Shown piece by piece: positions 1 through 64,000 of a stretch of DNA of 64,000 bases (positions are counted from its first letter, which is position 1; every line of letters begins with the position of its first letter). A model generated the notes under the pieces. The model did no database searches, was not told the origin of the DNA, and saw nothing but the letters and a program-made list of their open reading frames with translations. Source of the stretch: Chloroflexota bacterium. Its GTDB lineage: Bacteria; Chloroflexota; Anaerolineae; Anaerolineales; Villigracilaceae. Location: positions 1-64,000 of the forward strand of contig JACRBN010000018.1 in assembly GCA_016213105.1 (NCBI GenBank), given 5' to 3'. Position numbers and translations under genes: made by a program.

Positions 1-797
1 AGCAAATACGGCAGCGGCTTCTTCTCCACACCGTACAACGTCTCGCTCTGCAACTTGATCTGGTCTTTGGAATTCTTCGCCAGCGGCTTGAGATATTCAT
101 ACGCCTCGACTAAAAATCCGCCCGTGCCGCACGCGGGATCGAGAACGGTCTCACCCAGCCGAGGCTTGGTTCTGTCTACGATCAGTTTTACTACGGGACG
201 GGGTGTGTAGAACTCCCCGCTATCACCCGCCGCGTCGCGCATCTCCTTGAGCATCGACTCATACAAATGCGCCAGCGTGAAAATCTCATCCTTCGACTGA
301 AAGTGGATTCCATCCACCAGGTTGACCACATCCCGCAGCAGATAGCCCGAGAGCATACGGCTGTACGTCTCCTTGAAAACCTCCGCCACCTTCAACCGTT
401 CATCCGACCCCGATAGCCCGCGCAGGGCGGGCAGCAAGCCATCATTGACGAACTTGATCAAATCCTCGCCCGTCGCCCCCTCATTCTCATTGGACGCCCA
501 ATCCCGCCAGCGATACGGCGGCGGAATGATCGGCTTATACGTCTGCCGCGTCGCCTTCGCATCTTCTTCTCTGCGAATTTCCAGATCGTCATAACACTTC
601 AAAAACAGAATCCACGACAACTGCGGCAACCGATCCAGATCCCCATTCAACCCCGCATCCTTCCGCATAATATCCCGCGACGATTTGATGAGAGAGGAGA
701 GCGAGGCTTTGGTGTTCTGCTTTGACTCCCTCCCTAAATCCGCCGCTTTTGCGGATTTGGGGAGGGTTGGGGAGGGGCTTTTTTGTTTTGGCATCAT
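1..797 (-). CDS. hsdM: Type I restriction-modification DNA methyltransferase subunit (HsdM), N-terminal part
   Basis: N-6 adenine methylase subunit of a type I restriction system; the gene runs off the left edge, leaving about 265 residues. The HsdM N-terminal helical domain is recognisable (SLSSLIKSSRDIMRKDAGL, then NGDLDRLPQLSWILFLK). It is followed by the start of the SAM-binding domain, FYTPRPVVKLIV and motif I DPACGTGGF near residues 218-226. The catalytic NPPF/Y motif lies beyond the window. The start at 797 has AGGA seven bases upstream. Residues about 7-24 (SPSPTLPKSAKAADLGRES) are encoded by a palindromic repeat and are not expected in the family, so the repeat has extended the N-terminus in frame. 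The gene follows the membrane protein at 820-1659 by 22 bp. No specificity subunit is visible in the window. Confidence 0.93.
   Translation of the reverse strand, partial: MMPKQKSPSPTLPKSAKAADLGRESKQNTKASLSSLIKSSRDIMRKDAGLNGDLDRLPQLSWILFLKCYDDLEIRREEDAKATRQTYKPIIPPPYRWRDWASNENEGATGEDLIKFVNDGLLPALRGLSGSDERLKVAEVFKETYSRMLSGYLLRDVVNLVDGIHFQSKDEIFTLAHLYESMLKEMRDAAGDSGEFYTPRPVVKLIVDRTKPRLGETVLDPACGTGGFLVEAYEYLKPLAKNSKDQIKLQSETLYGVEKKPLPYL
722..779. repeat. Palindromic repeat inside the hsdM reading frame
   Basis: GC-rich interrupted palindrome. The arm at 732-743 pairs with 751-762 (core AAATCCGC / GCGGATTT), followed by two GGGGAGGG-type blocks. It resembles widespread short interspersed bacterial repeats of the form CCCTCCCCAAATCCG. 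It lies wholly within the first 26 codons of hsdM and keeps the frame open. Confidence 0.75.
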
Positions 798-819
798 GAG
801 GTTCCTATAATATCCTCTG

Positions 820-1659
820 TTATTCAGAATAAAGCTTTATATATTCGAAATAGCCTTCGATAAATGAATCGGGGCTTGCGCCAGCTCCAATGACCAACCA
901 ATTGCCCATTGATGAACATGGGTATGGTTGCGATAATTCAACATCGTTTACATAAGCACGAACCACTTCCCCATCTTGAACCAGTCTTACAACATAAACC
1001 TGCTCACTGGATGAAATCGCATCCCAATCTAATTGAATTTGATTATTTCCTTCAACGTAGTAACCCGTAAGATTATTTCCAGGTCTTATTTCAAAATTAA
1101 GTACCGTATCGTCTGCACTGCAATTGGTATCAATGCCGAGTACCCCATTAATCGTTCCATTAGTGATTACAGCTTTGAATTCGATAATCGAAAATTGCGC
1201 GGGCTGGGTTTTCGCTTCCAATGCTTGCGTGATAAATCCATCTCCATTATTTTCCAGCTTAGCATTCAGACTTCCATTCTGCTGAAGTAGCCCTTCATAT
1301 TTTATATTCCAGAGTTTCTCATCTATTACATCACTGTCAAAAGAATCTGAGAAAAACAACAGAGGCGCATTTATGCTAATAGCGGGTTCAGGCGAAAGAT
1401 TGGCATCCTCTGAAGGGATCGGCAGCACAGCCGTAACAATCTCCGTCACTGGCTGAGTTGGCAGAGGGGCGTCAGGTGTCTCGTTTGGATTCGCGGTCGG
1501 GGGATAGACAAACATATACACAGCCAGCAAAAACGCAAGTATTGTGACCGTGTTTGCCAACCATTCAATATTATTATCCGTGATCCATTTTCGCTTTCTA
1601 GCCCATAACATGACCATAAAAAGAAATAACAGGAAAAATGTCGGGAACAAATTCTTCAT
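820..1659 (-). CDS. Membrane-anchored protein with a C-terminal jelly-roll-like domain, unknown function
   Basis: A 279-residue protein. Two hydrophobic segments lie near the N-terminus (about residues 3-20 and 35-53), followed by a Pro/Thr-rich linker (about 55-85). The C-terminal region of about 175 residues alternates beta-strand-like segments (FSDSFDSDVIDEKLWNI, then VVRAYVNDVELSQPY). This pattern recalls concanavalin/LamG-like jelly rolls, but I do not recognise a specific family. The ATG at 1659 is preferred because GAGGTG lies just upstream; that ribosome-binding site is within the remnant hsdR tail. It sits between hsdR/GIY-YIG and hsdM on the same strand. AT content is higher than in most of the window, like the rest of the restriction locus. 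A role in restriction is not implied by its sequence. Confidence 0.7.
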   Translation of the reverse strand: MKNLFPTFFLLFLFMVMLWARKRKWITDNNIEWLANTVTILAFLLAVYMFVYPPTANPNETPDAPLPTQPVTEIVTAVLPIPSEDANLSPEPAISINAPLLFFSDSFDSDVIDEKLWNIKYEGLLQQNGSLNAKLENNGDGFITQALEAKTQPAQFSIIEFKAVITNGTINGVLGIDTNCSADDTVLNFEIRPGNNLTGYYVEGNNQIQLDWDAISSSEQVYVVRLVQDGEVVRAYVNDVELSQPYPCSSMGNWLVIGAGASPDSFIEGYFEYIKLYSE

Positions 1660-1661
1660 GA

Positions 1662-1706
1662 TCACACCTCATACAAAAACTTCTGCAACTCGTCCACTGC
1701 CCGTAG
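1662..1706 (-). pseudogene. Remnant of an hsdR 3' end
   Basis: Read on the minus strand this stretch encodes LRAVDELQKFLYEV followed by TGA. The intact hsdR at 2238-4568 ends LQAVDELQKFLYE. Thirty consecutive bases are identical (1668-1697 versus 2241-2270); the bases beyond are diverged but recognisably similar. It is therefore a displaced copy of the hsdR C-terminal codons, separated from the present hsdR by a repeat/GIY-YIG cassette. Confidence 0.8.
1668..1697 (-). repeat. 30-bp direct repeat, left copy
   Basis: Perfect copy of 2241-2270 in the same orientation. Together the two copies bracket the GIY-YIG gene and its two palindromic repeats. Confidence 0.9.
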
Positions 1707-1707
1707 T

Positions 1708-1800
1708 ATGTCGTTGCGAGGAGCGCTCTTGATCTTTGCGACGAAGCAACCTCCTTGTGTACAAGGGGATTGCTTCGCAAAAACCGCTCGCAATGACATG
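1708..1800. repeat. Palindromic interspersed repeat, copy A
   Basis: The left arm begins TGTCGTTGCGAGGAG and contains GACGAAGCAA. The right arm ends GATTGCTTCGC...GCTCGCAATGACATG, so the ends are inverted repeats of about 40 bp (imperfect). It is a MITE/REP-like element with no coding capacity, directly adjoining the stop codon of the GIY-YIG gene. Confidence 0.8.
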
Positions 1801-2100
1801 CTATTTTGAGATTTCCTCATACAAATCTTTCCACTCAGGATTCAAACTGTTAATCAAATCGATTTTCTTCTGCCGAGAACCGCCTTTTATCTGTTTCTCT
1901 CTTGCGATGGCAGAATGAACGCTATCACCTACTTCATAATAAACCAGCTTGTGAACATTGTACTTCTTCACAAACATACTGCCCGATCCGTTTTTATGTT
2001 CGTATACCCTGCGCACCAAATCGTTGGTCACACCCGTATACAAAACCTTATTATGGGCATTGGTCATAATGTAAACGCAATATTGTTTGCCAACTGACAT
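1801..2100 (-). CDS. GIY-YIG nuclease domain protein
   Basis: A 99-residue single-domain GIY-YIG family protein (UPF0213/YhbQ-like size). The signature is visible: CVYIMTN (GIY position), LYTGVTNDLVRRVYEHK (YIG-like YTG plus the conserved Arg), then the family's KY..KLVYYE and AI.REKQIKG blocks. The long upstream reading frame includes repeat sequence; the ATG at 2100 begins MSVGKQYCVYIM and fits family starts. The gene lies between two copies of a palindromic repeat, and the whole block is flanked by a 30-bp direct repeat from the hsdR 3' end. This suggests it travelled as a cassette. Small proteins of this type are known DNA structure-specific nucleases, and the domain also occurs in homing endonucleases. 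Whether this one mobilises DNA is inference. Confidence 0.88.
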   Translation of the reverse strand: MSVGKQYCVYIMTNAHNKVLYTGVTNDLVRRVYEHKNGSGSMFVKKYNVHKLVYYEVGDSVHSAIAREKQIKGGSRQKKIDLINSLNPEWKDLYEEISK

Positions 2101-2119
2101 AAAGCACTCACTATAACTT

Positions 2120-2232
2120 ATGTCGTTGCGAGGAGGATGAAGTCCGACGAAGCAATCTCCTATTACATGCAGTATTCCACTTGCAAGGAGGTTGCTTCGG
2201 GCGAAGTGCAATAGCGCCCTCGCAACGACATG
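2120..2232. repeat. Palindromic interspersed repeat, copy B
   Basis: Second copy of the element at 1708-1800. Left end ATGTCGTTGCGAGGAG with GACGAAGCAATC; right end GGTTGCTTCG...CCCTCGCAACGACATGG. It is longer than copy A because the central part differs. The ends are inverted repeats of each other. Confidence 0.8.
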
Positions 2233-2237
2233 GTAGA

Positions 2238-4568
2238 TTACTCATACAAAAACTTCTGCAACTCGTCCACCGCCTGCAACATCTTCTCCGCCCCGCCAAA
2301 CAACTGATAAATCTCATACGTCGAACCATAGCGGTCAAACGGCGAAACTTGCAAAACACTGGATAAATGGTCAAACTCCCCAACCCCATAATCGGCGTAT
2401 TTCTCCAGCAAAGTATCCAATATCTCTTTTGCCGCAGGGGTAAACGTATTGAAGAAATTAGCTTTCTTCTGGCGCAATTTCTCCGCCCGCTCACGGCGCG
2501 TCACCAGCGGCGCGTTGTACGCCACGTGCAAGAGCAAATCCAATGCGTCCGCATCTTCCTGATGAACAACATGCGCAAGGTGGTCAGGGTCGATGCCGCG
2601 CGCTCGCAACTGATTCAAAATCTCAGCCCGCTGTTCAGCTTTCGGCCAATCCTGCTTCAAATGCTCTGCCGTCAAATTCAAGCGGCGGATGTTCTCAGTC
2701 ACATAATCGGTAAACTGCACCGTCCGCAGCATATTGCCTTCGGGGTCAAGTTCAAAGGCTTGCTCACCCGCAATATAAACTTGAATATTATCGAGATAAT
2801 ACTTGCGCGGGTATTCGCCTACAGACCCTAAGGGCTTCTCAAAACCCTTAGGGTCTTGCTCTGGTTCAAGCGTGCCTTCTTCGCTATCTTCAACCTTCGT
2901 CTCATTTCCGTCTTTATCAATCTCAGTCTTCGTCACGCGCACAGGGTCGCCATCGAAAGCAGGGTCATAGAACAACTGCGTCGCGCCCACATAATCAATG
3001 ATCGTGAACCAGAACTTATTATGCTCTTCTGAGACCCGCGTCCCGCGCCCGATGATCTGCTTGAAATCGATCATCGAGTTGATCGGCTTGAACAAAACGA
3101 TATTGCGGCAGGTGGGCGCATCCACGCCCGTGGTCAGCATTTGCGAGGTGGTGAGAATGACGGGCGTTTCTTTTTCAGGGTCTTGGAAATTATCCAAATG
3201 TCCGCGTCCCACCGAGCCTTCATCCGAAACCACGCGCTCCACATAATGCAAATGCACACGCGTTAAATCCGCATTGGCATTGTTTAGCGCCATGCGCATG
3301 TCCAACGCATGTTCCTGATCCACGCAAAAGACGATGGTCTTGTCAAAGCGATTCGTGCGCTTGAGATATTCGGTCAAATGCCTGGCGACCACTTCCGTGC
3401 GTGAAAGCAGAGAAACAATCCGCTCGAAATCTTTTGTCCCGTATAAATCAGGCGGAATTTCGCGCCCGAAGCGATCCAATACACCCGGGTCAATTTGCAA
3501 TCCGCTGGCATCCACATCGGGGATGACGCGATACACGCGATACGGCGCAAGGAAACCATCGTCAATGCCCTGGCGCAGGCTATAGGTATAGATCGGGTCA
3601 CCGAAATAATTGTAGGTGTCCACGTTATCGTCGCGCTTTGGGGTGGCAGTCATGCCAATTTGAGTCGCAGAATCAAAGTAATCCAAAATCTTGCGCCAAC
3701 TACCCTCTTCATTGGCCGAGCCGCGATGACACTCGTCGATGATGATCAGATCAAAGAAATCGCGCAGATATTTTTCATACAGGTTTTCGCCCGTCGCTGG
3801 GTTTGCCAACGCCTGATATAAGGCAAAATACACCTCTCGGCTTTTGACGGCTTTTCCTTGAATAACTTGTATCGCCTGATTGAGCGGAGAGAATGTCCGT
3901 GTCTTGGCTTGTTGAATCAACACCTTGCGGTCTGCAAGATATAAAATGCGCTTCTTGCGTTTCGATTTCAACAAGCGCCAGACGATCTGGAACGCAACGA
4001 AAGTCTTGCCTGTTCCCGTTGCCATCGTCAGCAGGATTCTATTCGTCCCCTCCAGTACGGCATTGACTGCCTTATTGATGGCAACTTGCTGGTAATAGCG
4101 CGGCGCTTTTCCGCCCACATCTTCCCAATAGGCAGAAAGTGCATCCGTCTCTTCTTTTTTGCTTTCAAAGTTGAATGTGCCTTTGAGCCGTCCCCATAAT
4201 TCAGCGGGCGATGGAAATGCATCAAGATTGCGTTCCAAGCCTGTAATGAAATCGTGCTCCACAATTCCCTTGCCATTGCTCGAATAGGCAAACTTCAACC
4301 CCATCATTTCCGCGTATTGAATGGCTTGCTGCAATCCCGCGCCTGCGCTTTTATACTCAGCTTTCGCTTCAATGACCGCTATGGGAATATTCTGCCGAAT
4401 GAACAGAACGTAATCAGGCCGCAGTCCCTCCTTGCGCATATGCCTGTCGCCGATGGGCACGATCCGCCCGGGCGTCAAGACCATCTGCTCGGTGATGAAA
4501 TCATCCTCCCAGCCGGCGGCTTGGAGTTTTGGAAGAACGTAGGTACGGCAGGTATCGGCTTCGTTCAT
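2238..4568 (-). CDS. hsdR: Type I restriction endonuclease R subunit (HsdR)
   Basis: ATP-dependent translocase/nuclease subunit of the type I restriction complex, 776 residues. The nuclease PD-(D/E)xK motif is PD at 51-52 with EAK at 67-69. The superfamily 2 motor has Walker A MATGTGKT (182-189), DECH (278-281), TATP (307-310) and motif VI IGRGTR (506-511). The C-terminal helical region (EcoEI-type) follows. The ATG at 4568 (MNEADTCRTY) is preferred to the longer frame because AAGGGA precedes it. The stop lies at the edge of a palindromic repeat, and its last 30 coding bases recur at 1668-1697. All motor and nuclease residues look intact, so the subunit should be functional if a specificity subunit is encoded elsewhere. 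Confidence 0.96.
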   Translation of the reverse strand: MNEADTCRTYVLPKLQAAGWEDDFITEQMVLTPGRIVPIGDRHMRKEGLRPDYVLFIRQNIPIAVIEAKAEYKSAGAGLQQAIQYAEMMGLKFAYSSNGKGIVEHDFITGLERNLDAFPSPAELWGRLKGTFNFESKKEETDALSAYWEDVGGKAPRYYQQVAINKAVNAVLEGTNRILLTMATGTGKTFVAFQIVWRLLKSKRKKRILYLADRKVLIQQAKTRTFSPLNQAIQVIQGKAVKSREVYFALYQALANPATGENLYEKYLRDFFDLIIIDECHRGSANEEGSWRKILDYFDSATQIGMTATPKRDDNVDTYNYFGDPIYTYSLRQGIDDGFLAPYRVYRVIPDVDASGLQIDPGVLDRFGREIPPDLYGTKDFERIVSLLSRTEVVARHLTEYLKRTNRFDKTIVFCVDQEHALDMRMALNNANADLTRVHLHYVERVVSDEGSVGRGHLDNFQDPEKETPVILTTSQMLTTGVDAPTCRNIVLFKPINSMIDFKQIIGRGTRVSEEHNKFWFTIIDYVGATQLFYDPAFDGDPVRVTKTEIDKDGNETKVEDSEEGTLEPEQDPKGFEKPLGSVGEYPRKYYLDNIQVYIAGEQAFELDPEGNMLRTVQFTDYVTENIRRLNLTAEHLKQDWPKAEQRAEILNQLRARGIDPDHLAHVVHQEDADALDLLLHVAYNAPLVTRRERAEKLRQKKANFFNTFTPAAKEILDTLLEKYADYGVGEFDHLSSVLQVSPFDRYGSTYEIYQLFGGAEKMLQAVDELQKFLYE
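2241..2270 (-). repeat. 30-bp direct repeat, right copy (end of hsdR)
   Basis: Identical to 1668-1697. Here it encodes the final ten residues (VDELQKFLYE) of the intact hsdR. Confidence 0.9.
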
Positions 4569-4651
4569 TGTCCCTTCGGTTTCCTCAAGCATACAGGAAA
4601 ACCCGCATTTGGGCAAGATATGCGAAAAAATTGCGATAAAATAAGCCCGCC

Positions 4652-4876
4652 ATGCCGCGCCTTACTCCCAGCCCCAAACTGATCCGCCTGCTGCTCGACC
4701 GTCTCGAACGTATCTCGGTCGATTCGCATTGGGCGCATCGCGCCAGCGGCGTGCGCGGCTCCCTGCTCGGGATGCTGGAAAGGCTGGAAAACGGTCAGCC
4801 GCTCGAAGATCCCGCCGCGACGCTGGCCTATGCCTTCAAGATTCTCGAACGCGCCGCACGCGAAAAAGCGCGCTAA
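4652..4876 (+). CDS. Small basic helical protein, unknown function
   Basis: A 74-residue Arg/Leu-rich protein (LIRLLLDRLERISVDSHWAHR, then RGSLLGMLERLENGQ) predicted to be mostly helical. I do not recognise the family. Support for it being real: codon pattern like its GC-rich neighbours, a complete terminator directly after the stop, and a TAAAAT -10-like box at 4637-4642. That box sits only nine bases before the ATG, with no ribosome-binding site, suggesting a leaderless or near-leaderless transcript. It is divergent from hsdR. Confidence 0.65.
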   Translation: MPRLTPSPKLIRLLLDRLERISVDSHWAHRASGVRGSLLGMLERLENGQPLEDPAATLAYAFKILERAAREKAR

Positions 4877-4895
4877 ATCCATCCACGCAAACGAA

Positions 4896-4930
4896 ACATC
4901 CCCGTGATGATCTCACGGGGATGTTTTTGT
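4896..4930 (+). terminator. Rho-independent terminator
   Basis: Perfect 12-bp stem (4896-4907 with 4913-4924; ACATCCCCGTGA / TCACGGGGATGT), five-base loop and a following T run. It ends the small gene at 4652-4876 and lies beside the convergent 3' end of the BcsB-like gene. Confidence 0.88.
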
Positions 4931-4948
4931 TGCTGGAGTGGGACTTGT

Positions 4949-7231
4949 CTACTTCTTCTGGTCGACTTCGGCTTCGGCTTCGGCGGTCAGTTGCTTCTCG
5001 GCCAACCGTCGCACACGATTGCGCTGGAAGGCGCCGATCAAGGCGAACAGGGCGATCAACAGGATCACGATGCCCGTCACCGCCAGGAAGGGAATCAGCC
5101 AGGTGGGACGCGTGAACTGGGTCGCGGGGATGGGCGACGGAGGGGTCACCACCGCTTGCGCCCCGGGCACGGCCTCACCCACGATCGAGAACGGGGAAAG
5201 TCCGCTGCCGCTGGAAACCTGGGTGCCGTTGGTCACGGCAAAGACGCCCGCCAGTTGGTCTTTCAGGGTGGTCAGGAGCAGCGCGCTCGATGCGACCGCC
5301 GTGCCCACATCCGTGTTGCCGGCCACCACCAGGATGCTCTTTTCGGGATTGTACGGGGAGGCCATCAACTCCAGGTAGCCCACGTGCTGGCCCTCGGGGA
5401 TGCGGTAGGAGATCTGCAGCTGGCGCTCGCTGGCCGTGTTCGTGGACAGGTCGAACGGCGCGGGCAGTTGCTCGTTGAGGTCGGCGATGATCGGCAGGTC
5501 GGCAGCCTTGCCGATGACGATCAGCGAATAGTTATTGAGAATTTCCTGCGGGACATCGTCCGCGTAAGCCATCGCCAGGTTGACCAGCGCGGGCTGGACG
5601 GCGTCGCCCAAAGCGTAGGCGATCTGCCCAGCCAGGTTCCACTTGTCGGCGGTTTTGGGCAGCACAAAGGCCACGTCACCCAGGTCGCTGGCGCCGGTGA
5701 ACAGGTCGGGGAAGAATTTCAGGTCGCGCGGCACGTTCGTGGTGGGCGCCACCCCTTCCGTGATCGGCAGGTGGAATTTCGTCTGGTCCGAGATGGTCAG
5801 CCAGGGGTCGAAGGACAGATCCTGGTTGCAGGACGGTTGCTGCAGCAGGCTGGCGCGCACTTCCAGGCGGTTCTCGCCGTAGCGAAGGAGCCCCGGCGGG
5901 ATGCGGATGTGCGCATCGGTCACCTGCTCCGTTTCCTTCGTGAAAAGGATCGTCGAAAAGATCTGTCCGTTCAGGTACAGGGAGAAGGAGGCCGCGCCGT
6001 ATTCCAGCAGGCCGGAGTGGTAATAGGTCAGATCGATGTAGCCGTCCTTGGCCATCACCTGGTTCCTCGCGGCGTAGAAAATGAAGTCGCGCGAGGTCAC
6101 GCCGATGCCGCTGATCAACCCGGAATCCTGCGTGGTGTAGCCGAGGTCGGCCAGCGAAAAGTCCTCGACGGAGGGCAGGGCCTGGGAGAGCAATTGCACG
6201 TTGGAGACGTAGGAAAGCGTGGGGTCTTCGAAGATCAACACCCGCGCCGTGCTGACGGCATGCGCCGCCTTGAGGATGGCCTGCGGCGTGGTGCCGCTCA
6301 CCAGCATGACCGCCTTCAGCGGGTTCCAGGGCGAGAGGGCCATCTCCAGGATGCCGTCGTCCCTGGCGCGTTCGGGCAGGCCGCTAAAGGTTCCGCCCGC
6401 CACCGGCTGCTTGAAATCCACTTCGCTAAGCAGGTCCAGCTTCTCGGGCAGGCCGACGAAGATCAGGTGGTACTTGGCACGGTCGGCCTCTGTCAGGTTG
6501 CCCACGCTGACCAGCTGCAGGTCGTACACGTCCGAGATCATCGAACCGAAGCCAGCCATCACGTTCAGGGCCGCCTGGAGTTCGCCCGCGTCCGGGTCGT
6601 CCGGGACCACCACTCGGGCGCCGTCCGGGATGATCGAATCCTGCAAGTAGAACGGGGCCGGCAGGCGTGACAGGTTCAGGGTCGGGCTGGTGGATTCATA
6701 GCCCAGGTCGAAGGCGGAACTGCCCTTCAACGTCACGATGGCGTTGACGTCGTAGGCGCAGCTCACCTGCGAGTCGAAGGTGAAGGTGAGGATGTGCCTG
6801 CCATCCTCGCGGATCAGGGTGAAGGCGTTGGCGGGCAGCTCGATCTGCTGGCTGTAGCTCCCGCTCGTGTTGACAGGGATCGTGGCGACGATAACGTCGT
6901 TGAACTTCACGAACAGGTTGCCCCCGAAGACCCCGCCCACTTCCTGGATTTTGGCAATTTCGGTGCCGGTCAAGAGCACATCGTAATTGATGATAAAACT
7001 TCCCGAAACCAGGCGCAGGTTGGGTGGAACGCTGAACAGGAGCCGTTCGACGGTCAACGGACTGCGCAGGGTCATTTCGGTCGTGTTCAGGTCTGCGAAC
7101 GAGAACATGATCTGGGTATCGGTAACCTGGACGCCCGGCTGGTCCTGCCCCTGCTCCTGGGCCAAAGCCTGAAGCGGGGTTGCCAGCAGGAGGACGGCCA
7201 GAAGGAATAAACTGATAATTTTGCTTCTCAT
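4949..7231 (-). CDS. BcsB-like envelope polysaccharide synthase subunit
   Basis: A 760-residue exported protein of the cellulose synthase BcsB type, the extracytoplasmic partner that guides a nascent polysaccharide. It has a signal peptide (SKIISLFLLAVLLLATPLQALAQ), two repeats of jelly-roll plus alpha/beta flavodoxin-like modules (VVVPDDPDAGELQAALN and LIFVGLPEKL in the first, LIVIGKAADLP and ILVVAGNTDVG in the second), and one C-terminal membrane helix (about 715-740, WLIPFLAVTGIVILLIALF) with a basic cytoplasmic tail. The ATG at 7231 follows CGGAG; a TTG two codons upstream is less likely. It is 57 bp after the Wzz/GGDEF-like gene on the same strand, probably one operon. No full-length BcsA with a PilZ domain is in the window; the nearest candidate partner is the GT2 at 8834-10057. 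The polymer need not be cellulose. Confidence 0.85.
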   Translation of the reverse strand: MRSKIISLFLLAVLLLATPLQALAQEQGQDQPGVQVTDTQIMFSFADLNTTEMTLRSPLTVERLLFSVPPNLRLVSGSFIINYDVLLTGTEIAKIQEVGGVFGGNLFVKFNDVIVATIPVNTSGSYSQQIELPANAFTLIREDGRHILTFTFDSQVSCAYDVNAIVTLKGSSAFDLGYESTSPTLNLSRLPAPFYLQDSIIPDGARVVVPDDPDAGELQAALNVMAGFGSMISDVYDLQLVSVGNLTEADRAKYHLIFVGLPEKLDLLSEVDFKQPVAGGTFSGLPERARDDGILEMALSPWNPLKAVMLVSGTTPQAILKAAHAVSTARVLIFEDPTLSYVSNVQLLSQALPSVEDFSLADLGYTTQDSGLISGIGVTSRDFIFYAARNQVMAKDGYIDLTYYHSGLLEYGAASFSLYLNGQIFSTILFTKETEQVTDAHIRIPPGLLRYGENRLEVRASLLQQPSCNQDLSFDPWLTISDQTKFHLPITEGVAPTTNVPRDLKFFPDLFTGASDLGDVAFVLPKTADKWNLAGQIAYALGDAVQPALVNLAMAYADDVPQEILNNYSLIVIGKAADLPIIADLNEQLPAPFDLSTNTASERQLQISYRIPEGQHVGYLELMASPYNPEKSILVVAGNTDVGTAVASSALLLTTLKDQLAGVFAVTNGTQVSSGSGLSPFSIVGEAVPGAQAVVTPPSPIPATQFTRPTWLIPFLAVTGIVILLIALFALIGAFQRNRVRRLAEKQLTAEAEAEVDQKK

Positions 7232-7288
7232 GAACAAACTCCGTTATCCACTAATAATAATTCGCGGCAGACTGCTTCGATGCACGGT

Positions 7289-8401
7289 TTAGCCAAAGGG
7301 ACGCACCTTGTACATGTTGATCTTTGCGGTGGACGCCATGGAAATATCCAGCGCGCTCTCCGCCTGGGTCATTGTGACCGAGATGGCCTCCCCGCCCTGG
7401 CGGTCGGAGAAACCGATGCGCGGGTCGAGGTGAATGCTCAACTCGTCCGCGCCTTCGAGGGTGACGGGCTGGTCGAGAATCTCGCGGATGCGCTCCAGGC
7501 GGCGCATGGCCGAGGCCCCGTCGGTCGAGAGCAGGAAAACGCCAAATTGCAGTTTCGACCAGCGTCCCACCAGGTCGTTGCCGCGCAACTCGGATTTCAA
7601 CGTACCGGTCACCTTGCGCATGATCTGGTTGATGTAGACCTGCGGCAGCGAATCGTAAATATCCTGGATGCCGTTCAGGTAGATGATCCCCAGCGTGTTG
7701 ACGACGTTGGGCTGGACCGACACCTCCTGGCGGATGCGCCGCTCGAAGAACACCCGCGCCAACGCCTGCGACTCGTAGTCGACGGTGTTGCGCTGGCCGA
7801 TGCGCGCCAGGGTGCCCGACACCTGGTCGCGGAAGATGGCCAGGCCGACGCCGATCACCAGGCCGACAAGCAGGGCCAGCAGGGCATCCTGGAACGGGCG
7901 CGGCGAGGAGGGTTCCTCAGCCGCCGTGGCCTGGTCCAGGAAGTCGATATTGTAGACGACGTACAGCTTGCGGACGTAATCGATGGCATATTGCCCGATG
8001 CCGTTTGCCAGCCTGGCGGCCACCACCGGGTCCGGGCCCTTGACGCTATAGCGGATGATATTGGCATCCGGCAGCAGCGTGGCCGAGGTCGTGTAGGCGG
8101 TAAAATCCGCGGGATCATTGCCCAACACCCTCAAGGCTTCGGTGGTGATCTGGTAGCTGTTGAGCACCTCGGCATAGGTCGCGATGATGGAGCGTTTATC
8201 CAGCGCTTCCAGGCTGTTGACCATGTCCCGGCTGTCGGTGTTCTCCAGGTTCGGGCTGACGATGAAGCGCGCGACCGCTTCGTATTCCGGCGTGACGATG
8301 AAGTATGAGTAAATCAGTGAAAAATTTACTGCCAGCAAAGCCGAGATGGCTATCATCCACCACCCTCGCTGGATGATCTTGAGAAAAAAACGAATCTCCA
8401 T
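7289..8401 (-). CDS. Wzz-type chain-length protein fused to a degenerate GGDEF domain
   Basis: A 370-residue inner-membrane protein. Helix 1 (about residues 14-35) is followed by an extracytoplasmic Wzz domain (EYEAVARFIVSPNLE, then ATYAEVLNSYQI) and helix 2 (about 180-202, ALLALLVGLVIGVGLAIF). In place of the tyrosine-kinase domain often found here, the cytoplasmic part aligns by eye with GGDEF domains: FFERRIRQEV, then LKSELRGNDLVGRWSKLQFGVFLL. The signature GGDEF position reads SKLQF, so cyclase activity is very unlikely. The ATG at 8401 follows AGGAGAG. It is first gene of the block with the BcsB-like gene. It may sense c-di-GMP or act as a docking domain; this is inference. Confidence 0.82.
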   Translation of the reverse strand: MEIRFFLKIIQRGWWMIAISALLAVNFSLIYSYFIVTPEYEAVARFIVSPNLENTDSRDMVNSLEALDKRSIIATYAEVLNSYQITTEALRVLGNDPADFTAYTTSATLLPDANIIRYSVKGPDPVVAARLANGIGQYAIDYVRKLYVVYNIDFLDQATAAEEPSSPRPFQDALLALLVGLVIGVGLAIFRDQVSGTLARIGQRNTVDYESQALARVFFERRIRQEVSVQPNVVNTLGIIYLNGIQDIYDSLPQVYINQIMRKVTGTLKSELRGNDLVGRWSKLQFGVFLLSTDGASAMRRLERIREILDQPVTLEGADELSIHLDPRIGFSDRQGGEAISVTMTQAESALDISMASTAKINMYKVRPFG

Positions 8402-8833
8402 GAACACTCTCTCCTATAAGATGATCGAAGGAACCAACGGATAAAAATTGTTGCGGCGCATCGGAACGCGCCTCAAGCGACAATACCAATTCATTTTTCC
8501 GATTCACAGGCAGAAATGCCGTCGGAATGCTATAATACGATAAGTATTGTCTTTTTTTATTTTATCATCAATTCCGTTAATATTTCAACTTCATTATGAG
8601 ATTTTCAATGCATTTTGATGTGCGATATTACATGACAATGGATGGATTGAATATCCCCCAAAAGGGTATTGCGTCATCGCATTTTTTATCTGACAATTGG
8701 CCGATGGAATGAGCAATCGTTGGGCGCATTTTAAGCGTGCGGCGCCTTCAACGGAAAACGCGGAAACGGAATCCTTTATTGGTCAATCCGTGCAATCCTT
8801 GCGCAAGTTTCTTTATTCGAAAATTTTAACATT
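8402..8833. other. Divergent intergenic region, AT-rich
   Basis: 432 bp between the divergent Wzz-like and GT2 genes with no convincing open frame. It is clearly more AT-rich than its surroundings. It contains a TATAAT at 8531-8536 and T-rich tracts at 8550-8565, but I cannot pair any -10 box with a good -35 at 16-18 bp. It must hold promoters for both directions. I see no match to a c-di-GMP riboswitch. Confidence 0.6.
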
Positions 8834-10057
8834 ATGGAAAACCTTATGATCCTGATTATATCGAGTTTGCTGGCCGTGTTGTTTTGGGGCAGCCTGGCGT
8901 TGATCTTTTATACGTATTTCGGCTACCCCCTGCTGATTTCCCTGCTCCCCTCCCGAAAGCCCACAATCAACCCCAGCCAGGCAACTGCCCTCCCGTCGGT
9001 GACGTTGTTGATTGCCGCCCACAACGAGCAGGCCGTGATCGAGGAGAAGATCCGCAACAGCCTGGCCTGTGAATATCCGCGCGAAAAACTGCAGATCCTG
9101 ATCGTGACAGACGGCTCGCAGGACCGCACGCCCGACCTTGTCCAAAAATACCAGGGGCAGGGCGTGGAATTGCTGCACCAGCCCGAACGCCGCGGCAAGA
9201 TGGCGGCCATCAACCGCGCCATGCCCTCCGTCCGCGGGGAGATCATCATCTTTTCAGATGCCAACAACCTGTACCAAACGGACACGCTCCAAAAACTGGC
9301 CCAGCCCTTCAGCGACCCGCAAGTCGGCGCGGTGACAGGCGCCAAGCTCATCCTGAAAGGCGACGGAGACCTGGGTGAATCCGAGGGTTTGTATTGGAAA
9401 TACGAGTCCTACATCAAAAAGCAGGAGACCCGCGTCGGCAGCTGCACCAGCGTGGCCGGTGAGATCCTGGCCATTCGCAAAAGCGCCTACATCCATCCCC
9501 CGGACAATATCATCAACGACGACTTCTTCACCGCCATGCAGGTCATCCGCCAGGGATACCGCCTGGTCTACACACCCGAAGCCAAATCCGCGGAACGGGT
9601 CTCGCCCAGCGCCCGCGACGAGATGATCCGCCGCACCCGCATCAACGCGGGGCGCTACCAGGCGATTGCGCTTTCCCGCCAGGTGCTGCCCTTCCGCCAG
9701 CCCGTGCTGGTCTGGCAAATTTTCTCGCACAAATTCATGCGCCCGCTCGTCCCGTTCTTCATGCTCGCCGCCCTGGTCTCGAACGGACTGGCCGTTCTGA
9801 TACAGCCCATCGCGCCCCAGGGATGGCTCTTCCTCGGCCCGCCGCTGGGGATCGTCTTCCTCGTGCTGCAGGCGCTGTTCTACCTGCTGGCCGTGGTGGG
9901 CACCCGTGTTCAGAAAAATCAGGGCGGGGGCCGCCTGCGCACGTTGTTCTACCTGCCCACCTTTCTCACCAACAGCAACCTGGCCGCCTTGCAGGGCTTC
10001 TTCCAATTCCTGAAAAAGCGGCCCGGTCACCTGTGGCAGCGCATCGAACGGAGATAA
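8834..10057 (+). CDS. Membrane glycosyltransferase, family 2 (processive-type)
   Basis: A 407-residue GT2 enzyme. One N-terminal helix (about 6-28) precedes a GT-A domain with DGSQD (93-97), SDAN as the DxD-type metal site (141-144), an NDDFF acceptor/base motif (about 224-228) and RRTRINAGRYQA at the QxxRW position. Three or so helices follow. The architecture matches hyaluronan/PNAG/cellulose-type inner-membrane synthases, though it is short and lacks PilZ. It would add sugars from a nucleotide donor at the inner membrane. It starts the plus-strand block and is followed after 9 bp by a GT4. No clear ribosome-binding site precedes the ATG. Confidence 0.92.
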   Translation: MENLMILIISSLLAVLFWGSLALIFYTYFGYPLLISLLPSRKPTINPSQATALPSVTLLIAAHNEQAVIEEKIRNSLACEYPREKLQILIVTDGSQDRTPDLVQKYQGQGVELLHQPERRGKMAAINRAMPSVRGEIIIFSDANNLYQTDTLQKLAQPFSDPQVGAVTGAKLILKGDGDLGESEGLYWKYESYIKKQETRVGSCTSVAGEILAIRKSAYIHPPDNIINDDFFTAMQVIRQGYRLVYTPEAKSAERVSPSARDEMIRRTRINAGRYQAIALSRQVLPFRQPVLVWQIFSHKFMRPLVPFFMLAALVSNGLAVLIQPIAPQGWLFLGPPLGIVFLVLQALFYLLAVVGTRVQKNQGGGRLRTLFYLPTFLTNSNLAALQGFFQFLKKRPGHLWQRIERR

Positions 10058-10066
10058 GGGATTCTC

Positions 10067-11221
10067 ATGACCACGCCCGTCACACCCGCTCCCAGAACCC
10101 TAGTAGTCGACCTCTCCATGAAATACGGCGGATCCACCTCGCGCATCCTGTCCCTCATGCAAAAAAGCGCCTCCGAAGGCATCCTCCTGGCCGCACTGCG
10201 GGGCAGCGCCATCAGCCGCGAAGCGCAGAAGCTGGGCATCCCCCAGCGCATCGTCGGCGCGAACAAGACCGATCCGCGCATCCTCCGAAACCTCGTGCGG
10301 CTCATCCGCGCCGAGAAGATTCAATTGCTGGATACGCAGAATATCCAGTCCAAATTTTGGGCCAGCGCCGCAGCGGCCTTCACCGACGTGGCCCTCGTGT
10401 CGACCATCAACAGTTGGTACGCCAGCGAACACGGCCGCGCCTCACTCAAAGGCAGGCTGTATACGGCCCTGGAGCTTGCCACCAACCGTTCCCTGGATTT
10501 ATACATCACCGTCTCCGCGCGGGATCGGCAGTCGCTGCTGGCCTCGGGCATTGCCGCCGACAGGATCGAATTGATCTACAACGCCGTGGACATCCGCGCC
10601 GAGGACATCCCGGGCGGGTCGGCCTGGCTGAGGCATAAATTTTCCATCCCGGCCGGGAGACTGGTCTGCACGGCGGTCGGCAGGCTCGTCCCGGTCAAGG
10701 GTTACGATGTGCTGGTCGAGGCGGCTGGACTGCTCGCCAGAGAGGCGCCCCACCTGCACCTCCTGCTCGTCGGCGACGGGGAAAGCCGCCAGGCCCTCGC
10801 AGATCAGATCGGCAAGCTCGCCCTGCGGGAGCGCGTCACCCTGGCGGGCTACCAGGATCGGGAGCAGGTTCTGTCCATCTTGAGGTCGAGCGACATGTTC
10901 GTCATGCCCTCGCGCTACGAAGGGACGCCCATCGCCCTGCTGGAGGCGGGCGCGCTGGGCCTGCCCATTGTTGCCTCGAACGTTGGCGGCATCCCCGAAC
11001 TCGTGCGCGACGGACAGGAGGCGCTGCTCGTCCCGGCCGCGGACTCCCAGGCCCTGACCTGCGCGCTCTCCCAACTGGCGAACGACCGCGACCTGGCTGG
11101 GCAGCTCGGCCATCGCGCCGCACAACGGGTGAAGGACGAGTTCCATCTGGGTGTGCAGGTTCAAAAAACCTGGGACGCCTATCGCAAGGCCCTGTCGCGC
11201 CACGAAGCAGCCGGGCAATAA
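10067..11221 (+). CDS. Glycosyltransferase family 4
   Basis: A 384-residue GT-B enzyme. The N-terminal Rossmann region binds the acceptor (KYGGSTSRILSLMQ). The C-terminal GT4 domain has IYNAVDIRA, VGRLVPVKGYDVLVEA and the nucleotide-sugar motif MPSRYEGTPIALLEAGALG (the E-x7-E pair). AAGGG precedes the ATG. It lies between the GT2 and the deacetylase gene, consistent with assembly of an exopolysaccharide repeat unit in the cytoplasm. Donor and acceptor sugars cannot be read from the sequence. Confidence 0.93.
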   Translation: MTTPVTPAPRTLVVDLSMKYGGSTSRILSLMQKSASEGILLAALRGSAISREAQKLGIPQRIVGANKTDPRILRNLVRLIRAEKIQLLDTQNIQSKFWASAAAAFTDVALVSTINSWYASEHGRASLKGRLYTALELATNRSLDLYITVSARDRQSLLASGIAADRIELIYNAVDIRAEDIPGGSAWLRHKFSIPAGRLVCTAVGRLVPVKGYDVLVEAAGLLAREAPHLHLLLVGDGESRQALADQIGKLALRERVTLAGYQDREQVLSILRSSDMFVMPSRYEGTPIALLEAGALGLPIVASNVGGIPELVRDGQEALLVPAADSQALTCALSQLANDRDLAGQLGHRAAQRVKDEFHLGVQVQKTWDAYRKALSRHEAAGQ

Positions 11222-11238
11222 TCACACAGGAAGCAGCC

Positions 11239-12282
11239 ATGTATTTATCCCAGCCGTCACAAAAAAAATCGAAGCGCTCGGCGCTGGTTAAACGTATCCT
11301 GGAATTTGGATACCACAGCGGGCTGGTCCAACTGGGACGTCCACTGTGGGCCAACTCGTTGACCGTGCTCAACTATCACCGCATCGACAACCTGTCCCCC
11401 GAGACCTTCCAGCCCAACGTCAGCGCCTTGCCCGCCGAGTTCGCGCGCCAGATGGAATATCTTGCGCGCTGGTACAAGGTTGTTTCCCTGCAGACGCTGC
11501 ACGAGTGGCTGAACGGCGGGAGGAAGCTTCCCCCGCACGCCGCCCTGATTACCTTCGACGACGGCTACCTGGATAACTACACCAATGCCTATCCCATCCT
11601 GCGCAAACACGGTTTTTCTGCGGTCATCTTTCTCACGGCCGGACATATCGGCACGGACACCGCCTTTTACTGGGATTTGACCGCGTATTGTTTCGCCCAC
11701 ACCCGTCTCGACCGCATTCCCTTCCCGGACGGGACACAGCGCTGCTGGCATAACGAAGCCGAGATGCAGCAGGTCTCGTATGGCTGGATCGAATCATTGA
11801 AAAAACTGCCGGAGGATGAAAAGAAGAAATGGGTGGCGCGCCTGCCTGAACTGCTGGGCGTTGCCATTCCTGACGGATATTTCAAGAGGTTAATGATGAA
11901 TTGGGACCAGGTGCGCGAGATGAGCGCCAACGGCATCGAATTCGGCGGCCACACCATCCAACACCCCATCCTGACCCGCATCCCGCCCGAACGCGCCCGC
12001 TCCGAGATCAGCGGGTCGGTTGCCAGGGTCAGCGAGGAGTTGGGGAAACCCGTGACGAGCTTTGCCTACCCCAATGGGATGCCGGACGACTTCAATGCGG
12101 CCACGGCCAGGTTTGTTCAAGAAGCCGGCTGCCAGACCGCCTTTACCCTGCTCAACGGCCCAGCCAGCCTGGACGAAGTGCGCAAATCCCCCTACACCGT
12201 CCGCAGAAGTTTTATCTCACACAAACACTCCATGCCGGAGTTCAGCACCCTGATCAATCCACTCAACCGCCTGAGACACTAG
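11239..12282 (+). CDS. Polysaccharide deacetylase (NodB homology domain)
   Basis: A 347-residue carbohydrate esterase family 4 protein. NodB motifs: TFDDGY (105-110, catalytic and metal Asp), GGHTIQHP (metal His pair) and FAYPNG (motif 3). There is no obvious signal peptide, so it would act in the cytoplasm or be membrane-associated by its basic N-terminus. The family removes N- or O-acetyl groups from polysaccharides. It is last in the plus block and ends 3 bp from the stop codon of the convergent GT4, with no terminator between them. Confidence 0.92.
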   Translation: MYLSQPSQKKSKRSALVKRILEFGYHSGLVQLGRPLWANSLTVLNYHRIDNLSPETFQPNVSALPAEFARQMEYLARWYKVVSLQTLHEWLNGGRKLPPHAALITFDDGYLDNYTNAYPILRKHGFSAVIFLTAGHIGTDTAFYWDLTAYCFAHTRLDRIPFPDGTQRCWHNEAEMQQVSYGWIESLKKLPEDEKKKWVARLPELLGVAIPDGYFKRLMMNWDQVREMSANGIEFGGHTIQHPILTRIPPERARSEISGSVARVSEELGKPVTSFAYPNGMPDDFNAATARFVQEAGCQTAFTLLNGPASLDEVRKSPYTVRRSFISHKHSMPEFSTLINPLNRLRH

Positions 12283-12285
12283 AAA

Positions 12286-13521
12286 CTACAGGGTCTTGTA
12301 AACATCCAGCACCTGTTTGGCAATTGTGCCCCAGGCAAAGCGCGTGTTGGATAAATGATGAGCATACTGTCCCATCTGCTGGGCCAGTTGCGGGTCGTTG
12401 ACCAGCAGCGAAATTTTCTGCGCCATTTCACGCGGGTCATGCGGCGGAACGATGAATCCGCTCTGGCCGTCCTCCACCGCCTCGGGCAGGCCGCCCACTT
12501 CCGTGGCGACGACCGGTTTCCCGAAAGTGTACGCCACCTGCAGCGAGCCGCTTTGCGTGCTGGAGTGGTAGGGATACACCACCACGGTCGCCAGGTCCAT
12601 CAGGGCGCCGACTTCCTCCAGGGGGATGTAGCGCAGATCCAGGTGGACATTCTCGTCAATTCCCAGCTCGGCAATGTGCGCCTTGAGCCTCGGCAGGTCG
12701 AAATTTTTGGTGGGATACCCGGCGACCACCAGGCGGGCATCACAGGTATCGAGCGCCAGCGCGAACGCTTCGAGCAGGTCTTCCAAACCCTTGCTGGGCG
12801 CCAGCAATCCAAAGAAAAGCACCACCTTCTCATCCTCCCGCAGATCGTAGCGCTGGCGCAGGCTTACCGTCCCTGGAGGGGACTGGATGTTCAACAGCCA
12901 TTCGGAATTGCCGTGCGGGACAACAAAGATATGGCGCGCATCCACGGTCGGGAACAGGCGCAGGAAGCGCTCCTGGCTTTCGTGCGCCAACAGGAAGATG
13001 GCCGAGAAGGAATGATAGGCGCGATGATACACACCCACCAGCCAGCGTCCCAGCAGACCCTGACCTTCGCGCGCTTCGAACTCGTGGCACACCTGGCTCA
13101 GGACAAATCCGCGCGAACGCAGGAACGCAATGAACAGGGCTTCCACGAGGTGATCGAAGCGCGAGAACTGAACAAGATGCGGCCGGGTGCGCAGCAGGTA
13201 GGCCGCCAGTTTCGACCACGCCAGCACGAAGCGGACTCCCCGCACCACGCGGCGCGCGGTCCAAAATAATTTCTTCATCATGCGGCGGAAACGATTCGAA
13301 TAATCCTGCTCGCTGCGCTTTTCGTAACCCTTCCACAGGTGCAGCAGTTTCTCGACCTTGAAGTTGTGCGGCAGAGCCTCCAGTTCGTATTCGGTCCCGA
13401 CGATCAGGGTCACGTCCGCGCCCTCGCGGGCCAGGGCCGTACACAACTGATAGGCAAAATGCACCAGGCCGCCGCTGTTGGCGGCTTCGATCACACAAAT
13501 TTGAAGTTTTTCAGGTTCCAT
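12286..13521 (-). CDS. Glycosyltransferase family 4
   Basis: About 411 residues, GT-B fold. Visible motifs are ANSGGLVHFAYQL near the N-terminus, LFFGLLAPSKGLEDLLEAF, and VVYPYHSSTQSGSLQVAYTFGKPVVATEVGG carrying a GT4 C-terminal signature in which the usual first Glu is replaced by a TQSGS stretch. The start at 13521 (MEPEKLQ) overlaps the last codons of the upstream GT4; an ATG two codons earlier (13527) is equally possible. It is the last gene of the long minus-strand polysaccharide block. Confidence 0.9.
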   Translation of the reverse strand: MEPEKLQICVIEAANSGGLVHFAYQLCTALAREGADVTLIVGTEYELEALPHNFKVEKLLHLWKGYEKRSEQDYSNRFRRMMKKLFWTARRVVRGVRFVLAWSKLAAYLLRTRPHLVQFSRFDHLVEALFIAFLRSRGFVLSQVCHEFEAREGQGLLGRWLVGVYHRAYHSFSAIFLLAHESQERFLRLFPTVDARHIFVVPHGNSEWLLNIQSPPGTVSLRQRYDLREDEKVVLFFGLLAPSKGLEDLLEAFALALDTCDARLVVAGYPTKNFDLPRLKAHIAELGIDENVHLDLRYIPLEEVGALMDLATVVVYPYHSSTQSGSLQVAYTFGKPVVATEVGGLPEAVEDGQSGFIVPPHDPREMAQKISLLVNDPQLAQQMGQYAHHLSNTRFAWGTIAKQVLDVYKTL

Positions 13522-14686
13522 GTTCATCCAATAGATGGAGATAAAGGCTCCGCAACTGCGCGGCTTGTACGCGCACATCGAACTTTTGCTCCACGATGGC
13601 GCGGCCCTGCCGCCCCATCGAAGCGCGCGTCTCGGGGAATGCCAGCAATTCGAGACATGCGGCCGAAAGGTGACTTGGATCGCCCGCAGGCAGGAGCCGC
13701 CCGTTGACGCCGTCGCTGATCATCTCGGGCACCCCGCCGACACGGCTGGCCAGGATCGGCAGGCGCGCGGACATGGCCTCCGCCAGGACGGTGGGCAGCG
13801 CCTCCGTCAGGGTGGGCAGCACGAACAAATCGGCGGCCGACAGCAGGGCGGGAATATCCTTGCGCGCGCCCGCAAAGATGACACGTTCCTGCACGCCTTG
13901 TTTCCTGGCCTCCTCGACCAGTTGCTCCTGATGGTCGCCGCTCCCGACGATGAGGTAATGCACGTCAGGGCGCTCGACCAGGATGCCAGGCATGGCGCGG
14001 ATCATGAACTGGATGCCCTTCAATTCACGCAGGACGGCAACCGTGATCAGCAGCGGCGCGGCGGCGGGAATGCCAAATTCACGGCGCACCGCCTGGGGGT
14101 CCGCTTGAAGGGCTTCGGCGCTGAAACGCGCCAGGTCGATCCCGTTGTAGATCACGCTGGTCCTGCGCTCCGACATCCGCCCGACCTCGCGGTGGAACCG
14201 CTGCGCCTCCTCCGAGACCGAGATGACCATATCGCAAAAGTTGCGCAGGCAGAAAAATTCCACGTTCTGGTGCAGGCGCGTCTTGGCGCGCATCCCATCC
14301 TGGGAGGGAATGGTATGCACCGTGCATACGCTGGGCAGCCGCGCTCCGCGGGCGGCCAGGGTGCCCAGGATGTTGGCAAATTCGAGCTGGGTATGCACCA
14401 GGTCAGCCTGCGTCTCCTTCAGATAACGGAGCAGGCGCGGCAGGGCGGTCAGGTCGCGCAGATGGGAAATGGGCAGATTATCCACCGGGACGCCCAGGGC
14501 GGTCAGGTCATCGGCAATGGGATTGCCGTTGCGCACCTGGAAGACACACACCCGCGGCTCGAAGGTCTGCCGATCCAGGTTGGCCAGCAGCGGGATCATC
14601 AGCCGCTCCGCCCCGCCCAGCCCCAGCCCGTCGATCATGTAGACGATATTATATTTTTTTCCTTTGCCGCTATTCGAGACCGTCAT
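13511..14686 (-). CDS. Glycosyltransferase family 4
   Basis: A 391-residue GT4. GLGLGGAERLMIPLL is the classic N-terminal acceptor loop; IYNGIDLARF, LRELKGIQFMIRA and VLPTLTEALPTVLAEAMS make up the donor-binding domain with its E-x7-E motif. The start overlaps the end of the kinase-like gene by 17 bp and its stop overlaps the next GT4, so the three are probably translationally coupled. Confidence 0.93.
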   Translation of the reverse strand: MTVSNSGKGKKYNIVYMIDGLGLGGAERLMIPLLANLDRQTFEPRVCVFQVRNGNPIADDLTALGVPVDNLPISHLRDLTALPRLLRYLKETQADLVHTQLEFANILGTLAARGARLPSVCTVHTIPSQDGMRAKTRLHQNVEFFCLRNFCDMVISVSEEAQRFHREVGRMSERRTSVIYNGIDLARFSAEALQADPQAVRREFGIPAAAPLLITVAVLRELKGIQFMIRAMPGILVERPDVHYLIVGSGDHQEQLVEEARKQGVQERVIFAGARKDIPALLSAADLFVLPTLTEALPTVLAEAMSARLPILASRVGGVPEMISDGVNGRLLPAGDPSHLSAACLELLAFPETRASMGRQGRAIVEQKFDVRVQAAQLRSLYLHLLDEHGT

Positions 14687-15719
14687 AGAAAGCGTTTCCC
14701 TCCGGGAGATGTAACAACTCGGAAAAATAATGCCGCCAGATCAGATCATTCGTCAGGTCGAAGCCGGCGTCCATGCTGGCGCGTACCGCCTTTTCCACAC
14801 AGCACAACAGCATCCCCTGCCGCACGGGCAACAACGTGTAATGCGCCGGCTTGCCAAAAGCCTGCAGGTAGGCGGGGATGATCTTCGGGCGCCAGCGTAC
14901 CAGGGCCTCCACCGCCCCGCGCGCCCTGTCTTCGACCGACGCCTGGGGCGTATCTGCCAGGGCGCCCGCCAGCAGGAACAAATACACATCCAGGCTGACG
15001 TCTGTTGCCCAATGGGAATACTGCCAGTCCACGAACATCAGGCGGCCGTGGTCCGAATTGCGGATCATATTTCCGTGCCAGAAATCGCCCTGGATCAACA
15101 CCTTGTGGGTGGCCCTGCCTTCGAGGGAGGCCAGGCAGCCCATCAAATCCTGGAGCGCCCCTTCCTCACGTTCGGTCAGGGAATACATCGCCCTGAATTT
15201 CTCGACCTTTTGCAGGAAATCCGTCGGGACCCGTTCGCCGTGCGCCAGCGGGGTTGCGATTCTGTCCATCACTTCGCGCAGGGATTTTCCCGCATCCACT
15301 GCCAGGGAATACACCTGCTGCGGCTGCTCCCAGACCATACGCTTCGAGGCGCGCAGGAGGCTCTCACCTGGGAGGTATGAAAGGACCAGCGCAGGCTGGC
15401 CTTCCAGATTCAGCATGGCAATCGGTCTCGGGATGCGGAAAACGGCCTCATCCCCCAACAACCCCCACACCTCGGTCATGCGCTCGTACTCGACCTGCAA
15501 GGCGCGCCCATCCTCCGGCAGGCGCGGAATCTTTGCCACCAGGGAAGGACGGCTGTGCTGCGCCTCGAAGAGGAACAGGATGATGCAATCGTGCGGATCC
15601 ATGCCCCCGTTCGTCAGGATCGTCCAATGCAGGGGCGCGGAAAGCAAAGGCCCATTCCCGCTCCGCAGGGAGGATAGATAGGAAGCCAACAGATCGACAA
15701 ACGCCATCGTCACGGTCAT
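14670..15719 (-). CDS. Aminoglycoside-phosphotransferase-like kinase in a polysaccharide locus
   Basis: A 349-residue protein of the APH/choline kinase fold. Catalytic loop QGDFWHGN (about 210-217; the usual HGD has become QGD), metal-binding VDWQY (about 230-234) and an upstream lysine region LVAKIPRL. The nucleotide loop is hard to see. Such kinases occur in glycan loci, where they may phosphorylate a sugar or small molecule; resistance is unlikely given the context. The ATG at 15719 follows GGTG. It is followed by an overlapping GT4 gene. Confidence 0.82.
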   Translation of the reverse strand: MTVTMAFVDLLASYLSSLRSGNGPLLSAPLHWTILTNGGMDPHDCIILFLFEAQHSRPSLVAKIPRLPEDGRALQVEYERMTEVWGLLGDEAVFRIPRPIAMLNLEGQPALVLSYLPGESLLRASKRMVWEQPQQVYSLAVDAGKSLREVMDRIATPLAHGERVPTDFLQKVEKFRAMYSLTEREEGALQDLMGCLASLEGRATHKVLIQGDFWHGNMIRNSDHGRLMFVDWQYSHWATDVSLDVYLFLLAGALADTPQASVEDRARGAVEALVRWRPKIIPAYLQAFGKPAHYTLLPVRQGMLLCCVEKAVRASMDAGFDLTNDLIWRHYFSELLHLPEGNAFYDGLE

Positions 15720-15750
15720 GAACACCACATAAAATTCTAGTCAAAGCTCA

Positions 15751-16410
15751 TTACAGGCCGGGGCCTGATTTGGCAGTCGCATAGTAGCACGGAAACAGGC
15801 CCGCAAGCAAAGCCAGGGCGGGACGGCTGCCCAGGAGGTTCAACAGGCGGTCGGGATATTTATAACGATACCGGTGCTGCCAGGCAAATCCAATCGCCTG
15901 GCCTTTCAGCGGCAGGATATATTCGGGCGCCTGCAGGTTCGGCATGGCGCCGAACAGACTCAATTGGGAATAGCCTGCCCGTCCCAAGCTCCGCCTGACG
16001 CCCCACAAGGTGGCCTTACGCGAAGCGGACCCAAAATGCCGTTTCAAGCCGAGCAGGTTGGGAAAACCGAACAACAGGTTTCCGCCCGGGCGCAGCCACC
16101 CATGAATCACACGGTACACCTCGAGTTCGCGGAGCGCGCCGCCCCTTGGAAAACCGAACGGGATGGCAACCACGTCAAAGGCGGCGGGCGGAAAAGTCCG
16201 CGCGTCGAACGCGCCCTGGAGCTGCTCGTCGCCAAGCCAAGTGAGCGCGGAAATGCCCATTTTGCCGAACAGGCGCGTGAAATCATCCCGCCCGCCCCCA
16301 ATGACCAGCACCCTACTGTCCGCATCGAGCGGCAGCAGGAAGCGCCAATCCAGGCTGGATTCTGGGATTATGTCTTGGGAGGGAGTTTGTATTTGAGGGC
16401 TGGCTTGCAC
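15751..16410 (-). CDS. Class I SAM-dependent methyltransferase-like protein
   Basis: A 219-residue protein with a Rossmann-type beginning (RVLVIGGGRDDFTRLFGKMG), then FDVVAIPFGFPRGG and LRPGGNLLFGFPN, which correspond to motifs I, IV and V/VI of class I methyltransferases. The glycine-rich motif I is GGGRDD rather than the usual ExGxGxG, so cofactor binding is plausible but not certain. The start is GTG at 16410 with AGGAGA seven bases upstream. It may modify a sugar or a lipid-linked intermediate of the exopolysaccharide. Confidence 0.75.
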   Translation of the reverse strand: MQASPQIQTPSQDIIPESSLDWRFLLPLDADSRVLVIGGGRDDFTRLFGKMGISALTWLGDEQLQGAFDARTFPPAAFDVVAIPFGFPRGGALRELEVYRVIHGWLRPGGNLLFGFPNLLGLKRHFGSASRKATLWGVRRSLGRAGYSQLSLFGAMPNLQAPEYILPLKGQAIGFAWQHRYRYKYPDRLLNLLGSRPALALLAGLFPCYYATAKSGPGL

Positions 16411-16460
16411 GATGCATTCTCCTGGGAAATACTCCTCGACCGGCCGTCAGCCGGCGCAGG

Positions 16461-17939
16461 TCACGTACGGGACATGCCGATCACACGCACCACCCGCAGC
16501 AGGTTCTCGCGTTCCACCCGCCACAAGATGCCCAGATAACTGACCGCGCCGCAGGCGACCACCGCGATCAACTGCAACACGGGATTGGTCCCCGCCGTCA
16601 GCAGCATGACCGCCAGGGTAACAGGAACCATGACCAGGGCGCCCAGGAAGGACGGCTTCAACTCCCTGAAAATGTCGAGGATGGACACATCCACGAAACG
16701 GGTGGCGATCCGCAGGCTGACCGTGCGGCGGATGAGAACCGCCGCCAGGTGTCCCCAAGCGATCCCGATCAGGCCGAATTGCGCCCCGATCAACATGGCG
16801 GGAACCAGGATGACCAGGGTGAATATGCTCAGTTTCAACAAAATGTCCGGACGCCCAACCGCCTTGTAGACATCCCCGATATGATAACCGAGGGAATAGA
16901 CCCAGGCATAGACCGCCAGGACGCGCAGCAGGGGGATCACTTCGAGCCATTGATCCCCGAACACCACGCGCACGATGGGTTCGGCCGCGATCACCAGTCC
17001 CAGGCAGATGGGGACGATGATCAACTCGATCAGGCGCACCGAGGTTAAAAATCCGCGCCGCAATTCGCCGATGCGATCCTGGATGGATGAAAAGGCGGGG
17101 AACATCACGCCGCCCATCACCCACAAGTTTCCCACCACCAGCATCTCGGGCAGGCGGTAGGCCAGGGTATACACGCTCAATTGAGCCAGCCCGAAAATGC
17201 GGCCGACGATCAGGTAATCGAGGTTGTCGATGATCACCCCAATGATGTCCCCGCCGATGATCGAGGCGCCGAACTTCATCAGGGAACGGGTGATCTTGCG
17301 GTTGAGCGACAGCCGCGGCCGCCAGGGCAGGATGGCCCAGACCAGGATGACCGAAACGAGCGCGCCCGAAATTTGCCCGAAGACCAGCGCCCAAACGCCG
17401 AACCCGCCAAAGGCCAGGCCAATTGAAACCACAGCCTTGACCACGGTATTGCCCATGTCCGGGATGAATTTGCGGCGGTAATCAAGCTCGCGCATCAGCC
17501 AGATATTGTGAACCGAACCCAGGGCGTTGATGGCAAATGAAACTCCCAACCAGCGCAGCACGGGCACGATCATCGGGTCGTCGAAATAACCGGCAAACAG
17601 CGGCGCAAACGGAATGACGATGGCCGACAGGAAAAAACCCAACAGGATGTTGATCGTAAAAACCGTGTTGGCCGCCTCGTTCACATCCTCCCGCCGCTGG
17701 ATCAGCGCCACGCCGAGGCCCAGATCTTTGATGACGCCCAGATAATTGATGGCCACCACGGCAATCGCCACGAGGCCAAAATCATCCTTGCTGAGCAGGC
17801 GCGCCAAAATGGAGGTGGTAAGCAGGACGCCCAGCTTGCTCAACCCAAAGGTCAGGAAGGTCCAAACAATGCCCCGGCCTGCCTTGCGGGTGATTGCCTC
17901 CCCATCCCCCGCTGTCGAATGGTCTTGTAACTCGCTCAA
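16461..17939 (-). CDS. Lipopolysaccharide/exopolysaccharide flippase (Wzx family)
   Basis: A 492-residue integral membrane protein of the MOP superfamily with about 12-14 hydrophobic segments, for example GIVWTFLTFGLSKLGVLLTT and NTVFTINILLGFFLSAIVI. It resembles the WzxC/RfbX group that flips lipid-linked oligosaccharide across the inner membrane. The start is TTG at 17939, which overlaps the TGA of the upstream ligase/polymerase gene (TTGA) and is preceded by GGGTGG, suggesting coupling. Confidence 0.92.
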   Translation of the reverse strand: MSELQDHSTAGDGEAITRKAGRGIVWTFLTFGLSKLGVLLTTSILARLLSKDDFGLVAIAVVAINYLGVIKDLGLGVALIQRREDVNEAANTVFTINILLGFFLSAIVIPFAPLFAGYFDDPMIVPVLRWLGVSFAINALGSVHNIWLMRELDYRRKFIPDMGNTVVKAVVSIGLAFGGFGVWALVFGQISGALVSVILVWAILPWRPRLSLNRKITRSLMKFGASIIGGDIIGVIIDNLDYLIVGRIFGLAQLSVYTLAYRLPEMLVVGNLWVMGGVMFPAFSSIQDRIGELRRGFLTSVRLIELIIVPICLGLVIAAEPIVRVVFGDQWLEVIPLLRVLAVYAWVYSLGYHIGDVYKAVGRPDILLKLSIFTLVILVPAMLIGAQFGLIGIAWGHLAAVLIRRTVSLRIATRFVDVSILDIFRELKPSFLGALVMVPVTLAVMLLTAGTNPVLQLIAVVACGAVSYLGILWRVERENLLRVVRVIGMSRT

Positions 17940-19381
17940 GCGACCACCCGGTTCGATTTATTGGCCCGGCTGGGATCGTTCATGTCCTCGTGAAGCAGCA
18001 GCACCAGGGTCAACGCCAGGGCCAGCAGGATCCACAAGAATCGGATGTAGGCGCCGTGCAGGAACAGCGCGGCAAACAAATAGCTCAGGAGCGACACCTG
18101 CATGGCGGAAATGTGCGATATCCACTTTTGATGGCTGAGAGAGTTTCTGACATCCGCCTTGATGCGGGCCAGCGCCTGAAAGATGAAGAAGAGCATCCCC
18201 AGGAAAGCCACGCTTCCGATCACGCCCGTTTCCGCCAGGACTTCAATGTACAGGGAGTGCGCCTCACGGGTATCCGTGCGCACCTCCATGCCAATCAATT
18301 GGGTGTAGGTTTGGTAATTGACGGGATAGTTTGCCGCGCCCACTCCCAGAATGGGATGGGTCGCGAACATCACGAGTCCCGTGCGGAGTTCACTGGCCCT
18401 TCCGCGGAAGGAAGCATCCTGGTAGACACCATTCTCGGTGGATGGCGCCAGGATCGAGATGGATTGAAATCTCGCGACATACTGGGCGGGCAGGAAGGGG
18501 AACAGCAGCACGGCAATGGCCACCACCGAAAACGCAAAGATGGGATTGAAACGTGTAAAGAAAAACATGATCAGGAACAACCCAACCAGGACGGCCAGGT
18601 AGGCGCCGCGGCTGTAGGTATTAAGCAATTCCGCCATCAGGATGACGATGCTGACCGCATAGAATAACTTCTTCGCAGGGGTTCCCCGCAGGAAACCAAA
18701 GACGGCAAACGGGACAACCGCCGCCAGCACCTGCCCCCACATATTCGGCTCGTTGATCGGACCCGCCAAACGATTCGATGTGTCGACCCGGGCGAACCCG
18801 AGGAAGGTCTGACCGTAGTCGCCGCTGGCCACCTGGTAGAGGCCCAGCAAACTGAGCGCCGTCGTCGCCAGGACAACGATAAAAATGGCCTGTTTCCAAT
18901 CCTGCAAGCGCCGCAGGGAAAACAGGATGCAGTAAATGATCACGATATCCTTGGCCAGGTCGATCACCCGTTCCAGGGCCAGATCACGGTCGGAGGCCAC
19001 CAGGAAGGAGGCCGCCACCGCCACGAAATAGGCGATCAGGGCAATCTCAACTCGCGCGGTCCTCGGGCGGTTGGACGGGATCCCGCCGATGTAGTAGTTG
19101 CGGATCACAATCGCAACGAAGACCACAACCACCAGCGGTTTGATCACTCCGGGCAGTCCCTGATCGGTGAGTTGGCGGGAAACGTTCGAGAACACTGCCA
19201 GGATCAGGACGTAGGCCCCCAGGCTGGGATTGATGATGATCGCCATGATGACGGCGACACCCATCAGTCCCAACAGGGCAAAAGTGCCGACCGATTCACC
19301 CGGGTCGGCAACGGCCGTTGCGGCCAGCGCGGTCAAAACCAGCGCTAGTAAAACATACGGGTAATCCTTGCGAATAACCAT
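17936..19381 (-). CDS. O-antigen ligase / Wzy-type polymerase
   Basis: A 481-residue polytopic membrane protein with about 11-12 helices and a large extracytoplasmic loop around residues 320-390 carrying the WaaL/Wzy pattern (LRTGLVMFATHPILGVGAANYP, then EAHSLYIEVLAETGVIG). The H-S-x-Y-I/L-E-x-L-A-E-x-G block is the family hallmark. It would polymerise or ligate lipid-linked repeat units outside the inner membrane. The ATG at 19381 follows GAGG; it overlaps the flippase gene by four bases. Confidence 0.92.
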   Translation of the reverse strand: MVIRKDYPYVLLALVLTALAATAVADPGESVGTFALLGLMGVAVIMAIIINPSLGAYVLILAVFSNVSRQLTDQGLPGVIKPLVVVVFVAIVIRNYYIGGIPSNRPRTARVEIALIAYFVAVAASFLVASDRDLALERVIDLAKDIVIIYCILFSLRRLQDWKQAIFIVVLATTALSLLGLYQVASGDYGQTFLGFARVDTSNRLAGPINEPNMWGQVLAAVVPFAVFGFLRGTPAKKLFYAVSIVILMAELLNTYSRGAYLAVLVGLFLIMFFFTRFNPIFAFSVVAIAVLLFPFLPAQYVARFQSISILAPSTENGVYQDASFRGRASELRTGLVMFATHPILGVGAANYPVNYQTYTQLIGMEVRTDTREAHSLYIEVLAETGVIGSVAFLGMLFFIFQALARIKADVRNSLSHQKWISHISAMQVSLLSYLFAALFLHGAYIRFLWILLALALTLVLLLHEDMNDPSRANKSNRVVA

Positions 19382-19438
19382 AAGAACCTCACTATTGATA
19401 AAGATGGTGCGTCAAAAAATGAACACATTCGATCTCAG

Positions 19439-19466
19439 AATTGGAATCGCTGTGTTGATTCCAATT
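19439..19466. other. Intergenic hairpin
   Basis: Perfect 10-bp inverted repeat AATTGGAATC / GATTCCAATT with an eight-base loop, between the lipoprotein stop and the ligase start. No T run follows on either strand, so a classical terminator is unlikely; an mRNA-stability or processing hairpin is possible. Confidence 0.55.
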
Positions 19467-19483
19467 GTACAACACAATGAACG

Positions 19484-20578
19484 TCAGTTGGCCGGAACAT
19501 CCCAATCCAGGACAGCATACCAATCCGTGGGAATGTTCCGCAACATGTCGCTGGACCACACGGCCGGGTCCCAGTTGGCCGAATGACTGCCTTCGCCATA
19601 CGTCTTGGGGTGGCCGCTGTTATCCACGATGAAACCGCCGTAGGTCTGCATGGCTTTCACCCAGGTGATACAACCCAGCATCCCGCCGCAGGCTTCACCG
19701 ATCTCCACATCCGTGACATCGGGCCGAATCACCAGCCGCGCCCCTTCGGGGATGTCGAACTGGGAAGTACCCTCCCCGTCGGTCTTCGTGAACGGGGGGA
19801 TGAAAGCCGGCCATCCGTTGCGGGCGCACACCTCGGGCGTGCACGGATAATCGTAGGCAATCGTGACGGCGTGCCCGATCTCGCCGCGCACCACTTCGCA
19901 GGGACGAACAATGCCAGCCAGGGAGCCGATCCCCGCACCGCGCTGCGCAAATCCCATTGGAGGCACCCCGGAATTCCCGATATGATAGCGGTAGACGCCA
20001 CCGGCTGACCATCCCCCATTGAGGTCCTTGTGCGCTTTTGCCAGGCCCCACTCCTCGCCCGTGTCGATGTTGACAACGACCAATTCCCCGTCGGTGCCGG
20101 GCGCGGGCCGCGCATGGCTGGGAAGGGGCACCCATACCGTTTCGCCGGGCTGTCCCAAGAGCACAGTGTTGCCATCGAACGCGTCGCGAAAACTGCGGTT
20201 GGACCAGAGCGCGACCGGCGCGAGCGGAGTAGCCTCGTCGACAAAATAAATGTTCGGCGCATACTGGGTGGTATCCGAACCGATCCAATCGTCCCGTTTG
20301 AAGAAGGCGGCCATCATTTTGTCGCTCAACGGGTGAATGCGCGCCCTTTGCCAGTCAATGGGCGTGTTCCAGAGCGAGTCTTCCGAATACGGCGCCTCGC
20401 AATGGAGCGGATCAGCCGGTTGCGGCGTGGCAGTTGCGGGAGGGGGGGAAACTTCCGTGCCAGCTTCCTCGGACGCAGCCGTCACCGGAACGATCGGGAC
20501 CTCCGGTAAAAATGGGGCGCAGCCGCCCGCCGACAGAATCACAAGCAGGGGCAAAACGTGTAAAAACAAAGCTCTCAT
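19484..20578 (-). CDS. Predicted lipoprotein, unknown function
   Basis: A 364-residue protein with a lipoprotein signal peptide (LPLLVILSAGGCAPF, lipobox Cys about residue 20) and a Pro/Thr-rich linker. The globular part of about 300 residues contains LWNTPIDW, NIDTGEEWGLAKAHKDL, GEIGHAVTIAYDYPC and GGFIVDNSGHPKTYGEG. I do not recognise a named family; the conserved-looking Asp, His and Trp residues would suit an extracellular carbohydrate-active enzyme or binding protein, but this is inference. Its ATG overlaps the TGA of the GNAT gene (ATGA). Confidence 0.8.
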   Translation of the reverse strand: MRALFLHVLPLLVILSAGGCAPFLPEVPIVPVTAASEEAGTEVSPPPATATPQPADPLHCEAPYSEDSLWNTPIDWQRARIHPLSDKMMAAFFKRDDWIGSDTTQYAPNIYFVDEATPLAPVALWSNRSFRDAFDGNTVLLGQPGETVWVPLPSHARPAPGTDGELVVVNIDTGEEWGLAKAHKDLNGGWSAGGVYRYHIGNSGVPPMGFAQRGAGIGSLAGIVRPCEVVRGEIGHAVTIAYDYPCTPEVCARNGWPAFIPPFTKTDGEGTSQFDIPEGARLVIRPDVTDVEIGEACGGMLGCITWVKAMQTYGGFIVDNSGHPKTYGEGSHSANWDPAVWSSDMLRNIPTDWYAVLDWDVPAN

Positions 20579-21789
20579 ACAAGATCAGGCTTGGACGATG
20601 GCGAAAGACGATCCCTGACCTGCTTGATGCGCTCCAGGAAGGCAGGGTTGTTTTTGAGGCGCTCTTTCAGGCACAGGATGCGCATTTCAGCGGCACACCG
20701 CCACGACCCCTTGATCAGGCGCATCCAATACATGGGCTGGGAATCGGTGGCCAGGCTGGATTTATAACCGGCCTCTCCCGCCATGAAATCGTAGATCTGA
20801 TTGTCGCTGTGGGCATTGTGCAAAATGGCGTAATAGTGAGAGACCAGCCCCGGGCGGTACAAATTTCCAGGCAGGTAGTTCAGTCCGCTTTGATAGAACA
20901 ATACTTTGCGATGGTAGACAAAATTATACAGGTAGCCAATCGTCGCCGCGGGGGTGGATACTTTCAACAGTTGGATTTCGCCGCTTTCGAAACGGGAGGC
21001 GATCAAATTTCTGTGGAATTCGAGCAGGTACGGATTTGCGAACACACCCGGCTTGCCGCGCTTCCGCCATTCCTGCTGGTGCAGGTCGACCAGGATGGCA
21101 AACATATCGAGAGCCTGCGCCACCGTTTGGGCCGCTTCGAGTTGAATCTCGCCATCCTTCTGATATTCCTTGACGGAGCGGCGGATCTGGCTGCGCTTGT
21201 TGGAACTGAGCAGTTGCAGATAATCCATATGGGCGGCGCGAACCTTCTGCAAATCCACGTAAAAGGAGGGGGATTCCTCCTCCAACAGCACGCCCACGTG
21301 CGGGATGTTTTTTCCATCCAGCAAACCGGCTTGTTTCGCAAAAGGGGCCGAAAGCCCTGGCAAGCCGAATTCGTGCCAGCCCCGGCCTCCCAGCATTCCC
21401 AACAGGGACGGCATGTCGAATTGCAGGCCCGGGAGGTGTAGCACCGCGTTGTATTCGATGTACAACTGATCGAAGGAACGGATGCCGGTCGTGTTCAGGG
21501 AAATCGTTCGGGTGGGCAGGATGCCGTATTTCCGACGTCGGCTCGCCCCAAGGAAAAAGGCCAGGGCGGGCTGGTCCTGAATGTAACCGACCACCAGGCG
21601 AACCTCGACCGTCTGTGGCAGGCTGTTCAGCCAATTCGAGATCCAGCCCCAGGATAAAAAGTAGTCGTGCTCGCACCTTTCCAAAAGCGAACGCCAAACC
21701 TGTTCGATCTGGGATGGATCGGTTTTGCGGTCATATTCGACGACACGCAGGTCGCCAACAGACGGCATCTCGGTCATGGGTTCGGTCAT
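20575..21789 (-). CDS. GNAT/FemAB-type acyltransferase of polysaccharide loci (CelD/BioF2-like)
   Basis: A 404-residue protein resembling the CelD/BioF2-like acetyltransferase group: an N-terminal half with HDYFLSWGWISNWLNSL, and a C-terminal GNAT half with KRSQIRRSVKEYQKDG, AATIGYLYNFVYHRKVLFYQSG and a final YDFMAGEAGYKSSLA block. Members are common in cellulose and exopolysaccharide loci and are thought to acylate sugars or aminoacylate precursors. The ATG at 21789 (MTEPMTEM) is chosen over a much longer frame that would run into the upstream gene. It is 17 bp after the upstream membrane-protein gene. Confidence 0.85.
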   Translation of the reverse strand: MTEPMTEMPSVGDLRVVEYDRKTDPSQIEQVWRSLLERCEHDYFLSWGWISNWLNSLPQTVEVRLVVGYIQDQPALAFFLGASRRRKYGILPTRTISLNTTGIRSFDQLYIEYNAVLHLPGLQFDMPSLLGMLGGRGWHEFGLPGLSAPFAKQAGLLDGKNIPHVGVLLEEESPSFYVDLQKVRAAHMDYLQLLSSNKRSQIRRSVKEYQKDGEIQLEAAQTVAQALDMFAILVDLHQQEWRKRGKPGVFANPYLLEFHRNLIASRFESGEIQLLKVSTPAATIGYLYNFVYHRKVLFYQSGLNYLPGNLYRPGLVSHYYAILHNAHSDNQIYDFMAGEAGYKSSLATDSQPMYWMRLIKGSWRCAAEMRILCLKERLKNNPAFLERIKQVRDRLSPSSKPDLV

Positions 21790-21806
21790 CAACACAAACC
21801 GCGCGA

Positions 21807-22520
21807 TCAGGATTCGTTGGAAATTAAATCGAGCACGGCAAACAGCGCCACCAGGGCAAACAGCCATTCGTAATGGCTCTCCTTGACCTCCTGCACGGCC
21901 TGTACGAATGGAACCACCTCGGAGTAATTGTAGACACCCACGTAGACGAGCTTGGCCACCTTGGCCCATAAATAATTGAGCAGGAACAATCCCCCGATGG
22001 GCAGATACACGAAGGGTAGGTATTTTTTGGCAAGAGTCTTGACCAATGGAATCGCCAGGACAGCCAGTGGAAGGATCACCACCACGCCAAACCAGAACAC
22101 GTCGAAAGCTGTTTCGAAATTCAACTCGATGCCGTTGAATTCGAGATTGTGTACGGTGATCTCCCCCTGCGCGTTGAACTGATTCAGGGCTTCGGGCGTG
22201 GCAATGTTGAAAATTCTCTGGCCCCAGCTGATCTCCTCACCCGCGCCAAAGAAGGCAATGAAGGCGAAGCCCAGAAACGCCAGTTGTTTGATCCAGTGCG
22301 TTTTGTCCTTGAGCGGCTGCCTGCGGGAGCGTAAAAAGCCGTAGAAAAACAGGATGGACGTGGCAAACAAACCCAGGGCGCCGATATTTTCGAAGTAATG
22401 ATCCTCTGTGAAGAAGAAATTATCCAGCCGGCCGCCAACCGCCAGGGTCTGGTAGGACAAGACAATGTATATCCCCAGGACAACAAACAGGATGGGACGC
22501 TGAAAAAGTTTTTGCAACAT
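21807..22520 (-). CDS. Polytopic membrane protein with a conserved EEISWGQR motif
   Basis: A 237-residue protein with six or so membrane segments (for example PILFVVLGIYIVLSYQTLAV, LAFLGFAFIAFFGAGEE, FWFGVVVILPLAVLAIPLV). The motif GAGEEISWGQRIF at the end of the third helix carries charged residues in a membrane context. I have seen it recur in uncharacterised membrane proteins near glycan genes, but I know no function. AGGAG precedes the start. Position in the operon between the initiating sugar transferase and the GNAT suggests a role in polymer assembly. Confidence 0.8.
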   Translation of the reverse strand: MLQKLFQRPILFVVLGIYIVLSYQTLAVGGRLDNFFFTEDHYFENIGALGLFATSILFFYGFLRSRRQPLKDKTHWIKQLAFLGFAFIAFFGAGEEISWGQRIFNIATPEALNQFNAQGEITVHNLEFNGIELNFETAFDVFWFGVVVILPLAVLAIPLVKTLAKKYLPFVYLPIGGLFLLNYLWAKVAKLVYVGVYNYSEVVPFVQAVQEVKESHYEWLFALVALFAVLDLISNES

Positions 22521-22599
22521 TTACGAATACTCCTAACGATAATTTTCGCGCCAGGCGAGCTGGCAAACTGCTAAAAATGTGCTGCTTTGGGAGCGCTGG

Positions 22600-23274
22600 T
22601 TACTTCGCGCCCCGCTGCTCGAGAACCGCAGTGAACGTGCGAAACAGGATGACCAGGTCCAGGACCAGGCTTCGCCGCTCGATGTAAACGATGTCCAGCC
22701 GCAACCGGTCATCGAATTCCAGCGATGCGCGCCCGACCACCTGCCATAGCCCGGTGAGACCGGGCAGAACATCCAGGCGTTCCGTGTGCCACAATTGATA
22801 CGTCTCGGGTCCAAAAGAGGTGGGACGCGGCCCGACCAGACTCATATCGCCGATCAGGATGTTGAATAACTGGGGCAGTTCATCGAGGCTGGTCTTGCGT
22901 AAAAATCGCCCAATGCGGGTGATGCGCGGGTCATTTGTGATTTTGAAGTCCGGCCATTGCAGCTCGTTCAGGTGCGCGTATTTCGCCTTGAGTTCCTCGG
23001 CGTTGGGAACCATGGAACGGAACTTATACAGCGAAAAACGGCGCCCTCCCATGCCTGTGCGCTGCTGCACAAAAATAGCCGGCGCGCCCGGAGACGTAAC
23101 CGTGATGATGAGGGCCAACAATCCGATCAGGGGCAGCCAGAAAGGCAGGGCGCCGATCACGATGACCAGATCGAAAATGCGCTTCGCAATGAGGTACCTT
23201 GACCCGGTCAACAGGCGTTTATTGGGATCGTAATACCTGAGCCATCCCAGGTCGATGGATGCGGCGGCTTTCAT
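22600..23274 (-). CDS. Initiating sugar transferase (polyprenyl-phosphate hexose-1-phosphate transferase)
   Basis: A 224-residue protein of the bacterial sugar transferase family (WcaJ/WbaP C-terminal domain size). One membrane segment (about 35-58) is followed by the catalytic core: FRSMVPNAE, GRFLRKTSLDELPQLFNILIGDMSLVGPRP, LPGLTGLWQVVGRA. All hallmark blocks are intact. It would transfer a sugar-1-phosphate to undecaprenyl phosphate, starting repeat-unit synthesis at the inner membrane and implying a Wzx/Wzy pathway with the flippase and ligase downstream. Its ATG overlaps the stop of the GGDEF-like gene. Confidence 0.95.
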   Translation of the reverse strand: MKAAASIDLGWLRYYDPNKRLLTGSRYLIAKRIFDLVIVIGALPFWLPLIGLLALIITVTSPGAPAIFVQQRTGMGGRRFSLYKFRSMVPNAEELKAKYAHLNELQWPDFKITNDPRITRIGRFLRKTSLDELPQLFNILIGDMSLVGPRPTSFGPETYQLWHTERLDVLPGLTGLWQVVGRASLEFDDRLRLDIVYIERRSLVLDLVILFRTFTAVLEQRGAK

Positions 23275-24128
23275 GGGGCGCTTCTCTGGCTAATCGCCGC
23301 CTGCTTTTCGAGATCGGCAGCAGTTGTCTGCATCCTGCCCGAGGCCTTGCGCACCAACTCGTCGAAGGTCAGGGCCTCATCTGGGAAGGAGGATGATCCC
23401 AGGAGCACCCGGGCTTTCATTCTCTCGGTCACGGATTTTTCGATGCGGTCGGCCAGAATCATCGAATTCTGGAAATTGGTCTCGGGACAGAGGATGACGA
23501 ACCTGCCCTTTTCATCGCGGATGATCAGGTCCGTCTCCCGCGCGCATTCGCTGATGATCTGACCGGCCTTGGCCGTTGCAAAACGGGAAAGGATATCCCG
23601 CTCCAGGATCATGGCATCCTTGGACTGCTCCCGTTCGAAATCGGCCAGATGCACGAGCAAAACCGCCAGGGAATGATGATAACGACGGCTTCGCGTCAAC
23701 TCGGCGCTGATGCGGTGCTCGGCGGTGTGAAAATCGAGGGTGCGATTGGGATACGTGTTGGCTGTCAACCCCTCCAGCAAATGGATCACCTGGTTGATGT
23801 GCCGGCCGATGTCAAAAGCCAGCCCGGCCGCGATCTCGATCAATAGGAACTGGATCCCGTGAATTTGCAGGGGAACGTAAGTGGAGGTCCGCCAATACAC
23901 GACCCAGGTCAACCCGTAAATCACCGCCCAGATGACCAGGAAGGCATAGATCGAAAACCGCACGGATGGCCTGACCAGAATCCCGGAGACGACCGCCAGC
24001 GTCACCAGAATAAAGAACGCCGGGCTGAGGTTGATAAGGTTTTCTTCGACATAATCGATCTGTGCGATGCCAAAGATTATCAACACAAATAAAAACAGAA
24101 AAGCAACCGAATTTTTTAAGTCATTCAT
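23271..24128 (-). CDS. Membrane protein with a degenerate GGDEF domain
   Basis: A 285-residue protein: four predicted helices in the first 110 residues (NSVAFLFLFVLIIFGIAQI, AFFILVTLAVVSGILV and two more), then a C-terminal GGDEF-like fold (HRISAELTRSRRYHHSLAVLLVHLADFE, then IISECARETDLIIRDEKGRFVILCPET). The GGDEF position reads EKGRF and the substrate-binding N/D residues are absent, so cyclase activity is unlikely. It is the first gene of the long minus-strand exopolysaccharide block and overlaps the initiating sugar transferase (ATGA), so it may control that step. Confidence 0.82.
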   Translation of the reverse strand: MNDLKNSVAFLFLFVLIIFGIAQIDYVEENLINLSPAFFILVTLAVVSGILVRPSVRFSIYAFLVIWAVIYGLTWVVYWRTSTYVPLQIHGIQFLLIEIAAGLAFDIGRHINQVIHLLEGLTANTYPNRTLDFHTAEHRISAELTRSRRYHHSLAVLLVHLADFEREQSKDAMILERDILSRFATAKAGQIISECARETDLIIRDEKGRFVILCPETNFQNSMILADRIEKSVTERMKARVLLGSSSFPDEALTFDELVRKASGRMQTTAADLEKQAAISQRSAP

Positions 24129-24181
24129 GATAATTTTTTGAGGCCTGTAGCACTTGTTACCAATTTATGAAATGAACGGGC

Positions 24182-24187
24182 ATTATA
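24182..24187 (-). promoter_or_regulatory. Probable -10 box for the exopolysaccharide block
   Basis: On the minus strand this reads TATAAT, preceded immediately by TG, about 55 bp upstream of the start at 24128. No good -35 hexamer is seen at the usual distance, so it is proposed on the -10 alone. Confidence 0.45.
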
Positions 24188-24283
24188 CACGTTCTGCTGG
24201 ATTTGGAGGAATATTGATTTTCACATCCCGCTGCGACCTGACACCTCTGCCGCCAAGGATGGAATATCAATGGAAATCCTGCT

Positions 24284-27200
24284 TCAACGATAACTCTGCT
24301 CATTGAGCATCTCCAGGAAAATCTCGACCACCTGGGGGTCGAATTCCTTTCCAGACTGCTCCTTCACATAAGCGTTGGCGTATTCCCTGCCAAAAGCCGG
24401 GCGGAAGGGACGCGCATGCTGAAGGACCGTCCATACCTTGACAACAGAAAATATCCGCGCTTCGAGTGGAATCTCCTTTCCGTGCAGGCCTCTGGGATAC
24501 CCATTGCCGTCCCAGCGTTCGTGATGACAATAGGGGATGTTCATGGCAGGCCTCAGGTATGCAATCGACTGTAAAAAATCGTACGCAAACACAGGATGGC
24601 GATGGATTTCATCCCATTCCTCGTCTGTTAGTGGAGCTGATTTTAACAAAATGTTATCAGAAATGTCCAGTTTTCCAATGTCGTGCAAGAGTACCCCCCG
24701 GTAGATATGGGACATCTCCGATTCTGGAAGTTCCATCCGGTGAGCCATATCCAGCGTCAGGGAAGCCAGGGTCTGGGCCAATTCGTCGGGTTCGTGGTGG
24801 CGCATTTGCAGGACGCGCGCCCAGCCTTCGATGGCCGCATCATAGGCCACGGCCAGCTCGGTAAAGGAGCGCTGCATGTCGTTGAACAGGCTTGCATCCT
24901 CCACGGCCACGGCGGCCTGGCGCGCCAAAATCTCCAGGAAGTGGATCCAGCCAGAATTAGGCTCCACCAGCCGACGATAGAAAAGTTCCAGCACGCCCTT
25001 GACCTGTCCCTTGGCCACCAGCGGAACAGCATACATCGAGACGAAGTCCTCGCCCACGATCCGCTCGGGGTGACGCAGGGGCACCTGGGGCGAAAACAGA
25101 TCATACTCGCTGATCACGCTCCGCTCGAGCGCGGCGACCCCGGCCTGGTCCTCCCCCAACAGCAGGGACACGCGCCGTATGGCGCTCCCACGGAACCCGC
25201 GTCCCGCCGCGTATTCCAGCATTTGCAGGTGCGGGTTGAGCAGCATCACATCCACTGCGTCGGTCTCCAGGTGCATGGAGATTTGCGAAACGAGGATGTT
25301 CAACGTCACCTGCAGGTCCAGGCTCGACGCGATGGCCGCATCGATATTGGAAAGCACCGTCAACTGGTGCAGGCGTTCATCGGTTTGCAGGTAGAGGCGC
25401 ACGTGCTCAACCATCAAGGCCGCTTGCGAGGCGATGAGCTCGATCAGGCGAATATCGTCCTGGCTGTAAGCGGATAGCTTCTGGTTTTGCAGGTCAATCG
25501 CGCCCAGGACACGGTCCCCGGTTCGCAGCGGAACAACCAGTTCGGATAAAGCCTTTTCCCAGCCCTCGATGTAATCTTCGTAGGCATGGACATCGCTGAC
25601 AAAAATGGAATCTTTTGTGCGAATGGCCTTGGCGATAATGCCAGGCCCCTTGGTCGTCAGCAAGGCGGGCTTGATCAAATCTACAAAGGGACCAGCCGCC
25701 CCAGCGCGATCCAGGGTCAGGCCATCCTCCTTGACCAGCCAGATGCTGCAATGCGAATTGTGGAATTCCGACGCCAGCAGGTTGGCAATCGACCGGCACA
25801 AGGTCGGGATGTCGCTGGAGACGCCGGCCAGCAGCGTGGACGAGGCGCGCGCCAGCCGATCCAATTCGCGGTTGCGGTCGCCGATCTCCGAAAAAAGGCG
25901 CGCGTTGAAAATGGCGGAGGCGGCCTGCTCAGCCAGCAGGGACAGGGAGAGTTGGTCGTATTCATTAAATCTTCGGGCGGCGTCGACCGACTCGATGCCC
26001 AGAATTCCAATCAGGCTTCCACCATAGAGCATGGGCACTTCCAGGACGGCCCGCACCACGCGGTCTTCGTAGACGCGGGCGCGGTTATCCCACTCGCTAT
26101 AGTCTTCCACGATCAATGGCTGGAGAGTGGCGGCCACACGACCCGCCATGCCCTCTCCCAATTTCAAGGTTGTTCCCAACATCAACTCCGAATCGGAGAC
26201 CACCGAAAGCACCACTTCCCGCCGCGCTTCATCGTACAGGTAGATAAAAGCATTGGAAACGCGATAAAAGCCAGTGGCCTTGTTGACGATCAGGTTCAGC
26301 ACCGTGCCCAGGTCGCGGCGGCTCATGATCTCGACCGCCACCTGATACAGGCTGGAAAACTCATTCGCCCGGTAGCGGGCCTCGGTCAGCAGTCGATTCT
26401 TTTCCAGCACCAGGGCCGCCTGGCCAGCCAGCAGGCGGATCAACTGGACTTCATCCTCCGTCCACTGGCGCGACACCGTATCGAAAACAACCAGGGAGCC
26501 GACTGAATTGGAGGAGACATGGAACGGCTCCATCACCAGGGCGCGGATATTTTCCCGCTTCACCAGGTGCGGCATATATTTGGAATCCTCCGCAACATCC
26601 CCAACGGAAAAGGAATGCCAATGTTCCAACATTCCCGCGCGAATGGCCTCTGAAAACTCCTCATCCAGGCTTCGGCTATCCTTGAAACCATAGGTTGCAG
26701 TGATGAAGCGACGCGACGCGCTCTCCATCGCCACAATGGCCGACTTGGGTGCCTTGACGAGGCCCGAAATATGCAGGCACACCAAATTCAGGATGGATTG
26801 GGCATCCTCCACCGCCAGGATCTCACGGTCGATGTCTGCCAGGGATTGCAGGGCCTGGATCTTCTCCTGAACCGCCGCTTCGGCCCGCTTGCGATCGGTG
26901 ACATCCTCCACCATCGACTCGTAATACTGGATGGCGCCCTTCTCGTCGTGGACCGCCCTGGCGCTTTCACGCACATATATGGCCGAGCCATCCGCCTTGA
27001 GCCAGCCGACTTCCAACCCCCGCACCTCCCCGTCACGCTCCATCCGCTCGACAAAATCCCGGCGGGAGTATCCTTCCGCAAAACCGTTCTGCCAAAGATT
27101 ACGCTTCTTCAACTCCTCCAGGCTGTCGAAACCCAACATGCGCACCATGGCCATATTGGCCAGGAGGATCTGTCCATCGGGGGTTGTGCGCGCCAGTCCC

Positions 27201-28150
27201 ACGCTGGCATTCTCGAACACGCCGCGAAAACTCGCTTCGCTGGAACGCAGGGCTTCGTAGATGCGTTTGCGATGGATCACCATCGCCACCTGCGAGGAAA
27301 CAAATTCCAACATGCGCTGCTCGGGTTCCCCATAGGCATGACGGTCGTGATAATGTTGAACCACCATCACCCCGATGGAAACCCCGCTCACAGTCAACGG
27401 CACACCCAGCCAAATGGACGAGGACGGACCGACCGCATCCACCACGCCTTTCAAGGCCAGGGATTCCTGGCTCTCCTGGGCGCACAACAGCGACTCGCCG
27501 CTGCGCAGCACATATTCGGTCAGACCATTTCCCGCCTTGACCGTGGTTTCGGTCAATTGATCCAACTCATCCACAAAATACGGAAAACTCAAGGTTTCCT
27601 GGATTGGGTCATACAGGGCGATGTAAAAATTATCGGCATACATTACCCGCCCAATAACGCGATGGATTTCCGGCAGAAGATCATCCAGGGATGCGGCGCT
27701 TTCTGCCGCCTCCGCGATTTGATACACCGCCTCCTGGAGGACCTGGGCCTGATTCCGTTTCGCGGGCTGCTCCTGCTCCCGGTTGCGCGCCAGGGCTTTT
27801 TTCAAGACAGTGGGCAGGCGCCGCAAATGATCCGCATCCAACAGGACATAATCCTCGATGTTTCCCTTTTCGAGCAAGGTCAGGGCCACCCCTTCGGATT
27901 CAGGCTCCACCAGGAGAACGATGGGAAGGGGCAGATCCAATGTCTTCAGGACTTCCTTATCCCCCAAAGAGTTCATATCCGCAACGAGCAGATCGAAGGC
28001 TCGGGCTTCGAGTCTGTCCAGGCTGCCCACTCGTGTAATCGAAAAAGCCCCTTGCCCTTGGTCCAGGATGACTGAAACAGACTCCACATGGGGTGAAGCA
28101 TCCACCATCACCAACACAACTCGAATCACCTGATCAGGGGATAAATCCAT
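24284..28150 (-). CDS. Multi-GAF/PAS sensor protein with C-terminal HD-GYP domain
   Basis: A 1288-residue cytoplasmic sensor. By eye: a receiver-like N-terminus (about 1-125, FDLLVADMNSLGD), GAF (about 155-300), PAS (about 305-430, VFENASVGLARTTPDG), three further GAF modules (about 445-590, 605-760, 790-930), another GAF (about 950-1080) and HD-GYP (about 1095-1288). HDIGK and HHERWDGNGYP are intact. However, the segment that normally reads ARI..V.DV.DAL is ARIFSVVKVWTVL, so the Asp expected to ligand metal is Lys. Phosphodiesterase activity is therefore doubtful. It has its own good promoter and is followed after 155 bp by the exopolysaccharide block, suggesting it relays small-molecule signals to polymer production. 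Confidence 0.88.
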   Translation of the reverse strand: MDLSPDQVIRVVLVMVDASPHVESVSVILDQGQGAFSITRVGSLDRLEARAFDLLVADMNSLGDKEVLKTLDLPLPIVLLVEPESEGVALTLLEKGNIEDYVLLDADHLRRLPTVLKKALARNREQEQPAKRNQAQVLQEAVYQIAEAAESAASLDDLLPEIHRVIGRVMYADNFYIALYDPIQETLSFPYFVDELDQLTETTVKAGNGLTEYVLRSGESLLCAQESQESLALKGVVDAVGPSSSIWLGVPLTVSGVSIGVMVVQHYHDRHAYGEPEQRMLEFVSSQVAMVIHRKRIYEALRSSEASFRGVFENASVGLARTTPDGQILLANMAMVRMLGFDSLEELKKRNLWQNGFAEGYSRRDFVERMERDGEVRGLEVGWLKADGSAIYVRESARAVHDEKGAIQYYESMVEDVTDRKRAEAAVQEKIQALQSLADIDREILAVEDAQSILNLVCLHISGLVKAPKSAIVAMESASRRFITATYGFKDSRSLDEEFSEAIRAGMLEHWHSFSVGDVAEDSKYMPHLVKRENIRALVMEPFHVSSNSVGSLVVFDTVSRQWTEDEVQLIRLLAGQAALVLEKNRLLTEARYRANEFSSLYQVAVEIMSRRDLGTVLNLIVNKATGFYRVSNAFIYLYDEARREVVLSVVSDSELMLGTTLKLGEGMAGRVAATLQPLIVEDYSEWDNRARVYEDRVVRAVLEVPMLYGGSLIGILGIESVDAARRFNEYDQLSLSLLAEQAASAIFNARLFSEIGDRNRELDRLARASSTLLAGVSSDIPTLCRSIANLLASEFHNSHCSIWLVKEDGLTLDRAGAAGPFVDLIKPALLTTKGPGIIAKAIRTKDSIFVSDVHAYEDYIEGWEKALSELVVPLRTGDRVLGAIDLQNQKLSAYSQDDIRLIELIASQAALMVEHVRLYLQTDERLHQLTVLSNIDAAIASSLDLQVTLNILVSQISMHLETDAVDVMLLNPHLQMLEYAAGRGFRGSAIRRVSLLLGEDQAGVAALERSVISEYDLFSPQVPLRHPERIVGEDFVSMYAVPLVAKGQVKGVLELFYRRLVEPNSGWIHFLEILARQAAVAVEDASLFNDMQRSFTELAVAYDAAIEGWARVLQMRHHEPDELAQTLASLTLDMAHRMELPESEMSHIYRGVLLHDIGKLDISDNILLKSAPLTDEEWDEIHRHPVFAYDFLQSIAYLRPAMNIPYCHHERWDGNGYPRGLHGKEIPLEARIFSVVKVWTVLQHARPFRPAFGREYANAYVKEQSGKEFDPQVVEIFLEMLNEQSYR

Positions 28151-28203
28151 AAATATCGAAACAATCCTGCTTTCGCTCGAATAGCTAATAAACGGTTAAA
28201 AAT

Positions 28204-28232
28204 AGAATAACATCATCACTGCCAAAGTACAA
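28204..28232 (-). promoter_or_regulatory. Sigma-70-type promoter of the HD-GYP sensor gene
   Basis: Minus strand: -35 TTGTAC (28227-28232), 17-bp spacer, -10 TATTCT (28204-28209). Expected start of transcription is near 28196, giving a leader of about 46 bases before the ATG at 28150. Confidence 0.65.
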
Positions 28233-28430
28233 CAGCTTTTTCATAGGAATGTACACAACCCATTAACGCCGTTAATATTACTCGCGATGGTACCACATGG
28301 CGGCTGAATTGCAAGCAAGCCGGGAAAATTACCCGGCGGATAGTATGGATCAAATTGTTGGGTGGCTGTAAAGCAGAGGCCCGGCGGGCTGGGATAAAAT
28401 TCCGTAACCTAATGCCTCGGGAGGGCAGGT

Positions 28431-28700
28431 ATGACTGAAGACCTTTACACGTTACAACCGCAACAGATCGTCATGTACTCCGTGGACTGGTGCCCGGACT
28501 GTAAACGCGCCAAGGCCTATTTCGAACGGAACCAGATCCAGCACCTGACCGTGAATGTGGACAATGACGCCCGGGGCGCCGATTTTGTGAAGGAAGTCAA
28601 TCGCGGAAGCCGCTCGGTGCCCACCATCATCTTCCCGGACGGCTCGGTTATGGTCGAGCCATCCAGCCAGCAATTGGAAGAAAAATTTTCCCAATCCTGA
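28431..28700 (+). CDS. Glutaredoxin-like protein (mycoredoxin type)
   Basis: An 89-residue thioredoxin-fold protein with the redox motif WCPDC (about residues 20-24), the cis-Pro block SVPTIIF (about 63-69) and a glutaredoxin-like beta-alpha pattern. Family members reduce disulfides or mixed disulfides with low-molecular-weight thiols in the cytoplasm. A strong GGGAGGGCAGG precedes the ATG. It is a single-gene unit ended by its own terminator. Confidence 0.93.
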   Translation: MTEDLYTLQPQQIVMYSVDWCPDCKRAKAYFERNQIQHLTVNVDNDARGADFVKEVNRGSRSVPTIIFPDGSVMVEPSSQQLEEKFSQS

Positions 28701-28718
28701 CCCTGTTCCCAGACAACG

Positions 28719-28748
28719 AAAAAGCGGCAGAGGTTCTGCCGCTTTTTG
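28719..28748 (+). terminator. Rho-independent terminator of the glutaredoxin-like gene
   Basis: Stem AAAAGCGGCAG (28720-28730) with CTGCCGCTTTT (28736-28746), five-base loop, five Ts. The A-rich upstream side makes it potentially bidirectional. Confidence 0.88.
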
Positions 28749-28773
28749 ATTCCGAATCATGGCTGTTAAATGA

Positions 28774-28810
28774 CCCTGCCGCAGGGTGAGGGGGGCACCC
28801 TACGGCAGGA
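28774..28810. repeat. Hairpin repeat between genes
   Basis: Inverted repeat CCTGCCGCAGGGTG (28775-28788) with CACCCTACGGCAGG (28796-28809), one mismatch in 14, G-rich loop. It resembles REP-type palindromes and lies beyond the terminator of the preceding gene. Confidence 0.65.
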
Positions 28811-28977
28811 TCAAATTCATTTTACATGAAATCCGTTAAATTACAAGGGGAAATTTTTTCGAGATTAAGACCACCTTGCCAGTCCCCGAAGGCAGGATAC
28901 AATTGAGTTGCTGCGCGTTTCTCATTTTTTTGTGCGCGCCTCAAAAGCTGCCACCAGCAGCGACAAAGGATACTCTC

Positions 28978-29640
28978 ATGAAAAAGATACTTCCCCTCAT
29001 TTTGCTGGCGCTCCTCCTCCAGGCGTGTGACGTGTGGAACGTCACCCCGCTGGTCGTTCCCACCTGGACGCCGTTCCCTTCCCGCACACCTGGGATCTTT
29101 ACCCCGACGCCCATCATCCTGGTGCCCAGCATGACCGCCTCCGCCACGCCTGGGATCATCGTCATCACACCCGTCACGCCCACTGAAACGCCGACCCTGA
29201 TTCCCACGCTCCCGCCCGTGACTGACACGGCCAGCATGACCTTTACCGCCATCCCCGTGCAGGCCATGCAGGTCGAGATCATCGGCTGCAACACCGGCAT
29301 CGACATTGTCCACGGCATGGGCGAGGTGACCAATGCCTACGTGATCCTCAAGAACACGGGCACAGTGGATCTGCCCAATGCCTGTGGCCTGCTGCGTGCC
29401 GTGGATGAGGATCGCGACCACCCGGACAAGCTGGCCTGCGTGCCCAGCCTGCCGGTCGGCTACCAGGTTACTCTGAAGTTGACCGTCGATTCAGCCTACC
29501 AGAAGGATACGATCATCCAGGTGGACGGCCTGTCCAATGATGTGGTGCTCCTGCGCATCGACAAACAATCCTGCACCGACCTCGACATTGTCGGCGGTGT
29601 GCCTGGCGACATCGGCGCGATCAAACCGATCACCCCATAA
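28978..29640 (+). CDS. Predicted lipoprotein with Thr/Pro-rich stalk
   Basis: A 220-residue exported protein. The start at 28978 gives a clean lipoprotein signal (KKILPLILLALLLQAC). A stalk of about 70 residues is rich in T, P and V (for example FTPTPIILVPSMTASATPG). A C-terminal domain of about 110 residues follows (MQVEIIGCNTGIDIVHGMGEVTNAYVILKN...), beta-rich with a pair of Cys residues (GCN, then ACGL) and looking like an immunoglobulin-type domain. Function unknown; probably displayed on the cell surface. Confidence 0.85.
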   Translation: MKKILPLILLALLLQACDVWNVTPLVVPTWTPFPSRTPGIFTPTPIILVPSMTASATPGIIVITPVTPTETPTLIPTLPPVTDTASMTFTAIPVQAMQVEIIGCNTGIDIVHGMGEVTNAYVILKNTGTVDLPNACGLLRAVDEDRDHPDKLACVPSLPVGYQVTLKLTVDSAYQKDTIIQVDGLSNDVVLLRIDKQSCTDLDIVGGVPGDIGAIKPITP

Positions 29641-29642
29641 GC

Positions 29643-29672
29643 AAAACGGGCGACATCCGTCGCCCGTTTTAT
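29643..29672 (+). terminator. Rho-independent terminator (probably bidirectional)
   Basis: 12-bp perfect stem AAAACGGGCGAC (29643-29654) / GTCGCCCGTTTT (29659-29670) with a four-base loop. It lies between the convergent lipoprotein and histidine kinase genes and has A/T tracts on both sides. Confidence 0.85.
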
Positions 29673-29686
29673 TTCGTAACCTGTGG

Positions 29687-29705
29687 GGCGGGTTGCCAAC
29701 CCGCC
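29687..29705. repeat. Short palindrome GGCGGGTT-GCC-AACCCGCC
   Basis: Perfect 8-bp arms around a GCC loop, at the 3' end of the histidine kinase gene. It shares its N-TT-GG/GC-C-AA-N design with palindromes at 55048, 62940 and 62973. Confidence 0.6.
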
Positions 29706-29720
29706 AGGGTTGAGCCTGAG

Positions 29721-30878
29721 CTACTTGCTGGCAGGCAGGGTAAAGAAGAACGTGCTGCCTTTTCCCTCGCCATCGCTTTCGGCCCAGATGCGACCGCCGT
29801 GCGCTTCGACCAGGTGCTTCGCAATGGTCAGGCCAATGCCCGAACCGCCGCGCACCCGCGAACGGGACTTGTCCACGCGGTAGAAGCGGTCGAAGATGTG
29901 CGTCAGGTGCTCGGCGGGAATACCAGCGCCTGTGTCCCTGACTATAAAAAGGATTTCATCTCCCTCGGACTGCACACCGAGAGTCACGCTCCCGCCTGCG
30001 GGGGTATGTTGCAGGGCGTTGCCAGCCAGGTTGGTGAGCACCTGCACGATGCGATCCTCGTCAGCCAGGACTCGCACGGGGGATGGAGGCAGGCTGGAGG
30101 TCAGGCTGACGCCCTTGTCCTCGAACTGGAATCCCAGCCGCTTGCGGATCGTGCCCATCAGCGCGGCCGCATCCACGGGGCGCAAATCCAAGGGATAGGC
30201 GCGCGCCTCCACACGGCTCAACTCCTGCAGGTCATCCACGAGACGGCTGAGGCGGTCGGCCTCCTGGTGGATCTGTTCGAAGGTCTCGGGCGAAGAAGGC
30301 AGCACTCCGTCGATCAAACCTTCCATCGAACCTTTGATGGCAGTCAGCGGGGTGCGCAGTTCGTGGGTCACATCGCCGATCAAACGGCGGCGCATGGACT
30401 CGACCTGTTCCAACTGTTCAGCCATCTGGTTGAAACGCAAGGCCAGCTGTCCCAACTCATCTTTGCCAGTGGCCTGCACACGCTCATCGTAGTGGCCTTC
30501 GGCAATACGCTGGCTGGCAGACATCATGGCGCGCAGGGGCGCAACGATACTGCGACTCAACAGGATGCTGACACCCACCGCCGCCAGGGAGGCTGCCAAT
30601 ACCGAGATCAACAGAGACTCGTTGAACGAGGCCTGGAAGTTTTGATAAAAATCAGCCATCATGCCGCCGCCCTGGCCATTTCCCTGTCCGCGTCCCTGCC
30701 CCTGGCCCTGGCCCGTCATACCCATGCCCAACTGCTCCTCCATGTAGAGCAAATGGTTCTGGAAAGCGCGCGGGGTCGTGAAGCGCGTGATCAGGAAGAT
30801 GACTGTCATGCCGATCAAAATGACGGCCAGGAAGGAAAGGAACAGGCGAATGCCCAGGCGGGATCGGATCAGACTCAT
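29721..30878 (-). CDS. Membrane sensor histidine kinase (OmpR-type partner)
   Basis: A 385-residue class I kinase. Helix 1 (about 10-32), an extracytoplasmic segment with an unusual Gly/Gln/Met-rich stretch (GMTGQGQGQGRGQGNGQGGG, about 58-78), helix 2 (about 95-117), HAMP (about 118-170), HisKA with the phospho-acceptor HELRTPLTAIKGS, and HATPase with NALQHTPAGG (N box), DTGAGIP (G1) and GSGIGLTIAK (G2). The ATG at 30878 overlaps the response regulator stop (ATGA), so the two are co-translated. The stimulus is unknown; the linked divergent operon suggests redox or metal stress. Confidence 0.95.
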   Translation of the reverse strand: MSLIRSRLGIRLFLSFLAVILIGMTVIFLITRFTTPRAFQNHLLYMEEQLGMGMTGQGQGQGRGQGNGQGGGMMADFYQNFQASFNESLLISVLAASLAAVGVSILLSRSIVAPLRAMMSASQRIAEGHYDERVQATGKDELGQLALRFNQMAEQLEQVESMRRRLIGDVTHELRTPLTAIKGSMEGLIDGVLPSSPETFEQIHQEADRLSRLVDDLQELSRVEARAYPLDLRPVDAAALMGTIRKRLGFQFEDKGVSLTSSLPPSPVRVLADEDRIVQVLTNLAGNALQHTPAGGSVTLGVQSEGDEILFIVRDTGAGIPAEHLTHIFDRFYRVDKSRSRVRGGSGIGLTIAKHLVEAHGGRIWAESDGEGKGSTFFFTLPASK

Positions 30879-31558
30879 AGTGTCTCGTCCTCGAAGCGAT
30901 ACCCCACGCCGCGCACGGTGGCGATCAACCCGCCATCGCCCAACTTCTGCCGCACATGGCCGAGATGCACATCGACCACGCGCATCTCGCCAAAATAGGC
31001 GCCGCCCCACACTTTTTCGAGCAGCTGCTCACGGGTCAGCACGCGGCCGTGATTCTCAGCCAGCACGCGCAGCAGGTCGAATTCAATGGCGGTCAGCTCG
31101 ATGAGCTGATCATCCACTGTAATCTGTCGCGCCCCAATGTCTATACGCAAATGGCGGAAGGAGAGCACCCCCCCTTCTGCCCCGCCGCCTGATCCCGTTT
31201 TGATGCGTCTCAGCGCCGCCTTGACCCGCGCCGTCAACTCACGCGGACTGAACGGCTTGGTGACGTAATCGTCCGCGCCGACGGACAGGCCGACGATCTT
31301 GTCGGTCTCCTCGGTGCGGGCCGTCAGCAAAATGACATACACCTCCGACTCGCGGCGCAGGCGTGAAAGCAGTTCGATGCCGTCCATGCCAGGCAGCATC
31401 ACGTCCAGCACGATCAGATCGGGTTTGTAGGCGCGCGCCGCTTTCAGGCCCGATAAACCATCCAGGGCGGTGTAGACCTCGTAGCCTTCGGGCTTCAGGT
31501 AGGCGCTGACCAGGTTCACAATCGAGGGTTCATCATCGATCACCAATATCTTTGTCAT
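30875..31558 (-). CDS. OmpR/PhoB-family response regulator
   Basis: A 227-residue transcription factor. The receiver has acidic pocket DDE (about 8-10), phospho-acceptor Asp in VLDVMLPGMDG, Thr in LLTART and Lys in TKPFSPREL. The C-terminal winged helix ends RGVGYRFED, with the recognition-helix region VVDVHLGHVRQKLGDGG. It is first of a two-gene operon with the histidine kinase. Three TAAAG direct repeats at 11-bp spacing lie 53-79 bp upstream of its ATG, between it and the divergent YtkA/peroxidase operon, and are a likely binding site. Confidence 0.96.
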   Translation of the reverse strand: MTKILVIDDEPSIVNLVSAYLKPEGYEVYTALDGLSGLKAARAYKPDLIVLDVMLPGMDGIELLSRLRRESEVYVILLTARTEETDKIVGLSVGADDYVTKPFSPRELTARVKAALRRIKTGSGGGAEGGVLSFRHLRIDIGARQITVDDQLIELTAIEFDLLRVLAENHGRVLTREQLLEKVWGGAYFGEMRVVDVHLGHVRQKLGDGGLIATVRGVGYRFEDETL

Positions 31559-31610
31559 GGATACATTTTACCTTTCTTCCCGATGGTAGCCGCGGGCAAT
31601 GAACGGGATA

Positions 31611-31637
31611 TAAAGCAATTATAAAGATTCGGTAAAG
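31611..31637. promoter_or_regulatory. Predicted OmpR-type operator: three TAAAG direct repeats, 11-bp period
   Basis: TAAAG occurs at 31611-31615, 31622-31626 and 31633-31637, exactly 11 bp apart (CTTTA on the minus strand). PhoB/OmpR-family proteins bind tandem direct repeats with this helical spacing. The site lies upstream of the plus-strand promoter at 31653-31680 and overlaps a TATAAT on the minus strand, so it could serve both directions. Confidence 0.6.
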
Positions 31638-31652
31638 CTTTTCGGTTTGTGG

Positions 31653-31680
31653 TTGACGCCATCCCAGCGGCTGGTAATAT
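31653..31680 (+). promoter_or_regulatory. Promoter of the YtkA-like/peroxidase operon
   Basis: -35 TTGACG (31653-31658), 16-bp spacer, -10 TAATAT (31675-31680). The predicted transcript starts near 31687, 37 bases before the ATG at 31724, which is preceded by TTGGAG. Confidence 0.65.
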
Positions 31681-31723
31681 GCCTCTAAAATCGCCCTAAT
31701 TTATCCACATTTGGAGACCCCGC

Positions 31724-32230
31724 ATGAAAAAGCAAGCCATGATCGTTGCAATCACCGTCGCCATCACCACCATGATCGTGATCGTCGGTTTCATTCTGTT
31801 GATGCCCGTAATCGGCCCGCGTTATCTGCATCCGCTGATGTCACAATCCATGCCGATGCACATGAACAATGCCGCCCCCGGCGACCTGGACACCTCCACC
31901 GAACTTCCGACCGATAACGGCCTGTATCGCGTCTCCTTCACCAGCGACCTCGAACCGATCTCAATCAACCAGATGCACACGTGGACTTTGCACGTGGAAA
32001 CCGCCGACGGCCAGGTTGTGGAGGATGCCGTCATCCTCGTGGACGGCGGGATGCCGCAACACGGTCACGGCCTGCCGACCAGCCCGCAGGTCACGCAATA
32101 CCTTGGGAACGGCGACTATCTGGTCGAGGGCCTCAAATTCCAGATGGGCGGCTGGTGGGAGGTGAAGTTCAACATCAGCGCGAACGGACAGAGCGACAAC
32201 GTCACCTTCAACCTCATTCTGGAGGGTTGA
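31724..32230 (+). CDS. YtkA/FixH-like membrane-anchored protein with Met/His-rich linker
   Basis: A 168-residue protein: N-terminal anchor helix (about 7-28), a Met/His-rich linker ([11 protein letters not shown], about 39-50), and a beta-sandwich of about 105 residues of YtkA/FixH type containing [25 protein letters not shown]-like motif ([15 protein letters not shown]) and a final [12 protein letters not shown]. Family members are periplasmic, often linked to copper or cytochrome functions, and the Met/His clusters are consistent with metal binding. Its TGA overlaps the ATG of the di-haem peroxidase gene by one base. Confidence 0.85.
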
Positions 32231-33489
32231 TGAACTTCCGTGCCTGGCGTGGATACGCATTGATCGCGCTTGGACTCGTCGTCCTGGGCGTGGGCCTGTA
32301 TTACCTCTGGCCGCGCACCTTCTGGAGCGAGGCCGAAGTCATCACCCTGCGCAGCTTATGGATCGGCAGCCTGCCCCCGCTCCCACCCGACCCGTCGAAC
32401 CGCTACGGTGACGATCCGCGCGCGGCGGCCCTGGGCGAGGATCTGTTCTACGATACGCGTTTCAGCAGCAACGGCGAGGTGGCCTGCGTCTCCTGTCACC
32501 TGCCGTTCCAGGGTTTTCAGGATGCTCTTCCGCTTGGGAAGGGTGTGGGCACCACCAATCGCCGCACCATGCCGATAGCGGGCACAGCCTACAGTCCGTG
32601 GATGTTTTGGGACGGGAGAAAGGACAGCCAGTGGGCGCAGGCCCTCGGTCCGTTGGAGAGCGCGGTGGAGCATGGCGGGGACCGCACGCAATATGCACAC
32701 CTGATTGCCAAGTATTATCGCTCGGATTATGAGCCCATCTTCGGCCCCCTGCCCGACCTGTCGCGCTTGCCCGCCCACGCGGGACCTGTGGCGGACACTG
32801 AGGCTTCCGCCGCCTGGGAGGCAATGCGACCCGAAGACCGCGAGGCCGTGACGCGCATCTACGCCAACATGGGCAAGGCCATAGCGGCCTACGAGCGAAC
32901 CGTCATGCCGACCCAGACGCGCCTCGACCGTTATGTCCAGGCTGTTGTCGAAAATGACTATCTCGCCATGCAGACCACGCTGACCTCGGATGAGATCGCG
33001 GGGCTGCAAGTGTTCATCCGTTACGGCAATTGCACCCGCTGCCATAACGGTCCGCTGTTGACCGACAACAGCTTCCACAACACAGGCGTCCCCGCCACGG
33101 AAGGCTTGCCCGAGGACACAGGCCGCGCCGCGGGCGCACAGCAGGTGCTGGCCGACGAGTTCAACTGTCTCAGCTCATACAGCGATGCCGTCCCTGAAGA
33201 TTGCGATGAACTGCGCTTCATGCTGGCCGAAGGAGACGAGTTGATGCGCGCCTTCAAAGTTCCCAGCCTGCGTGGCGTGGCGGAACGCGCCCCATACATG
33301 CACGCGGGCCAGTTCGCCAGCCTGGAGGAAGTGATTAGGCATTACAACCTGGCGCCCGCCGCGCCCGCAGGACATAACGAGCTGGAGGTCCTGAACCTGA
33401 CCGCGACCCAGATCAGGCAATTGATCGCCTTCCTGAAAACGCTCAGCCCCGAGATCAATTTCTACAAGACGCCAGGAACGGTGCAATAA
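32230..33489 (+). CDS. Di-haem cytochrome c peroxidase / MauG-family protein
   Basis: A 419-residue exported haem protein. An N-terminal anchor helix (about 9-28) precedes two CxxCH haem-binding motifs: CVSCH (about residue 85) and CTRCH (about 268). Other family blocks are GTAYSPWMFWDGRKDS, AIAAYERTVM and FKVPSLRGVAERAPYMHAGQF. It would reduce hydrogen peroxide, or oxidise a substrate as in MauG, outside the inner membrane. The start is the ATG at 32230, which overlaps the TGA of the YtkA-like gene (TGATG); a longer frame upstream is antisense overlap and not needed. Confidence 0.94.
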   Translation: MNFRAWRGYALIALGLVVLGVGLYYLWPRTFWSEAEVITLRSLWIGSLPPLPPDPSNRYGDDPRAAALGEDLFYDTRFSSNGEVACVSCHLPFQGFQDALPLGKGVGTTNRRTMPIAGTAYSPWMFWDGRKDSQWAQALGPLESAVEHGGDRTQYAHLIAKYYRSDYEPIFGPLPDLSRLPAHAGPVADTEASAAWEAMRPEDREAVTRIYANMGKAIAAYERTVMPTQTRLDRYVQAVVENDYLAMQTTLTSDEIAGLQVFIRYGNCTRCHNGPLLTDNSFHNTGVPATEGLPEDTGRAAGAQQVLADEFNCLSSYSDAVPEDCDELRFMLAEGDELMRAFKVPSLRGVAERAPYMHAGQFASLEEVIRHYNLAPAAPAGHNELEVLNLTATQIRQLIAFLKTLSPEINFYKTPGTVQ

Positions 33490-33581
33490 GCCTGTCCAAA
33501 AAATCGGAGTGTAGACTTTAGTTTGCTTGAACATTGCGGACTGCTTTGTAGATTAACAATTAAATCTAACCATAAAGTACC

Positions 33582-33711
33582 TTCGCCCTGAGCGGAGCGA
33601 GGCGATAGCCGAGCGTAGTCGAAGGGCAGATGAGCAAGGTACTGGTGTTTTCTGCTTACACACCCTTCGACTACGCCACGCCAAGAGCGCGCGGCTCCGC
33701 TCAGGGCGTAG
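33582..33711. repeat. Inverted pair of interspersed repeats
   Basis: The left unit 33582-33626 starts TTCGCCCTGAGCGGAGCGAG and ends GTAGTCGAAGGG. The right unit 33663-33711 is its imperfect reverse complement (starts CCCTTCGACTACGC, ends CTCCGCTCAGGGCG). The units are separated by 36 bp. This is a BIME-like arrangement of a widespread CTTCGACTACGCTCAGG-type repeat. Confidence 0.75.
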
Positions 33712-33862
33712 AATCTGCTGAAATTTATTGCTCGATTAATTTGGAAAAGTACGATAACCCGCGCTCCGTGAACTTTCGGATGGGCACATATCCGACTTCA
33801 CATTCTGAATGCAGTTCCATTGCATCCAGAATGGTTTTTGAGGGAAATTCACGCATGTGTTG

Positions 33863-33868
33863 TATAAT
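33863..33868 (+). promoter_or_regulatory. -10 box directly before the NYN gene start
   Basis: Consensus TATAAT only six bases upstream of the ATG at 33875. Transcription would begin at or beside the A of the start codon, giving a leaderless mRNA; no ribosome-binding site is present, in agreement. Confidence 0.55.
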
Positions 33869-33874
33869 CGACGC

Positions 33875-34687
33875 ATGACTGATGAACAACTTTCCTCCCT
33901 TCCGCGCCACAAGATCGCAATGCTGATCGACGGCGACAACGCCCAGGCGGGCCTGCTCGCCCAAATGCTGGTGGAGGCCGCCCGTTATGGGCAGGTCACC
34001 GTCCGTCGTATTTACGGGGACTGGACCACCTCCAGCATGAACTCGTGGAAGGAAACGCTCAACTTCCACGCCTTCCAGCCCATCCAGCAATTCCGCTACA
34101 CGGTGGGCAAGAACGCCACCGACAGCGCCATGATCATCGACGCGATGGACATCCTGCACTCGGGCGTGGTGGAGGGTTTCTGCCTGGTCTCCTCCGACAG
34201 CGATTACACGCGCCTGGCCACCCGCATCCGTGAGACGGGCATCTTTGTGATGGGTCTCGGTGAAAAGAAGACGCCCAAGCCCTTCGTCAATGCCTGCGAT
34301 GTTTTCGTCTACACCGAAAACCTGGTGACGGAAAAGAAGAAGCCGCGCCCCGCCACAAGCACAAGAAAGAAGAACGAAGACAAACACGCCAAGTCGGATA
34401 AATCCGAGGTCGAAAAAATCGAGGCGGAAAAGGCCGAGGCAGAAAAAGCCGAAGCGGATCCGATGCCGATCCTGGAGCAGGCCTTCGAAATGGCCGTGCG
34501 CGAGGATGGCTGGGCGCGCCTGGACGTGATGGGCACCAACCTGTACCAGCTTGATCCCAGCTTCGACCCGCGCACCTATGGGCAAAAGCAGCTTTCCCGT
34601 CTGGTGCGCAGCTTGAAGGGCGCCTTCGAGATGCGTTCGCAGGAAATCGACGGTTCGATCCTGATCTATGTGAAGATGAAAGAGTAA
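33875..34687 (+). CDS. NYN (LabA/PIN-like) domain protein with C-terminal OST-HTH-like domain
   Basis: A 270-residue predicted RNA-processing nuclease or RNA-binding protein. The NYN domain has the acidic triad: MLIDGDNAQ (about 20-28), KNATDSAMIIDAMD (about 80-93) and LVSSDSDYTRLA (about 105-116), ending GLGEKKTP. A highly charged linker follows (about 155-195; Lys/Glu/Ala repeats such as EKIEAEKAEAEKAEAE). The C-terminal domain of about 70 residues looks like the OST-HTH/LOTUS fold (LEQAFEMAVREDGWARLDVMGTNL). The ATG at 33875 is chosen because of the -10 box immediately upstream. Confidence 0.9.
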   Translation: MTDEQLSSLPRHKIAMLIDGDNAQAGLLAQMLVEAARYGQVTVRRIYGDWTTSSMNSWKETLNFHAFQPIQQFRYTVGKNATDSAMIIDAMDILHSGVVEGFCLVSSDSDYTRLATRIRETGIFVMGLGEKKTPKPFVNACDVFVYTENLVTEKKKPRPATSTRKKNEDKHAKSDKSEVEKIEAEKAEAEKAEADPMPILEQAFEMAVREDGWARLDVMGTNLYQLDPSFDPRTYGQKQLSRLVRSLKGAFEMRSQEIDGSILIYVKMKE

Positions 34688-34717
34688 TCCTCATTCGGGC
34701 CGGGGAAGGGAATTGTC

Positions 34718-34993
34718 ATGAACATTTCAGCCATTCTTTTGATCCCGTTTGGCATCCTGGTGGTTGCTTTATGGTATTGGATCAAAATCATCCTGCGCGG
34801 TCATCCCGAGTACAGAACCGACATGTTGCGCCAACACACCCGTGATATTGCGAATTTTCACGACCTGATCACGTGGGAAAAAAATCCTCAGAAAAAGACC
34901 CAATACATGGCTCTGCTCGTGGCTTTCTATGCCACCCTGCTTGCGGCCCTCGGCGATTTTCTGATTTATTTCGTCAACATCTACAACAAATAG
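34718..34993 (+). CDS. Small membrane protein, unknown
   Basis: A 91-residue protein with two hydrophobic helices (ISAILLIPFGILVVALWYWI at the N-terminus, and YMALLVAFYATLLAALGDFLIYFV at the C-terminus) and a polar middle of about 40 residues. No family recognised. A strong GGAAGGGAA precedes the ATG. It lies 30 bp after the NYN gene and 43 bp before the zinc-ribbon gene, probably in one transcript. Confidence 0.75.
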   Translation: MNISAILLIPFGILVVALWYWIKIILRGHPEYRTDMLRQHTRDIANFHDLITWEKNPQKKTQYMALLVAFYATLLAALGDFLIYFVNIYNK

Positions 34994-35036
34994 TCGCGCA
35001 GTCTTCGCTGCCAAGGGTGTCAGGAGATCGAAATTC

Positions 35037-35567
35037 ATGAACGCTGCCAGCAGTATCGGTGGTTGGCTCATCACCAAACTGGCCGACTACGCCATGAATA
35101 AAATGCTGGAAAAATTTGGCCTGTTCGATGCCACCTGCGGGAAATGCAATGCCACCAATTCTTCCATCGTGATCCCGGAGGGTCGGACGGTTTCCATTAC
35201 CTGCGCAACGTGCGGACATACGGGGCAGGTTCACATTGCCAGCCTGGAAAACCTGTCCATTCAACATGCGGGGCACGTGCAGGTGAACGCAGTCCAGGCG
35301 AATATCACCACCACCTCCGCCACGATCGACGCGGGGAATGCGAACGTCATCACCCAATCTGCCAACATCCACATCAACGGCGAGGCCCATTTTGTGGGCA
35401 GCCCAGGCAAGCCGCCTGCCCCCAGCCAGGTGATCGACGCGCAGGTCGTGCCCGAGTCCACTCTGCAGCTCACGGACGGAAACAACCTGGAGCAGGAGAT
35501 CACCAGCCTGCGGGAGAAAGTCGCCAGACTCGAAGAACGCTTGAACGGGAAAACAAATCCGTCCTGA
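35037..35567 (+). CDS. Zinc-ribbon protein with a repetitive beta-rich middle and coiled-coil tail
   Basis: A 176-residue protein. An amphipathic N-terminus (about 1-28) precedes a four-Cys zinc ribbon (CGKC, then CATC, about 34-62). The middle, about 65-120, has short repeats ending in Ile/Val (VNAVQANITTTSATIDAGNA, then VITQSANIHING) that look like stacked beta strands. The last 30 residues form a likely coiled coil (EQEITSLREKVARLEERL). Not a family I recognise. AGGAG precedes the start. Confidence 0.75.
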   Translation: MNAASSIGGWLITKLADYAMNKMLEKFGLFDATCGKCNATNSSIVIPEGRTVSITCATCGHTGQVHIASLENLSIQHAGHVQVNAVQANITTTSATIDAGNANVITQSANIHINGEAHFVGSPGKPPAPSQVIDAQVVPESTLQLTDGNNLEQEITSLREKVARLEERLNGKTNPS

Positions 35568-35595
35568 ACGGGTTTCACTGCACGCTGATACATCG

Positions 35596-35626
35596 AGGCG
35601 GACTCTTGCAAGAGTCCGCCTCCTGT
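35596..35626 (+). terminator. Strong hairpin between convergent genes, probable terminator
   Basis: Near-perfect palindrome AGGCGGACTCTT / AAGAGTCCGCCT (35596-35607 with 35610-35621), followed by CCTGTTTTA. The T run is short. It separates the zinc-ribbon gene from the convergent dehydratase gene. Confidence 0.65.
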
Positions 35627-35627
35627 T

Positions 35628-35963
35628 TTACATCAGCCCGTCCGTCTTGGCCGCCATGATGAAATCGTTTCGGTGCAAGCCCTTGATCTTGTGCGTCCAC
35701 CACTGCACGCTGACCCGGCCCCATTCGGTGACGATCAGCGGATGGTGGTCCTCCTTCTCGGCGATCAGCGCGACCTTGTTGGTGAAGGCCACCGCTTCGA
35801 TGAAGTTCCTGAATTTGAAGATGCGCTCCAGGTGCGGGATCCCCTCCCGTGTAACGATCTGCCAATCGGGGACCTGTGGGTGCAGTTCGGCGATCTCGGC
35901 CTCTGTTACGGTCGGCTCGCCGCCACGGCAGGCCGCACATTTGAATTGAGCCAGTTCAGTCAT
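35628..35963 (-). CDS. 4a-hydroxytetrahydrobiopterin dehydratase (pterin carbinolamine dehydratase)
   Basis: A 111-residue enzyme of the PCD/DCoH family that dehydrates 4a-hydroxy-tetrahydropterin. The signature E-K-E-D-H-H-P plus W-G-R-V-S-V-Q-W-W-T-H is present (EDHHPLIVTEWGRVSVQWWTHK). The start MTELAQFKC at 35963 fits family length; the frame extends further upstream but without homology. An N-terminal CAACRGG suggests a partial metal-binding or degenerate segment often seen in bacterial members. No aromatic hydroxylase is nearby, so its partner is unknown. Confidence 0.93.
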   Translation of the reverse strand: MTELAQFKCAACRGGEPTVTEAEIAELHPQVPDWQIVTREGIPHLERIFKFRNFIEAVAFTNKVALIAEKEDHHPLIVTEWGRVSVQWWTHKIKGLHRNDFIMAAKTDGLM

Positions 35964-36055
35964 TACAACACCTCGATTGATAAAAAAAAGAATATGGATC
36001 AAGTATATCTGAAATTGATTTGATGCGCTTGCAAAGACACAAGGAAGCTTGGAAT

Positions 36056-37387
36056 TTAGTTTTTTAAGGCTGAGCGCGCATGCCCGGTCAATTCAGCCAC
36101 TTCGCGGTTAATGCGCTGAACCGCAGGCACATCGTCAGCAGAAATACCCTGTTCGTGCATCCTGCGCGCCAGCAGGGTGACGATGCTGCGCAGGCTGCAT
36201 AAATGGGTAAACGCCGACCCGAACAGGGATCGATCCACAAGCTGAAGGTACTGTTCCAACTGGCGGCTGGCATGAAGCTGGTATACAAAGGCTTCATCGA
36301 ACCGGGTGAGGATTTCCACCATAGAACGCTGATGGATGTTGCCGTAGCCTTCCCCGGCCTGCGAAAGACGGCAGGTCGCCAACTCGCCATTCGCCTTGAT
36401 GGTCAGCGACGGACTGAGACGATAAAAATTGCGGCAATACAATGCGTGGCTGCGCTCATCCAGGATGGGAAACTGCATCCTGTCATCCCCTGCGCCGTTG
36501 CCGATATCAATGAAATTGCTGATGGAATTCCCTGGGTCGAGCAATAGCCGCTGAGCGCGTTTCTGCAAGGGAGTATGCGCGTCAAAGTTATAAATCAGGC
36601 TGGCGGGTTCGGCCAGGAAAGAAATCGTCTGTTCCTCCGTCCACTCGGGGCGGGTCAGAAGAGAAACATGCGGAAAAAGGCCAGCCTGCCCGACACGTTC
36701 CAATCCGCGCAGGATTTTTTGGTATAACCCAGGCTGGTGGCGGGATCGATCATGCTCCCCGCCTGGGCCATCCAGGCTGAACGTCACGTAATCAACTCCA
36801 CAGCGCTTCAACTCATCAAGATAGGTCTGCTCGTTGGCAAAAAATTGTCCTGCCGCCTGAAAGTTTTCCTGCTCGAGCCACCAGCCGTTGGTGTAGAGCG
36901 AAACAAGAATATCCTTGCCCCGTGAGCGAATATGTTCGACAACCTTCAGCCAGCCGTTTCCGTAGCGCGAAACTTCACCACCGATGAAATCAAAATGTCG
37001 TATCCCCATACGGATGAAAGCATCGGCTGCTTCCATCAGTAATCTGGGATTCGATTCTGTCACACGCGGGACCTGCGCATTGTAGCAATGAGCGCAGTTG
37101 AAATTGCAGTGTGTGGTGTATTCGAAGATCACCCTTTCAAGATGTTCGAATGGATTGCGGCGATACCGTAGCTGTATTTTCCCCTGATCAACAGCTTCAT
37201 CCACCTGTTCAATGAGATGCTCCGACAGCATAACATTGTGAATGGTTGAATCTACGTATAGCGCGCAGGTTCCTGTCCAAAGATCGAGCAGCACATCGGT
37301 CTCTGGGGAATCGCCCAGGTGAAGCTGATTCGTGCGGATCAGATGGCGTGTGACCATCCAGCCGTAATAGCTGAGTCTGATGTTCAT
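36056..37387 (-). CDS. Radical SAM protein with SPASM-like C-terminus
   Basis: A 443-residue protein. The N-terminal region of about 85 residues precedes the cluster motif CNFNCAHC (C-x3-C-x2-C) for the SAM-cleaving 4Fe-4S cluster, then FDFIGGEVSRYGNGWL (GGE motif) and FSLDGPGGEHDRSR. The C-terminal part has CRNFYRLSPSLTIKANGELATCRLS and GYGNIHQRSMVEIL, resembling SPASM auxiliary-cluster domains of peptide-modifying or maturase enzymes. The ATG at 37387 begins MNIRLSYYG; no ribosome-binding site is clear. It lies 49 bp after tal-pgi. No precursor peptide gene is apparent nearby, so the substrate is unknown. Confidence 0.88.
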   Translation of the reverse strand: MNIRLSYYGWMVTRHLIRTNQLHLGDSPETDVLLDLWTGTCALYVDSTIHNVMLSEHLIEQVDEAVDQGKIQLRYRRNPFEHLERVIFEYTTHCNFNCAHCYNAQVPRVTESNPRLLMEAADAFIRMGIRHFDFIGGEVSRYGNGWLKVVEHIRSRGKDILVSLYTNGWWLEQENFQAAGQFFANEQTYLDELKRCGVDYVTFSLDGPGGEHDRSRHQPGLYQKILRGLERVGQAGLFPHVSLLTRPEWTEEQTISFLAEPASLIYNFDAHTPLQKRAQRLLLDPGNSISNFIDIGNGAGDDRMQFPILDERSHALYCRNFYRLSPSLTIKANGELATCRLSQAGEGYGNIHQRSMVEILTRFDEAFVYQLHASRQLEQYLQLVDRSLFGSAFTHLCSLRSIVTLLARRMHEQGISADDVPAVQRINREVAELTGHARSALKN

Positions 37388-37436
37388 CGAGGTGGGTAAT
37401 AAAAAAGTCAGGGACGGCTCGCGCCGTCCCTGTGAT

Positions 37437-40124
37437 TTACAGAAGATCCACCAGATTGTCCACTGTGTCCACATTGGGCAGGTGGATGCGCAGGGCACGG
37501 CGTCCGCGGGCGCGCAGGGCTTCGTAGTCGCCGAGGGCCTGGGCGCGCTCCAGGGTGCGGAAGCTCATGCCCTGGGTCGGGATGTCCAGGTCGGGCGTTG
37601 TATCCGCCACGATCTGGATGAACACACCGCTGTCGGGGCCGCCCTTGTGGAGCTGGCCGGTCGAGTGCTGGAAACGCGGGCCGAAGCCGACGGTCGTGGC
37701 GCAGCCCGTCTGCGTGCGCAGGGCCATGCGGAATTGGGTCAGCGCGGCGGCAGTGACAGCATTGCGCGGCAGGTAGGCATTGACGGCCAGATAATCGCCC
37801 GCCTTCACCTGTCCGAGCAGGCTCTTCAACGCGGACTTGGCCTCGGCCAGCGGCGTCAGGTCGCTTTCGGGCAGGGCGCCGTTCTGCTGATACTCGGCGA
37901 TCTTGGCCTTGGTCATCTCCTTGGCGTCCTGCACGTCAGGCTGGTCGAAGGCGTTCACGCCCAGGATGTGGCAGGCCATGACCGTGGCAATCTCCCAGCG
38001 GTACATCTCAGCCGCCAAGGCGTAGGAATCGGGCAGGTTGAAGTCGATCACGGGGAAGCCCGCGCCGCGCAGTTTCATCACGGCGGCGTCGTGCTCGCCC
38101 GACTGGCGCAGATAGACGAACAACCGATCCGCGCCATAGACGGAGGGAGCGCCGACAGGCTCGCCATCCACGGGGATGATGCCCTTGCCGAACTTGCCGC
38201 TGGACTCGGCCACGATCTGCTCGATCCACGAACCGAGCGGAGCCAGTTCGGGATCGCTCAGGACCGTCAGCTTGTCCCGGCCTGCGAGAGCGGATTCGGC
38301 CACAACGGCTCCCAGCACCAGGCCAGGGTTGCGCGCGGCGGGGACATCGGCCAGCGACTGATCGCGCATCCACGCGGCGCGCTCGAGGAACTGGTTCAAA
38401 TCCACGCCAACCAGCGCGGCGGGCACCAACCCAAAATGCGTCAACGCGGAGTAGCGCCCGCCCACCATCGAGTCGGCGTTGAAGATCTTGCGGAAGCCGC
38501 GTTCCTTGGCGAGCGCCTCCAGCGAGGTGCCCGCGTCGGTGGTGACAATGAAGCGTGAGCCGTCGCCCTTAGACAGCTCCCAGAAGTAGTTAAAACCTGC
38601 CATCACCTCGGCCGTGCCGCCCGATTTGCTGGCCACGATGTACAGCGTCTCGGAGGGCGGGAAGTGTTTTCCCGCCTCAGCCGCCTGGACAGGGTCGGTC
38701 GAGTCGAGGATCGAGAGTTGATAGCTGGGGTGTGGGAAGAACAGCGAGAAGACCTCGGGCGTGAGCGAGGAGCCGCCCATGCCAATGACCAGAAATTTAT
38801 GGATACCCTGCGCGTGGACTTCGTCCGCGAAGGCTTGAATGTCCGCAATCGCCGCGCGGGAAGTGATGGGTGAATCCAGCCAGCCGAGGCGGATGGTCAC
38901 TTCCTTCGTGCCCGCCGCGTCGGAGGGGTCGGCCCACAGCGCGGGGTCATGGCTCCAGATGCGGGCGGGAACGGAATCCGCTTCGAGCTGGGCCACGCGC
39001 TGGGAAACGGAACCAGCCAACGCTCCAAGCTGGGCGGCGGCGACCTTTCGTCGTTTCTCGATGGTATCCAGCAATTGCGCGAACGCATCCGCAAAGGACT
39101 TGACACCCTCATCCTCCAGCTCCTGGGTAACGGCATCCATTGAGATGCCCGCTGCTGCGAGGCTGGCCAGGGCAGACTTGGATTCATCCAGCCCGCGCGT
39201 GAGCGTGACCGCGGCCACGCCGTGATCGCGGAAGGCGTCCAACGTGGCGGGCGGCACGGTGTTGACCGTGTCGGTGCCGATCAGGTTGTCGACGTAGATG
39301 GTGTCGGGGTAGGCGGGATTCTTGGTGCTGGTCGAAGCCCACAGCGGACGCTGGACGCGCGCGCCGTGACGGGCCTTGAGCGTCGCAAAGCGCGCCGTGG
39401 TGAAGGTTTCCTCGAAGGCGTGATAGGCCAGCTTGGCATTGGCGGTTGCGGCCTGTCCGCACAGCGGAGAGTTCTCGGGCAGGCACGGGTCGATCTTGCT
39501 GTCGACGCGCGAGATGAAGAACGAGGCCACCGAGGCGATGCGGTCGATGGGCTGACCTGTGGCGGCGCGGTCTTCGAGGCCGCCCAAGTAGGCGTCCATC
39601 ACTTCGGCATAACGCGCCAGCGAAAAGATCAGCGTGACGTTGACGTTGATGCCCGCCGCGATGGCCTTGCGAATGGCGGGGATGCCTTCCTTTGTGGCGG
39701 GGATCTTGACCATCAGGTTCGGGCGATTGACGCGCTCCCAAAGCTGCAAGGCCTGCTGAAAGGTGCCTTCCGTGTCGCGAGCCAGGAAGGGACTGACTTC
39801 GAGGCTGACATAGCCATCGCCGCCGTTGCTTTCATCGTACAGCGGACGGAACAAGTCGGTGGCGGCGCGGATGTCTTCGACTGCCAATTGCCAGAAGATG
39901 CGTTCCGCATCCCAGCCCGACCAGGCCAGCGGAGTCAAGGCCGCGTCGTAATCGTTGGTCTTGGCGATGGCGTTGTTGAAGATGGTCGGGTTGGAGGTCA
40001 CGCCACGGATGTCGCCGCGCTCGATCATGGCCTTGAGTTCGCCGCTTTCGAGCAGGCGGCGCTGGATGTTGTCGTACCAAAGGGATTGGCCGAGGGAGGT
40101 TAGTTTTTCAATGGGTGTTGTCAT
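37437..40124 (-). CDS. tal-pgi: Bifunctional transaldolase / glucose-6-phosphate isomerase
   Basis: An 895-residue natural fusion. The N-terminal transaldolase (about 1-365) has [13 protein letters not shown] and [15 protein letters not shown] with the Schiff-base region [12 protein letters not shown]. The C-terminal phosphoglucose isomerase (about 430-894) has [38 protein letters not shown] and the end block [13 protein letters not shown]. It joins the non-oxidative pentose-phosphate step with entry to glycolysis. Such fusions are known in several bacterial phyla. It is in the tkt-rpiB operon, separated from rpiB by an inserted four-helix-bundle gene. Confidence 0.96.
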
Positions 40125-40170
40125 AGTTGTTTCCAAGTTTGAAGGTTTATAGGTTGGCGGGTTCAGTTGC
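40125..40170. repeat. AAC-CTT-type repeat tract, right of the four-helix-bundle gene stop
   Basis: Degenerate tract (minus strand CCAACCTATAAACCTTCAAACTTGG) of the same composition as the larger tract at 40575-40680, immediately bordering the 3' end of the four-helix-bundle gene. Confidence 0.55.
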
Positions 40171-40572
40171 GTATTCAGCGGAGTCTTCACGCAAAGCACG
40201 GGATTGTGGATGGCTTTCAAGGTACGAAATAAAACGGGCAATTTGACGGGATGCCTTTTCCGCCATTTGAAACAAATTGGTAAACTGCTCTTCACTCAAG
40301 TAATTCATATCGCGGGCAACATACAATTGTGAACGAACTTCACCAGCCGATGCTTTTGCAATACTCAAATATCGAATGAATTGCTGTTGTGTCTGGGATT
40401 CAAACCCTTCCGCAATATTGCTCATCACCGAAACGGATGCGCGGCGGATTTGATCTTTCAGACCGAAATCACGAGCGAATGTCCCTTGCTCTGTGGCAGA
40501 GTAGATCATCCTGGTCAGGTCACGCGCAGTTTGCCATGCCTCGATTTCTTCAAAGCGTTTGATGGTTGGCAT
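40147..40572 (-). CDS. Four-helix-bundle protein (23S rRNA intervening-sequence type)
   Basis: A 141-residue protein of the S23/IVP family: [61 protein letters not shown] and a terminal helix. All family blocks are intact. Members are encoded in 23S rRNA intervening sequences and in scattered chromosomal copies; function unknown beyond presumed nucleic-acid or structural roles. It is more AT-rich than the flanking metabolic genes and is bordered on both sides by repeat tracts, so it looks like an insertion between rpiB and tal-pgi. Confidence 0.93.
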
Positions 40573-40574
40573 GA

Positions 40575-40680
40575 TAACTCCGGTTTGCAAGTTTTCAAGT
40601 TGGAAGGTTGGAAAGTTTGTAGATTCAAGAATCAACCTGCAAACTTCTTAACCTTTTAACCTTCCAACGTTTTTCCTTCT
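40575..40680. repeat. Repeat tract with inverted symmetry upstream of the four-helix-bundle gene
   Basis: The plus strand reads GGTTTGCAAGTTTTCAAGTTGG, then GAAGGTTGGAAAGTTTG, followed by ...AACTTCTTAACCTTTTAACCTTCCAAC on the opposite sense. The two halves are imperfect inverted repeats about a centre near 40625. The right part overlaps the last codons of rpiB. Confidence 0.6.
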
Positions 40681-41126
40681 TCCAGTTTATGGATCTTCGC
40701 CACGCGCCGCGCCAGGCGTTCACCGCCTGGTTTGTCGCCCTCATATTCCGTATTCAAAAACGCAGGCACCAGCACCTTGACCAGTTCGGGGCCGATCACG
40801 CGGCCGCCGAGGCAAAGCACGTTCATGTCATCGTGCAGGACGCCCTGCATGGCAGAATAGGTGTCATGGCAGATCGAGGCGTAGACGCCCTTCATCTTGT
40901 TGGCCGCAATGCATGCGCCGATGCCCGAGCCGCAGACCAAGATTCCGCGTTCGGCCTGACCGCTTTGGATGGCGCGCCCGACCTTCTCGGCAAAATCGGG
41001 AAAGTCCACACTGGCGGTGGAATCCGTGCCCAGGTCGATGGCTTCATGACCCGCGGCGCGCACGGCCTCGATCACGGTCGCTTTCAGCGGGAAGCCCGCA
41101 TGGTCACCGGCAATAGCAATTTTCAT
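40656..41126 (-). CDS. rpiB: Ribose-5-phosphate isomerase B
   Basis: A 156-residue LacA/RpiB family enzyme interconverting ribose 5-phosphate and ribulose 5-phosphate. Motifs: IAGDHAGFPLK, catalytic Cys block ILVCGSGIGACIAANK, ICHDTYSAMQGVLHDDMNVLCLGGRVIG. The start ATG at 41126 is 6 bp after the preceding small gene. Its last codons (EEGKTLEG) are partly repeat-derived. Part of the tkt operon. Confidence 0.95.
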   Translation of the reverse strand: MKIAIAGDHAGFPLKATVIEAVRAAGHEAIDLGTDSTASVDFPDFAEKVGRAIQSGQAERGILVCGSGIGACIAANKMKGVYASICHDTYSAMQGVLHDDMNVLCLGGRVIGPELVKVLVPAFLNTEYEGDKPGGERLARRVAKIHKLEEGKTLEG

Positions 41127-41132
41127 TTTTCC

Positions 41133-41348
41133 TCATTGCACAATCCAATGCAGCCCAAACGCCATGTCAACGCCCAAAACCAGCAGAAGGATGCCGATCA
41201 CGAAGTAAATCGTCCGCGCAACCATGTCGCCGAGCAGAATATTCAACAACTTGCCTGGGCGCGTTACCAATCCCCAATTCAAGACCGAGCCGATCATGGT
41301 CAGCAGCCCGAGCAGGATGATCAAAATCCCTGAGACTGTTTCAGTCAT
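41133..41348 (-). CDS. Small membrane protein of the tkt-rpiB operon
   Basis: A 71-residue protein with two long hydrophobic helices (VSGILIILLGLLTMIGSVLNW and TIYFVIGILLLVLGVDMAF) and a short basic loop between them. No family recognised. It lies 47 bp after tkt and 6 bp before rpiB, so it is probably expressed with them. Confidence 0.75.
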   Translation of the reverse strand: MTETVSGILIILLGLLTMIGSVLNWGLVTRPGKLLNILLGDMVARTIYFVIGILLLVLGVDMAFGLHWIVQ

Positions 41349-41395
41349 ATCGATATCGTTTTCTGATTCCGTTCTTCACCGTCTGCGCCATGACC

Positions 41396-43378
41396 TTAAG
41401 CGCTTACAATGGCCTTCGCCTTGGCGATCACGTTCTCGACGGTAAAACCGAATTTCTCGAACAGGGTCTTTGCCGGGGCGGAGGCGCCATAGGAGGTCAT
41501 GCAGATAACGGAGGACGCGTAGCGCTCCCAGCCGAGGCCGACTCCTGCTTCGACGGCCAGCCGCGCCTGGATCGCTTTCGGCAGCACGGACTCGCGATAG
41601 GCCTGATCCTGTTTCTCGAACAGTTCCCACGATGGGAACGACACCACGCGAACGGCGAGTCCTTCCGCGGCCAGCTTCTCGGCGGCGGCGTAGATCAGGC
41701 CAACTTCCGAGCCTGAGGCCATCAGGATCAACTGCGGATTTTCGCCGAAGTCCTTCAGCACATACGCGCCCTTTTCCACGGTGGGAAGGGTCGAAGGCTC
41801 GAAGGTCGGCACATTTTGACGGGTGAGCGCCAGCACGGTCGGCCCGTGGCGGTTTTCGATGGCAACCTTCCAGGCCGCGGCGACTTCGTTCGCGTCGGCG
41901 GGGCGGATGACGGTCAGGTTGGGGATGGCGCGCAGGGCCACGAGGTGTTCCACAGGCTGGTGCGTCGGGCCATCCTCACCCAGGCCAATCGAGTCATGTG
42001 TGAAGACGAAGATCGAGGGGATGTGCGAGAGCGCCGCCACGCGGATGGCGGGACGGTTGTAATCGGAGAAGACCAGGAAGGTGCCGCCGTAGGGGATCAG
42101 CCCGCCGAAGACGGCCATGCCGTTCAGCGCGGCGGCCATGGCATGTTCGCGCACGCCGAAGTGGAAGTTGCGTCCCTCGGGCGTGGCTTTTTGGAAAGCA
42201 GGGTAACCGTCCAGCTTGGTGTTGTTGGACGGGGCCAGGTCGGCAGAACCGCCCAACAGTTCGGGCAGTTTCGCGGCCAGCGCGTTGAGCACCTTGCCCG
42301 AGGAGGCGCGGGTGGCCATGCCTTTCGGGTCGGCGGGGAAAGTCGGCAGGGCCGAGAGCCAATCCTGCGGCAATTGTCCATTGAGGCGGCGTTCCAATTC
42401 CCTGCCCAAGTCGGGATGGATGCGGCGATAGGCTTCGAAGCGCAGCTTCCACTCGTCCTCCGCTTTGATGCCGCGCGTCACCGCCTGGCGGAAGAAGTCC
42501 AGCGCATCCTCGGGGATGAAGAAGCGCGGCTCGGTCGGCCAGTCCAGGTTCTGTTTGGCCAGCGCCAATTCCTCGTCGCCCAACGGCTCGCCGTGGACTT
42601 TCGAGGTGCCCTGGCGATTCGGCGACCCAAAACCGATGGTGGTGCGGCACATAATGATGGACGGACGCGGGTCGGCCTTGGCGGCCTGGACGGCAGCGTC
42701 GATGGCGTCCACATCGTTGCCGTCAGCCACCTTCTGCACGTGCCAGCCATAGGCCTCGAAGCGCAGGGCGCGGTCTTCGGTGAAGGACAGGTCGGTCGAG
42801 CCGTCAATCGAAATGTGATTATCATCGTAGAGATAGATCATACGGCCGAGCGAGAGATGTCCCGCCAGCGAAGCGGCCTCGGACGAGACGCCCTCCATCA
42901 GGTCGCCGTCGGTGACGATGGCATAGATGAACGGGTCGATCAACTCATAGCCAGGACGGTTGAACTCCGCGGCCAGGTGCGAGGCGGCGATGGCCATGCC
43001 CACGCCCGTGGCAAATCCTTGTCCGAGCGGACCTGTGGTCATCTCCACGCCAGGGGTCAGGCCGTATTCGGGATGCCCGGGCGTGATACTGCCCCACTGG
43101 CGGAAGTTCTGGAGGTCATCCAACGAGACGTCGTAGCCTGTGAGATGCAACAGGGAATACAGCAGCATCGAGCCATGTCCGCCTGAGAGGATGAAACGGT
43201 CGCGGCCCGCCCACTTGGGGTTGCGCGGATTGTGGCGCAGGTGGCGCGTCCACAGGGTGTAGGCAATGGCCGAGGTGCCCATCGGAAGCCCGGGGTGACC
43301 CGAGTTGGCTTTTTGGACGCCGTCGGCGGAGAGAAAGCGCAGCGTATTGATACAGCGGTTTTGAAGGTCGGAAGTCAT
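41396..43378 (-). CDS. tkt: Transketolase
   Basis: A 660-residue thiamine-diphosphate enzyme of the non-oxidative pentose-phosphate pathway. Visible: [34 protein letters not shown], the ThDP/Mg motif [15 protein letters not shown] ending at [45 protein letters not shown] and C-terminal [13 protein letters not shown]. The ATG at 43378 begins MTSDLQNRC. First gene of an operon with a small membrane protein, rpiB, and (across an insertion) tal-pgi. Confidence 0.97.
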
Positions 43379-43439
43379 AATCAATCCAAAAAATAGGGTG
43401 GGTACATTTTACCATTGTAGAAGAATGGTGACATTCTGC

Positions 43440-43475
43440 ACAAAAAAATCCCGCAAACGGGAATCCCTGCGGGCG
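43440..43475 (-). terminator. Rho-independent terminator upstream of tkt
   Basis: Minus strand: stem CCCGCA/TGCGGG enclosing a second GGGATTCCC-type hairpin, followed by ATTTTTTT. It ends the DUF429 transcript before the tkt operon. Confidence 0.78.
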
Positions 43476-43551
43476 TTGGCCGATGAATTGGTATCGTCGG
43501 CCTCTTCATGAACCCAGGCCACTGGATTGCAAATCCAGCGGGAGCAAGCTG

Positions 43552-44313
43552 CTAATACTTTTCCTTCAAATGGCCTGGAAGCACGACCTGCCCCTCGGAC
43601 GGGTCGCCCACGTGGACGATTTGCTCGGGACGATGGGCCGCCAACCAGGCGGTATAAGCCGCCACGATCACGTCCAGCATGTCGGCAGCGTAGACCAGGT
43701 CAAGGGGCAGGTTGCCCTTCATCAGCTTGAAGCGCGTGATTTCCTCGAAGAAATCCATCGGATCCTTGACGCGCACCCCATGCTCGTGCAGAACCAGTTG
43801 GCGCTGCAGGCGTCCCTCCAGGGTCGGCTTCGACAGGGGCACCTGATCGAGCAGGACGCAGAAGCAGGCGTGGGGATTGGTTTCGAGCATCTGATAGGCC
43901 GCCCCCTCCTGTGGATAGGTCTCGAATCCCAGCCTGGATAATTTTGCATACAAGGCAAATCCCGACTGCATCCACGAAGCGCAGGATTCGGCGCGCCCGG
44001 GCGTACCCGTCACGCTGATGCCGCGCTCGCGCAGGTCATACTCGGCTACGCGCAAATCCGCACCGCGCAAATGCAGCGCGGGCGTCAGGCTCTGGCTTTC
44101 GAGCCTCCTGCGCACCAGCCCGAGATTGGGCTTCGAGGGCGCCGAGACGGCCAGCACGGCCGAACGCTGCGCACCCAGGAAAGCCGTCAGATCCTCCATC
44201 TCGCCGTCGGCCAGCGTGACCAGGTTCAGGTCGCGGTCCAGCGCGGCATAGGTGAAGGCCTTGCGCCCCGAGGCGGGGTCGATCCCAACGTAGACGGAGT
44301 CAGTGAAAAGCAT
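43552..44313 (-). CDS. DUF429 family protein (predicted nuclease)
   Basis: A 253-residue protein of the DUF429 type, an RNase H-like fold. It begins FTDSVYVGIDPASGRKAFTYA (first Asp of the fold), then VLAVSAPSKPNLG, FETYPQEGAAYQML and DLVYAADMLDVIVAAYTAWLAAH with the terminal D-x-x-D-A. Family function is not established. The ATG at 44313 (MLFTDSVYVG) fits; a start seven codons earlier is possible. A terminator follows at 43440-43475. Confidence 0.85.
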   Translation of the reverse strand: MLFTDSVYVGIDPASGRKAFTYAALDRDLNLVTLADGEMEDLTAFLGAQRSAVLAVSAPSKPNLGLVRRRLESQSLTPALHLRGADLRVAEYDLRERGISVTGTPGRAESCASWMQSGFALYAKLSRLGFETYPQEGAAYQMLETNPHACFCVLLDQVPLSKPTLEGRLQRQLVLHEHGVRVKDPMDFFEEITRFKLMKGNLPLDLVYAADMLDVIVAAYTAWLAAHRPEQIVHVGDPSEGQVVLPGHLKEKY

Positions 44314-44337
44314 AGTAAGATTAACCTGTGGCAATAT

Positions 44338-44430
44338 CCTTGCGAAGGTTAAGGCAGTCAGGGCAGATGGCTCTGATCATTTCCTGCCTTCAACGACAAA
44401 AAGACTTTCGAATTCCAAACCTTCGCAAGG
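44338..44430. repeat. Nested inverted repeat upstream of tlpA-like gene
   Basis: Outer arms CCTTGCGAAGGTT (44338-44350) / AACCTTCGCAAGG (44418-44430), perfect 13 bp. Inner arms AAGGCAG (44351-44357) / CTGCCTT (44384-44390). It lies in the divergent region between the DUF429 and TlpA-like genes, either as a mobile palindrome or as a structured leader. Confidence 0.65.
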
Positions 44431-44550
44431 GTCTTCTTTTGTATCAGTGTAGCCGAAAAGGAAAATGAATGCAATAAAATTTCGCCTGACACTTTTCCCT
44501 TCCCCTGCATCCAACAGGAACGTTCATTCCCAGCGAGTAAAACCCCAGCC

Positions 44551-45081
44551 ATGCAACCAACCCTACGCCGCATTCTCTTTATCGTGATCCTCATCGCAGG
44601 CCTGGCCTGGATCGGCATCAGCGCCAACCCAGCCGATTCGGACACCGCCGCCGCGCCCCAGGTGGGATTCAGCGCCCCCGATTTCAGCCTGCAATCCCTC
44701 GATGGCCAGTCCTACCGCCTGTCCGACCTGCACGGGCAGGTCGTGCTCGTCAACCTGTGGGCTACCTGGTGCCCACCCTGCCGCGCCGAGATGCCTGCCA
44801 TCCAAAAGGTTTATGCGGAATACCAGGATCAGGGTCTGGTCGTGCTGGGGATCAACTCAACCGTCCAGGATGAGTTGTCTGCCGTTGCGCCCTTCGTCGC
44901 GGACTACGGCTTGACCTTCCCCATCCTGCTCGACGAGACGGGACAGGTATCCTCGACATATCAATTGCGCTCCCTGCCCTCCAGTTATTTCATCGACCGC
45001 GAGGGCGTCATCCGCTACGTGGTCAGCGGCCCGATGTCTGAAGCCCTGTTGTATGCCCGCATCGAGGAACTCCTCAAATGA
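44551..45081 (+). CDS. TlpA/ResA-type thiol:disulfide oxidoreductase
   Basis: A 176-residue membrane-anchored thioredoxin-like protein. One N-terminal helix (about 7-24), then GFSAPDFSLQSLDGQ, redox motif WATWCPPCRAEMP (about 70-82) and the cis-Pro block LRSLPSSYFIDREG. Works outside the membrane in thiol reduction, for example cytochrome maturation. It overlaps the Lgt-like gene by four bases (ATGA), so both are co-translated. Confidence 0.94.
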   Translation: MQPTLRRILFIVILIAGLAWIGISANPADSDTAAAPQVGFSAPDFSLQSLDGQSYRLSDLHGQVVLVNLWATWCPPCRAEMPAIQKVYAEYQDQGLVVLGINSTVQDELSAVAPFVADYGLTFPILLDETGQVSSTYQLRSLPSSYFIDREGVIRYVVSGPMSEALLYARIEELLK

Positions 45082-45827
45082 TCGAACTCTTCCGCAGCTT
45101 GTTCACCCCGCCGCGCCATTTGATCCTGCTGGTGGCCGCCGTCTGGCTGGGACAAAGCCTGGCTGAAAAACGCGCCGCCCGCCACCAGGTCAGCGCCGAG
45201 GCGCTCGGCAACCTGATCTTCTATGGGCTGGTCGCCTTCATTCTGGGCGGACGTCTCTACTACGCCCTGAGTCACCTCGCGGCCTTCGTCAAGAGTCCGC
45301 TCAGCCTGTTCGACATCGGCGTAAGTCTCTTCGATCCCTTCGGCGGGGGTGTCGCGGCCGTGCTGACCATGCTGGTCTACGGGCGGCGCCAAAAGCTGGA
45401 GTTGTGGAACACACTCGACGCCCTGACGCCCTTCCTGGCCGTCCTGGCGGTCGCGCTCGGATTAAGCCATCTGGCGGCGGGCACCGCCTACGGCAGGCCG
45501 ACCGACCTGCCCTGGGCGATTCCCCTGTGGAATGCGGACCGTCACCCCACCCAGATATACGAGAGTCTCGCTGCGCTCCTGACCTTCGGGCTGGTCTGGA
45601 CCCTCAAGCCGACTCCGCGCCCGGGCCTGCTCTTCCTGACCTTCATCGCGCTGACGGCTGGCTGGCAGCTTTTCCTGGGCGCCTATCGCGGAGACGCTTC
45701 GCTTTTCATGGAAAAGTTTCCTCTCGACCAGGTCGGCGCCTGGGCTGTGCTGGCCGTCTCCCTGGGCCTGTACGAATGGAGGCGCTCCCGGGATCAGCAG
45801 GCAGGGGACGGGAATGTCTTGTCTTAA
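45078..45827 (+). CDS. Divergent Lgt-like (prolipoprotein diacylglyceryl transferase family) membrane protein
   Basis: A 249-residue protein with about seven membrane helices and partial similarity to Lgt: LGGRLYYALSH, FDPFGGGVAAVL, YGRPTDLPWAI and RHPTQIYES. However, the central Lgt signature (G-R-x-G-N-F-I-N) is replaced by LGLSHLAAGTAYGR, so the catalytic Arg/Asn are missing. It may not be a lipoprotein acyltransferase; coupling to a TlpA-like protein suggests a membrane redox role. Family assignment reasonably sure, activity not. Confidence 0.8.
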   Translation: MIELFRSLFTPPRHLILLVAAVWLGQSLAEKRAARHQVSAEALGNLIFYGLVAFILGGRLYYALSHLAAFVKSPLSLFDIGVSLFDPFGGGVAAVLTMLVYGRRQKLELWNTLDALTPFLAVLAVALGLSHLAAGTAYGRPTDLPWAIPLWNADRHPTQIYESLAALLTFGLVWTLKPTPRPGLLFLTFIALTAGWQLFLGAYRGDASLFMEKFPLDQVGAWAVLAVSLGLYEWRRSRDQQAGDGNVLS

Positions 45828-45888
45828 AGTACCTTTAGTCGTATGATTAAGGTCAATATTATCAATAAACATCAAGTGGAGTTTTTAC

Positions 45889-46260
45889 ATGGCAAAAATC
45901 CTGATTGTTGACGACGACAGGGAAACCACCAACCTGTTGGAAAAAATCGTAATGATGAAAGGTCATCAGCCTGCCTCGGTCAACAACAGCGTCAAGGCCG
46001 TCGAACAGGCCCACGCCGTCCAACCCGATATCATCCTGATGGACATCCTGATGCCCGAGATCAACGGCATCCAGCTTTGCAAGATCTTCAAGGCCATCCC
46101 CGAACTCAAGCACATTCCCATCATCATCGTTTCCGCGCTGAACGACGCAGGCAGCCAGCGCGATACCTTGAATGCCGGTGCGGCGGACTTCCTCTCCAAG
46201 CCGGTCAACCCCGAAGTCCTTGCGGAAAAAATCTTGAATTTGGTAAACGCAGTTCCATAA
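45889..46260 (+). CDS. Single-domain response regulator (CheY-like)
   Basis: A 123-residue receiver with DDD (about 8-10), phospho-acceptor Asp in LMDILMPEING, Ser in IVSALND and Lys in LSKPVNPEVL. There is no output domain. A GTGGAG precedes the ATG. It is a single-gene unit with a terminator; no kinase is adjacent. Confidence 0.95.
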   Translation: MAKILIVDDDRETTNLLEKIVMMKGHQPASVNNSVKAVEQAHAVQPDIILMDILMPEINGIQLCKIFKAIPELKHIPIIIVSALNDAGSQRDTLNAGAADFLSKPVNPEVLAEKILNLVNAVP

Positions 46261-46277
46261 GGCATCCGCTTTCCCGA

Positions 46278-46311
46278 ACAACGCCCAGGCCAGTCCGGGC
46301 GTTGTTTCATT
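46278..46311 (+). terminator. Rho-independent terminator
   Basis: Stem ACAACGCCC (46278-46286) / GGGCGTTGT (46297-46305), loop about ten bases, then TTTCATT. Confidence 0.75.
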
Positions 46312-46386
46312 CAAGACCAATGGGCCATGCGCTGGGTGTGCAAAACCTGTAGAATTCGCATATCACCCTCCCTGAAAAGAGATTGC

Positions 46387-47013
46387 ATGGACACCCTCAT
46401 CCTGGTTGGCATTCCCCTGCTTTTGGTCGCGATCTTTGTAGTCATCGGACTGGCAATCGCCTTTCCATACATTTCCCGCGCTGTGGTCAAATCCACGGGC
46501 GCGCCCGCCGAAGCCGTCATCCTGTCAAAACGGGCCGGGAAGGGAGCCGCCTACGGCTCGAACCGATCCCTCATTGCGCAGGAGATCATCCTAAAGCTGG
46601 AGGTTCATCCCGCGGTGGGCGCTCCATACGAGACCGAAATCCGCTACATGGAGGATGTGATGAATGCCATGCGGCTGGAGCCTGGCTACATCGTCCAGGT
46701 GCGGGTCGCGCGCGGCAACCCCGACAATGTGGCTGTGCTGGCAGAGACATCCCGCCCCGGGTCGAACGCCTCCAACCTGGCACGCGCCCAGGTGGCGGTA
46801 GCCAACTTCGCGCAGAAGGTCGCCCGTGGGGAAGCGGCAAACGGACAAGGCGTCATGGAGACCCTCCAGGCGGAGGGGGTCCGCGCCCACCCGATGGCCG
46901 CCCAGGACGATCTGAGGGCCAGGCTGGAAAAGCTGACGGAGATGATGACCGCAGGCCTGATCACCCAGCAGGAATTCGAAACGAAGAAAGCGGAAATTCT
47001 CGCGAAAATATAG
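46387..47013 (+). CDS. Membrane-anchored protein with C-terminal SHOCT domain
   Basis: A 208-residue protein with one N-terminal helix (about 4-26, ILVGIPLLLVAIFVVIGLAI), a central domain of about 110 residues (AEAVILSKRAGKGAAYGSN, then GYIVQVRVARGNPDNVAVL) and a C-terminal SHOCT motif (LEKLTEMMTAGLITQQEFETK, short helical oligomerisation domain). The start at 46387 is preferred to a frame 20 codons longer because it gives a clean membrane anchor. Function unknown. Confidence 0.82.
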   Translation: MDTLILVGIPLLLVAIFVVIGLAIAFPYISRAVVKSTGAPAEAVILSKRAGKGAAYGSNRSLIAQEIILKLEVHPAVGAPYETEIRYMEDVMNAMRLEPGYIVQVRVARGNPDNVAVLAETSRPGSNASNLARAQVAVANFAQKVARGEAANGQGVMETLQAEGVRAHPMAAQDDLRARLEKLTEMMTAGLITQQEFETKKAEILAKI

Positions 47014-47018
47014 ATCGC

Positions 47019-47052
47019 ACGCCCCTCGGTCAAATCGAGGGGCGTTTCTGTT
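47019..47052 (+). terminator. Rho-independent terminator
   Basis: Stem ACGCCCCTCG (47019-47028) / CGAGGGGCGT (47036-47045), then TTCTGTTT. Confidence 0.8.
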
Positions 47053-47169
47053 TAACCAGACACAAAGGGATAATCATCACCACCATTCGGGATGAAAGAA
47101 CGTTGCTCTTGCGAAAAAATTTCACTATAGTAGGGCCAGCATCCTTATCTCACACCCAGGCAGGCCGAC

Positions 47170-48450
47170 ATGTCGCACACTACCTTGAAATCTGGTTACA
47201 CCGAACTGGTCGAGCGTTTGAACCGCTTCCCACAGGGAGCGCCGTCCTCAGACAGTTTGTACAAGATTCTGCAAATCCTATTCAGCGAACGCGAGGCGGG
47301 GTTGGTCGCCCTGCTGCCAATCAAGCCCTTTACCGCCGAGAAGGCCAGCCGCATATGGAAGATGAACCTGACTGAGGCGCGCCAGGTGCTGGATGAATTG
47401 TCCAGCCGCGCGATTTTGTTGGATATGGAACAGCACGGCCAGACCACCTACGTTCTGCCGCCGCCGATGGCGGGCTTCTTCGAATTTTCCTTGATGCGCC
47501 TGCGCGGCGATGTCGACCAGAAGGTGTTGAGTGAGATGTTCTATCAATATCTCAACGTGGAGGAGGAATTCATCCGCGCCCTGTTTGTCGGCGGCGAGAC
47601 ACAGTTGGGACGGGTTTTCGTCCAGGAGCCGATGCTCTCCGCGGACAATGCCCTGCACGTGCTGGACTACGAACGCGCCAGCGAGATCATCCAAACCGCC
47701 AGCCACCGCGGGGTGGGCGTGTGCTACTGCCGCCACAAGATGCAGCACATGGGCCGCAACTGCGATGCACCCCTGGACATCTGTATGACCTTCAACGGCA
47801 CGGCCCAATCCCTGACCCGCCATGAGTACGCCCGCCTGATCGACGTCAGGGAAGGCATGGATTTGCTGCAACAGGCGCATGAGCGCGGACTGGTGCAGTT
47901 CGGGGAGAATGTGCAGAAAAGCGTCAGCTTCATCTGCAATTGCTGCGGGTGCTGCTGCGAGGCCCTGATCGCCGCGCGCAAGTTCGGCATTTTGAATCCG
48001 ATCCACACCTCCAACTTCCTGCCCGTCGTGGATGAAGCCCAATGCAACGGCTGCGGGAAATGCGTCACTGCCTGCCCCGTGGAGGCCATGACGCTGGTCT
48101 CGGCCAACGATCCGCAGCATCCAAAAATGAAGAAGGCCAAACTCGACGCGGACATCTGCCTGGGCTGCGGCGTGTGTGTCCGCGCCTGTTCGCGCGACGG
48201 GCTGTCCCTGCATGAACGCGCCCAACGGGTGATCACCCCCGTCAACTCGGTGCATCGCGTGGTGATGATGGCCGTCGAACGCGGCGGACTCGAGGACTTG
48301 ATCTTCGACAACCGCGTGATGTGGAATCATCGCGCCATGGCCGCCGTGCTGGGAGTCATCCTGCGCCTGCCGCCCGTCAAGCGCGGCCTGGCCAGCCAGC
48401 AGGTCAAATCACGCTACCTGGAATATCTGATCTCACGCTTCGCAAATTAA
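47170..48450 (+). CDS. Cys-rich 4Fe-4S protein with N-terminal winged-helix-like region
   Basis: A 426-residue predicted electron carrier or regulator. The N-terminus (about 1-120) looks like a winged helix (LLPIKPFTAEKASRIWKMN, LDELSSRAILLDME). A Cys motif CYCRHKMQHMGRNCDAPLDIC (about 178-198) and a Cys cluster CNCCGCCCEA (about 256-265) precede two classical 4Fe-4S sites: CNGCGKCVTACPVEA (about 294-308) and CLGCGVCVRACSRDG (about 333-347). I know related ferredoxin-like proteins in anaerobes without a fixed function. It stands alone on the plus strand. Confidence 0.88.
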   Translation: MSHTTLKSGYTELVERLNRFPQGAPSSDSLYKILQILFSEREAGLVALLPIKPFTAEKASRIWKMNLTEARQVLDELSSRAILLDMEQHGQTTYVLPPPMAGFFEFSLMRLRGDVDQKVLSEMFYQYLNVEEEFIRALFVGGETQLGRVFVQEPMLSADNALHVLDYERASEIIQTASHRGVGVCYCRHKMQHMGRNCDAPLDICMTFNGTAQSLTRHEYARLIDVREGMDLLQQAHERGLVQFGENVQKSVSFICNCCGCCCEALIAARKFGILNPIHTSNFLPVVDEAQCNGCGKCVTACPVEAMTLVSANDPQHPKMKKAKLDADICLGCGVCVRACSRDGLSLHERAQRVITPVNSVHRVVMMAVERGGLEDLIFDNRVMWNHRAMAAVLGVILRLPPVKRGLASQQVKSRYLEYLISRFAN

Positions 48451-48529
48451 ACGGCGCAACAGCCAAAAGCCATTCAACAACAGGCGAAAAGGAATGCAAC
48501 CTTTTTGCCTGTTTGTTTGTATTCCAACC

Positions 48530-49513
48530 ATGCAAACGAATACCAGCCTTGCCGCATTGCTGTTCATTCTGATCCTGTCCATCACAGCCTGCCAGCCCAC
48601 GGTCCCGCCCGAACCTCTCGCGCCAGTAGAACCGCCTTTCACCTATTATGGGTGGATCTACGTTGGATACACCGCCGAAAGCGCGGACCTCGCGCGCATC
48701 CGCACCTACACCAATACGGGCTTTGCCGTCCTGCCCGTGCAGGTACAGATCCTCGAAGGGCGGGGGTTCGAGAATATCATCTTCCTTTTCAATGAAAGCG
48801 CCATTCTCGATCTGCTCTGGAAAAACGAGGGCAGGCAGTTGCCCGGCGTGGATGGCGCACTCTGGTATGACCAGGAAATTCCCGAGTATCGAAATAAATT
48901 CTTTCAGGCCTACAGACAATACATGCAAGGCTTGAAGGATGAACTGCTGACAGCGGGTGTCTACAATCAGGTGGATATTTTCTACCTGGCGGACGAGCCT
49001 GCCATGCACAGGAATATCTACCTCGACCAGGATTTTCTGGATCGGTACGTGGCTGAATTCAAACAGGTCTTCCCTGACAAGCTGGGCGCCATTACCTTCG
49101 CCCAGGCCTGGGAGCCGACAACTGCGGCGGGTTCGCATTACGACCCGCCCGCACAACTGGACCTGGTCATCCTGGACCCCTATTTCTTTGCAGTGGAATT
49201 GGGCCTGGATGAAGTCTCATGTGATCGGGACGAGATCAGGGAGTGGCTGTATCAGGGCAATTCCGTTTCATCCATCGGCTGGGCCAAACAATTTGGAAAA
49301 CCCATCCTGGTGGCAGGCGACGCCCAATTGAAGGACGGCCAGCCGCCCAAAGATTGCTATCTGACCGAGATGTATGCCCTCCTCCAGGAGGACCCTGACA
49401 TTGCGGGCCTGCTCTGGTTCATCTACGACAAGGAATACGATGAAGGCGGGTATATTCGCGGCGGCGGCAACGATCCGCACCTGGTGGAGTTGATCGAGAA
49501 TCTCGGCCGATAG
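48530..49513 (+). CDS. Predicted lipoprotein with glycoside-hydrolase-like TIM-barrel features
   Basis: A 327-residue protein. The start at 48530 gives a lipoprotein signal (SLAALLFILILSITACQP, Cys about residue 20). The body shows alternating strands and helices with barrel-like motifs: YYGWIYVGYT, VDIFYLADEPAMHRN (strand ending in Asp-Glu), LGAITFAQAWEP, LVILDPYFFAVELG and GLLWFIYDKEYDEG. The DEP pair and the Trp-rich end strands recall glycoside hydrolases, but I cannot assign a family. Probably cell-surface. Confidence 0.8.
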   Translation: MQTNTSLAALLFILILSITACQPTVPPEPLAPVEPPFTYYGWIYVGYTAESADLARIRTYTNTGFAVLPVQVQILEGRGFENIIFLFNESAILDLLWKNEGRQLPGVDGALWYDQEIPEYRNKFFQAYRQYMQGLKDELLTAGVYNQVDIFYLADEPAMHRNIYLDQDFLDRYVAEFKQVFPDKLGAITFAQAWEPTTAAGSHYDPPAQLDLVILDPYFFAVELGLDEVSCDRDEIREWLYQGNSVSSIGWAKQFGKPILVAGDAQLKDGQPPKDCYLTEMYALLQEDPDIAGLLWFIYDKEYDEGGYIRGGGNDPHLVELIENLGR

Positions 49514-49649
49514 TCAGGCGCGGGCCATCCGTTCCGCGAAATCGAATATTTCCACCCAGGCGCAGGAGGGGACATTTTTTCGATCTCTGCATTAAAATAC
49601 ATGCTCGTAACGCAGTTCGAAAAACATACTATCGCCTGGAGAATACAGC

Positions 49650-50456
49650 ATGGTCATCGACATCTCGCAGCTCGTTAACACATATCTCGTTCCGCTTGGG
49701 TGGAAACTGATCGGCGTCATCGCGCTCTGGATCGTGGGCGGATGGGTCATCAACCTGGCAGGCAAAGCAGTCAGTGCCGCCCTCAACCGCCGCAAGACGG
49801 ACGCAACCCTCACCAAATATGCCGAGGGCGGGGTTGTCGTCGGGCTGCGCATCCTTTTGGTGGTCGCCATCCTGGGCATGCTGGGCATCGAGACGACCTC
49901 CTTTGCCGCGCTGCTGGCCGCGGCAGGCATCGCCATCGGCGCGGCCTGGGCAGGCTTGCTCGCCAACTTTGCAGCAGGAGTCTTCCTCGTCTTTTTGCGC
50001 CCATTCAAGGTCGGGGAAATGATCTCGGCGGGCGGCGTCACGGGTACCGTCGTCGAGGTCGGCCTGTTCGCCACCACCCTGGACACGGCCGACAATATCC
50101 GCGTATTTGTAGGAAATAACACCATCTTCTCAGGCAACATCCAGAACTACTCGACCAACCCATTCCGCCGCGTGGACCTGACCGCGCAGATCGCCCACGA
50201 TGTCAACCCGTCCGACGCGATCCAGCGCCTGCTCGAAAAGGTGAATACCATCCCCAACGTGCTGACCAAGCCCGCTGCTGAAGTACACATCCTGACCTTC
50301 AACGAACGCGGCGCTTTGCTGGCCGTCCAGCCCAATTGCCACAATGACCACTACTGGCAGGTCTACTTCGATACCAACAAAGCCATCGTCGAGGTCGGCG
50401 CCGAGGCTGGATACAAGGTCCCCGAACAGCGCGTGGCGGTGAGAAATATTCAGTAG
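49650..50456 (+). CDS. mscS: Small-conductance mechanosensitive channel (MscS family)
   Basis: A 268-residue channel subunit with three membrane helices; the pore helix TM3 carries the Gly/Ala pattern LAAAGIAIGAAWAGLLANFAAG and the MscS core FLRPFKVGEMI. The cytoplasmic vestibule follows with VFVGNNTIFSGNIQNYS and an alpha/beta C-terminal domain. It relieves hypo-osmotic pressure in the inner membrane. CTGGAG precedes the ATG. Confidence 0.95.
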   Translation: MVIDISQLVNTYLVPLGWKLIGVIALWIVGGWVINLAGKAVSAALNRRKTDATLTKYAEGGVVVGLRILLVVAILGMLGIETTSFAALLAAAGIAIGAAWAGLLANFAAGVFLVFLRPFKVGEMISAGGVTGTVVEVGLFATTLDTADNIRVFVGNNTIFSGNIQNYSTNPFRRVDLTAQIAHDVNPSDAIQRLLEKVNTIPNVLTKPAAEVHILTFNERGALLAVQPNCHNDHYWQVYFDTNKAIVEVGAEAGYKVPEQRVAVRNIQ

Positions 50457-50472
50457 ATCCTCGTCCAACCTT

Positions 50473-50517
50473 AATGGAGATCGTCCCGCAGAATATGTCT
50501 GCGAGACGATCTCCATT
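50473..50517. repeat. Long imperfect palindrome after mscS
   Basis: Arms AATGGAGATCGTC (50473-50485) / GACGATCTCCATT (50505-50517) continue into CGCAGA/TCTGCG with one mismatch, a stem of about 20 bp with a five-base loop. No T run. Either an mRNA 3'-end hairpin or a repeat element. Confidence 0.7.
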
Positions 50518-50586
50518 GAAAGAAAGTAGGTCACGCTTACAACGTGGTCTTAACCCGCCATCCACAAAATAACCAAAGAGACATTA

Positions 50587-51102
50587 ATGCCCATCCATAT
50601 AAAAAGATCGTATATTGTTGGTTTGGTTCTCACAGCGTTGGGATGTTTCTTACCCTGGCAGGGGGAGGGCGATTTCCTCTACTACTGGACAATTGGGGTG
50701 CGTGTCTTCCCTAAATTTGAAGATAATGGTGGCGTTTTGGTTTTACTTTTATGTACGGTCCTGTTTATTTTGATATTCAGACCGCCAGCTTTTCTTAAGC
50801 TTCTTGCGAAAGTCACAAATTTACCTTATTCTAGGCGGCGTTCCCACTGCAGTCCACTACGGCGAGAACACTTATACAACAGGTTTATTGAAGGAAAACA
50901 AAAGTGGGCTATTGCAATTGGTGGTGCTCTCGTATTGGATTCTGCTTTCCAGATTTGTATTGTGTTAATAAAGCGTTCCAAGGCAGGCGGGATAGTCGGC
51001 GCACCTGCAATTCACTTCGGTCTAATTATGGTATCCATTGGCTCAGTGATACTTCTTATAACGTCACTTCTACACTTTCGAAAATCATCACATCAAAAGT
51101 AG
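50587..51102 (+). CDS. Membrane protein, unknown, AT-richer than neighbours
   Basis: A 171-residue protein with four hydrophobic segments (YIVGLVLTALGCFLPW, VLVLLLCTVLFILIF, WAIAIGGALVLDSAFQICIVLI, LIMVSIGSVILLITSLL). Codon use is clearly more AT-rich than in its neighbours. Residues about 83-104 are basic and non-hydrophobic (RRRSHCSPLRREHLYN); the other frame over the same bases reads GGVPTAVHYGENTYTTG, which looks more protein-like, so two compensating frameshifts may be present. No family recognised; possibly acquired. Confidence 0.62.
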   Translation: MPIHIKRSYIVGLVLTALGCFLPWQGEGDFLYYWTIGVRVFPKFEDNGGVLVLLLCTVLFILIFRPPAFLKLLAKVTNLPYSRRRSHCSPLRREHLYNRFIEGKQKWAIAIGGALVLDSAFQICIVLIKRSKAGGIVGAPAIHFGLIMVSIGSVILLITSLLHFRKSSHQK

Positions 51103-51174
51103 TCATGTCCTTGTAGCACGAGATAATATCTCGCGCAACGTCATCGCGCCCAACCGTCACGCCAAAGGCGTAAC

Positions 51175-52341
51175 CTACGTTTCTATTAACTTCTCGTACA
51201 CCCTCAACAATTTTTTCTGCGACTCACGCCAGGTGAACTTTGTCAACGCGCGCTCGGAGGCGGATTGCGCCAGGCGCTGCGAAAGCTCGAAGTCGTTCAG
51301 CAAAGTCACGATCTGACGCGCCAGATCATCAGGGTCATTGGGCGAGAACAGCAAGGCGTCCACGTCTTCGCGCACCAGTTCGCGCACGATGGGCATGTTC
51401 GAGGCCAGCAGCGGACGCGCGGCGGCCATGTACTCCAGCAGCTTGATCGGACAGGCGCCCTGCGTCACGTTGCGGTCGTTGAGTCCCAGCGGGGCGACGC
51501 AGATGTCTGCTTCGGCGATCAGCGCGGGGATCTCGTGGTGCGGCACCGCGGGCTGGACGATGACATGCTCCTCGACGCCCAATTTGCGGATTTGCTTGGC
51601 CAGCAGCTTGCGCTGACGGGAGCGTCCGCGCCCGATGATGCGCAACTGGACAGGCTGCTTCTCCAGGATTTTCGGCATAGCCTTGACCACCACATCCAGT
51701 CCCTGCCAGTCGGCCAGGGTGCCGATGTAGAGCAGTGTGGGGACGCGCCCGTCGCGGGCAGGCAGGGGCGAGGGACAAAAGTCCGAGGGGCTGACTCCGT
51801 TTGGGATGACGGTCACCAGGCTTCGGTCCAGGCCGAGCGAGGCGATGTAGTCACGGGTCACACGTGAGGGGCAGATGATCCCGTCGCTTAAGTGCAGCGT
51901 CGCAATTTCCTGTTCCTTGATCTTGGCCAGCAGGGCCGCATCCAGGCCAGGGTAGTGATATTTCAACTCAATGGAGGGCAGGCCGTTGACTTCGAAGAGG
52001 GTTTTGTAACCGTGGCGTTTCTTCTGCCCCGCCAGGTGAAAGCCATCCCACACATTGCGGTAATGGACAAGGTCGTAATCGGGGTGAATGGCCACATGCG
52101 CCGCGACGGCCTGCCCGAAATGCACGGCGCGCGCCAGGAAGTTCTGGCTGGCATCCTGCGAGACACGCGTGACGCGCGCGCCCGCAATAGTATCAACGGT
52201 GGGTAGAAGGCCGTCATTGGGCGTGATAAGATGCACATCGAAACCGCCGTTGACGAGGCCGTGAATATTGTGCAAAATATGCGTCGAGGCCCCCTTGGGG
52301 CTTGGTACAATATCAAAGGCTGTATAAAGTATTTTAGGCAT
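51175..52341 (-). CDS. Glycosyltransferase family 4 (stand-alone)
   Basis: A 388-residue GT-B enzyme. SPKGASTHILHNIHGLVNGG is the acceptor-side loop. The donor domain has IPNGVSPSDF, LLYIGTLADWQGLDVVVKAM and KLLEYMAAARPLLASNM. The ATG at 52341 (MPKILYTAFD) replaces a longer frame. It is outside the main exopolysaccharide locus and has no sugar genes beside it. Confidence 0.92.
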   Translation of the reverse strand: MPKILYTAFDIVPSPKGASTHILHNIHGLVNGGFDVHLITPNDGLLPTVDTIAGARVTRVSQDASQNFLARAVHFGQAVAAHVAIHPDYDLVHYRNVWDGFHLAGQKKRHGYKTLFEVNGLPSIELKYHYPGLDAALLAKIKEQEIATLHLSDGIICPSRVTRDYIASLGLDRSLVTVIPNGVSPSDFCPSPLPARDGRVPTLLYIGTLADWQGLDVVVKAMPKILEKQPVQLRIIGRGRSRQRKLLAKQIRKLGVEEHVIVQPAVPHHEIPALIAEADICVAPLGLNDRNVTQGACPIKLLEYMAAARPLLASNMPIVRELVREDVDALLFSPNDPDDLARQIVTLLNDFELSQRLAQSASERALTKFTWRESQKKLLRVYEKLIET

Positions 52342-52467
52342 CGAACAGATTATATAATACCCACGGTTGAAAATTGCGTTTTCCATCCATTAAAAAAGCT
52401 CAATTTTCAACCGAGTGCGGTATAAGTCAGGAAACCTTTTGTTGTGACTTCCTGGTGAAGCGAAGAC

Positions 52468-52503
52468 CAAGAACGAGATTCTTCGCTGCGCTCAGAATGA
52501 CAC
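52468..52503. repeat. Interspersed repeat fragment
   Basis: ACGAGATTCTTCGCTGCGCTCAG followed by AATGACA, a common short repeat form of bacterial intergenic DNA, between the divergent GT4 and the membrane-protein gene. Confidence 0.5.
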
Positions 52504-52530
52504 TGCCGAAGGAATGCCAAAGGAGAGAGC

Positions 52531-53475
52531 ATGGAAGTCTTGCTATGCGGCGGCGGCATCGCAGCCATCGTAGTTCTGGTCATCTTCTTTTATTTACTGA
52601 ACACTGCGCGGAAAAAGGTTCCCGCCGCGGGCGCCATTGGGAAAAAGAATTACGCCCCGCTGTACATCTCCCTGGCCGACAAACCCATGTCGATCCTGCA
52701 GGGGATGAACAGGCTGAAAGCCGAAGTGCAGCGCACCGAGACGGCGGGCGACAAGTGGCGCTGGATTCCAATGCTGATCTTCTTCGCGGGCATCGGCCTG
52801 GCGCTGATCGACGGCCTGTTGATCCTGCTGGGATATTTCTCGCTGGTCTTTTCGGCGGGCGGGCTGATCTTGTGGATCGCGGCCATCGTGATGGCGCGCA
52901 GCATTCGCCGCAGCGACTCGCTGGATTTCTCCCCCCGCTACGAGGGCCTGAAGCACATCCTCTACACCCTGCGCGACGACCTGCGGCCTGGTTCCACCTT
53001 TCTAGGTCACCTCGACCTGACGGGTTCCATGCTCCCGACCAAGGTGGCGCGTTCGGCCAAGGACACGCAGAACCGCACCACCAACTATTATCGCGACGAG
53101 TGGCTGGCGCTCAAGGCCAAGTTGTATGACGGGAACGTGATCCGTATTTCGGCGGTGCAAAAATCCAAGAAACGCGCCTCGTACACCAAGCGCAGCCGCA
53201 TCAGCGGCAAGTACAAAATGAAACCCGAGAAGTTCAAGGGCACGATGCAGGATCTCAAGGTGCGCATCGTGGTCAACCCCGAGATGTACCAGATCGGGAG
53301 CTCGTCCACGCTTAGCGCAGGGCAGAACATCGGCAAGTACACCGTCACCGCCTTGAGCACCGAGGGCGGGATAATCAACCTGGCCGCCAGTTCTCCCTTC
53401 GAAGAAGTGGAACACGAGAACATCCTGGGCGTCATCCAATCCGCCTATTCCCTTTTACAACGAAAGGCCGCATAA
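52531..53475 (+). CDS. Membrane protein paired with a beta-propeller protein, unknown
   Basis: A 314-residue protein. One N-terminal helix (about 5-27) is followed by a short loop with conserved-looking PLYISLADKPMSIL, then two helices (about 72-125). The C-terminal domain of about 180 residues (LKHILYTLRDDLRPGSTFLGHLDLTG, then YRDEWLALKAKLYDGNVIRIS) is alpha/beta. AAGGAGAG precedes the start. It is followed immediately (TAAATG) by the propeller protein. Family not recognised. Confidence 0.8.
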   Translation: MEVLLCGGGIAAIVVLVIFFYLLNTARKKVPAAGAIGKKNYAPLYISLADKPMSILQGMNRLKAEVQRTETAGDKWRWIPMLIFFAGIGLALIDGLLILLGYFSLVFSAGGLILWIAAIVMARSIRRSDSLDFSPRYEGLKHILYTLRDDLRPGSTFLGHLDLTGSMLPTKVARSAKDTQNRTTNYYRDEWLALKAKLYDGNVIRISAVQKSKKRASYTKRSRISGKYKMKPEKFKGTMQDLKVRIVVNPEMYQIGSSSTLSAGQNIGKYTVTALSTEGGIINLAASSPFEEVEHENILGVIQSAYSLLQRKAA

Positions 53476-55035
53476 ATGAGCAAAAAGATCATCCCCTTTG
53501 TAGTTGCCATTATCATGAGTTGTCTCGTCATGGCCGTGGCTGCGGTGTTCGCCTTCGGCGGCCTGGTGGCGGCGGAAAAATTTGGCAGCAGCAGCGCCTG
53601 GTCGCAGCCGTATAACACCGCGGAAAGCATGAAGGTCATCGATCTGACGGGCGACGGACAGGATGAATTGTTCATCCAAAACACGTCGAACGTCAGCGTG
53701 TTCGACGGCGCGGGCAATATCCTGTGGAATTTCGATTATTCCACTCCCAAGACCACCCTCGGCGATGTGAACAACGACGGCGTGGAGGACATCATCGTCT
53801 ATCACAGCGGCGCAGGGTCGGCGGTGGACGTCATCAGCAAGGGCCAGGCGCAGACCATCGCGAAGTCTCTTTCCATTGGGACGCCCGCCCGCAATGCCGT
53901 GATCCGCTTCCCGTCAGGCCCGCAGATCGTGCTCGGCGATTCAAGCGGCGCCCTGCTGTCCGTGGGCACGAACGGTCAGACCACGTGGCAAAACGTTTTT
54001 TCGAGCGAGGAAATCCGCGGCATGGACGATGCCTTGGTCGGCGGCCAGATGCACGTGGCCGTCGCGTCGCACGATGGCACCGTGGCGGTCATCGATGAAC
54101 AGGGAAATGTTATCTGGCAGATCAGGCAGGAACAGCTGCGCCGCATGAGGGCCTTCGACCTGAACGGCGACGGCAACAGCGAGGTCATCACGGGCGGCGA
54201 GTATGGCGCATTTTTCATTTACAGCGCCGTGGACGGCTCGGTTCTCTTTAATCAGTCGCTCGGGCAGGCCGTCAGCGAAGTCCGCACCGTGGAATTGAAC
54301 GGCGACCCGTCCTCGCGTGAGATCGTCGTCGGCGGCAAGGAGGGCGGCGTGTGGGCCTTCTCCTTCGACGGCGTCACCGCCCATCAACTGTGGACGGGGT
54401 CGCTCTCGGACAAGGTGACGGAAATCTCGGGCCTGGATATCAACGAAGACGGCAAAGAGGAGGCCGTGCTCGGGGATGATTTGGGCAAGGTTGCCATCTT
54501 CACAGAAGACGGAACGCGCAACAATCTGCCGTCCCACTCGAGCGGCATCACCCGCATCGACATCGGCAAACTGGGCGGCGAACGCTACGTGGTCATCGCC
54601 GACTACAACCAGGTCGAGGTGACCAAGGTCAATTTCAGTTCCATCCCAGGGTTCAAGTTCGTGCCGCTGCTGGTGGGACTGATCGTCTCGGCGGTCATGC
54701 TGGTCATCGCCGCCATCCTGGCCTCCATCCCGCCCAAACCTGAGTTGAAGGTCTCCTTCCAGGACAAAAGCAGGGAATCGCTCGAAGCCGAGCGTCGCAT
54801 GCTGAAGGAATCCATTGCCGACGTGGAGCGCCTGCGCAAATCGGGCGAAATGACGGGCGAATCCTACCTGGCGCGTCTCAAGCGCCTGCGCGCCGACCTA
54901 GCAGAAAACGAAACCGCCTTCAAAACGGCAGGCTTCCAGATCCGCGTCGAGACCTTCAAGTGCCCCAACTGCGGCGGCACCCTCGAACTCGGCATGGACA
55001 AGTGCGAGTACTGCGGACAGGTGACATTGTCGTAG
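53476..55035 (+). CDS. Membrane-anchored beta-propeller protein with C-terminal coiled coil and zinc ribbon
   Basis: A 519-residue protein. An N-terminal helix (about 5-30) leads to a propeller of FG-GAP/PQQ-like repeats, with Asp-rich loops such as DLTGDGQDEL, DVNNDGVEDI, DLNGDGNSEV and DINEDGKEEA, probably binding calcium. A second helix (about 395-418) crosses the membrane, so the propeller is outside and the tail inside. The tail has a coiled coil (RRMLKESIADVERLRKSGE) and a four-Cys zinc ribbon (CPNCGG, then CEYCGQ). It looks like an envelope sensor or scaffold. Directly adjoins the previous gene. Confidence 0.86.
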   Translation: MSKKIIPFVVAIIMSCLVMAVAAVFAFGGLVAAEKFGSSSAWSQPYNTAESMKVIDLTGDGQDELFIQNTSNVSVFDGAGNILWNFDYSTPKTTLGDVNNDGVEDIIVYHSGAGSAVDVISKGQAQTIAKSLSIGTPARNAVIRFPSGPQIVLGDSSGALLSVGTNGQTTWQNVFSSEEIRGMDDALVGGQMHVAVASHDGTVAVIDEQGNVIWQIRQEQLRRMRAFDLNGDGNSEVITGGEYGAFFIYSAVDGSVLFNQSLGQAVSEVRTVELNGDPSSREIVVGGKEGGVWAFSFDGVTAHQLWTGSLSDKVTEISGLDINEDGKEEAVLGDDLGKVAIFTEDGTRNNLPSHSSGITRIDIGKLGGERYVVIADYNQVEVTKVNFSSIPGFKFVPLLVGLIVSAVMLVIAAILASIPPKPELKVSFQDKSRESLEAERRMLKESIADVERLRKSGEMTGESYLARLKRLRADLAENETAFKTAGFQIRVETFKCPNCGGTLELGMDKCEYCGQVTLS

Positions 55036-55047
55036 GGAAAACTCACA

Positions 55048-55068
55048 GGGCAAATTGGTAATTTGCCC
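55048..55068. repeat. Short palindrome GGGCAAATT-GGT-AATTTGCCC
   Basis: Perfect 9-bp arms and three-base loop at the 3' end of the propeller gene; one of four similar palindromes in the window. Confidence 0.65.
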
Positions 55069-55078
55069 CTGCCCTGTA

Positions 55079-55112
55079 AAAAACGCACCCCAATCGGGGT
55101 GCGTTTGATTTT
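55079..55112. terminator. Bidirectional Rho-independent terminator
   Basis: Stem AAACGCACCCC (55081-55091) / GGGGTGCGTTT (55096-55106), four-base loop. Six Ts follow on the minus strand (after the alanyl-tRNA editing gene) and GATTTT on the plus strand. Confidence 0.88.
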
Positions 55113-55135
55113 CTTCGTGCCCTTCGTGGAAAATA

Positions 55136-55855
55136 CTACGAAATCTCGATATAAATGCGCTTGTTGATCGCGCCCTTGCTCTTGTAATCCACCACGCGCA
55201 CCGAGCCGACTTCGCTGGTGTTCGCCACGTGCGTGCCGCCGTCGGCTTGCAGGTCGAGACCCACGATCTCCACGGTGCGGACGAAGGCGATGCCCTCGGG
55301 CAGCAGGTTGATCTTGGTGCGGATCAGGTCGGGGATCTGGAAGGCCTCCTCGCGCGGCAGGCTGTTGACGCGAACTTCACGCGCGGCGGCGATTTCCCTG
55401 TTCACCGCCGCCTCGATCTCGCGCACCAATTCCCCGCGCATGGTCGCAAACTCGAAATCCATGCGGCCCTTGAGCGGATCCATGTCGCCGCCCGTTACCA
55501 GCGCGCCATAATCGCGGAAGACCGTCCCGCACAGCACGTGCAGTGCCGTATGGGTGCGCATCAACTGGTGGCGGCGGGACCAGTCCAGGGTCCCGTGGGC
55601 GGCGGCGCCCACTGCTGGCAGCGGAGCCGCCCCGCCCAAAAAGTGGAACACATCCGCGCCCTGCTTTTTCACCTTCCCGATGGGATAATCCACTCCATTC
55701 ACATTGAGCGCGCCAAAGTCGCAGGGCTGGCCGCCTCCGCCCGGGTAGAACGCTGAACGGTCCAGCACCACGCTGCGCGCCTCAGCATCCACGGCAGTGA
55801 CACGGGCGTCGAATTCGCGCAGAGTTGCATCGGTCTGATACAGTAATTCGGTCAT
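55136..55855 (-). CDS. Alanyl-tRNA editing protein (AlaX-type, trans-editing deacylase)
   Basis: A 239-residue protein similar to the AlaRS editing/AlaX domain, which hydrolyses Ser- or Gly-tRNA(Ala). FYPGGGGQPCDFGAL is the N-terminal glycine-rich block. HTALHVL (HxxxH, metal His pair) and ADGGTHVANTSEVG supply the second motif. In the usual CxxxH the Cys is Asp here, as occurs in part of the family. The ATG at 55855 follows GGAGGAGCC. Confidence 0.93.
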   Translation of the reverse strand: MTELLYQTDATLREFDARVTAVDAEARSVVLDRSAFYPGGGGQPCDFGALNVNGVDYPIGKVKKQGADVFHFLGGAAPLPAVGAAAHGTLDWSRRHQLMRTHTALHVLCGTVFRDYGALVTGGDMDPLKGRMDFEFATMRGELVREIEAAVNREIAAAREVRVNSLPREEAFQIPDLIRTKINLLPEGIAFVRTVEIVGLDLQADGGTHVANTSEVGSVRVVDYKSKGAINKRIYIEIS

Positions 55856-55977
55856 GGCTCCTCCAGGGTGCGGTAGGTTATTCCTATTGAGAGGATTCGG
55901 TAATTGGTTTTGAAAGAGAGGGTCTCTGGTGGAAGTAGAATTGGTTATCCAGACCACTACAACCAAGAGAGTCACCC

Positions 55978-56409
55978 ATGACAAATTGTACAGTACTTTC
56001 AAAAACTGCACCCCCCTTTTTGCCACCTGCCAAGACAGGCTTGGATAACCTGCCCGCACGCTTGGGAAAACGGCTGTGGGTGACGCCTACCGAGTTTCTG
56101 CAAACAACCCATGCCATGCAGATTGCCCATTGGGCAGTGAACCTATCCCTCGCCCCCCGCTTGCCAAAGCAGTCTCGGCGGGGGTCCCAAAATACGGTAT
56201 TCCGACGAAAGCATCCTGATGATGGCATATATACAAAGCGCATGGCAGATGGGCTACGAGATTATTTTCGTAGCCATCCCGAAGCCGCTCGCCAAGCCGG
56301 TTTTGAAAACGGGCAAGTAATCAGCATCGGACAATATTGGGAACGCCGTCGCGCTCTCGGTGCCTGGGTCTTCTGGCTGTTCTTCGTGGGCATGGTCTGG
56401 CAATTGTGA
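55978..56409 (+). pseudogene. Decayed transposase (N-terminal part, frameshifted)
   Basis: The open frame of 143 codons ends with DYFRSHPEAARQAGFENGQV and QYWERRRALGAWVFWLFF, which read like an IS4-type transposase N-terminal half. Between about 56198 and 56260 the protein-like sequence switches to another frame (YSDESILMMAYIQSAWQMGY), so two compensating frameshifts are needed to rebuild it. The catalytic half is missing beyond 56409. Terminal inverted repeats were not found. It sits between the convergently flanked alaX and pyk genes, a neutral insertion site. Confidence 0.6.
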
Positions 56410-56645
56410 AGCAAACTTTATTCTCTCAACTCCATTTTCAAACATCACAGTTTTATGGCGAAATCCGAAAAGTGCTGCGCCTTCGCTCCATTTACCGCTA
56501 CTCTCGCCCTTCTCATACCTTTCTGAGCGTATCAAACGGATAAAGTCTAGCTAAGGTTTTCTTGGCGGTCTTGGCGGTTCGAAATCGATTGGCTATCGAC
56601 CGCCACGATTTGTGGAAAAGGGGGTTGAAATGTAACATTTTCAAA
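56410..56645. other. Intergenic remnant after the transposase fragment
   Basis: About 235 bp with no convincing gene. It contains short tandem GGCGGTCTTGGCGGT near 56560 and probably degraded mobile-element DNA. Confidence 0.5.
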
Positions 56646-58112
56646 TTAATTCGAGTCCAGATCGTTTCGGACGGGCACGTCGCCGCCCACGGTATGCAGC
56701 AACGCCATGTTGGGCGCGCGCAGCGCCCCCACGGGAAAGCCGCAGACCAGCACCACCTGTTGTCCCGACTGGACCTTGCCGCCCTCCAGCAGCGCCGTAT
56801 CCACGTACTGGAGCATATCCTCCACCGTGTTGGCGAACGGCACCAGGTGCGGCACCACTCCCCACTGAAAAGCCACGCGGCGATAGGTAAACTCATCGGG
56901 AGTGAAGGCCAGGATCGGCACGCTGGGATGGGTCTTGGAAATGAGCACGGCGCTGCGTCCCTGCATGGTAAAGACGGCAATCGCCGCCACATCGCGGTCG
57001 CGGGCGATCTCAAAGGCCGCGCGCGACATCGAGGCGGCGTCGCTCTCGCCCAGAGAGGTGAGCGGATACTGCGTGCCCCACTCCTTGAAATGCGACTCGG
57101 CTTCGACGGCGATGCGTCCCATCATGGTCACTGCCTCGACGGGGTACTCGCCCGAGGCCGACTCGGCAGAGAGCATGACCGCATCCGTGCCGTCGAAGAT
57201 AGCGTTGGCCACATCCGAGGCTTCGGCGCGCGTGGGCAGCGGATTGTGGATCATCGACTCGAGCATCTGCGTGGCGGTGATGACCAGCCGCGCACGCGCA
57301 TTGGCGGCCTGGATGATGCGCTTCTGCATGACCGGCACGGTTTCGGGCGGCATCTCCACGCCCAGGTCGCCGCGCGCCACCATCACCCCATCCACGATCT
57401 CCAGCACGCGGTCGAGTTCCTTGAAGACCTCGGGCTTTTCGAGCTTGGCGATCAACAGCGGCGTGCGGTTGGATACCTTCAAGCGCTTCATCGCCGTGCG
57501 CACCTTCAGCACGTCATCCGCGGAACGGACAAAAGAAATGGCCACCGCATCCACACCCTGCTGGAGGCCGAAGGCCAGGTCCGCCTCGTCCTTGGACGTG
57601 AAGCCCGCCACACGGATCTTCACGCCCGGCAGGTTGATGCCCTTGTGCGAGGAAAGCGTCCCGCCGACGACGACCTTCGCCATCAGCGTGTGCCGCTCGA
57701 CGCTGAGCACTACGAAGGCCAGTCGTCCGTCGTCGAGCAGGAGGCGGTCATCGACACGCACCGAGTCAAACAGTTCGGGGAAATCCACCGGGATGAGCTG
57801 ATTCGTACAGGCCGGGGCGGCCTCCTCGGCGGCATACAGGCAGACCAGTTCCCCGACGGCCAGTTGCAGCGGGGCAGGCAGGTTTCCGACGCGGATCTTG
57901 GGACCCTGCAAATCCTGCAGGATTCCGATCGGCACCCCCAACCTGGCAGATACCCTGCGGATGGTGGCAATGCGCTCGGCATGTTGTTCGTGCGTGCCGT
58001 GCGAGAAATTCATGCGGGCCACGTTCATGCCGGCCAGGATCAGCTTTTCGATCAATTCCTCGCTCTGACTTGCCGGGCCGATGGTGGCAACGATCTTGGT
58101 GCGTCGGTTCAT
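56646..58112 (-). CDS. pyk: Pyruvate kinase
   Basis: A 488-residue enzyme converting phosphoenolpyruvate and ADP to pyruvate and ATP. TKIVATIGPAS and NVARMNFSHGTHEQH open the barrel. The catalytic region has LIAKLEKPEV, MVARGDLGVEMPPE and GTDAVMLSAESASGEYPVEAV. The C-terminal allosteric-type domain ends with VGGDVPVRN. The ATG at 58112 follows TGGAGG. It is the last gene of the minus-strand cluster, after a hairpin. Confidence 0.97.
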   Translation of the reverse strand: MNRRTKIVATIGPASQSEELIEKLILAGMNVARMNFSHGTHEQHAERIATIRRVSARLGVPIGILQDLQGPKIRVGNLPAPLQLAVGELVCLYAAEEAAPACTNQLIPVDFPELFDSVRVDDRLLLDDGRLAFVVLSVERHTLMAKVVVGGTLSSHKGINLPGVKIRVAGFTSKDEADLAFGLQQGVDAVAISFVRSADDVLKVRTAMKRLKVSNRTPLLIAKLEKPEVFKELDRVLEIVDGVMVARGDLGVEMPPETVPVMQKRIIQAANARARLVITATQMLESMIHNPLPTRAEASDVANAIFDGTDAVMLSAESASGEYPVEAVTMMGRIAVEAESHFKEWGTQYPLTSLGESDAASMSRAAFEIARDRDVAAIAVFTMQGRSAVLISKTHPSVPILAFTPDEFTYRRVAFQWGVVPHLVPFANTVEDMLQYVDTALLEGGKVQSGQQVVLVCGFPVGALRAPNMALLHTVGGDVPVRNDLDSN

Positions 58113-58127
58113 AATAACCTCCACAAA

Positions 58128-58165
58128 ATAAACAACGAGCCGCAGCCAAAGTTGCGCCGCGGCTC
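58128..58165 (-). terminator. Hairpin between CoA-transferase and pyk, probable terminator
   Basis: Minus strand: GAGCCGC...GCGGCTC (arms 58159-58165 and 58137-58143), then GTTGTTTATTTTG. Some readthrough to pyk is possible. Confidence 0.6.
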
Positions 58166-58187
58166 AAGTACCTTTCCTTGCGCCAGG

Positions 58188-59498
58188 CTACATCCAGTGC
58201 AGTTCCCTGGCCTGCTTTTCGAGATCGGCGCGGAAATCGGGATGCGCGATGCCGATCAACTGGCGGGCGCGGTCGCGGATGGTCTTGCCGTACAGGTCGG
58301 CCACGCCGTATTCCGTCACCACGTAATGGACGTGGTTGCGGCTGGTGACCACGCCCGCGCCGGGCTTGAGCATGGCCGCGATGCGCGTGACCAGCGTGCC
58401 ATCGCGCAGGGTGGTGGTGCTGGGCAGGGCAATGATCGGCACGCCGCCCTTGGAGCGCGAGGCGCCATAGATGAAGTCCAACTGGCCGCCGACGCCGCTG
58501 TAGAACTTGGGGCCGATGCTGTCGGCGCACACCTGGCCGGTCAAATCCACCTCGATGGCCGAGTTGATGGCCACCATGCGGTCGTTTTGCGCCACCACGA
58601 AGGGATCATTGATGTATTCGGTGCGATGCAGTTCGATCATCGGGTTGTCGTCGACCCAGTCGTACAGGCGCTTGGAGCCGAGGATGAAGCCCGCCACGAT
58701 CTTGCCGGCGTGCAGGGTCTTGCGTGAATTGTTGAATACGCCCGCATCCACCAGGTCGATGATGCCGTCCGAGAACAACTCGCTGTGAATGCCCAGGTCG
58801 CGTTTGTGCTTGAGGAACCCCAGCACCGCGTCGGGGATCGCGCCGATGCCCATCTGCATGGTGGCGCCGTCGGGGATCAACTCGGCGATGTGGCCCGCGA
58901 TCTTCTCGACCACGTCCTTGTCGCCTTCCTCGCCCATAAGCATCTCGGGGATCGGATAGTCGGTATGCACAATGTGGGTCAGGCGGCTGACGTGGATGAA
59001 GGAATCACCCAGCGTACGCGGCATCTGTTCGTTGACTTCGGCGATGATGACCCGCGCCGACTCGGCGGCCGATTTGGTCAGGCCGACTTCCACGCCCAGG
59101 CTGCAGAAGCCGTGCTCGTCAGGCAGGGACACGTGGATCACGGCCACGTCGATGGGCAGGATGCCGCGCTTGAACAACAGCGGGAATTCAGAAAGCAGCA
59201 CCGGGGTAAAGTCGGCGCGGCCTTCCTGCACCGCCTTGCGGACGTTGCCGCTGATGAACAGCGTGTTGACGCGCAGGTGCCCTTCCATCTCGGGCTTGAC
59301 GTAGTCGGCGGGGCCGATGGTCAGCGCCTGGCAGATTTCAACGTTCTCGAGGTTCGGGGCGTAGTCGACCAGCGCGCCCAACAGCACCTTCGGGACCGAG
59401 ACGTTGCCCGTCAGGAAGATGCGCGTGTTGCTTTTGATGACTTTGACGGCCTGTTCAGCCGTGGTCAGGCGGCTGTTGTAAATATCAATCCAGCCCAT
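58188..59498 (-). CDS. Acetyl-CoA hydrolase / butyrate-type CoA-transferase family protein
   Basis: A 436-residue member of the acetyl-CoA hydrolase/4-hydroxybutyrate CoA-transferase family. Visible: TIGPADYVKPEME, IDVAVIHVSLPDEHGFCSLG, ATMQMGIGAIPDAVLGFL, SGVGGQLDFIYGASRSKGG and VTEYGVADLYGKT near the end. It would exchange or release CoA from acyl-CoA, making acetate or a similar acid. The ATG at 59498 follows GGAGG and overlaps the end of ald by 14 bp. Confidence 0.92.
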   Translation of the reverse strand: MGWIDIYNSRLTTAEQAVKVIKSNTRIFLTGNVSVPKVLLGALVDYAPNLENVEICQALTIGPADYVKPEMEGHLRVNTLFISGNVRKAVQEGRADFTPVLLSEFPLLFKRGILPIDVAVIHVSLPDEHGFCSLGVEVGLTKSAAESARVIIAEVNEQMPRTLGDSFIHVSRLTHIVHTDYPIPEMLMGEEGDKDVVEKIAGHIAELIPDGATMQMGIGAIPDAVLGFLKHKRDLGIHSELFSDGIIDLVDAGVFNNSRKTLHAGKIVAGFILGSKRLYDWVDDNPMIELHRTEYINDPFVVAQNDRMVAINSAIEVDLTGQVCADSIGPKFYSGVGGQLDFIYGASRSKGGVPIIALPSTTTLRDGTLVTRIAAMLKPGAGVVTSRNHVHYVVTEYGVADLYGKTIRDRARQLIGIAHPDFRADLEKQARELHWM

Positions 59499-60588
59499 CT
59501 TCCACCTCCGTGCGATCGGTCCTGCGGTGCATGTGATGCAGTTTGCCCGCATGGGTCACGACCGAGGACTCGATCGCTTCGTTTTCTTGCATGGCTTTTT
59601 CGATACCCTTCCCGGCAATCTCGACGATAAATGGGATTGCCGCATTGACGAAGGCGTGCGTGGCCGTGCGGGCCACCACGCCGGGCATGTTCGGCACACA
59701 GTAGTGCAGGATGCCTTCCTCGACATAAGTGGGACGGTCGTGCGTGGTCGGGCGCGAGGTCTCGACACAGCCGCCCTCGTCGATGCTTACATCGATCACG
59801 ACCGAGCGCGGCTTCATGGCCCGCACCACCTCACGCGACACCAGGATCGGGGCGCGTTCGCCGGGGATCAGCACGGCACCCACCACCACGTCGGCGTAGG
59901 CCGTGGCGCGTTCGATGTTGCGCTTCGTTGACATCATCGTCGCCACGCCGGGGAAATGATCCGCGATGCGTTGCAGCGCGAGGATGTTGATATCGATCAC
60001 GGTGACGTGCGCACCCAACCCCAGGAAGCCGCGCGTGGCATTTCTGCCCACCACGCCCGCGCCCAGGATAACCACCTCGGCCGGCGGGACGCCGGGCACG
60101 CCGCCGATCAAAATACCCTTGCCGCCCCAGTTGTTCTGGAGCAGGCGCGCCGCCGTCTGCGCGGCCATCATGCCACCGATCTGGCTGAACGGGCGTAGGA
60201 CCGGCAGAGATCCGTCTGCCATTTGGATCTGCTCGTACGAGAGCGCCGTGATCTCTTTCTTGAGCAGAACATCCACCTTGTCCTGTTGGGCCGAGGCCAG
60301 GTGCAGCAGCCCCATCAGCGCAGTGCCCGGCTGGAGCCATTCCAGTTCCTCTTTCATCGGGCGGGCCACCTTGAGCAGCAGATCGGCGCGGCCAAAGACC
60401 TCGTCCGGAGAGTAGGCCAGGCGCGCGCCCGCCTTTTCGTATTCGAGGTCGCTGAAGCCTGCGCCCACACCCGCATCATGTTCGAGGTAGACCTTGTGCC
60501 CAAGCTGGGTCAGAATTTCCACGCCAGCCGGAGACATGCCCACGCGATACTCGAACGGGCGTCGTTCCTTTGGAATTCCTATGTTCAT
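59485..60588 (-). CDS. ald: Alanine dehydrogenase
   Basis: A 367-residue NAD-dependent enzyme converting L-alanine to pyruvate and ammonia (reversibly). MNIGIPKERRPFEYRVGMSP is the family N-terminus; HDAGVGAGFSD, KVARPMKEE, then the Rossmann motif VVILGAGVVGRNATRGFLGLGAHVTVID and the C-terminal TTHDRPTYVEEGILHYCVPNMPG. GGAGGACTCC precedes the ATG at 60588; the frame upstream is not coding. A hairpin lies in the gap to rocD. Confidence 0.96.
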   Translation of the reverse strand: MNIGIPKERRPFEYRVGMSPAGVEILTQLGHKVYLEHDAGVGAGFSDLEYEKAGARLAYSPDEVFGRADLLLKVARPMKEELEWLQPGTALMGLLHLASAQQDKVDVLLKKEITALSYEQIQMADGSLPVLRPFSQIGGMMAAQTAARLLQNNWGGKGILIGGVPGVPPAEVVILGAGVVGRNATRGFLGLGAHVTVIDINILALQRIADHFPGVATMMSTKRNIERATAYADVVVGAVLIPGERAPILVSREVVRAMKPRSVVIDVSIDEGGCVETSRPTTHDRPTYVEEGILHYCVPNMPGVVARTATHAFVNAAIPFIVEIAGKGIEKAMQENEAIESSVVTHAGKLHHMHRRTDRTEVEDGLD

Positions 60589-60609
60589 GGAGTCCTCCAC
60601 ATCAATGAC

Positions 60610-60633
60610 CCTGAAGGCTTCGAGGCCTTCAGG
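60610..60633. other. Hairpin between rocD and ald
   Basis: Arms CCTGAAGGC (60610-60618) / GCCTTCAGG (60625-60633), six-base loop, no T run. Likely an mRNA-processing or stability hairpin within the operon. Confidence 0.55.
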
Positions 60634-60641
60634 CTTGTACA

Positions 60642-61844
60642 TTACGCCATATTCAATACTTCGCGAATATGCGGCAAAGCCCAATCGATCGTTTCCCGGT
60701 CGATCACCAGCGGCGGGGCAAAGCGGATGACGTTGTCGTGCGTTTCCTTGGCCAGGATGCCGCGCGACTTCAACTGCTCGCAGAAACGGCGCGCCCCGCC
60801 CGCCTCGGGTTTCAATTCCACGCCGATCAACAGGCCGCGTCCGCGCACTTCCTTGATGTGCGGGCTGGGGATCTCGCTCAACTGCTCGACAAAGTATTCG
60901 CCGAGTTCGGCCGCGCGTTCGGCCAGCTTCTCGTCACGGATGACCTTGAGGGCCGCGCGCGCCACAGCCGCCGCCAGCGGATTCCCTCCGAAGGTGGAAC
61001 CGTGCTCGCCCGGCGTGAACAGGCCCAGGATCGGCTCATCGGCCAGCACCGCCGAGACGGGGTAGAAACCGCCCGCCATGGCCTTGCCGATGATAACCAC
61101 GTCCGGGCGCACATCCTCGTGCTGCGAGGCGAACAGTTTGCCCGTGCGTCCCAGGCCGGTCTGGATCTCGTCCGCAATGAACAGGACGTTATTCTTTTTG
61201 CAAAGTTCGGAAACTGCCTTGAGGTATCCCGCGGGCGGGATGACGACCCCCGCCTCGCCCTGGATCGGCTCCAGCATCACCGCCGCCGTGTTGGGCGTGA
61301 TGGCTTTTTCGAGCGCTTCGATGTCGCCATAGGTGACGGTGACAAAGCCGGGCGTGAACGGACCGAAGTCATCACGATAATGGGGTTCGGTCGAGAACGA
61401 AACGATGGTCACGGTACGGCCGTGGAAGTTGCCCGAGGCCACGATGATCTCGGCCTGGTGACGCGGCACGCCCTTGACCTGGTAGGCCCATTTGCGCGCC
61501 AGCTTGACCGCCGTCTCGACCGCTTCCGCGCCCGAGTTCATCGGCAGGGACATCCCGTAGCCGGTCATCTCGGAGAGTTCCTTGTACAGCAGGGGCAGTT
61601 GATCGTTGCGGAAGGCGCGCGAGGTCAGCGTGACCTTGCCCGCCTGTTCGATCAACGTCTTGAGAATGGCGGGATGCACATGCCCCTGGTTGACCGCCGA
61701 GTAGGCGCTCAGGCAGTCGAGGTACTTTTTGCCGTCCACGTCGTACACCCAGACCCCCTCCGCCCGTTCGATCACCACATCCAGCGGATGATAGTTGTGG
61801 GCGCCGTATTGTTCTTCCATCGTAATAAAGTCTTTGGAATTCAT
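60642..61844 (-). CDS. rocD: Ornithine aminotransferase
   Basis: A 400-residue PLP enzyme of the class III aminotransferase group, closest in its features to ornithine--oxo-acid transaminase. It opens [21 protein letters not shown], then [18 protein letters not shown], the PLP loop [13 protein letters not shown] and the Lys site [16 protein letters not shown]. It converts ornithine to glutamate semialdehyde. Neighbouring argF makes or uses ornithine, so the pair points to arginine/ornithine metabolism. Confidence 0.95.
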
Positions 61845-61878
61845 TCATTACCTTTCGATATCAAGGGGATTCATGAAT

Positions 61879-61903
61879 GTGCGGGGTCCGACGGACCCCG
61901 CAC
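61879..61903. other. Hairpin between argF and rocD
   Basis: Perfect 11-bp stem GTGCGGGGTCC (61879-61889) / GGACCCCGCAC (61893-61903), three-base loop, no T run. Confidence 0.6.
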
Positions 61904-61918
61904 AACGGTTGGTTGGTA

Positions 61919-62842
61919 TCAGGCTGCGCCCAGAAGACGGGCGAGGATGGCCTTTTGCGCATGCAGGCGGTTATGCGCCTGCGGGAAGATGACCGAATGT
62001 GGGCCATCCGCCACTTCATCCGTCAACTCGTGGTTGCGGTGGGCGGGCAGGCAGTGCATCACGATCACGTCCTTGTCCGCTTCGCTCACGAGCTGGGCGT
62101 TGACCTGGAAGGGTGGGAAGACCTTCTCGCGTTTGGCGGTCTCCTCCTCCTGGCCCATACTGGTCCAGGTGTCGGTGTAGATGACGTGCGCCCCCTTGAC
62201 CGCCTCGTGCGGGTCGCGCAGATATTTGAACTGGCTGCCGGTTTTCGCGGCGATCTTCTCCGCGACCTCGACGGCCTTGGGAGTCAGATCGTATCCCTCG
62301 GGGCTGGCCAGGGTGAAGTTCCAGCCGAGCTGCGCCGAGGCGTGCATGAGCGAGACGGCCACGTTATTGCCGTCGCCCACGAAGGTCACGTTCAGGCCTT
62401 TGGCCTTGCCGAACTTCTCCTGGATGGTGAGCGCATCGGCCATGCCCTGACAGGGATGGTTGTAATCGCTCAGACCGTTGATGACCGGGATGCTCGACCA
62501 CTTGGCCAGTTCGAGCACGTGCGCGTGATCGAAGACGCGCGCCATCAGCACCTGCACGTAGCCCGAGAGCACCCGCGCAATATCCGAAATGGCTTCGCGC
62601 TTGCCGAGGCCGATCTCGTTCGGGGAAAGATAGAGGGCGTCGCCGCCCATGTGCCGCATGGCCATGTCGAACGAAACGCGCGTGCGCAGGCTGGGCTTCT
62701 GGAAGATCATACCAAGCACCTTGCCCGCGAACTGGGGTCCGTTCCCGCCTTCGAAGTGCTGCTTCTTCAACTTGACGGCCACATCCAACAGGTCCTGGGT
62801 CTCGTCAGGGGTTAAATCAGAAATCGCCAAAAAATGTTCCAT
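61919..62842 (-). CDS. argF: Ornithine carbamoyltransferase
   Basis: A 307-residue enzyme that joins carbamoyl phosphate and ornithine, or cleaves citrulline in the catabolic direction. Carbamoyl-phosphate loop QKPSLRTRVSF, then NGLSDYNHPCQ and the ornithine/HCLP motif MHCLPAHR. AAGGAG precedes the ATG at 62842. It is first of the minus-strand amino-acid cluster. Biosynthetic and catabolic roles cannot be told apart from sequence alone. Confidence 0.97.
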   Translation of the reverse strand: MEHFLAISDLTPDETQDLLDVAVKLKKQHFEGGNGPQFAGKVLGMIFQKPSLRTRVSFDMAMRHMGGDALYLSPNEIGLGKREAISDIARVLSGYVQVLMARVFDHAHVLELAKWSSIPVINGLSDYNHPCQGMADALTIQEKFGKAKGLNVTFVGDGNNVAVSLMHASAQLGWNFTLASPEGYDLTPKAVEVAEKIAAKTGSQFKYLRDPHEAVKGAHVIYTDTWTSMGQEEETAKREKVFPPFQVNAQLVSEADKDVIVMHCLPAHRNHELTDEVADGPHSVIFPQAHNRLHAQKAILARLLGAA

Positions 62843-62939
62843 GACTTCTCCTTTATGTAGTTGTGAAGTATATCACCAGGATTTTTTCCTGCTACGTTCC
62901 AAGCATCACACTTCCCGAGTGACATCTGTCTAGCGTAAC

Positions 62940-62956
62940 GCGAATTGGCAATTCGC
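62940..62956. repeat. Short palindrome GCGAATT-GGC-AATTCGC
   Basis: Perfect 7-bp arms and a GGC loop, 16 bp from the next similar palindrome. Confidence 0.6.
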
Positions 62957-62972
62957 CCAACGCGTCGATTGT

Positions 62973-62999
62973 GTAGCGCAAATTGGCAATTTGCGCTAC
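62973..62999. repeat. Short palindrome overlapping the MBL-fold gene stop
   Basis: GTAGCGCAAATT-GGC-AATTTGCGCTAC, perfect 12-bp arms. The stop codon of the hydrolase gene (62996-62998) lies inside the right arm, so the element has inserted or grown across the gene end. Confidence 0.7.
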
Positions 63000-63901
63000 C
63001 GCGCCATGCGCACTTTTTTCCAGTAACGGGAAAGTCCGTCCGCCGACATGCCGAGCGGGTTGGCGAGTTCGTAGGCTTTGGTGGCCTCGGGGGAAAGCCC
63101 CATCTCGCGGCCCTCGGCTTCGATCCATTCGGTGAAACTCTGGCGCAATTCCTCGGCGGGCGGGTCATTAACCATGACCTGTTCCAGCCAGCGCGCGGCC
63201 GAGTCCAAGCCCTGCTCCACGGCCTTGAAGTGCCATTCGGGATCGTCGAAGATGCCGAAATGGGTCGGCGCGATGCGCGCGGGATTCAGGCCGCGCATGC
63301 GCGCGATGCTCTCGCGCCAGCGTTCGATGTGCAGTTCGGGCGGCGGCATGGGCACGCGCAGGTAGGGGTACCCCGGGATGCGCACCCCGCCCACGTCCCC
63401 GCTGAAGCACAGATCCTCGAACAGGTAGACGTAGTGATGCTCGGCGTGACCGGGCGTGTTGACCGCCACGAAGCGCAGGTCACCGATGACGATCTCCTCG
63501 CCATCCGCCACCACCCTCAGCCTGGATGCCGTTACCGGCAGGAAGTCGCCCCACAGCATGCCCATGCGTTCCCCATAGATGCGCGTGGCGCTGGCGATCA
63601 ATTTCTCGGGGTGCAGCATGTGCGGCGCACCTACCGGATGCACGATGATTTCCGCGCCCTGCTGCGAGAACCAACCCGCCGCGCCCGCATGGTCGAGATG
63701 GATGTGCGTGAGCAGCACGTGCGTCACATCGCGGGGGGAGAAACCCTCTTTGGCGAGGTCCGCCTCCAGGGCGGGCAGCGTGGAGCCAGGTCCGCTTTCG
63801 ACCAGCACGACGCCGCTCGAATGTCGGATCAAATAGGAGGCAATGGCCTGCGGCCTGCCCTGAAAGTTTAGGTCAAGTGTGGTAACGGGGGTCTTTGCCA
63901 T
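62996..63901 (-). CDS. MBL-fold metallo-hydrolase
   Basis: A 301-residue metallo-beta-lactamase fold protein. The metal motif LLTHIHLDHAGAAGW (HxHxDH) is intact; further ligands are TPGHAEHH and GDVGG, then IAPTHFGIFDDPEWHF. It has a C-terminal helical region of about 80 residues. Substrate unknown; overall like Anaerolineae/Deinococcus hydrolases of the glyoxalase-II-like group. The ATG at 63901 is chosen; it overlaps the end of the next partial gene by 34 bp. Confidence 0.92.
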   Translation of the reverse strand: MAKTPVTTLDLNFQGRPQAIASYLIRHSSGVVLVESGPGSTLPALEADLAKEGFSPRDVTHVLLTHIHLDHAGAAGWFSQQGAEIIVHPVGAPHMLHPEKLIASATRIYGERMGMLWGDFLPVTASRLRVVADGEEIVIGDLRFVAVNTPGHAEHHYVYLFEDLCFSGDVGGVRIPGYPYLRVPMPPPELHIERWRESIARMRGLNPARIAPTHFGIFDDPEWHFKAVEQGLDSAARWLEQVMVNDPPAEELRQSFTEWIEAEGREMGLSPEATKAYELANPLGMSADGLSRYWKKVRMAR

Positions 63902-64000
63902 ATACGGGCATCCTGTACGTTGTAGGTGGCCGAGAAACTGGCCAGCGCCGCGCCCAGGTCGGCGTCGCAATAGATCGGGCAGGTCGGCACACGGCGTTCA
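63868..64000 (-). CDS. C-terminal end of an unidentified gene
   Basis: Runs in from the right edge: about 43 codons with no stop, reading PTCPIYCDADLGAALASFS and ATYNVQDARIWQ, GC-rich third positions, then TAA within the MBL-fold gene. Too short to assign a function. Confidence 0.45.
   Translation of the reverse strand, partial: ERRVPTCPIYCDADLGAALASFSATYNVQDARIWQRPPLPHLT

What the first reader, a model, noticed from the sequence alone, without database searches (positions are those of the whole stretch)
4949..28150. Exopolysaccharide locus tied to several degenerate c-di-GMP-type domains
A near-complete Wzx/Wzy-type pathway (initiating transferase, four or more glycosyltransferases, flippase, polymerase/ligase, Wzz-like protein, deacetylase, GNAT, methyltransferase) is combined with a BcsB-like protein from the synthase-type pathway. 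Three signalling domains at the locus (GGDEF-like at 7289 and 23271, HD-GYP at 24284) have each lost key catalytic residues. This suggests an envelope polymer whose assembly is controlled by non-catalytic nucleotide-sensing or scaffolding domains, a combination I do not know as a described system.
Basis: partly seen in the sequence, partly recalled or inferred. Interest (0 to 1): 0.75.

Follow-up and report, generated by a model that had tools for sequence, protein, structure and literature searches.

The report
c-di-GMP-gated Wzx/Wzy sugar-polymer locus
A bacterial assembly line for a surface sugar polymer carries dead signal-making domains that have kept the likely pocket for sensing the signal molecule c-di-GMP, one of them fused to the polymer-length regulator, together with a protein borrowed from cellulose makers; the same layout recurs in many related bacteria.

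Summary
In this Chloroflexota genome, 4949-28150 holds a Wzx/Wzy-type locus with a BcsB-like protein and three signalling domains without intact catalytic motifs. It is a conserved cluster: in 30 named Chloroflexota loci found by the Wzz-GGDEF search, BcsB lies on the same contig in 26. Both GGDEF-like domains lost GG[DE]EF but kept the RxxD I-site that binds c-di-GMP in known receptors. Among distinct Wzz-fused domains RxxD is kept in 50 of 56, GG[DE]EF in 0 of 56. Two kinds of gene fusion tie the parts together: Wzx-BcsB, and the four-TM GGDEF-like protein with the initiating transferase. The genome has no BcsA, no Wza-type exporter, and 16 strong GGDEF matches elsewhere. Best reading: a c-di-GMP-gated Wzx/Wzy pathway whose degenerate GGDEF receptors act on initiation and chain length, with a BcsB-family protein receiving the polymer outside. 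Closest described: Listeria Pss and Bacillus Yda, which are synthase-type. Nothing here is biochemically tested. HD-GYP is a neighbour found near few relatives.

The parts
4949..7237 (-). BcsB-like protein (signal peptide, BcsB ectodomain in two matched stretches, C-terminal TM)
   Evidence: Pfam BcsB E 2.2e-41; only BcsB gene matched in the genome; falls in a BcsB group of Wzx/Wzy/Wzz-GGDEF loci, 95/90 support
7289..8401 (-). Wzz (PCP) fused to a degenerate GGDEF domain
   Evidence: Pfam Wzz + GGDEF; TIGR01006 below cut-off; AlphaFold2 mean pLDDT 83, C-terminal domain matches solved GGDEF domains, e.g. 6tts_A TMt 0.82
7574..7585 (-). RGND: I-site (RxxD) of the Wzz-fused GGDEF domain
   Evidence: R273 and D276 invariant in 31 of 31 rows; R..D in 50 of 56 in the wider set
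7544..7558 (-). SKLQF in place of GGDEF (lost active site)
8834..10057 (+). GT2 membrane glycosyltransferase, no QxxRW motif
   Evidence: Pfam Glyco_tranf_2_3; 0 of 16 aligned rows show QxxRW at that place; weak PgaC/IcaA match, 85 of 422 bits
10067..11221 (+). GT4 glycosyltransferase
   Evidence: Pfam
11239..12282 (+). polysaccharide deacetylase
   Evidence: Pfam Polysacc_deac_1
12286..13578 (-). GT4 glycosyltransferase (start uncertain; ORF overlaps the next)
   Evidence: Pfam
13511..14686 (-). GT4 glycosyltransferase
   Evidence: Pfam
14670..15728 (-). APH-family kinase-like protein
   Evidence: Pfam APH; at the same place in several close relatives
15751..16410 (-). possible SAM methyltransferase
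   Evidence: no Pfam or NCBIfam match; reading of sequence only
16461..17939 (-). Wzx-type MOP flippase
   Evidence: Pfam Polysacc_synt_3 E 4e-81
17936..19381 (-). Wzy-type polymerase/ligase
   Evidence: Pfam Wzy_C; best NCBIfam TIGR03097, below cut-off
19484..20578 (-). probable lipoprotein/secreted protein of unknown family
   Evidence: no Pfam or NCBIfam match; homologues in the G061 and G401 clusters
20575..21810 (-). GNAT/FemAB-like acyltransferase (start uncertain)
   Evidence: Pfam Acetyltransf_6
21807..22520 (-). membrane protein of unknown family
   Evidence: no significant family; homologues in the G061, G222 and G401 clusters
22600..23274 (-). initiating phosphoglycosyl transferase; start overlaps the stop of the upstream GGDEF gene by 4 bases
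   Evidence: Pfam Bac_transf E 7e-62
23271..24128 (-). four-TM protein with degenerate GGDEF domain (YdaK-like layout)
   Evidence: Pfam GGDEF; AlphaFold2 four N-terminal helices then GGDEF fold, mean pLDDT 74
23529..23540 (-). RETD: I-site of the four-TM GGDEF protein
   Evidence: R197, T199, D200 invariant in 9 of 9; R..D kept in 25 of 28 stand-alone homologues
23499..23513 (-). EKGRF in place of GGDEF (lost active site)
24284..28150 (-). GAF/PAS sensor with HD-GYP domain lacking one conserved Asp; neighbour, probably accessory
   Evidence: Pfam GAF, PAS, HD_5; alignment to 4mcw; motif scan of fetched loci finds HD-GYP ORFs in window, L106, L190, L238 only

Best explanation
A c-di-GMP-gated Wzx/Wzy exopolysaccharide pathway in a bacterium without a Wza-type outer-membrane exporter. 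Lipid-linked repeat units are started by the PGT (22600), extended by one GT2 and three GT4 enzymes, flipped by Wzx and polymerised by Wzy. Two catalytically dead GGDEF proteins bind c-di-GMP at their I-sites: the four-TM protein (23271) acts at initiation, next to the PGT; the GGDEF domain on Wzz (7289) sits where a kinase-like domain sits in a related Wzz protein and switches chain-length control and polymerisation. The BcsB-family protein does not serve a cellulose synthase but receives flipped or polymerised sugar on the outer face near Wzx and guides it through the wall. Shown by sequence: the parts, their conservation as a cluster, I-site retention with active-site loss, the two kinds of fusion, absence of BcsA and Wza. 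Inferred: c-di-GMP binding itself, its direction (activation), the step that each receptor controls, and BcsB's role with Wzx.
For: Cluster conservation: of 30 named loci from the Wzz-GGDEF search, BcsB lies within 10 kb in 24, on the same contig in 26, and in the genome in 29. In L095 and L101 GGDEFtm-PGT-GT4-WzzGGDEF-Wzy-Wzx-GT4-GT4-GT2-BcsB all lie on one strand. The cluster also occurs outside the class, in G188 and G212. In 150 genomes 13 have Wzz-GGDEF relatives, 12 BcsB relatives, 8 both, 1.0 expected (kinship not corrected; some of the 13 match by the Wzz part alone). I-site: of 159 positions in the Wzz-fused domain only 5 are invariant in 31 rows, two being R and D of RxxD. Fusions: Wzx-BcsB in one 1288-aa ORF and, across a contig break, in a second genome of the genus; GGDEFtm-PGT in three genomes. 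L061 carries a GKST-type kinase-like stretch where the others carry GGDEF. The 33 BcsB rows from loci with Wzx, Wzy or Wzz-GGDEF form one side of a branch, apart from BcsA-linked ones. No BcsA and no Poly_export protein in the genome; 16 strong GGDEF matches elsewhere. Precedent: YdaK R202A and D205A abolish EPS (PMC5422440); PssE binds c-di-GMP (PMC4125290).
Against: RxxD is also common in ordinary cyclases (11 of 15 ORFs parsed; the one misparse, L003, reads RAGD), so presence alone is weak; the argument rests on invariance after active-site loss. 6 of 56 Wzz-fused domains have lost it (L228-L231, L233, L236), as have 3 of 28 stand-alone GGDEFtm and all 3 GGDEFtm-PGT fusions, so c-di-GMP binding by GGDEFtm is dispensable somewhere. 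Among 30 clusters where both receptor genes could be judged none lacked both sites, but 1.4 were expected by chance: not significant. The Wzz of G051 and G124, the very genomes with the Wzx-BcsB fusion, has no GGDEF domain. No flippase was recognised near BcsB in L110-L112, where BcsB lies beside Wzy. The Wzx-BcsB junction holds a signal-peptide-like stretch with an AxA site, so the halves may be separated after insertion, and that fusion was seen in one genus only. No binding or genetic data.
Confidence: 0.58

Rival explanations
1. Two machines share one locus: a Wzx/Wzy pathway for one polymer, and a synthase-type Pss/Yda-like unit (GT2 8834 + BcsB 4949 + deacetylase + GGDEF receptor) for another.
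For: The GT2 weakly matches PgaC/IcaA and is the genome's best match to the BcsA model; GT2 lies beside BcsB in L095 and L101; Listeria Pss pairs an IcaA-like GT with BcsB (PMC4125290, passages).
Against: 0 of 16 aligned GT2 rows carry QxxRW whereas E. coli BcsA and the BcsA-like proteins of L149 and L151 do; in the stretches seen, clusters L104, L097/L239, L098/L238 and L172/L193 have BcsB and no recognised GT2; Wzx is fused to BcsB in G051.
Confidence: 0.2
2. The degenerate GGDEF domains are nucleotide-free scaffolds (dimerisers or protein docks), with RxxD kept for folding or protein contact.
For: I-site arginine lost in all 3 GGDEFtm-PGT fusions, and RxxD lost in 6 of 56 Wzz-fused domains, while the domains persist.
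Against: R and D of RxxD are invariant in 31 rows with identity down to 22% while most of the domain varies; the closest studied analogues PssE and PelD bind c-di-GMP, and YdaK needs its RxxD (PMC4125290, PMC8461298, PMC5422440, passages).
Confidence: 0.2
3. The product is a cell-wall or S-layer-linked glycan (protein glycosylation or teichuronic-like), and the Wzy_C protein is a ligase. This concerns the product and is compatible with the c-di-GMP reading.
For: NCBIfam matches, all below cut-off, include an O-glycosylation ligase for Wzy_C and, for Wzx, an O-glycosylation flippase and TuaB; two relatives' BcsB carry LysM or SH3_3 domains.
Against: A Wzz chain-length protein and a deacetylase fit a long polymer; all those matches are below curated cut-offs.
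Confidence: 0.25

Closest known systems
Listeria monocytogenes PssA-E (PMC4125290, passages read)
   Same: BcsB orthologue PssD with the degenerate-GGDEF I-site receptor PssE, required for an exopolysaccharide
   Different: IcaA-like synthase PssC; Wzx, Wzy, Wzz or a PGT were not mentioned in the passages read
Bacillus subtilis YdaJKLMN (PMC5422440, PMC7064775, PMC13274460, passages read)
   Same: YdaK: four TM helices plus degenerate GGDEF with RxxD five residues before the dead active site, the layout of ORF 23271; required for EPS with YdaLMN
PelD of the Pel system (PMC8461298, passages read)
   Same: degenerate GGDEF receptor with RxxD, four predicted TM helices, polymer made by an inner-membrane complex
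   Different: GAF domain before GGDEF; complex is PelDEFG with a GT4
Wzz/BY-kinase polysaccharide co-polymerases (CapAB/Wzc type; recalled)
   Same: Wzz domain with a cytoplasmic module at the C-terminus
   Different: module here is a dead GGDEF domain instead of a tyrosine kinase
BcsA-BcsB cellulose synthase
   Same: BcsB family protein
   Different: no BcsA in the genome; BcsB falls with those of Wzx/Wzy/Wzz-GGDEF loci

Membership tests
Wzx/Wzy-dependent polysaccharide pathway | PGT, Wzx flippase, Wzy and Wzz in one cluster | tested here: met
Wzx/Wzy-dependent polysaccharide pathway | Outer-membrane Wza exporter (only in cells with an outer membrane) | tested here: not met
   no PF02563 in the genome, 4 of 14 controls ring; lack of an outer membrane in Chloroflexota is recalled
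Bacterial cellulose synthase (Bcs) | BcsA catalytic subunit | tested here: not met
   best TIGR03030 match 30 of 699 bits
Bacterial cellulose synthase (Bcs) | BcsB subunit | tested here: met
   PF03170 142 bits, cut-off 21; NCBIfam BcsB models all far below cut-off, so a distant member
Degenerate-GGDEF I-site receptor (PelD/YdaK/PssE kind) | GGDEF fold | tested here: met
Degenerate-GGDEF I-site receptor (PelD/YdaK/PssE kind) | Active-site motif lost | tested here: met
Degenerate-GGDEF I-site receptor (PelD/YdaK/PssE kind) | RxxD kept five residues before the dead active site | tested here: met
   RGND and RETD in the window
Degenerate-GGDEF I-site receptor (PelD/YdaK/PssE kind) | Binds c-di-GMP | not testable with these tools
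   needs a binding assay
Pss/Yda synthase-dependent EPS | Processive GT2 synthase with QxxRW beside BcsB (motif as hallmark is recalled) | tested here: not met
   GT2 present but QxxRW absent in 16 of 16 aligned rows
HD-GYP phosphodiesterase | Full set of metal-binding residues (role of this Asp recalled) | tested here: not met
   first Asp of SDVFDAL is Lys

The most novel reading that the evidence does not exclude
An undescribed class of polysaccharide co-polymerase in which a c-di-GMP receptor domain takes the place of the tyrosine kinase, so that the second messenger acts directly on chain length and polymerisation in a Wzx/Wzy pathway, with a BcsB subfamily that has left the synthase world and pairs with the flippase.
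Probability: 0.45. Interest if true: 0.82.

Novelty: new variant of a known kind. Interest (0 to 1): 0.67.

Why it matters
Direct c-di-GMP control by degenerate GGDEF receptors is described for polymers such as Pel, Pss and Yda. Here the same device appears inside a Wzx/Wzy pathway, on the chain-length protein and beside the initiating enzyme, and BcsB appears with a flippase rather than a synthase. If true it blurs the textbook line between the Wzx/Wzy and synthase pathways and gives defined, testable switches for polymer output in Anaerolineae and other Chloroflexota.

Tried and rejected
Riboswitch control: no Rfam match in the window at gathering thresholds. BcsB with a hidden BcsA: rejected. 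HD-GYP as a core element: rejected. My clade profile labelled several GAF-rich ORFs 'HDGYP'; a motif scan of all fetched loci confirms HD-GYP only in the window, L106, L190 and L238; the scan needs HD[IVLM]GK and HHE..GYP-type motifs and would miss odd variants; L064's labelled protein is a PAS/GAF histidine kinase by Pfam. PilZ as receptor: two short separate PilZ frames elsewhere in the genome, none in the window. Plasmid search gave one close locus, Leptolinea sp. HRD-7, among 8 records matched, and no match for the four-TM GGDEF protein. The 'each cluster keeps at least one I-site' pattern (0 of 30 without, 1.4 expected; my hand count) is not significant. No flippase found in L110 or L058 by Pfam scans of two unknown large ORFs; L103 does have a divergent one. 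L236, a Wzz-fused domain without R in RxxD and without a receptor partner in the fetched stretch, is counted as lost. The rows of the BcsB tree were picked by me, 47 loci plus E. coli, 50 rows kept.


Full report
What is there. The window lies on contig C15 of a 5.4 Mb genome of 28 contigs. The named loci nearest to its Wzz-GGDEF gene come from Anaerolineales and other Chloroflexota assemblies. Reading from 28150 down to 4949, the locus holds a GAF/PAS/HD-GYP sensor, a four-TM GGDEF-like protein, the initiating phosphoglycosyl transferase (PGT), a membrane protein, a GNAT/FemAB-like protein, a protein of unknown family, Wzy_C, Wzx, a possible methyltransferase, an APH-like protein, two GT4s, then on the plus strand deacetylase, GT4 and GT2, and finally, divergent from these, Wzz-GGDEF and BcsB. 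The stop of the four-TM GGDEF gene overlaps the start of the PGT gene by four bases.

Dead active sites, kept I-sites. Pfam recognises both GGDEF domains above its cut-off and NCBIfam only below it, as expected for degenerate members. AlphaFold2 models show the GGDEF fold in both: for Wzz-GGDEF mean pLDDT 83 (pTM 0.47) and a match to the DgcB GGDEF domain 6tts_A at TM 0.82 of target length, rmsd 2.2; for the four-TM protein mean pLDDT 74 with four N-terminal helices and GGDEF matches up to TM 0.78 of target length among the rows shown. GGDEF reads SKLQF and EKGRF. The RxxD I-site five residues upstream reads RGND and RETD.

Is the I-site under selection? In 31 Wzz-GGDEF rows with identity down to 22%, 17 columns are invariant. 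Five of these lie in the 159-position GGDEF region, two of them R and D of RxxD. An arginine 31 residues further on (secondary I-site position, recalled from PleD) is kept in 28 of 31. Over the distinct Wzz proteins with the domain, R..D is kept in 41 of 41 plus 9 of 15 found later, 50 of 56 in all; GG[DE]EF in 0 of 56. For stand-alone four-TM proteins R..D is kept in 18 of 18 plus 7 of 10. In the three fusions of this protein to the PGT the arginine is gone. Against this, RxxD is also frequent in the genome's ordinary cyclases: 11 of 15 ORFs in which a GGDEF-like motif was parsed, one of the other four being a misparse that reads RAGD. Presence alone proves little.

One unit, not a juxtaposition. 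A scan of genome contigs with five Wzz-GGDEF rows gave 30 loci, all Chloroflexota by their titles, or, for one Villigracilaceae record, as labelled. The scan pattern was a single N-terminal peptide of this clade, so it says nothing about distant phyla. BcsB lies within 10 kb in 24 of 30 and Wzx, by similarity to the window's, in 20 of 30, many loci being cut by contig ends. Of the six without BcsB, five have it in the genome; for L097 and L098 it lies on the same contig, at the end of the same gene series. L095 and L101 carry the series on one strand. G188 and G212, outside the class, carry it too. A Leptolinea plasmid carries it with two tandem BcsB genes. In a class sample 43 of 396 genomes match the Wzz-GGDEF profile at E 1e-25 or better, some over the Wzz part only.

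Fusions. In G051, Wzx and BcsB are one 1288-aa ORF with both Pfam domains. In G124, of the same genus, two contig ends share the same Wzx stretch, one continuing into BcsB. The junction keeps a signal-peptide-like segment, so cleavage cannot be excluded. In these two genomes Wzz has no GGDEF domain. In G127, L110 and G019 the four-TM GGDEF-like protein is fused to the PGT; Pfam sees only Bac_transf in the two that were scanned, and the GGDEF-like half is recognised by similarity to the window protein at E 1e-11 to 1e-14. Two other BcsB proteins carry LysM or SH3_3 domains, which suggests contact with the wall.

BcsB without BcsA. The genome has one BcsB and no BcsA; the best match to the BcsA model is the window's own GT2 at 30 bits. 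That GT2 and its 15 aligned homologues lack QxxRW. In 400 phylum genomes BcsB occurs in 48. Forty fetched stretches, not all places, were laid out: some pair BcsB with a BcsA-like GT2, some with a degenerate GGDEF protein and a long GT2, some with Wzx/Wzy, and several show none of these. A tree of 50 BcsB rows that I picked places the 33 from loci with Wzx, Wzy or Wzz-GGDEF on one side of a branch (95/90; 96% of 200 bootstrap trees). In L110-L112 BcsB lies beside Wzy and no flippase was recognised in the stretch; L103 has a divergent flippase.

The HD-GYP neighbour. Its Asp-to-Lys change is clear against 4mcw. HD-GYP ORFs with full motifs occur near the cluster in L106 (adjacent), L190 and L238, each with the Asp. 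Among the fetched loci no other was found by that motif scan, so it is at most an occasional partner.

Mechanism. Most likely c-di-GMP, made by cyclases elsewhere in the genome, binds the GGDEF domain of Wzz and the four-TM protein beside the PGT, and so permits initiation and long-chain polymerisation; BcsB takes over the polymer at the outer face near Wzx. A precedent for regulating a PGT by direct contact is EpsW-EpsZ in Myxococcus (PMC12802240, abstract read). Precedents for I-site receptors are YdaK, PssE and PelD (PMC5422440, PMC7064775, PMC4125290, PMC8461298, passages read). The direction of control and the exact step are inferred.

Literature. Searches with GGDEF, Wzz and related words gave no paper on a Wzz-GGDEF fusion that I could see: 0 papers, 4 papers, listing only except passages of PMC7112194, 11 papers, listing only except passages of PMC5772234. 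BcsB, Wzx and Chloroflexi together: 0 papers; any four of BcsB, flippase, fusion, degenerate GGDEF, Wzx: 0. Two further searches gave 39 and 66 papers, of which 20 and 15 were listed. The library holds open-licence papers only. The review PMC8461298 has no occurrence of Wzx or Wzz, and the operon survey PMC7112194 none of Chloroflexi.

Verdict. Real, conserved, and a new variant of a known kind: degenerate-GGDEF control of polysaccharide output, here on Wzx/Wzy parts. Biochemistry is needed.

Noticed in passing
L156:12703-16743 (GT2 ORFs of about 1280-1400 aa also in L158, L161, L163, L164, L176): In other Chloroflexota, BcsB (and in most of these a degenerate GGDEF gene) sits near a GT2 of about 1300 aa; in L156 Pfam finds six MshEN stretches (a c-di-GMP-binding domain, recalled) before the GT2. 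The other long GT2 proteins were not scanned by Pfam.
   Followed up: partly
L129, L131, L132, L133, L136, L138, L139, L144, L188, L045: Degenerate GGDEF proteins in BcsB loci outside the Wzz-GGDEF set keep R..D in 9 of 10 (L045 has lost it) and GG[DE]EF in 0 of 10: a Pss/Yda-like pairing across the phylum.
   Followed up: partly
L071 (G000:C25:901000-920900), L034: The same genome has a second Wzz-degenerate-GGDEF protein (I-site REVD) in another Wzx/Wzy-like cluster without recognised BcsB in the stretch.
   Followed up: partly
L084:18534-24289 (AP024711.1): Leptolinea sp. HRD-7 plasmid carries the cluster with two tandem BcsB genes, so it can be plasmid-borne.
   Followed up: yes
L173:2384-6595: 1404-aa protein joins a glucose/sorbosone dehydrogenase-like domain to BcsB.
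   Followed up: no
L057:14589-17999, L063:9173-12934: BcsB proteins with N-terminal LysM and/or SH3_3 domains, probably wall-binding.
   Followed up: no
2238-4616: Restriction-enzyme helicase subunit (ResIII, EcoEI_R_C) next to the left end of the locus.
   Followed up: no
19484-20578: Protein of no known family inside the cluster, conserved in close relatives.
   Followed up: no
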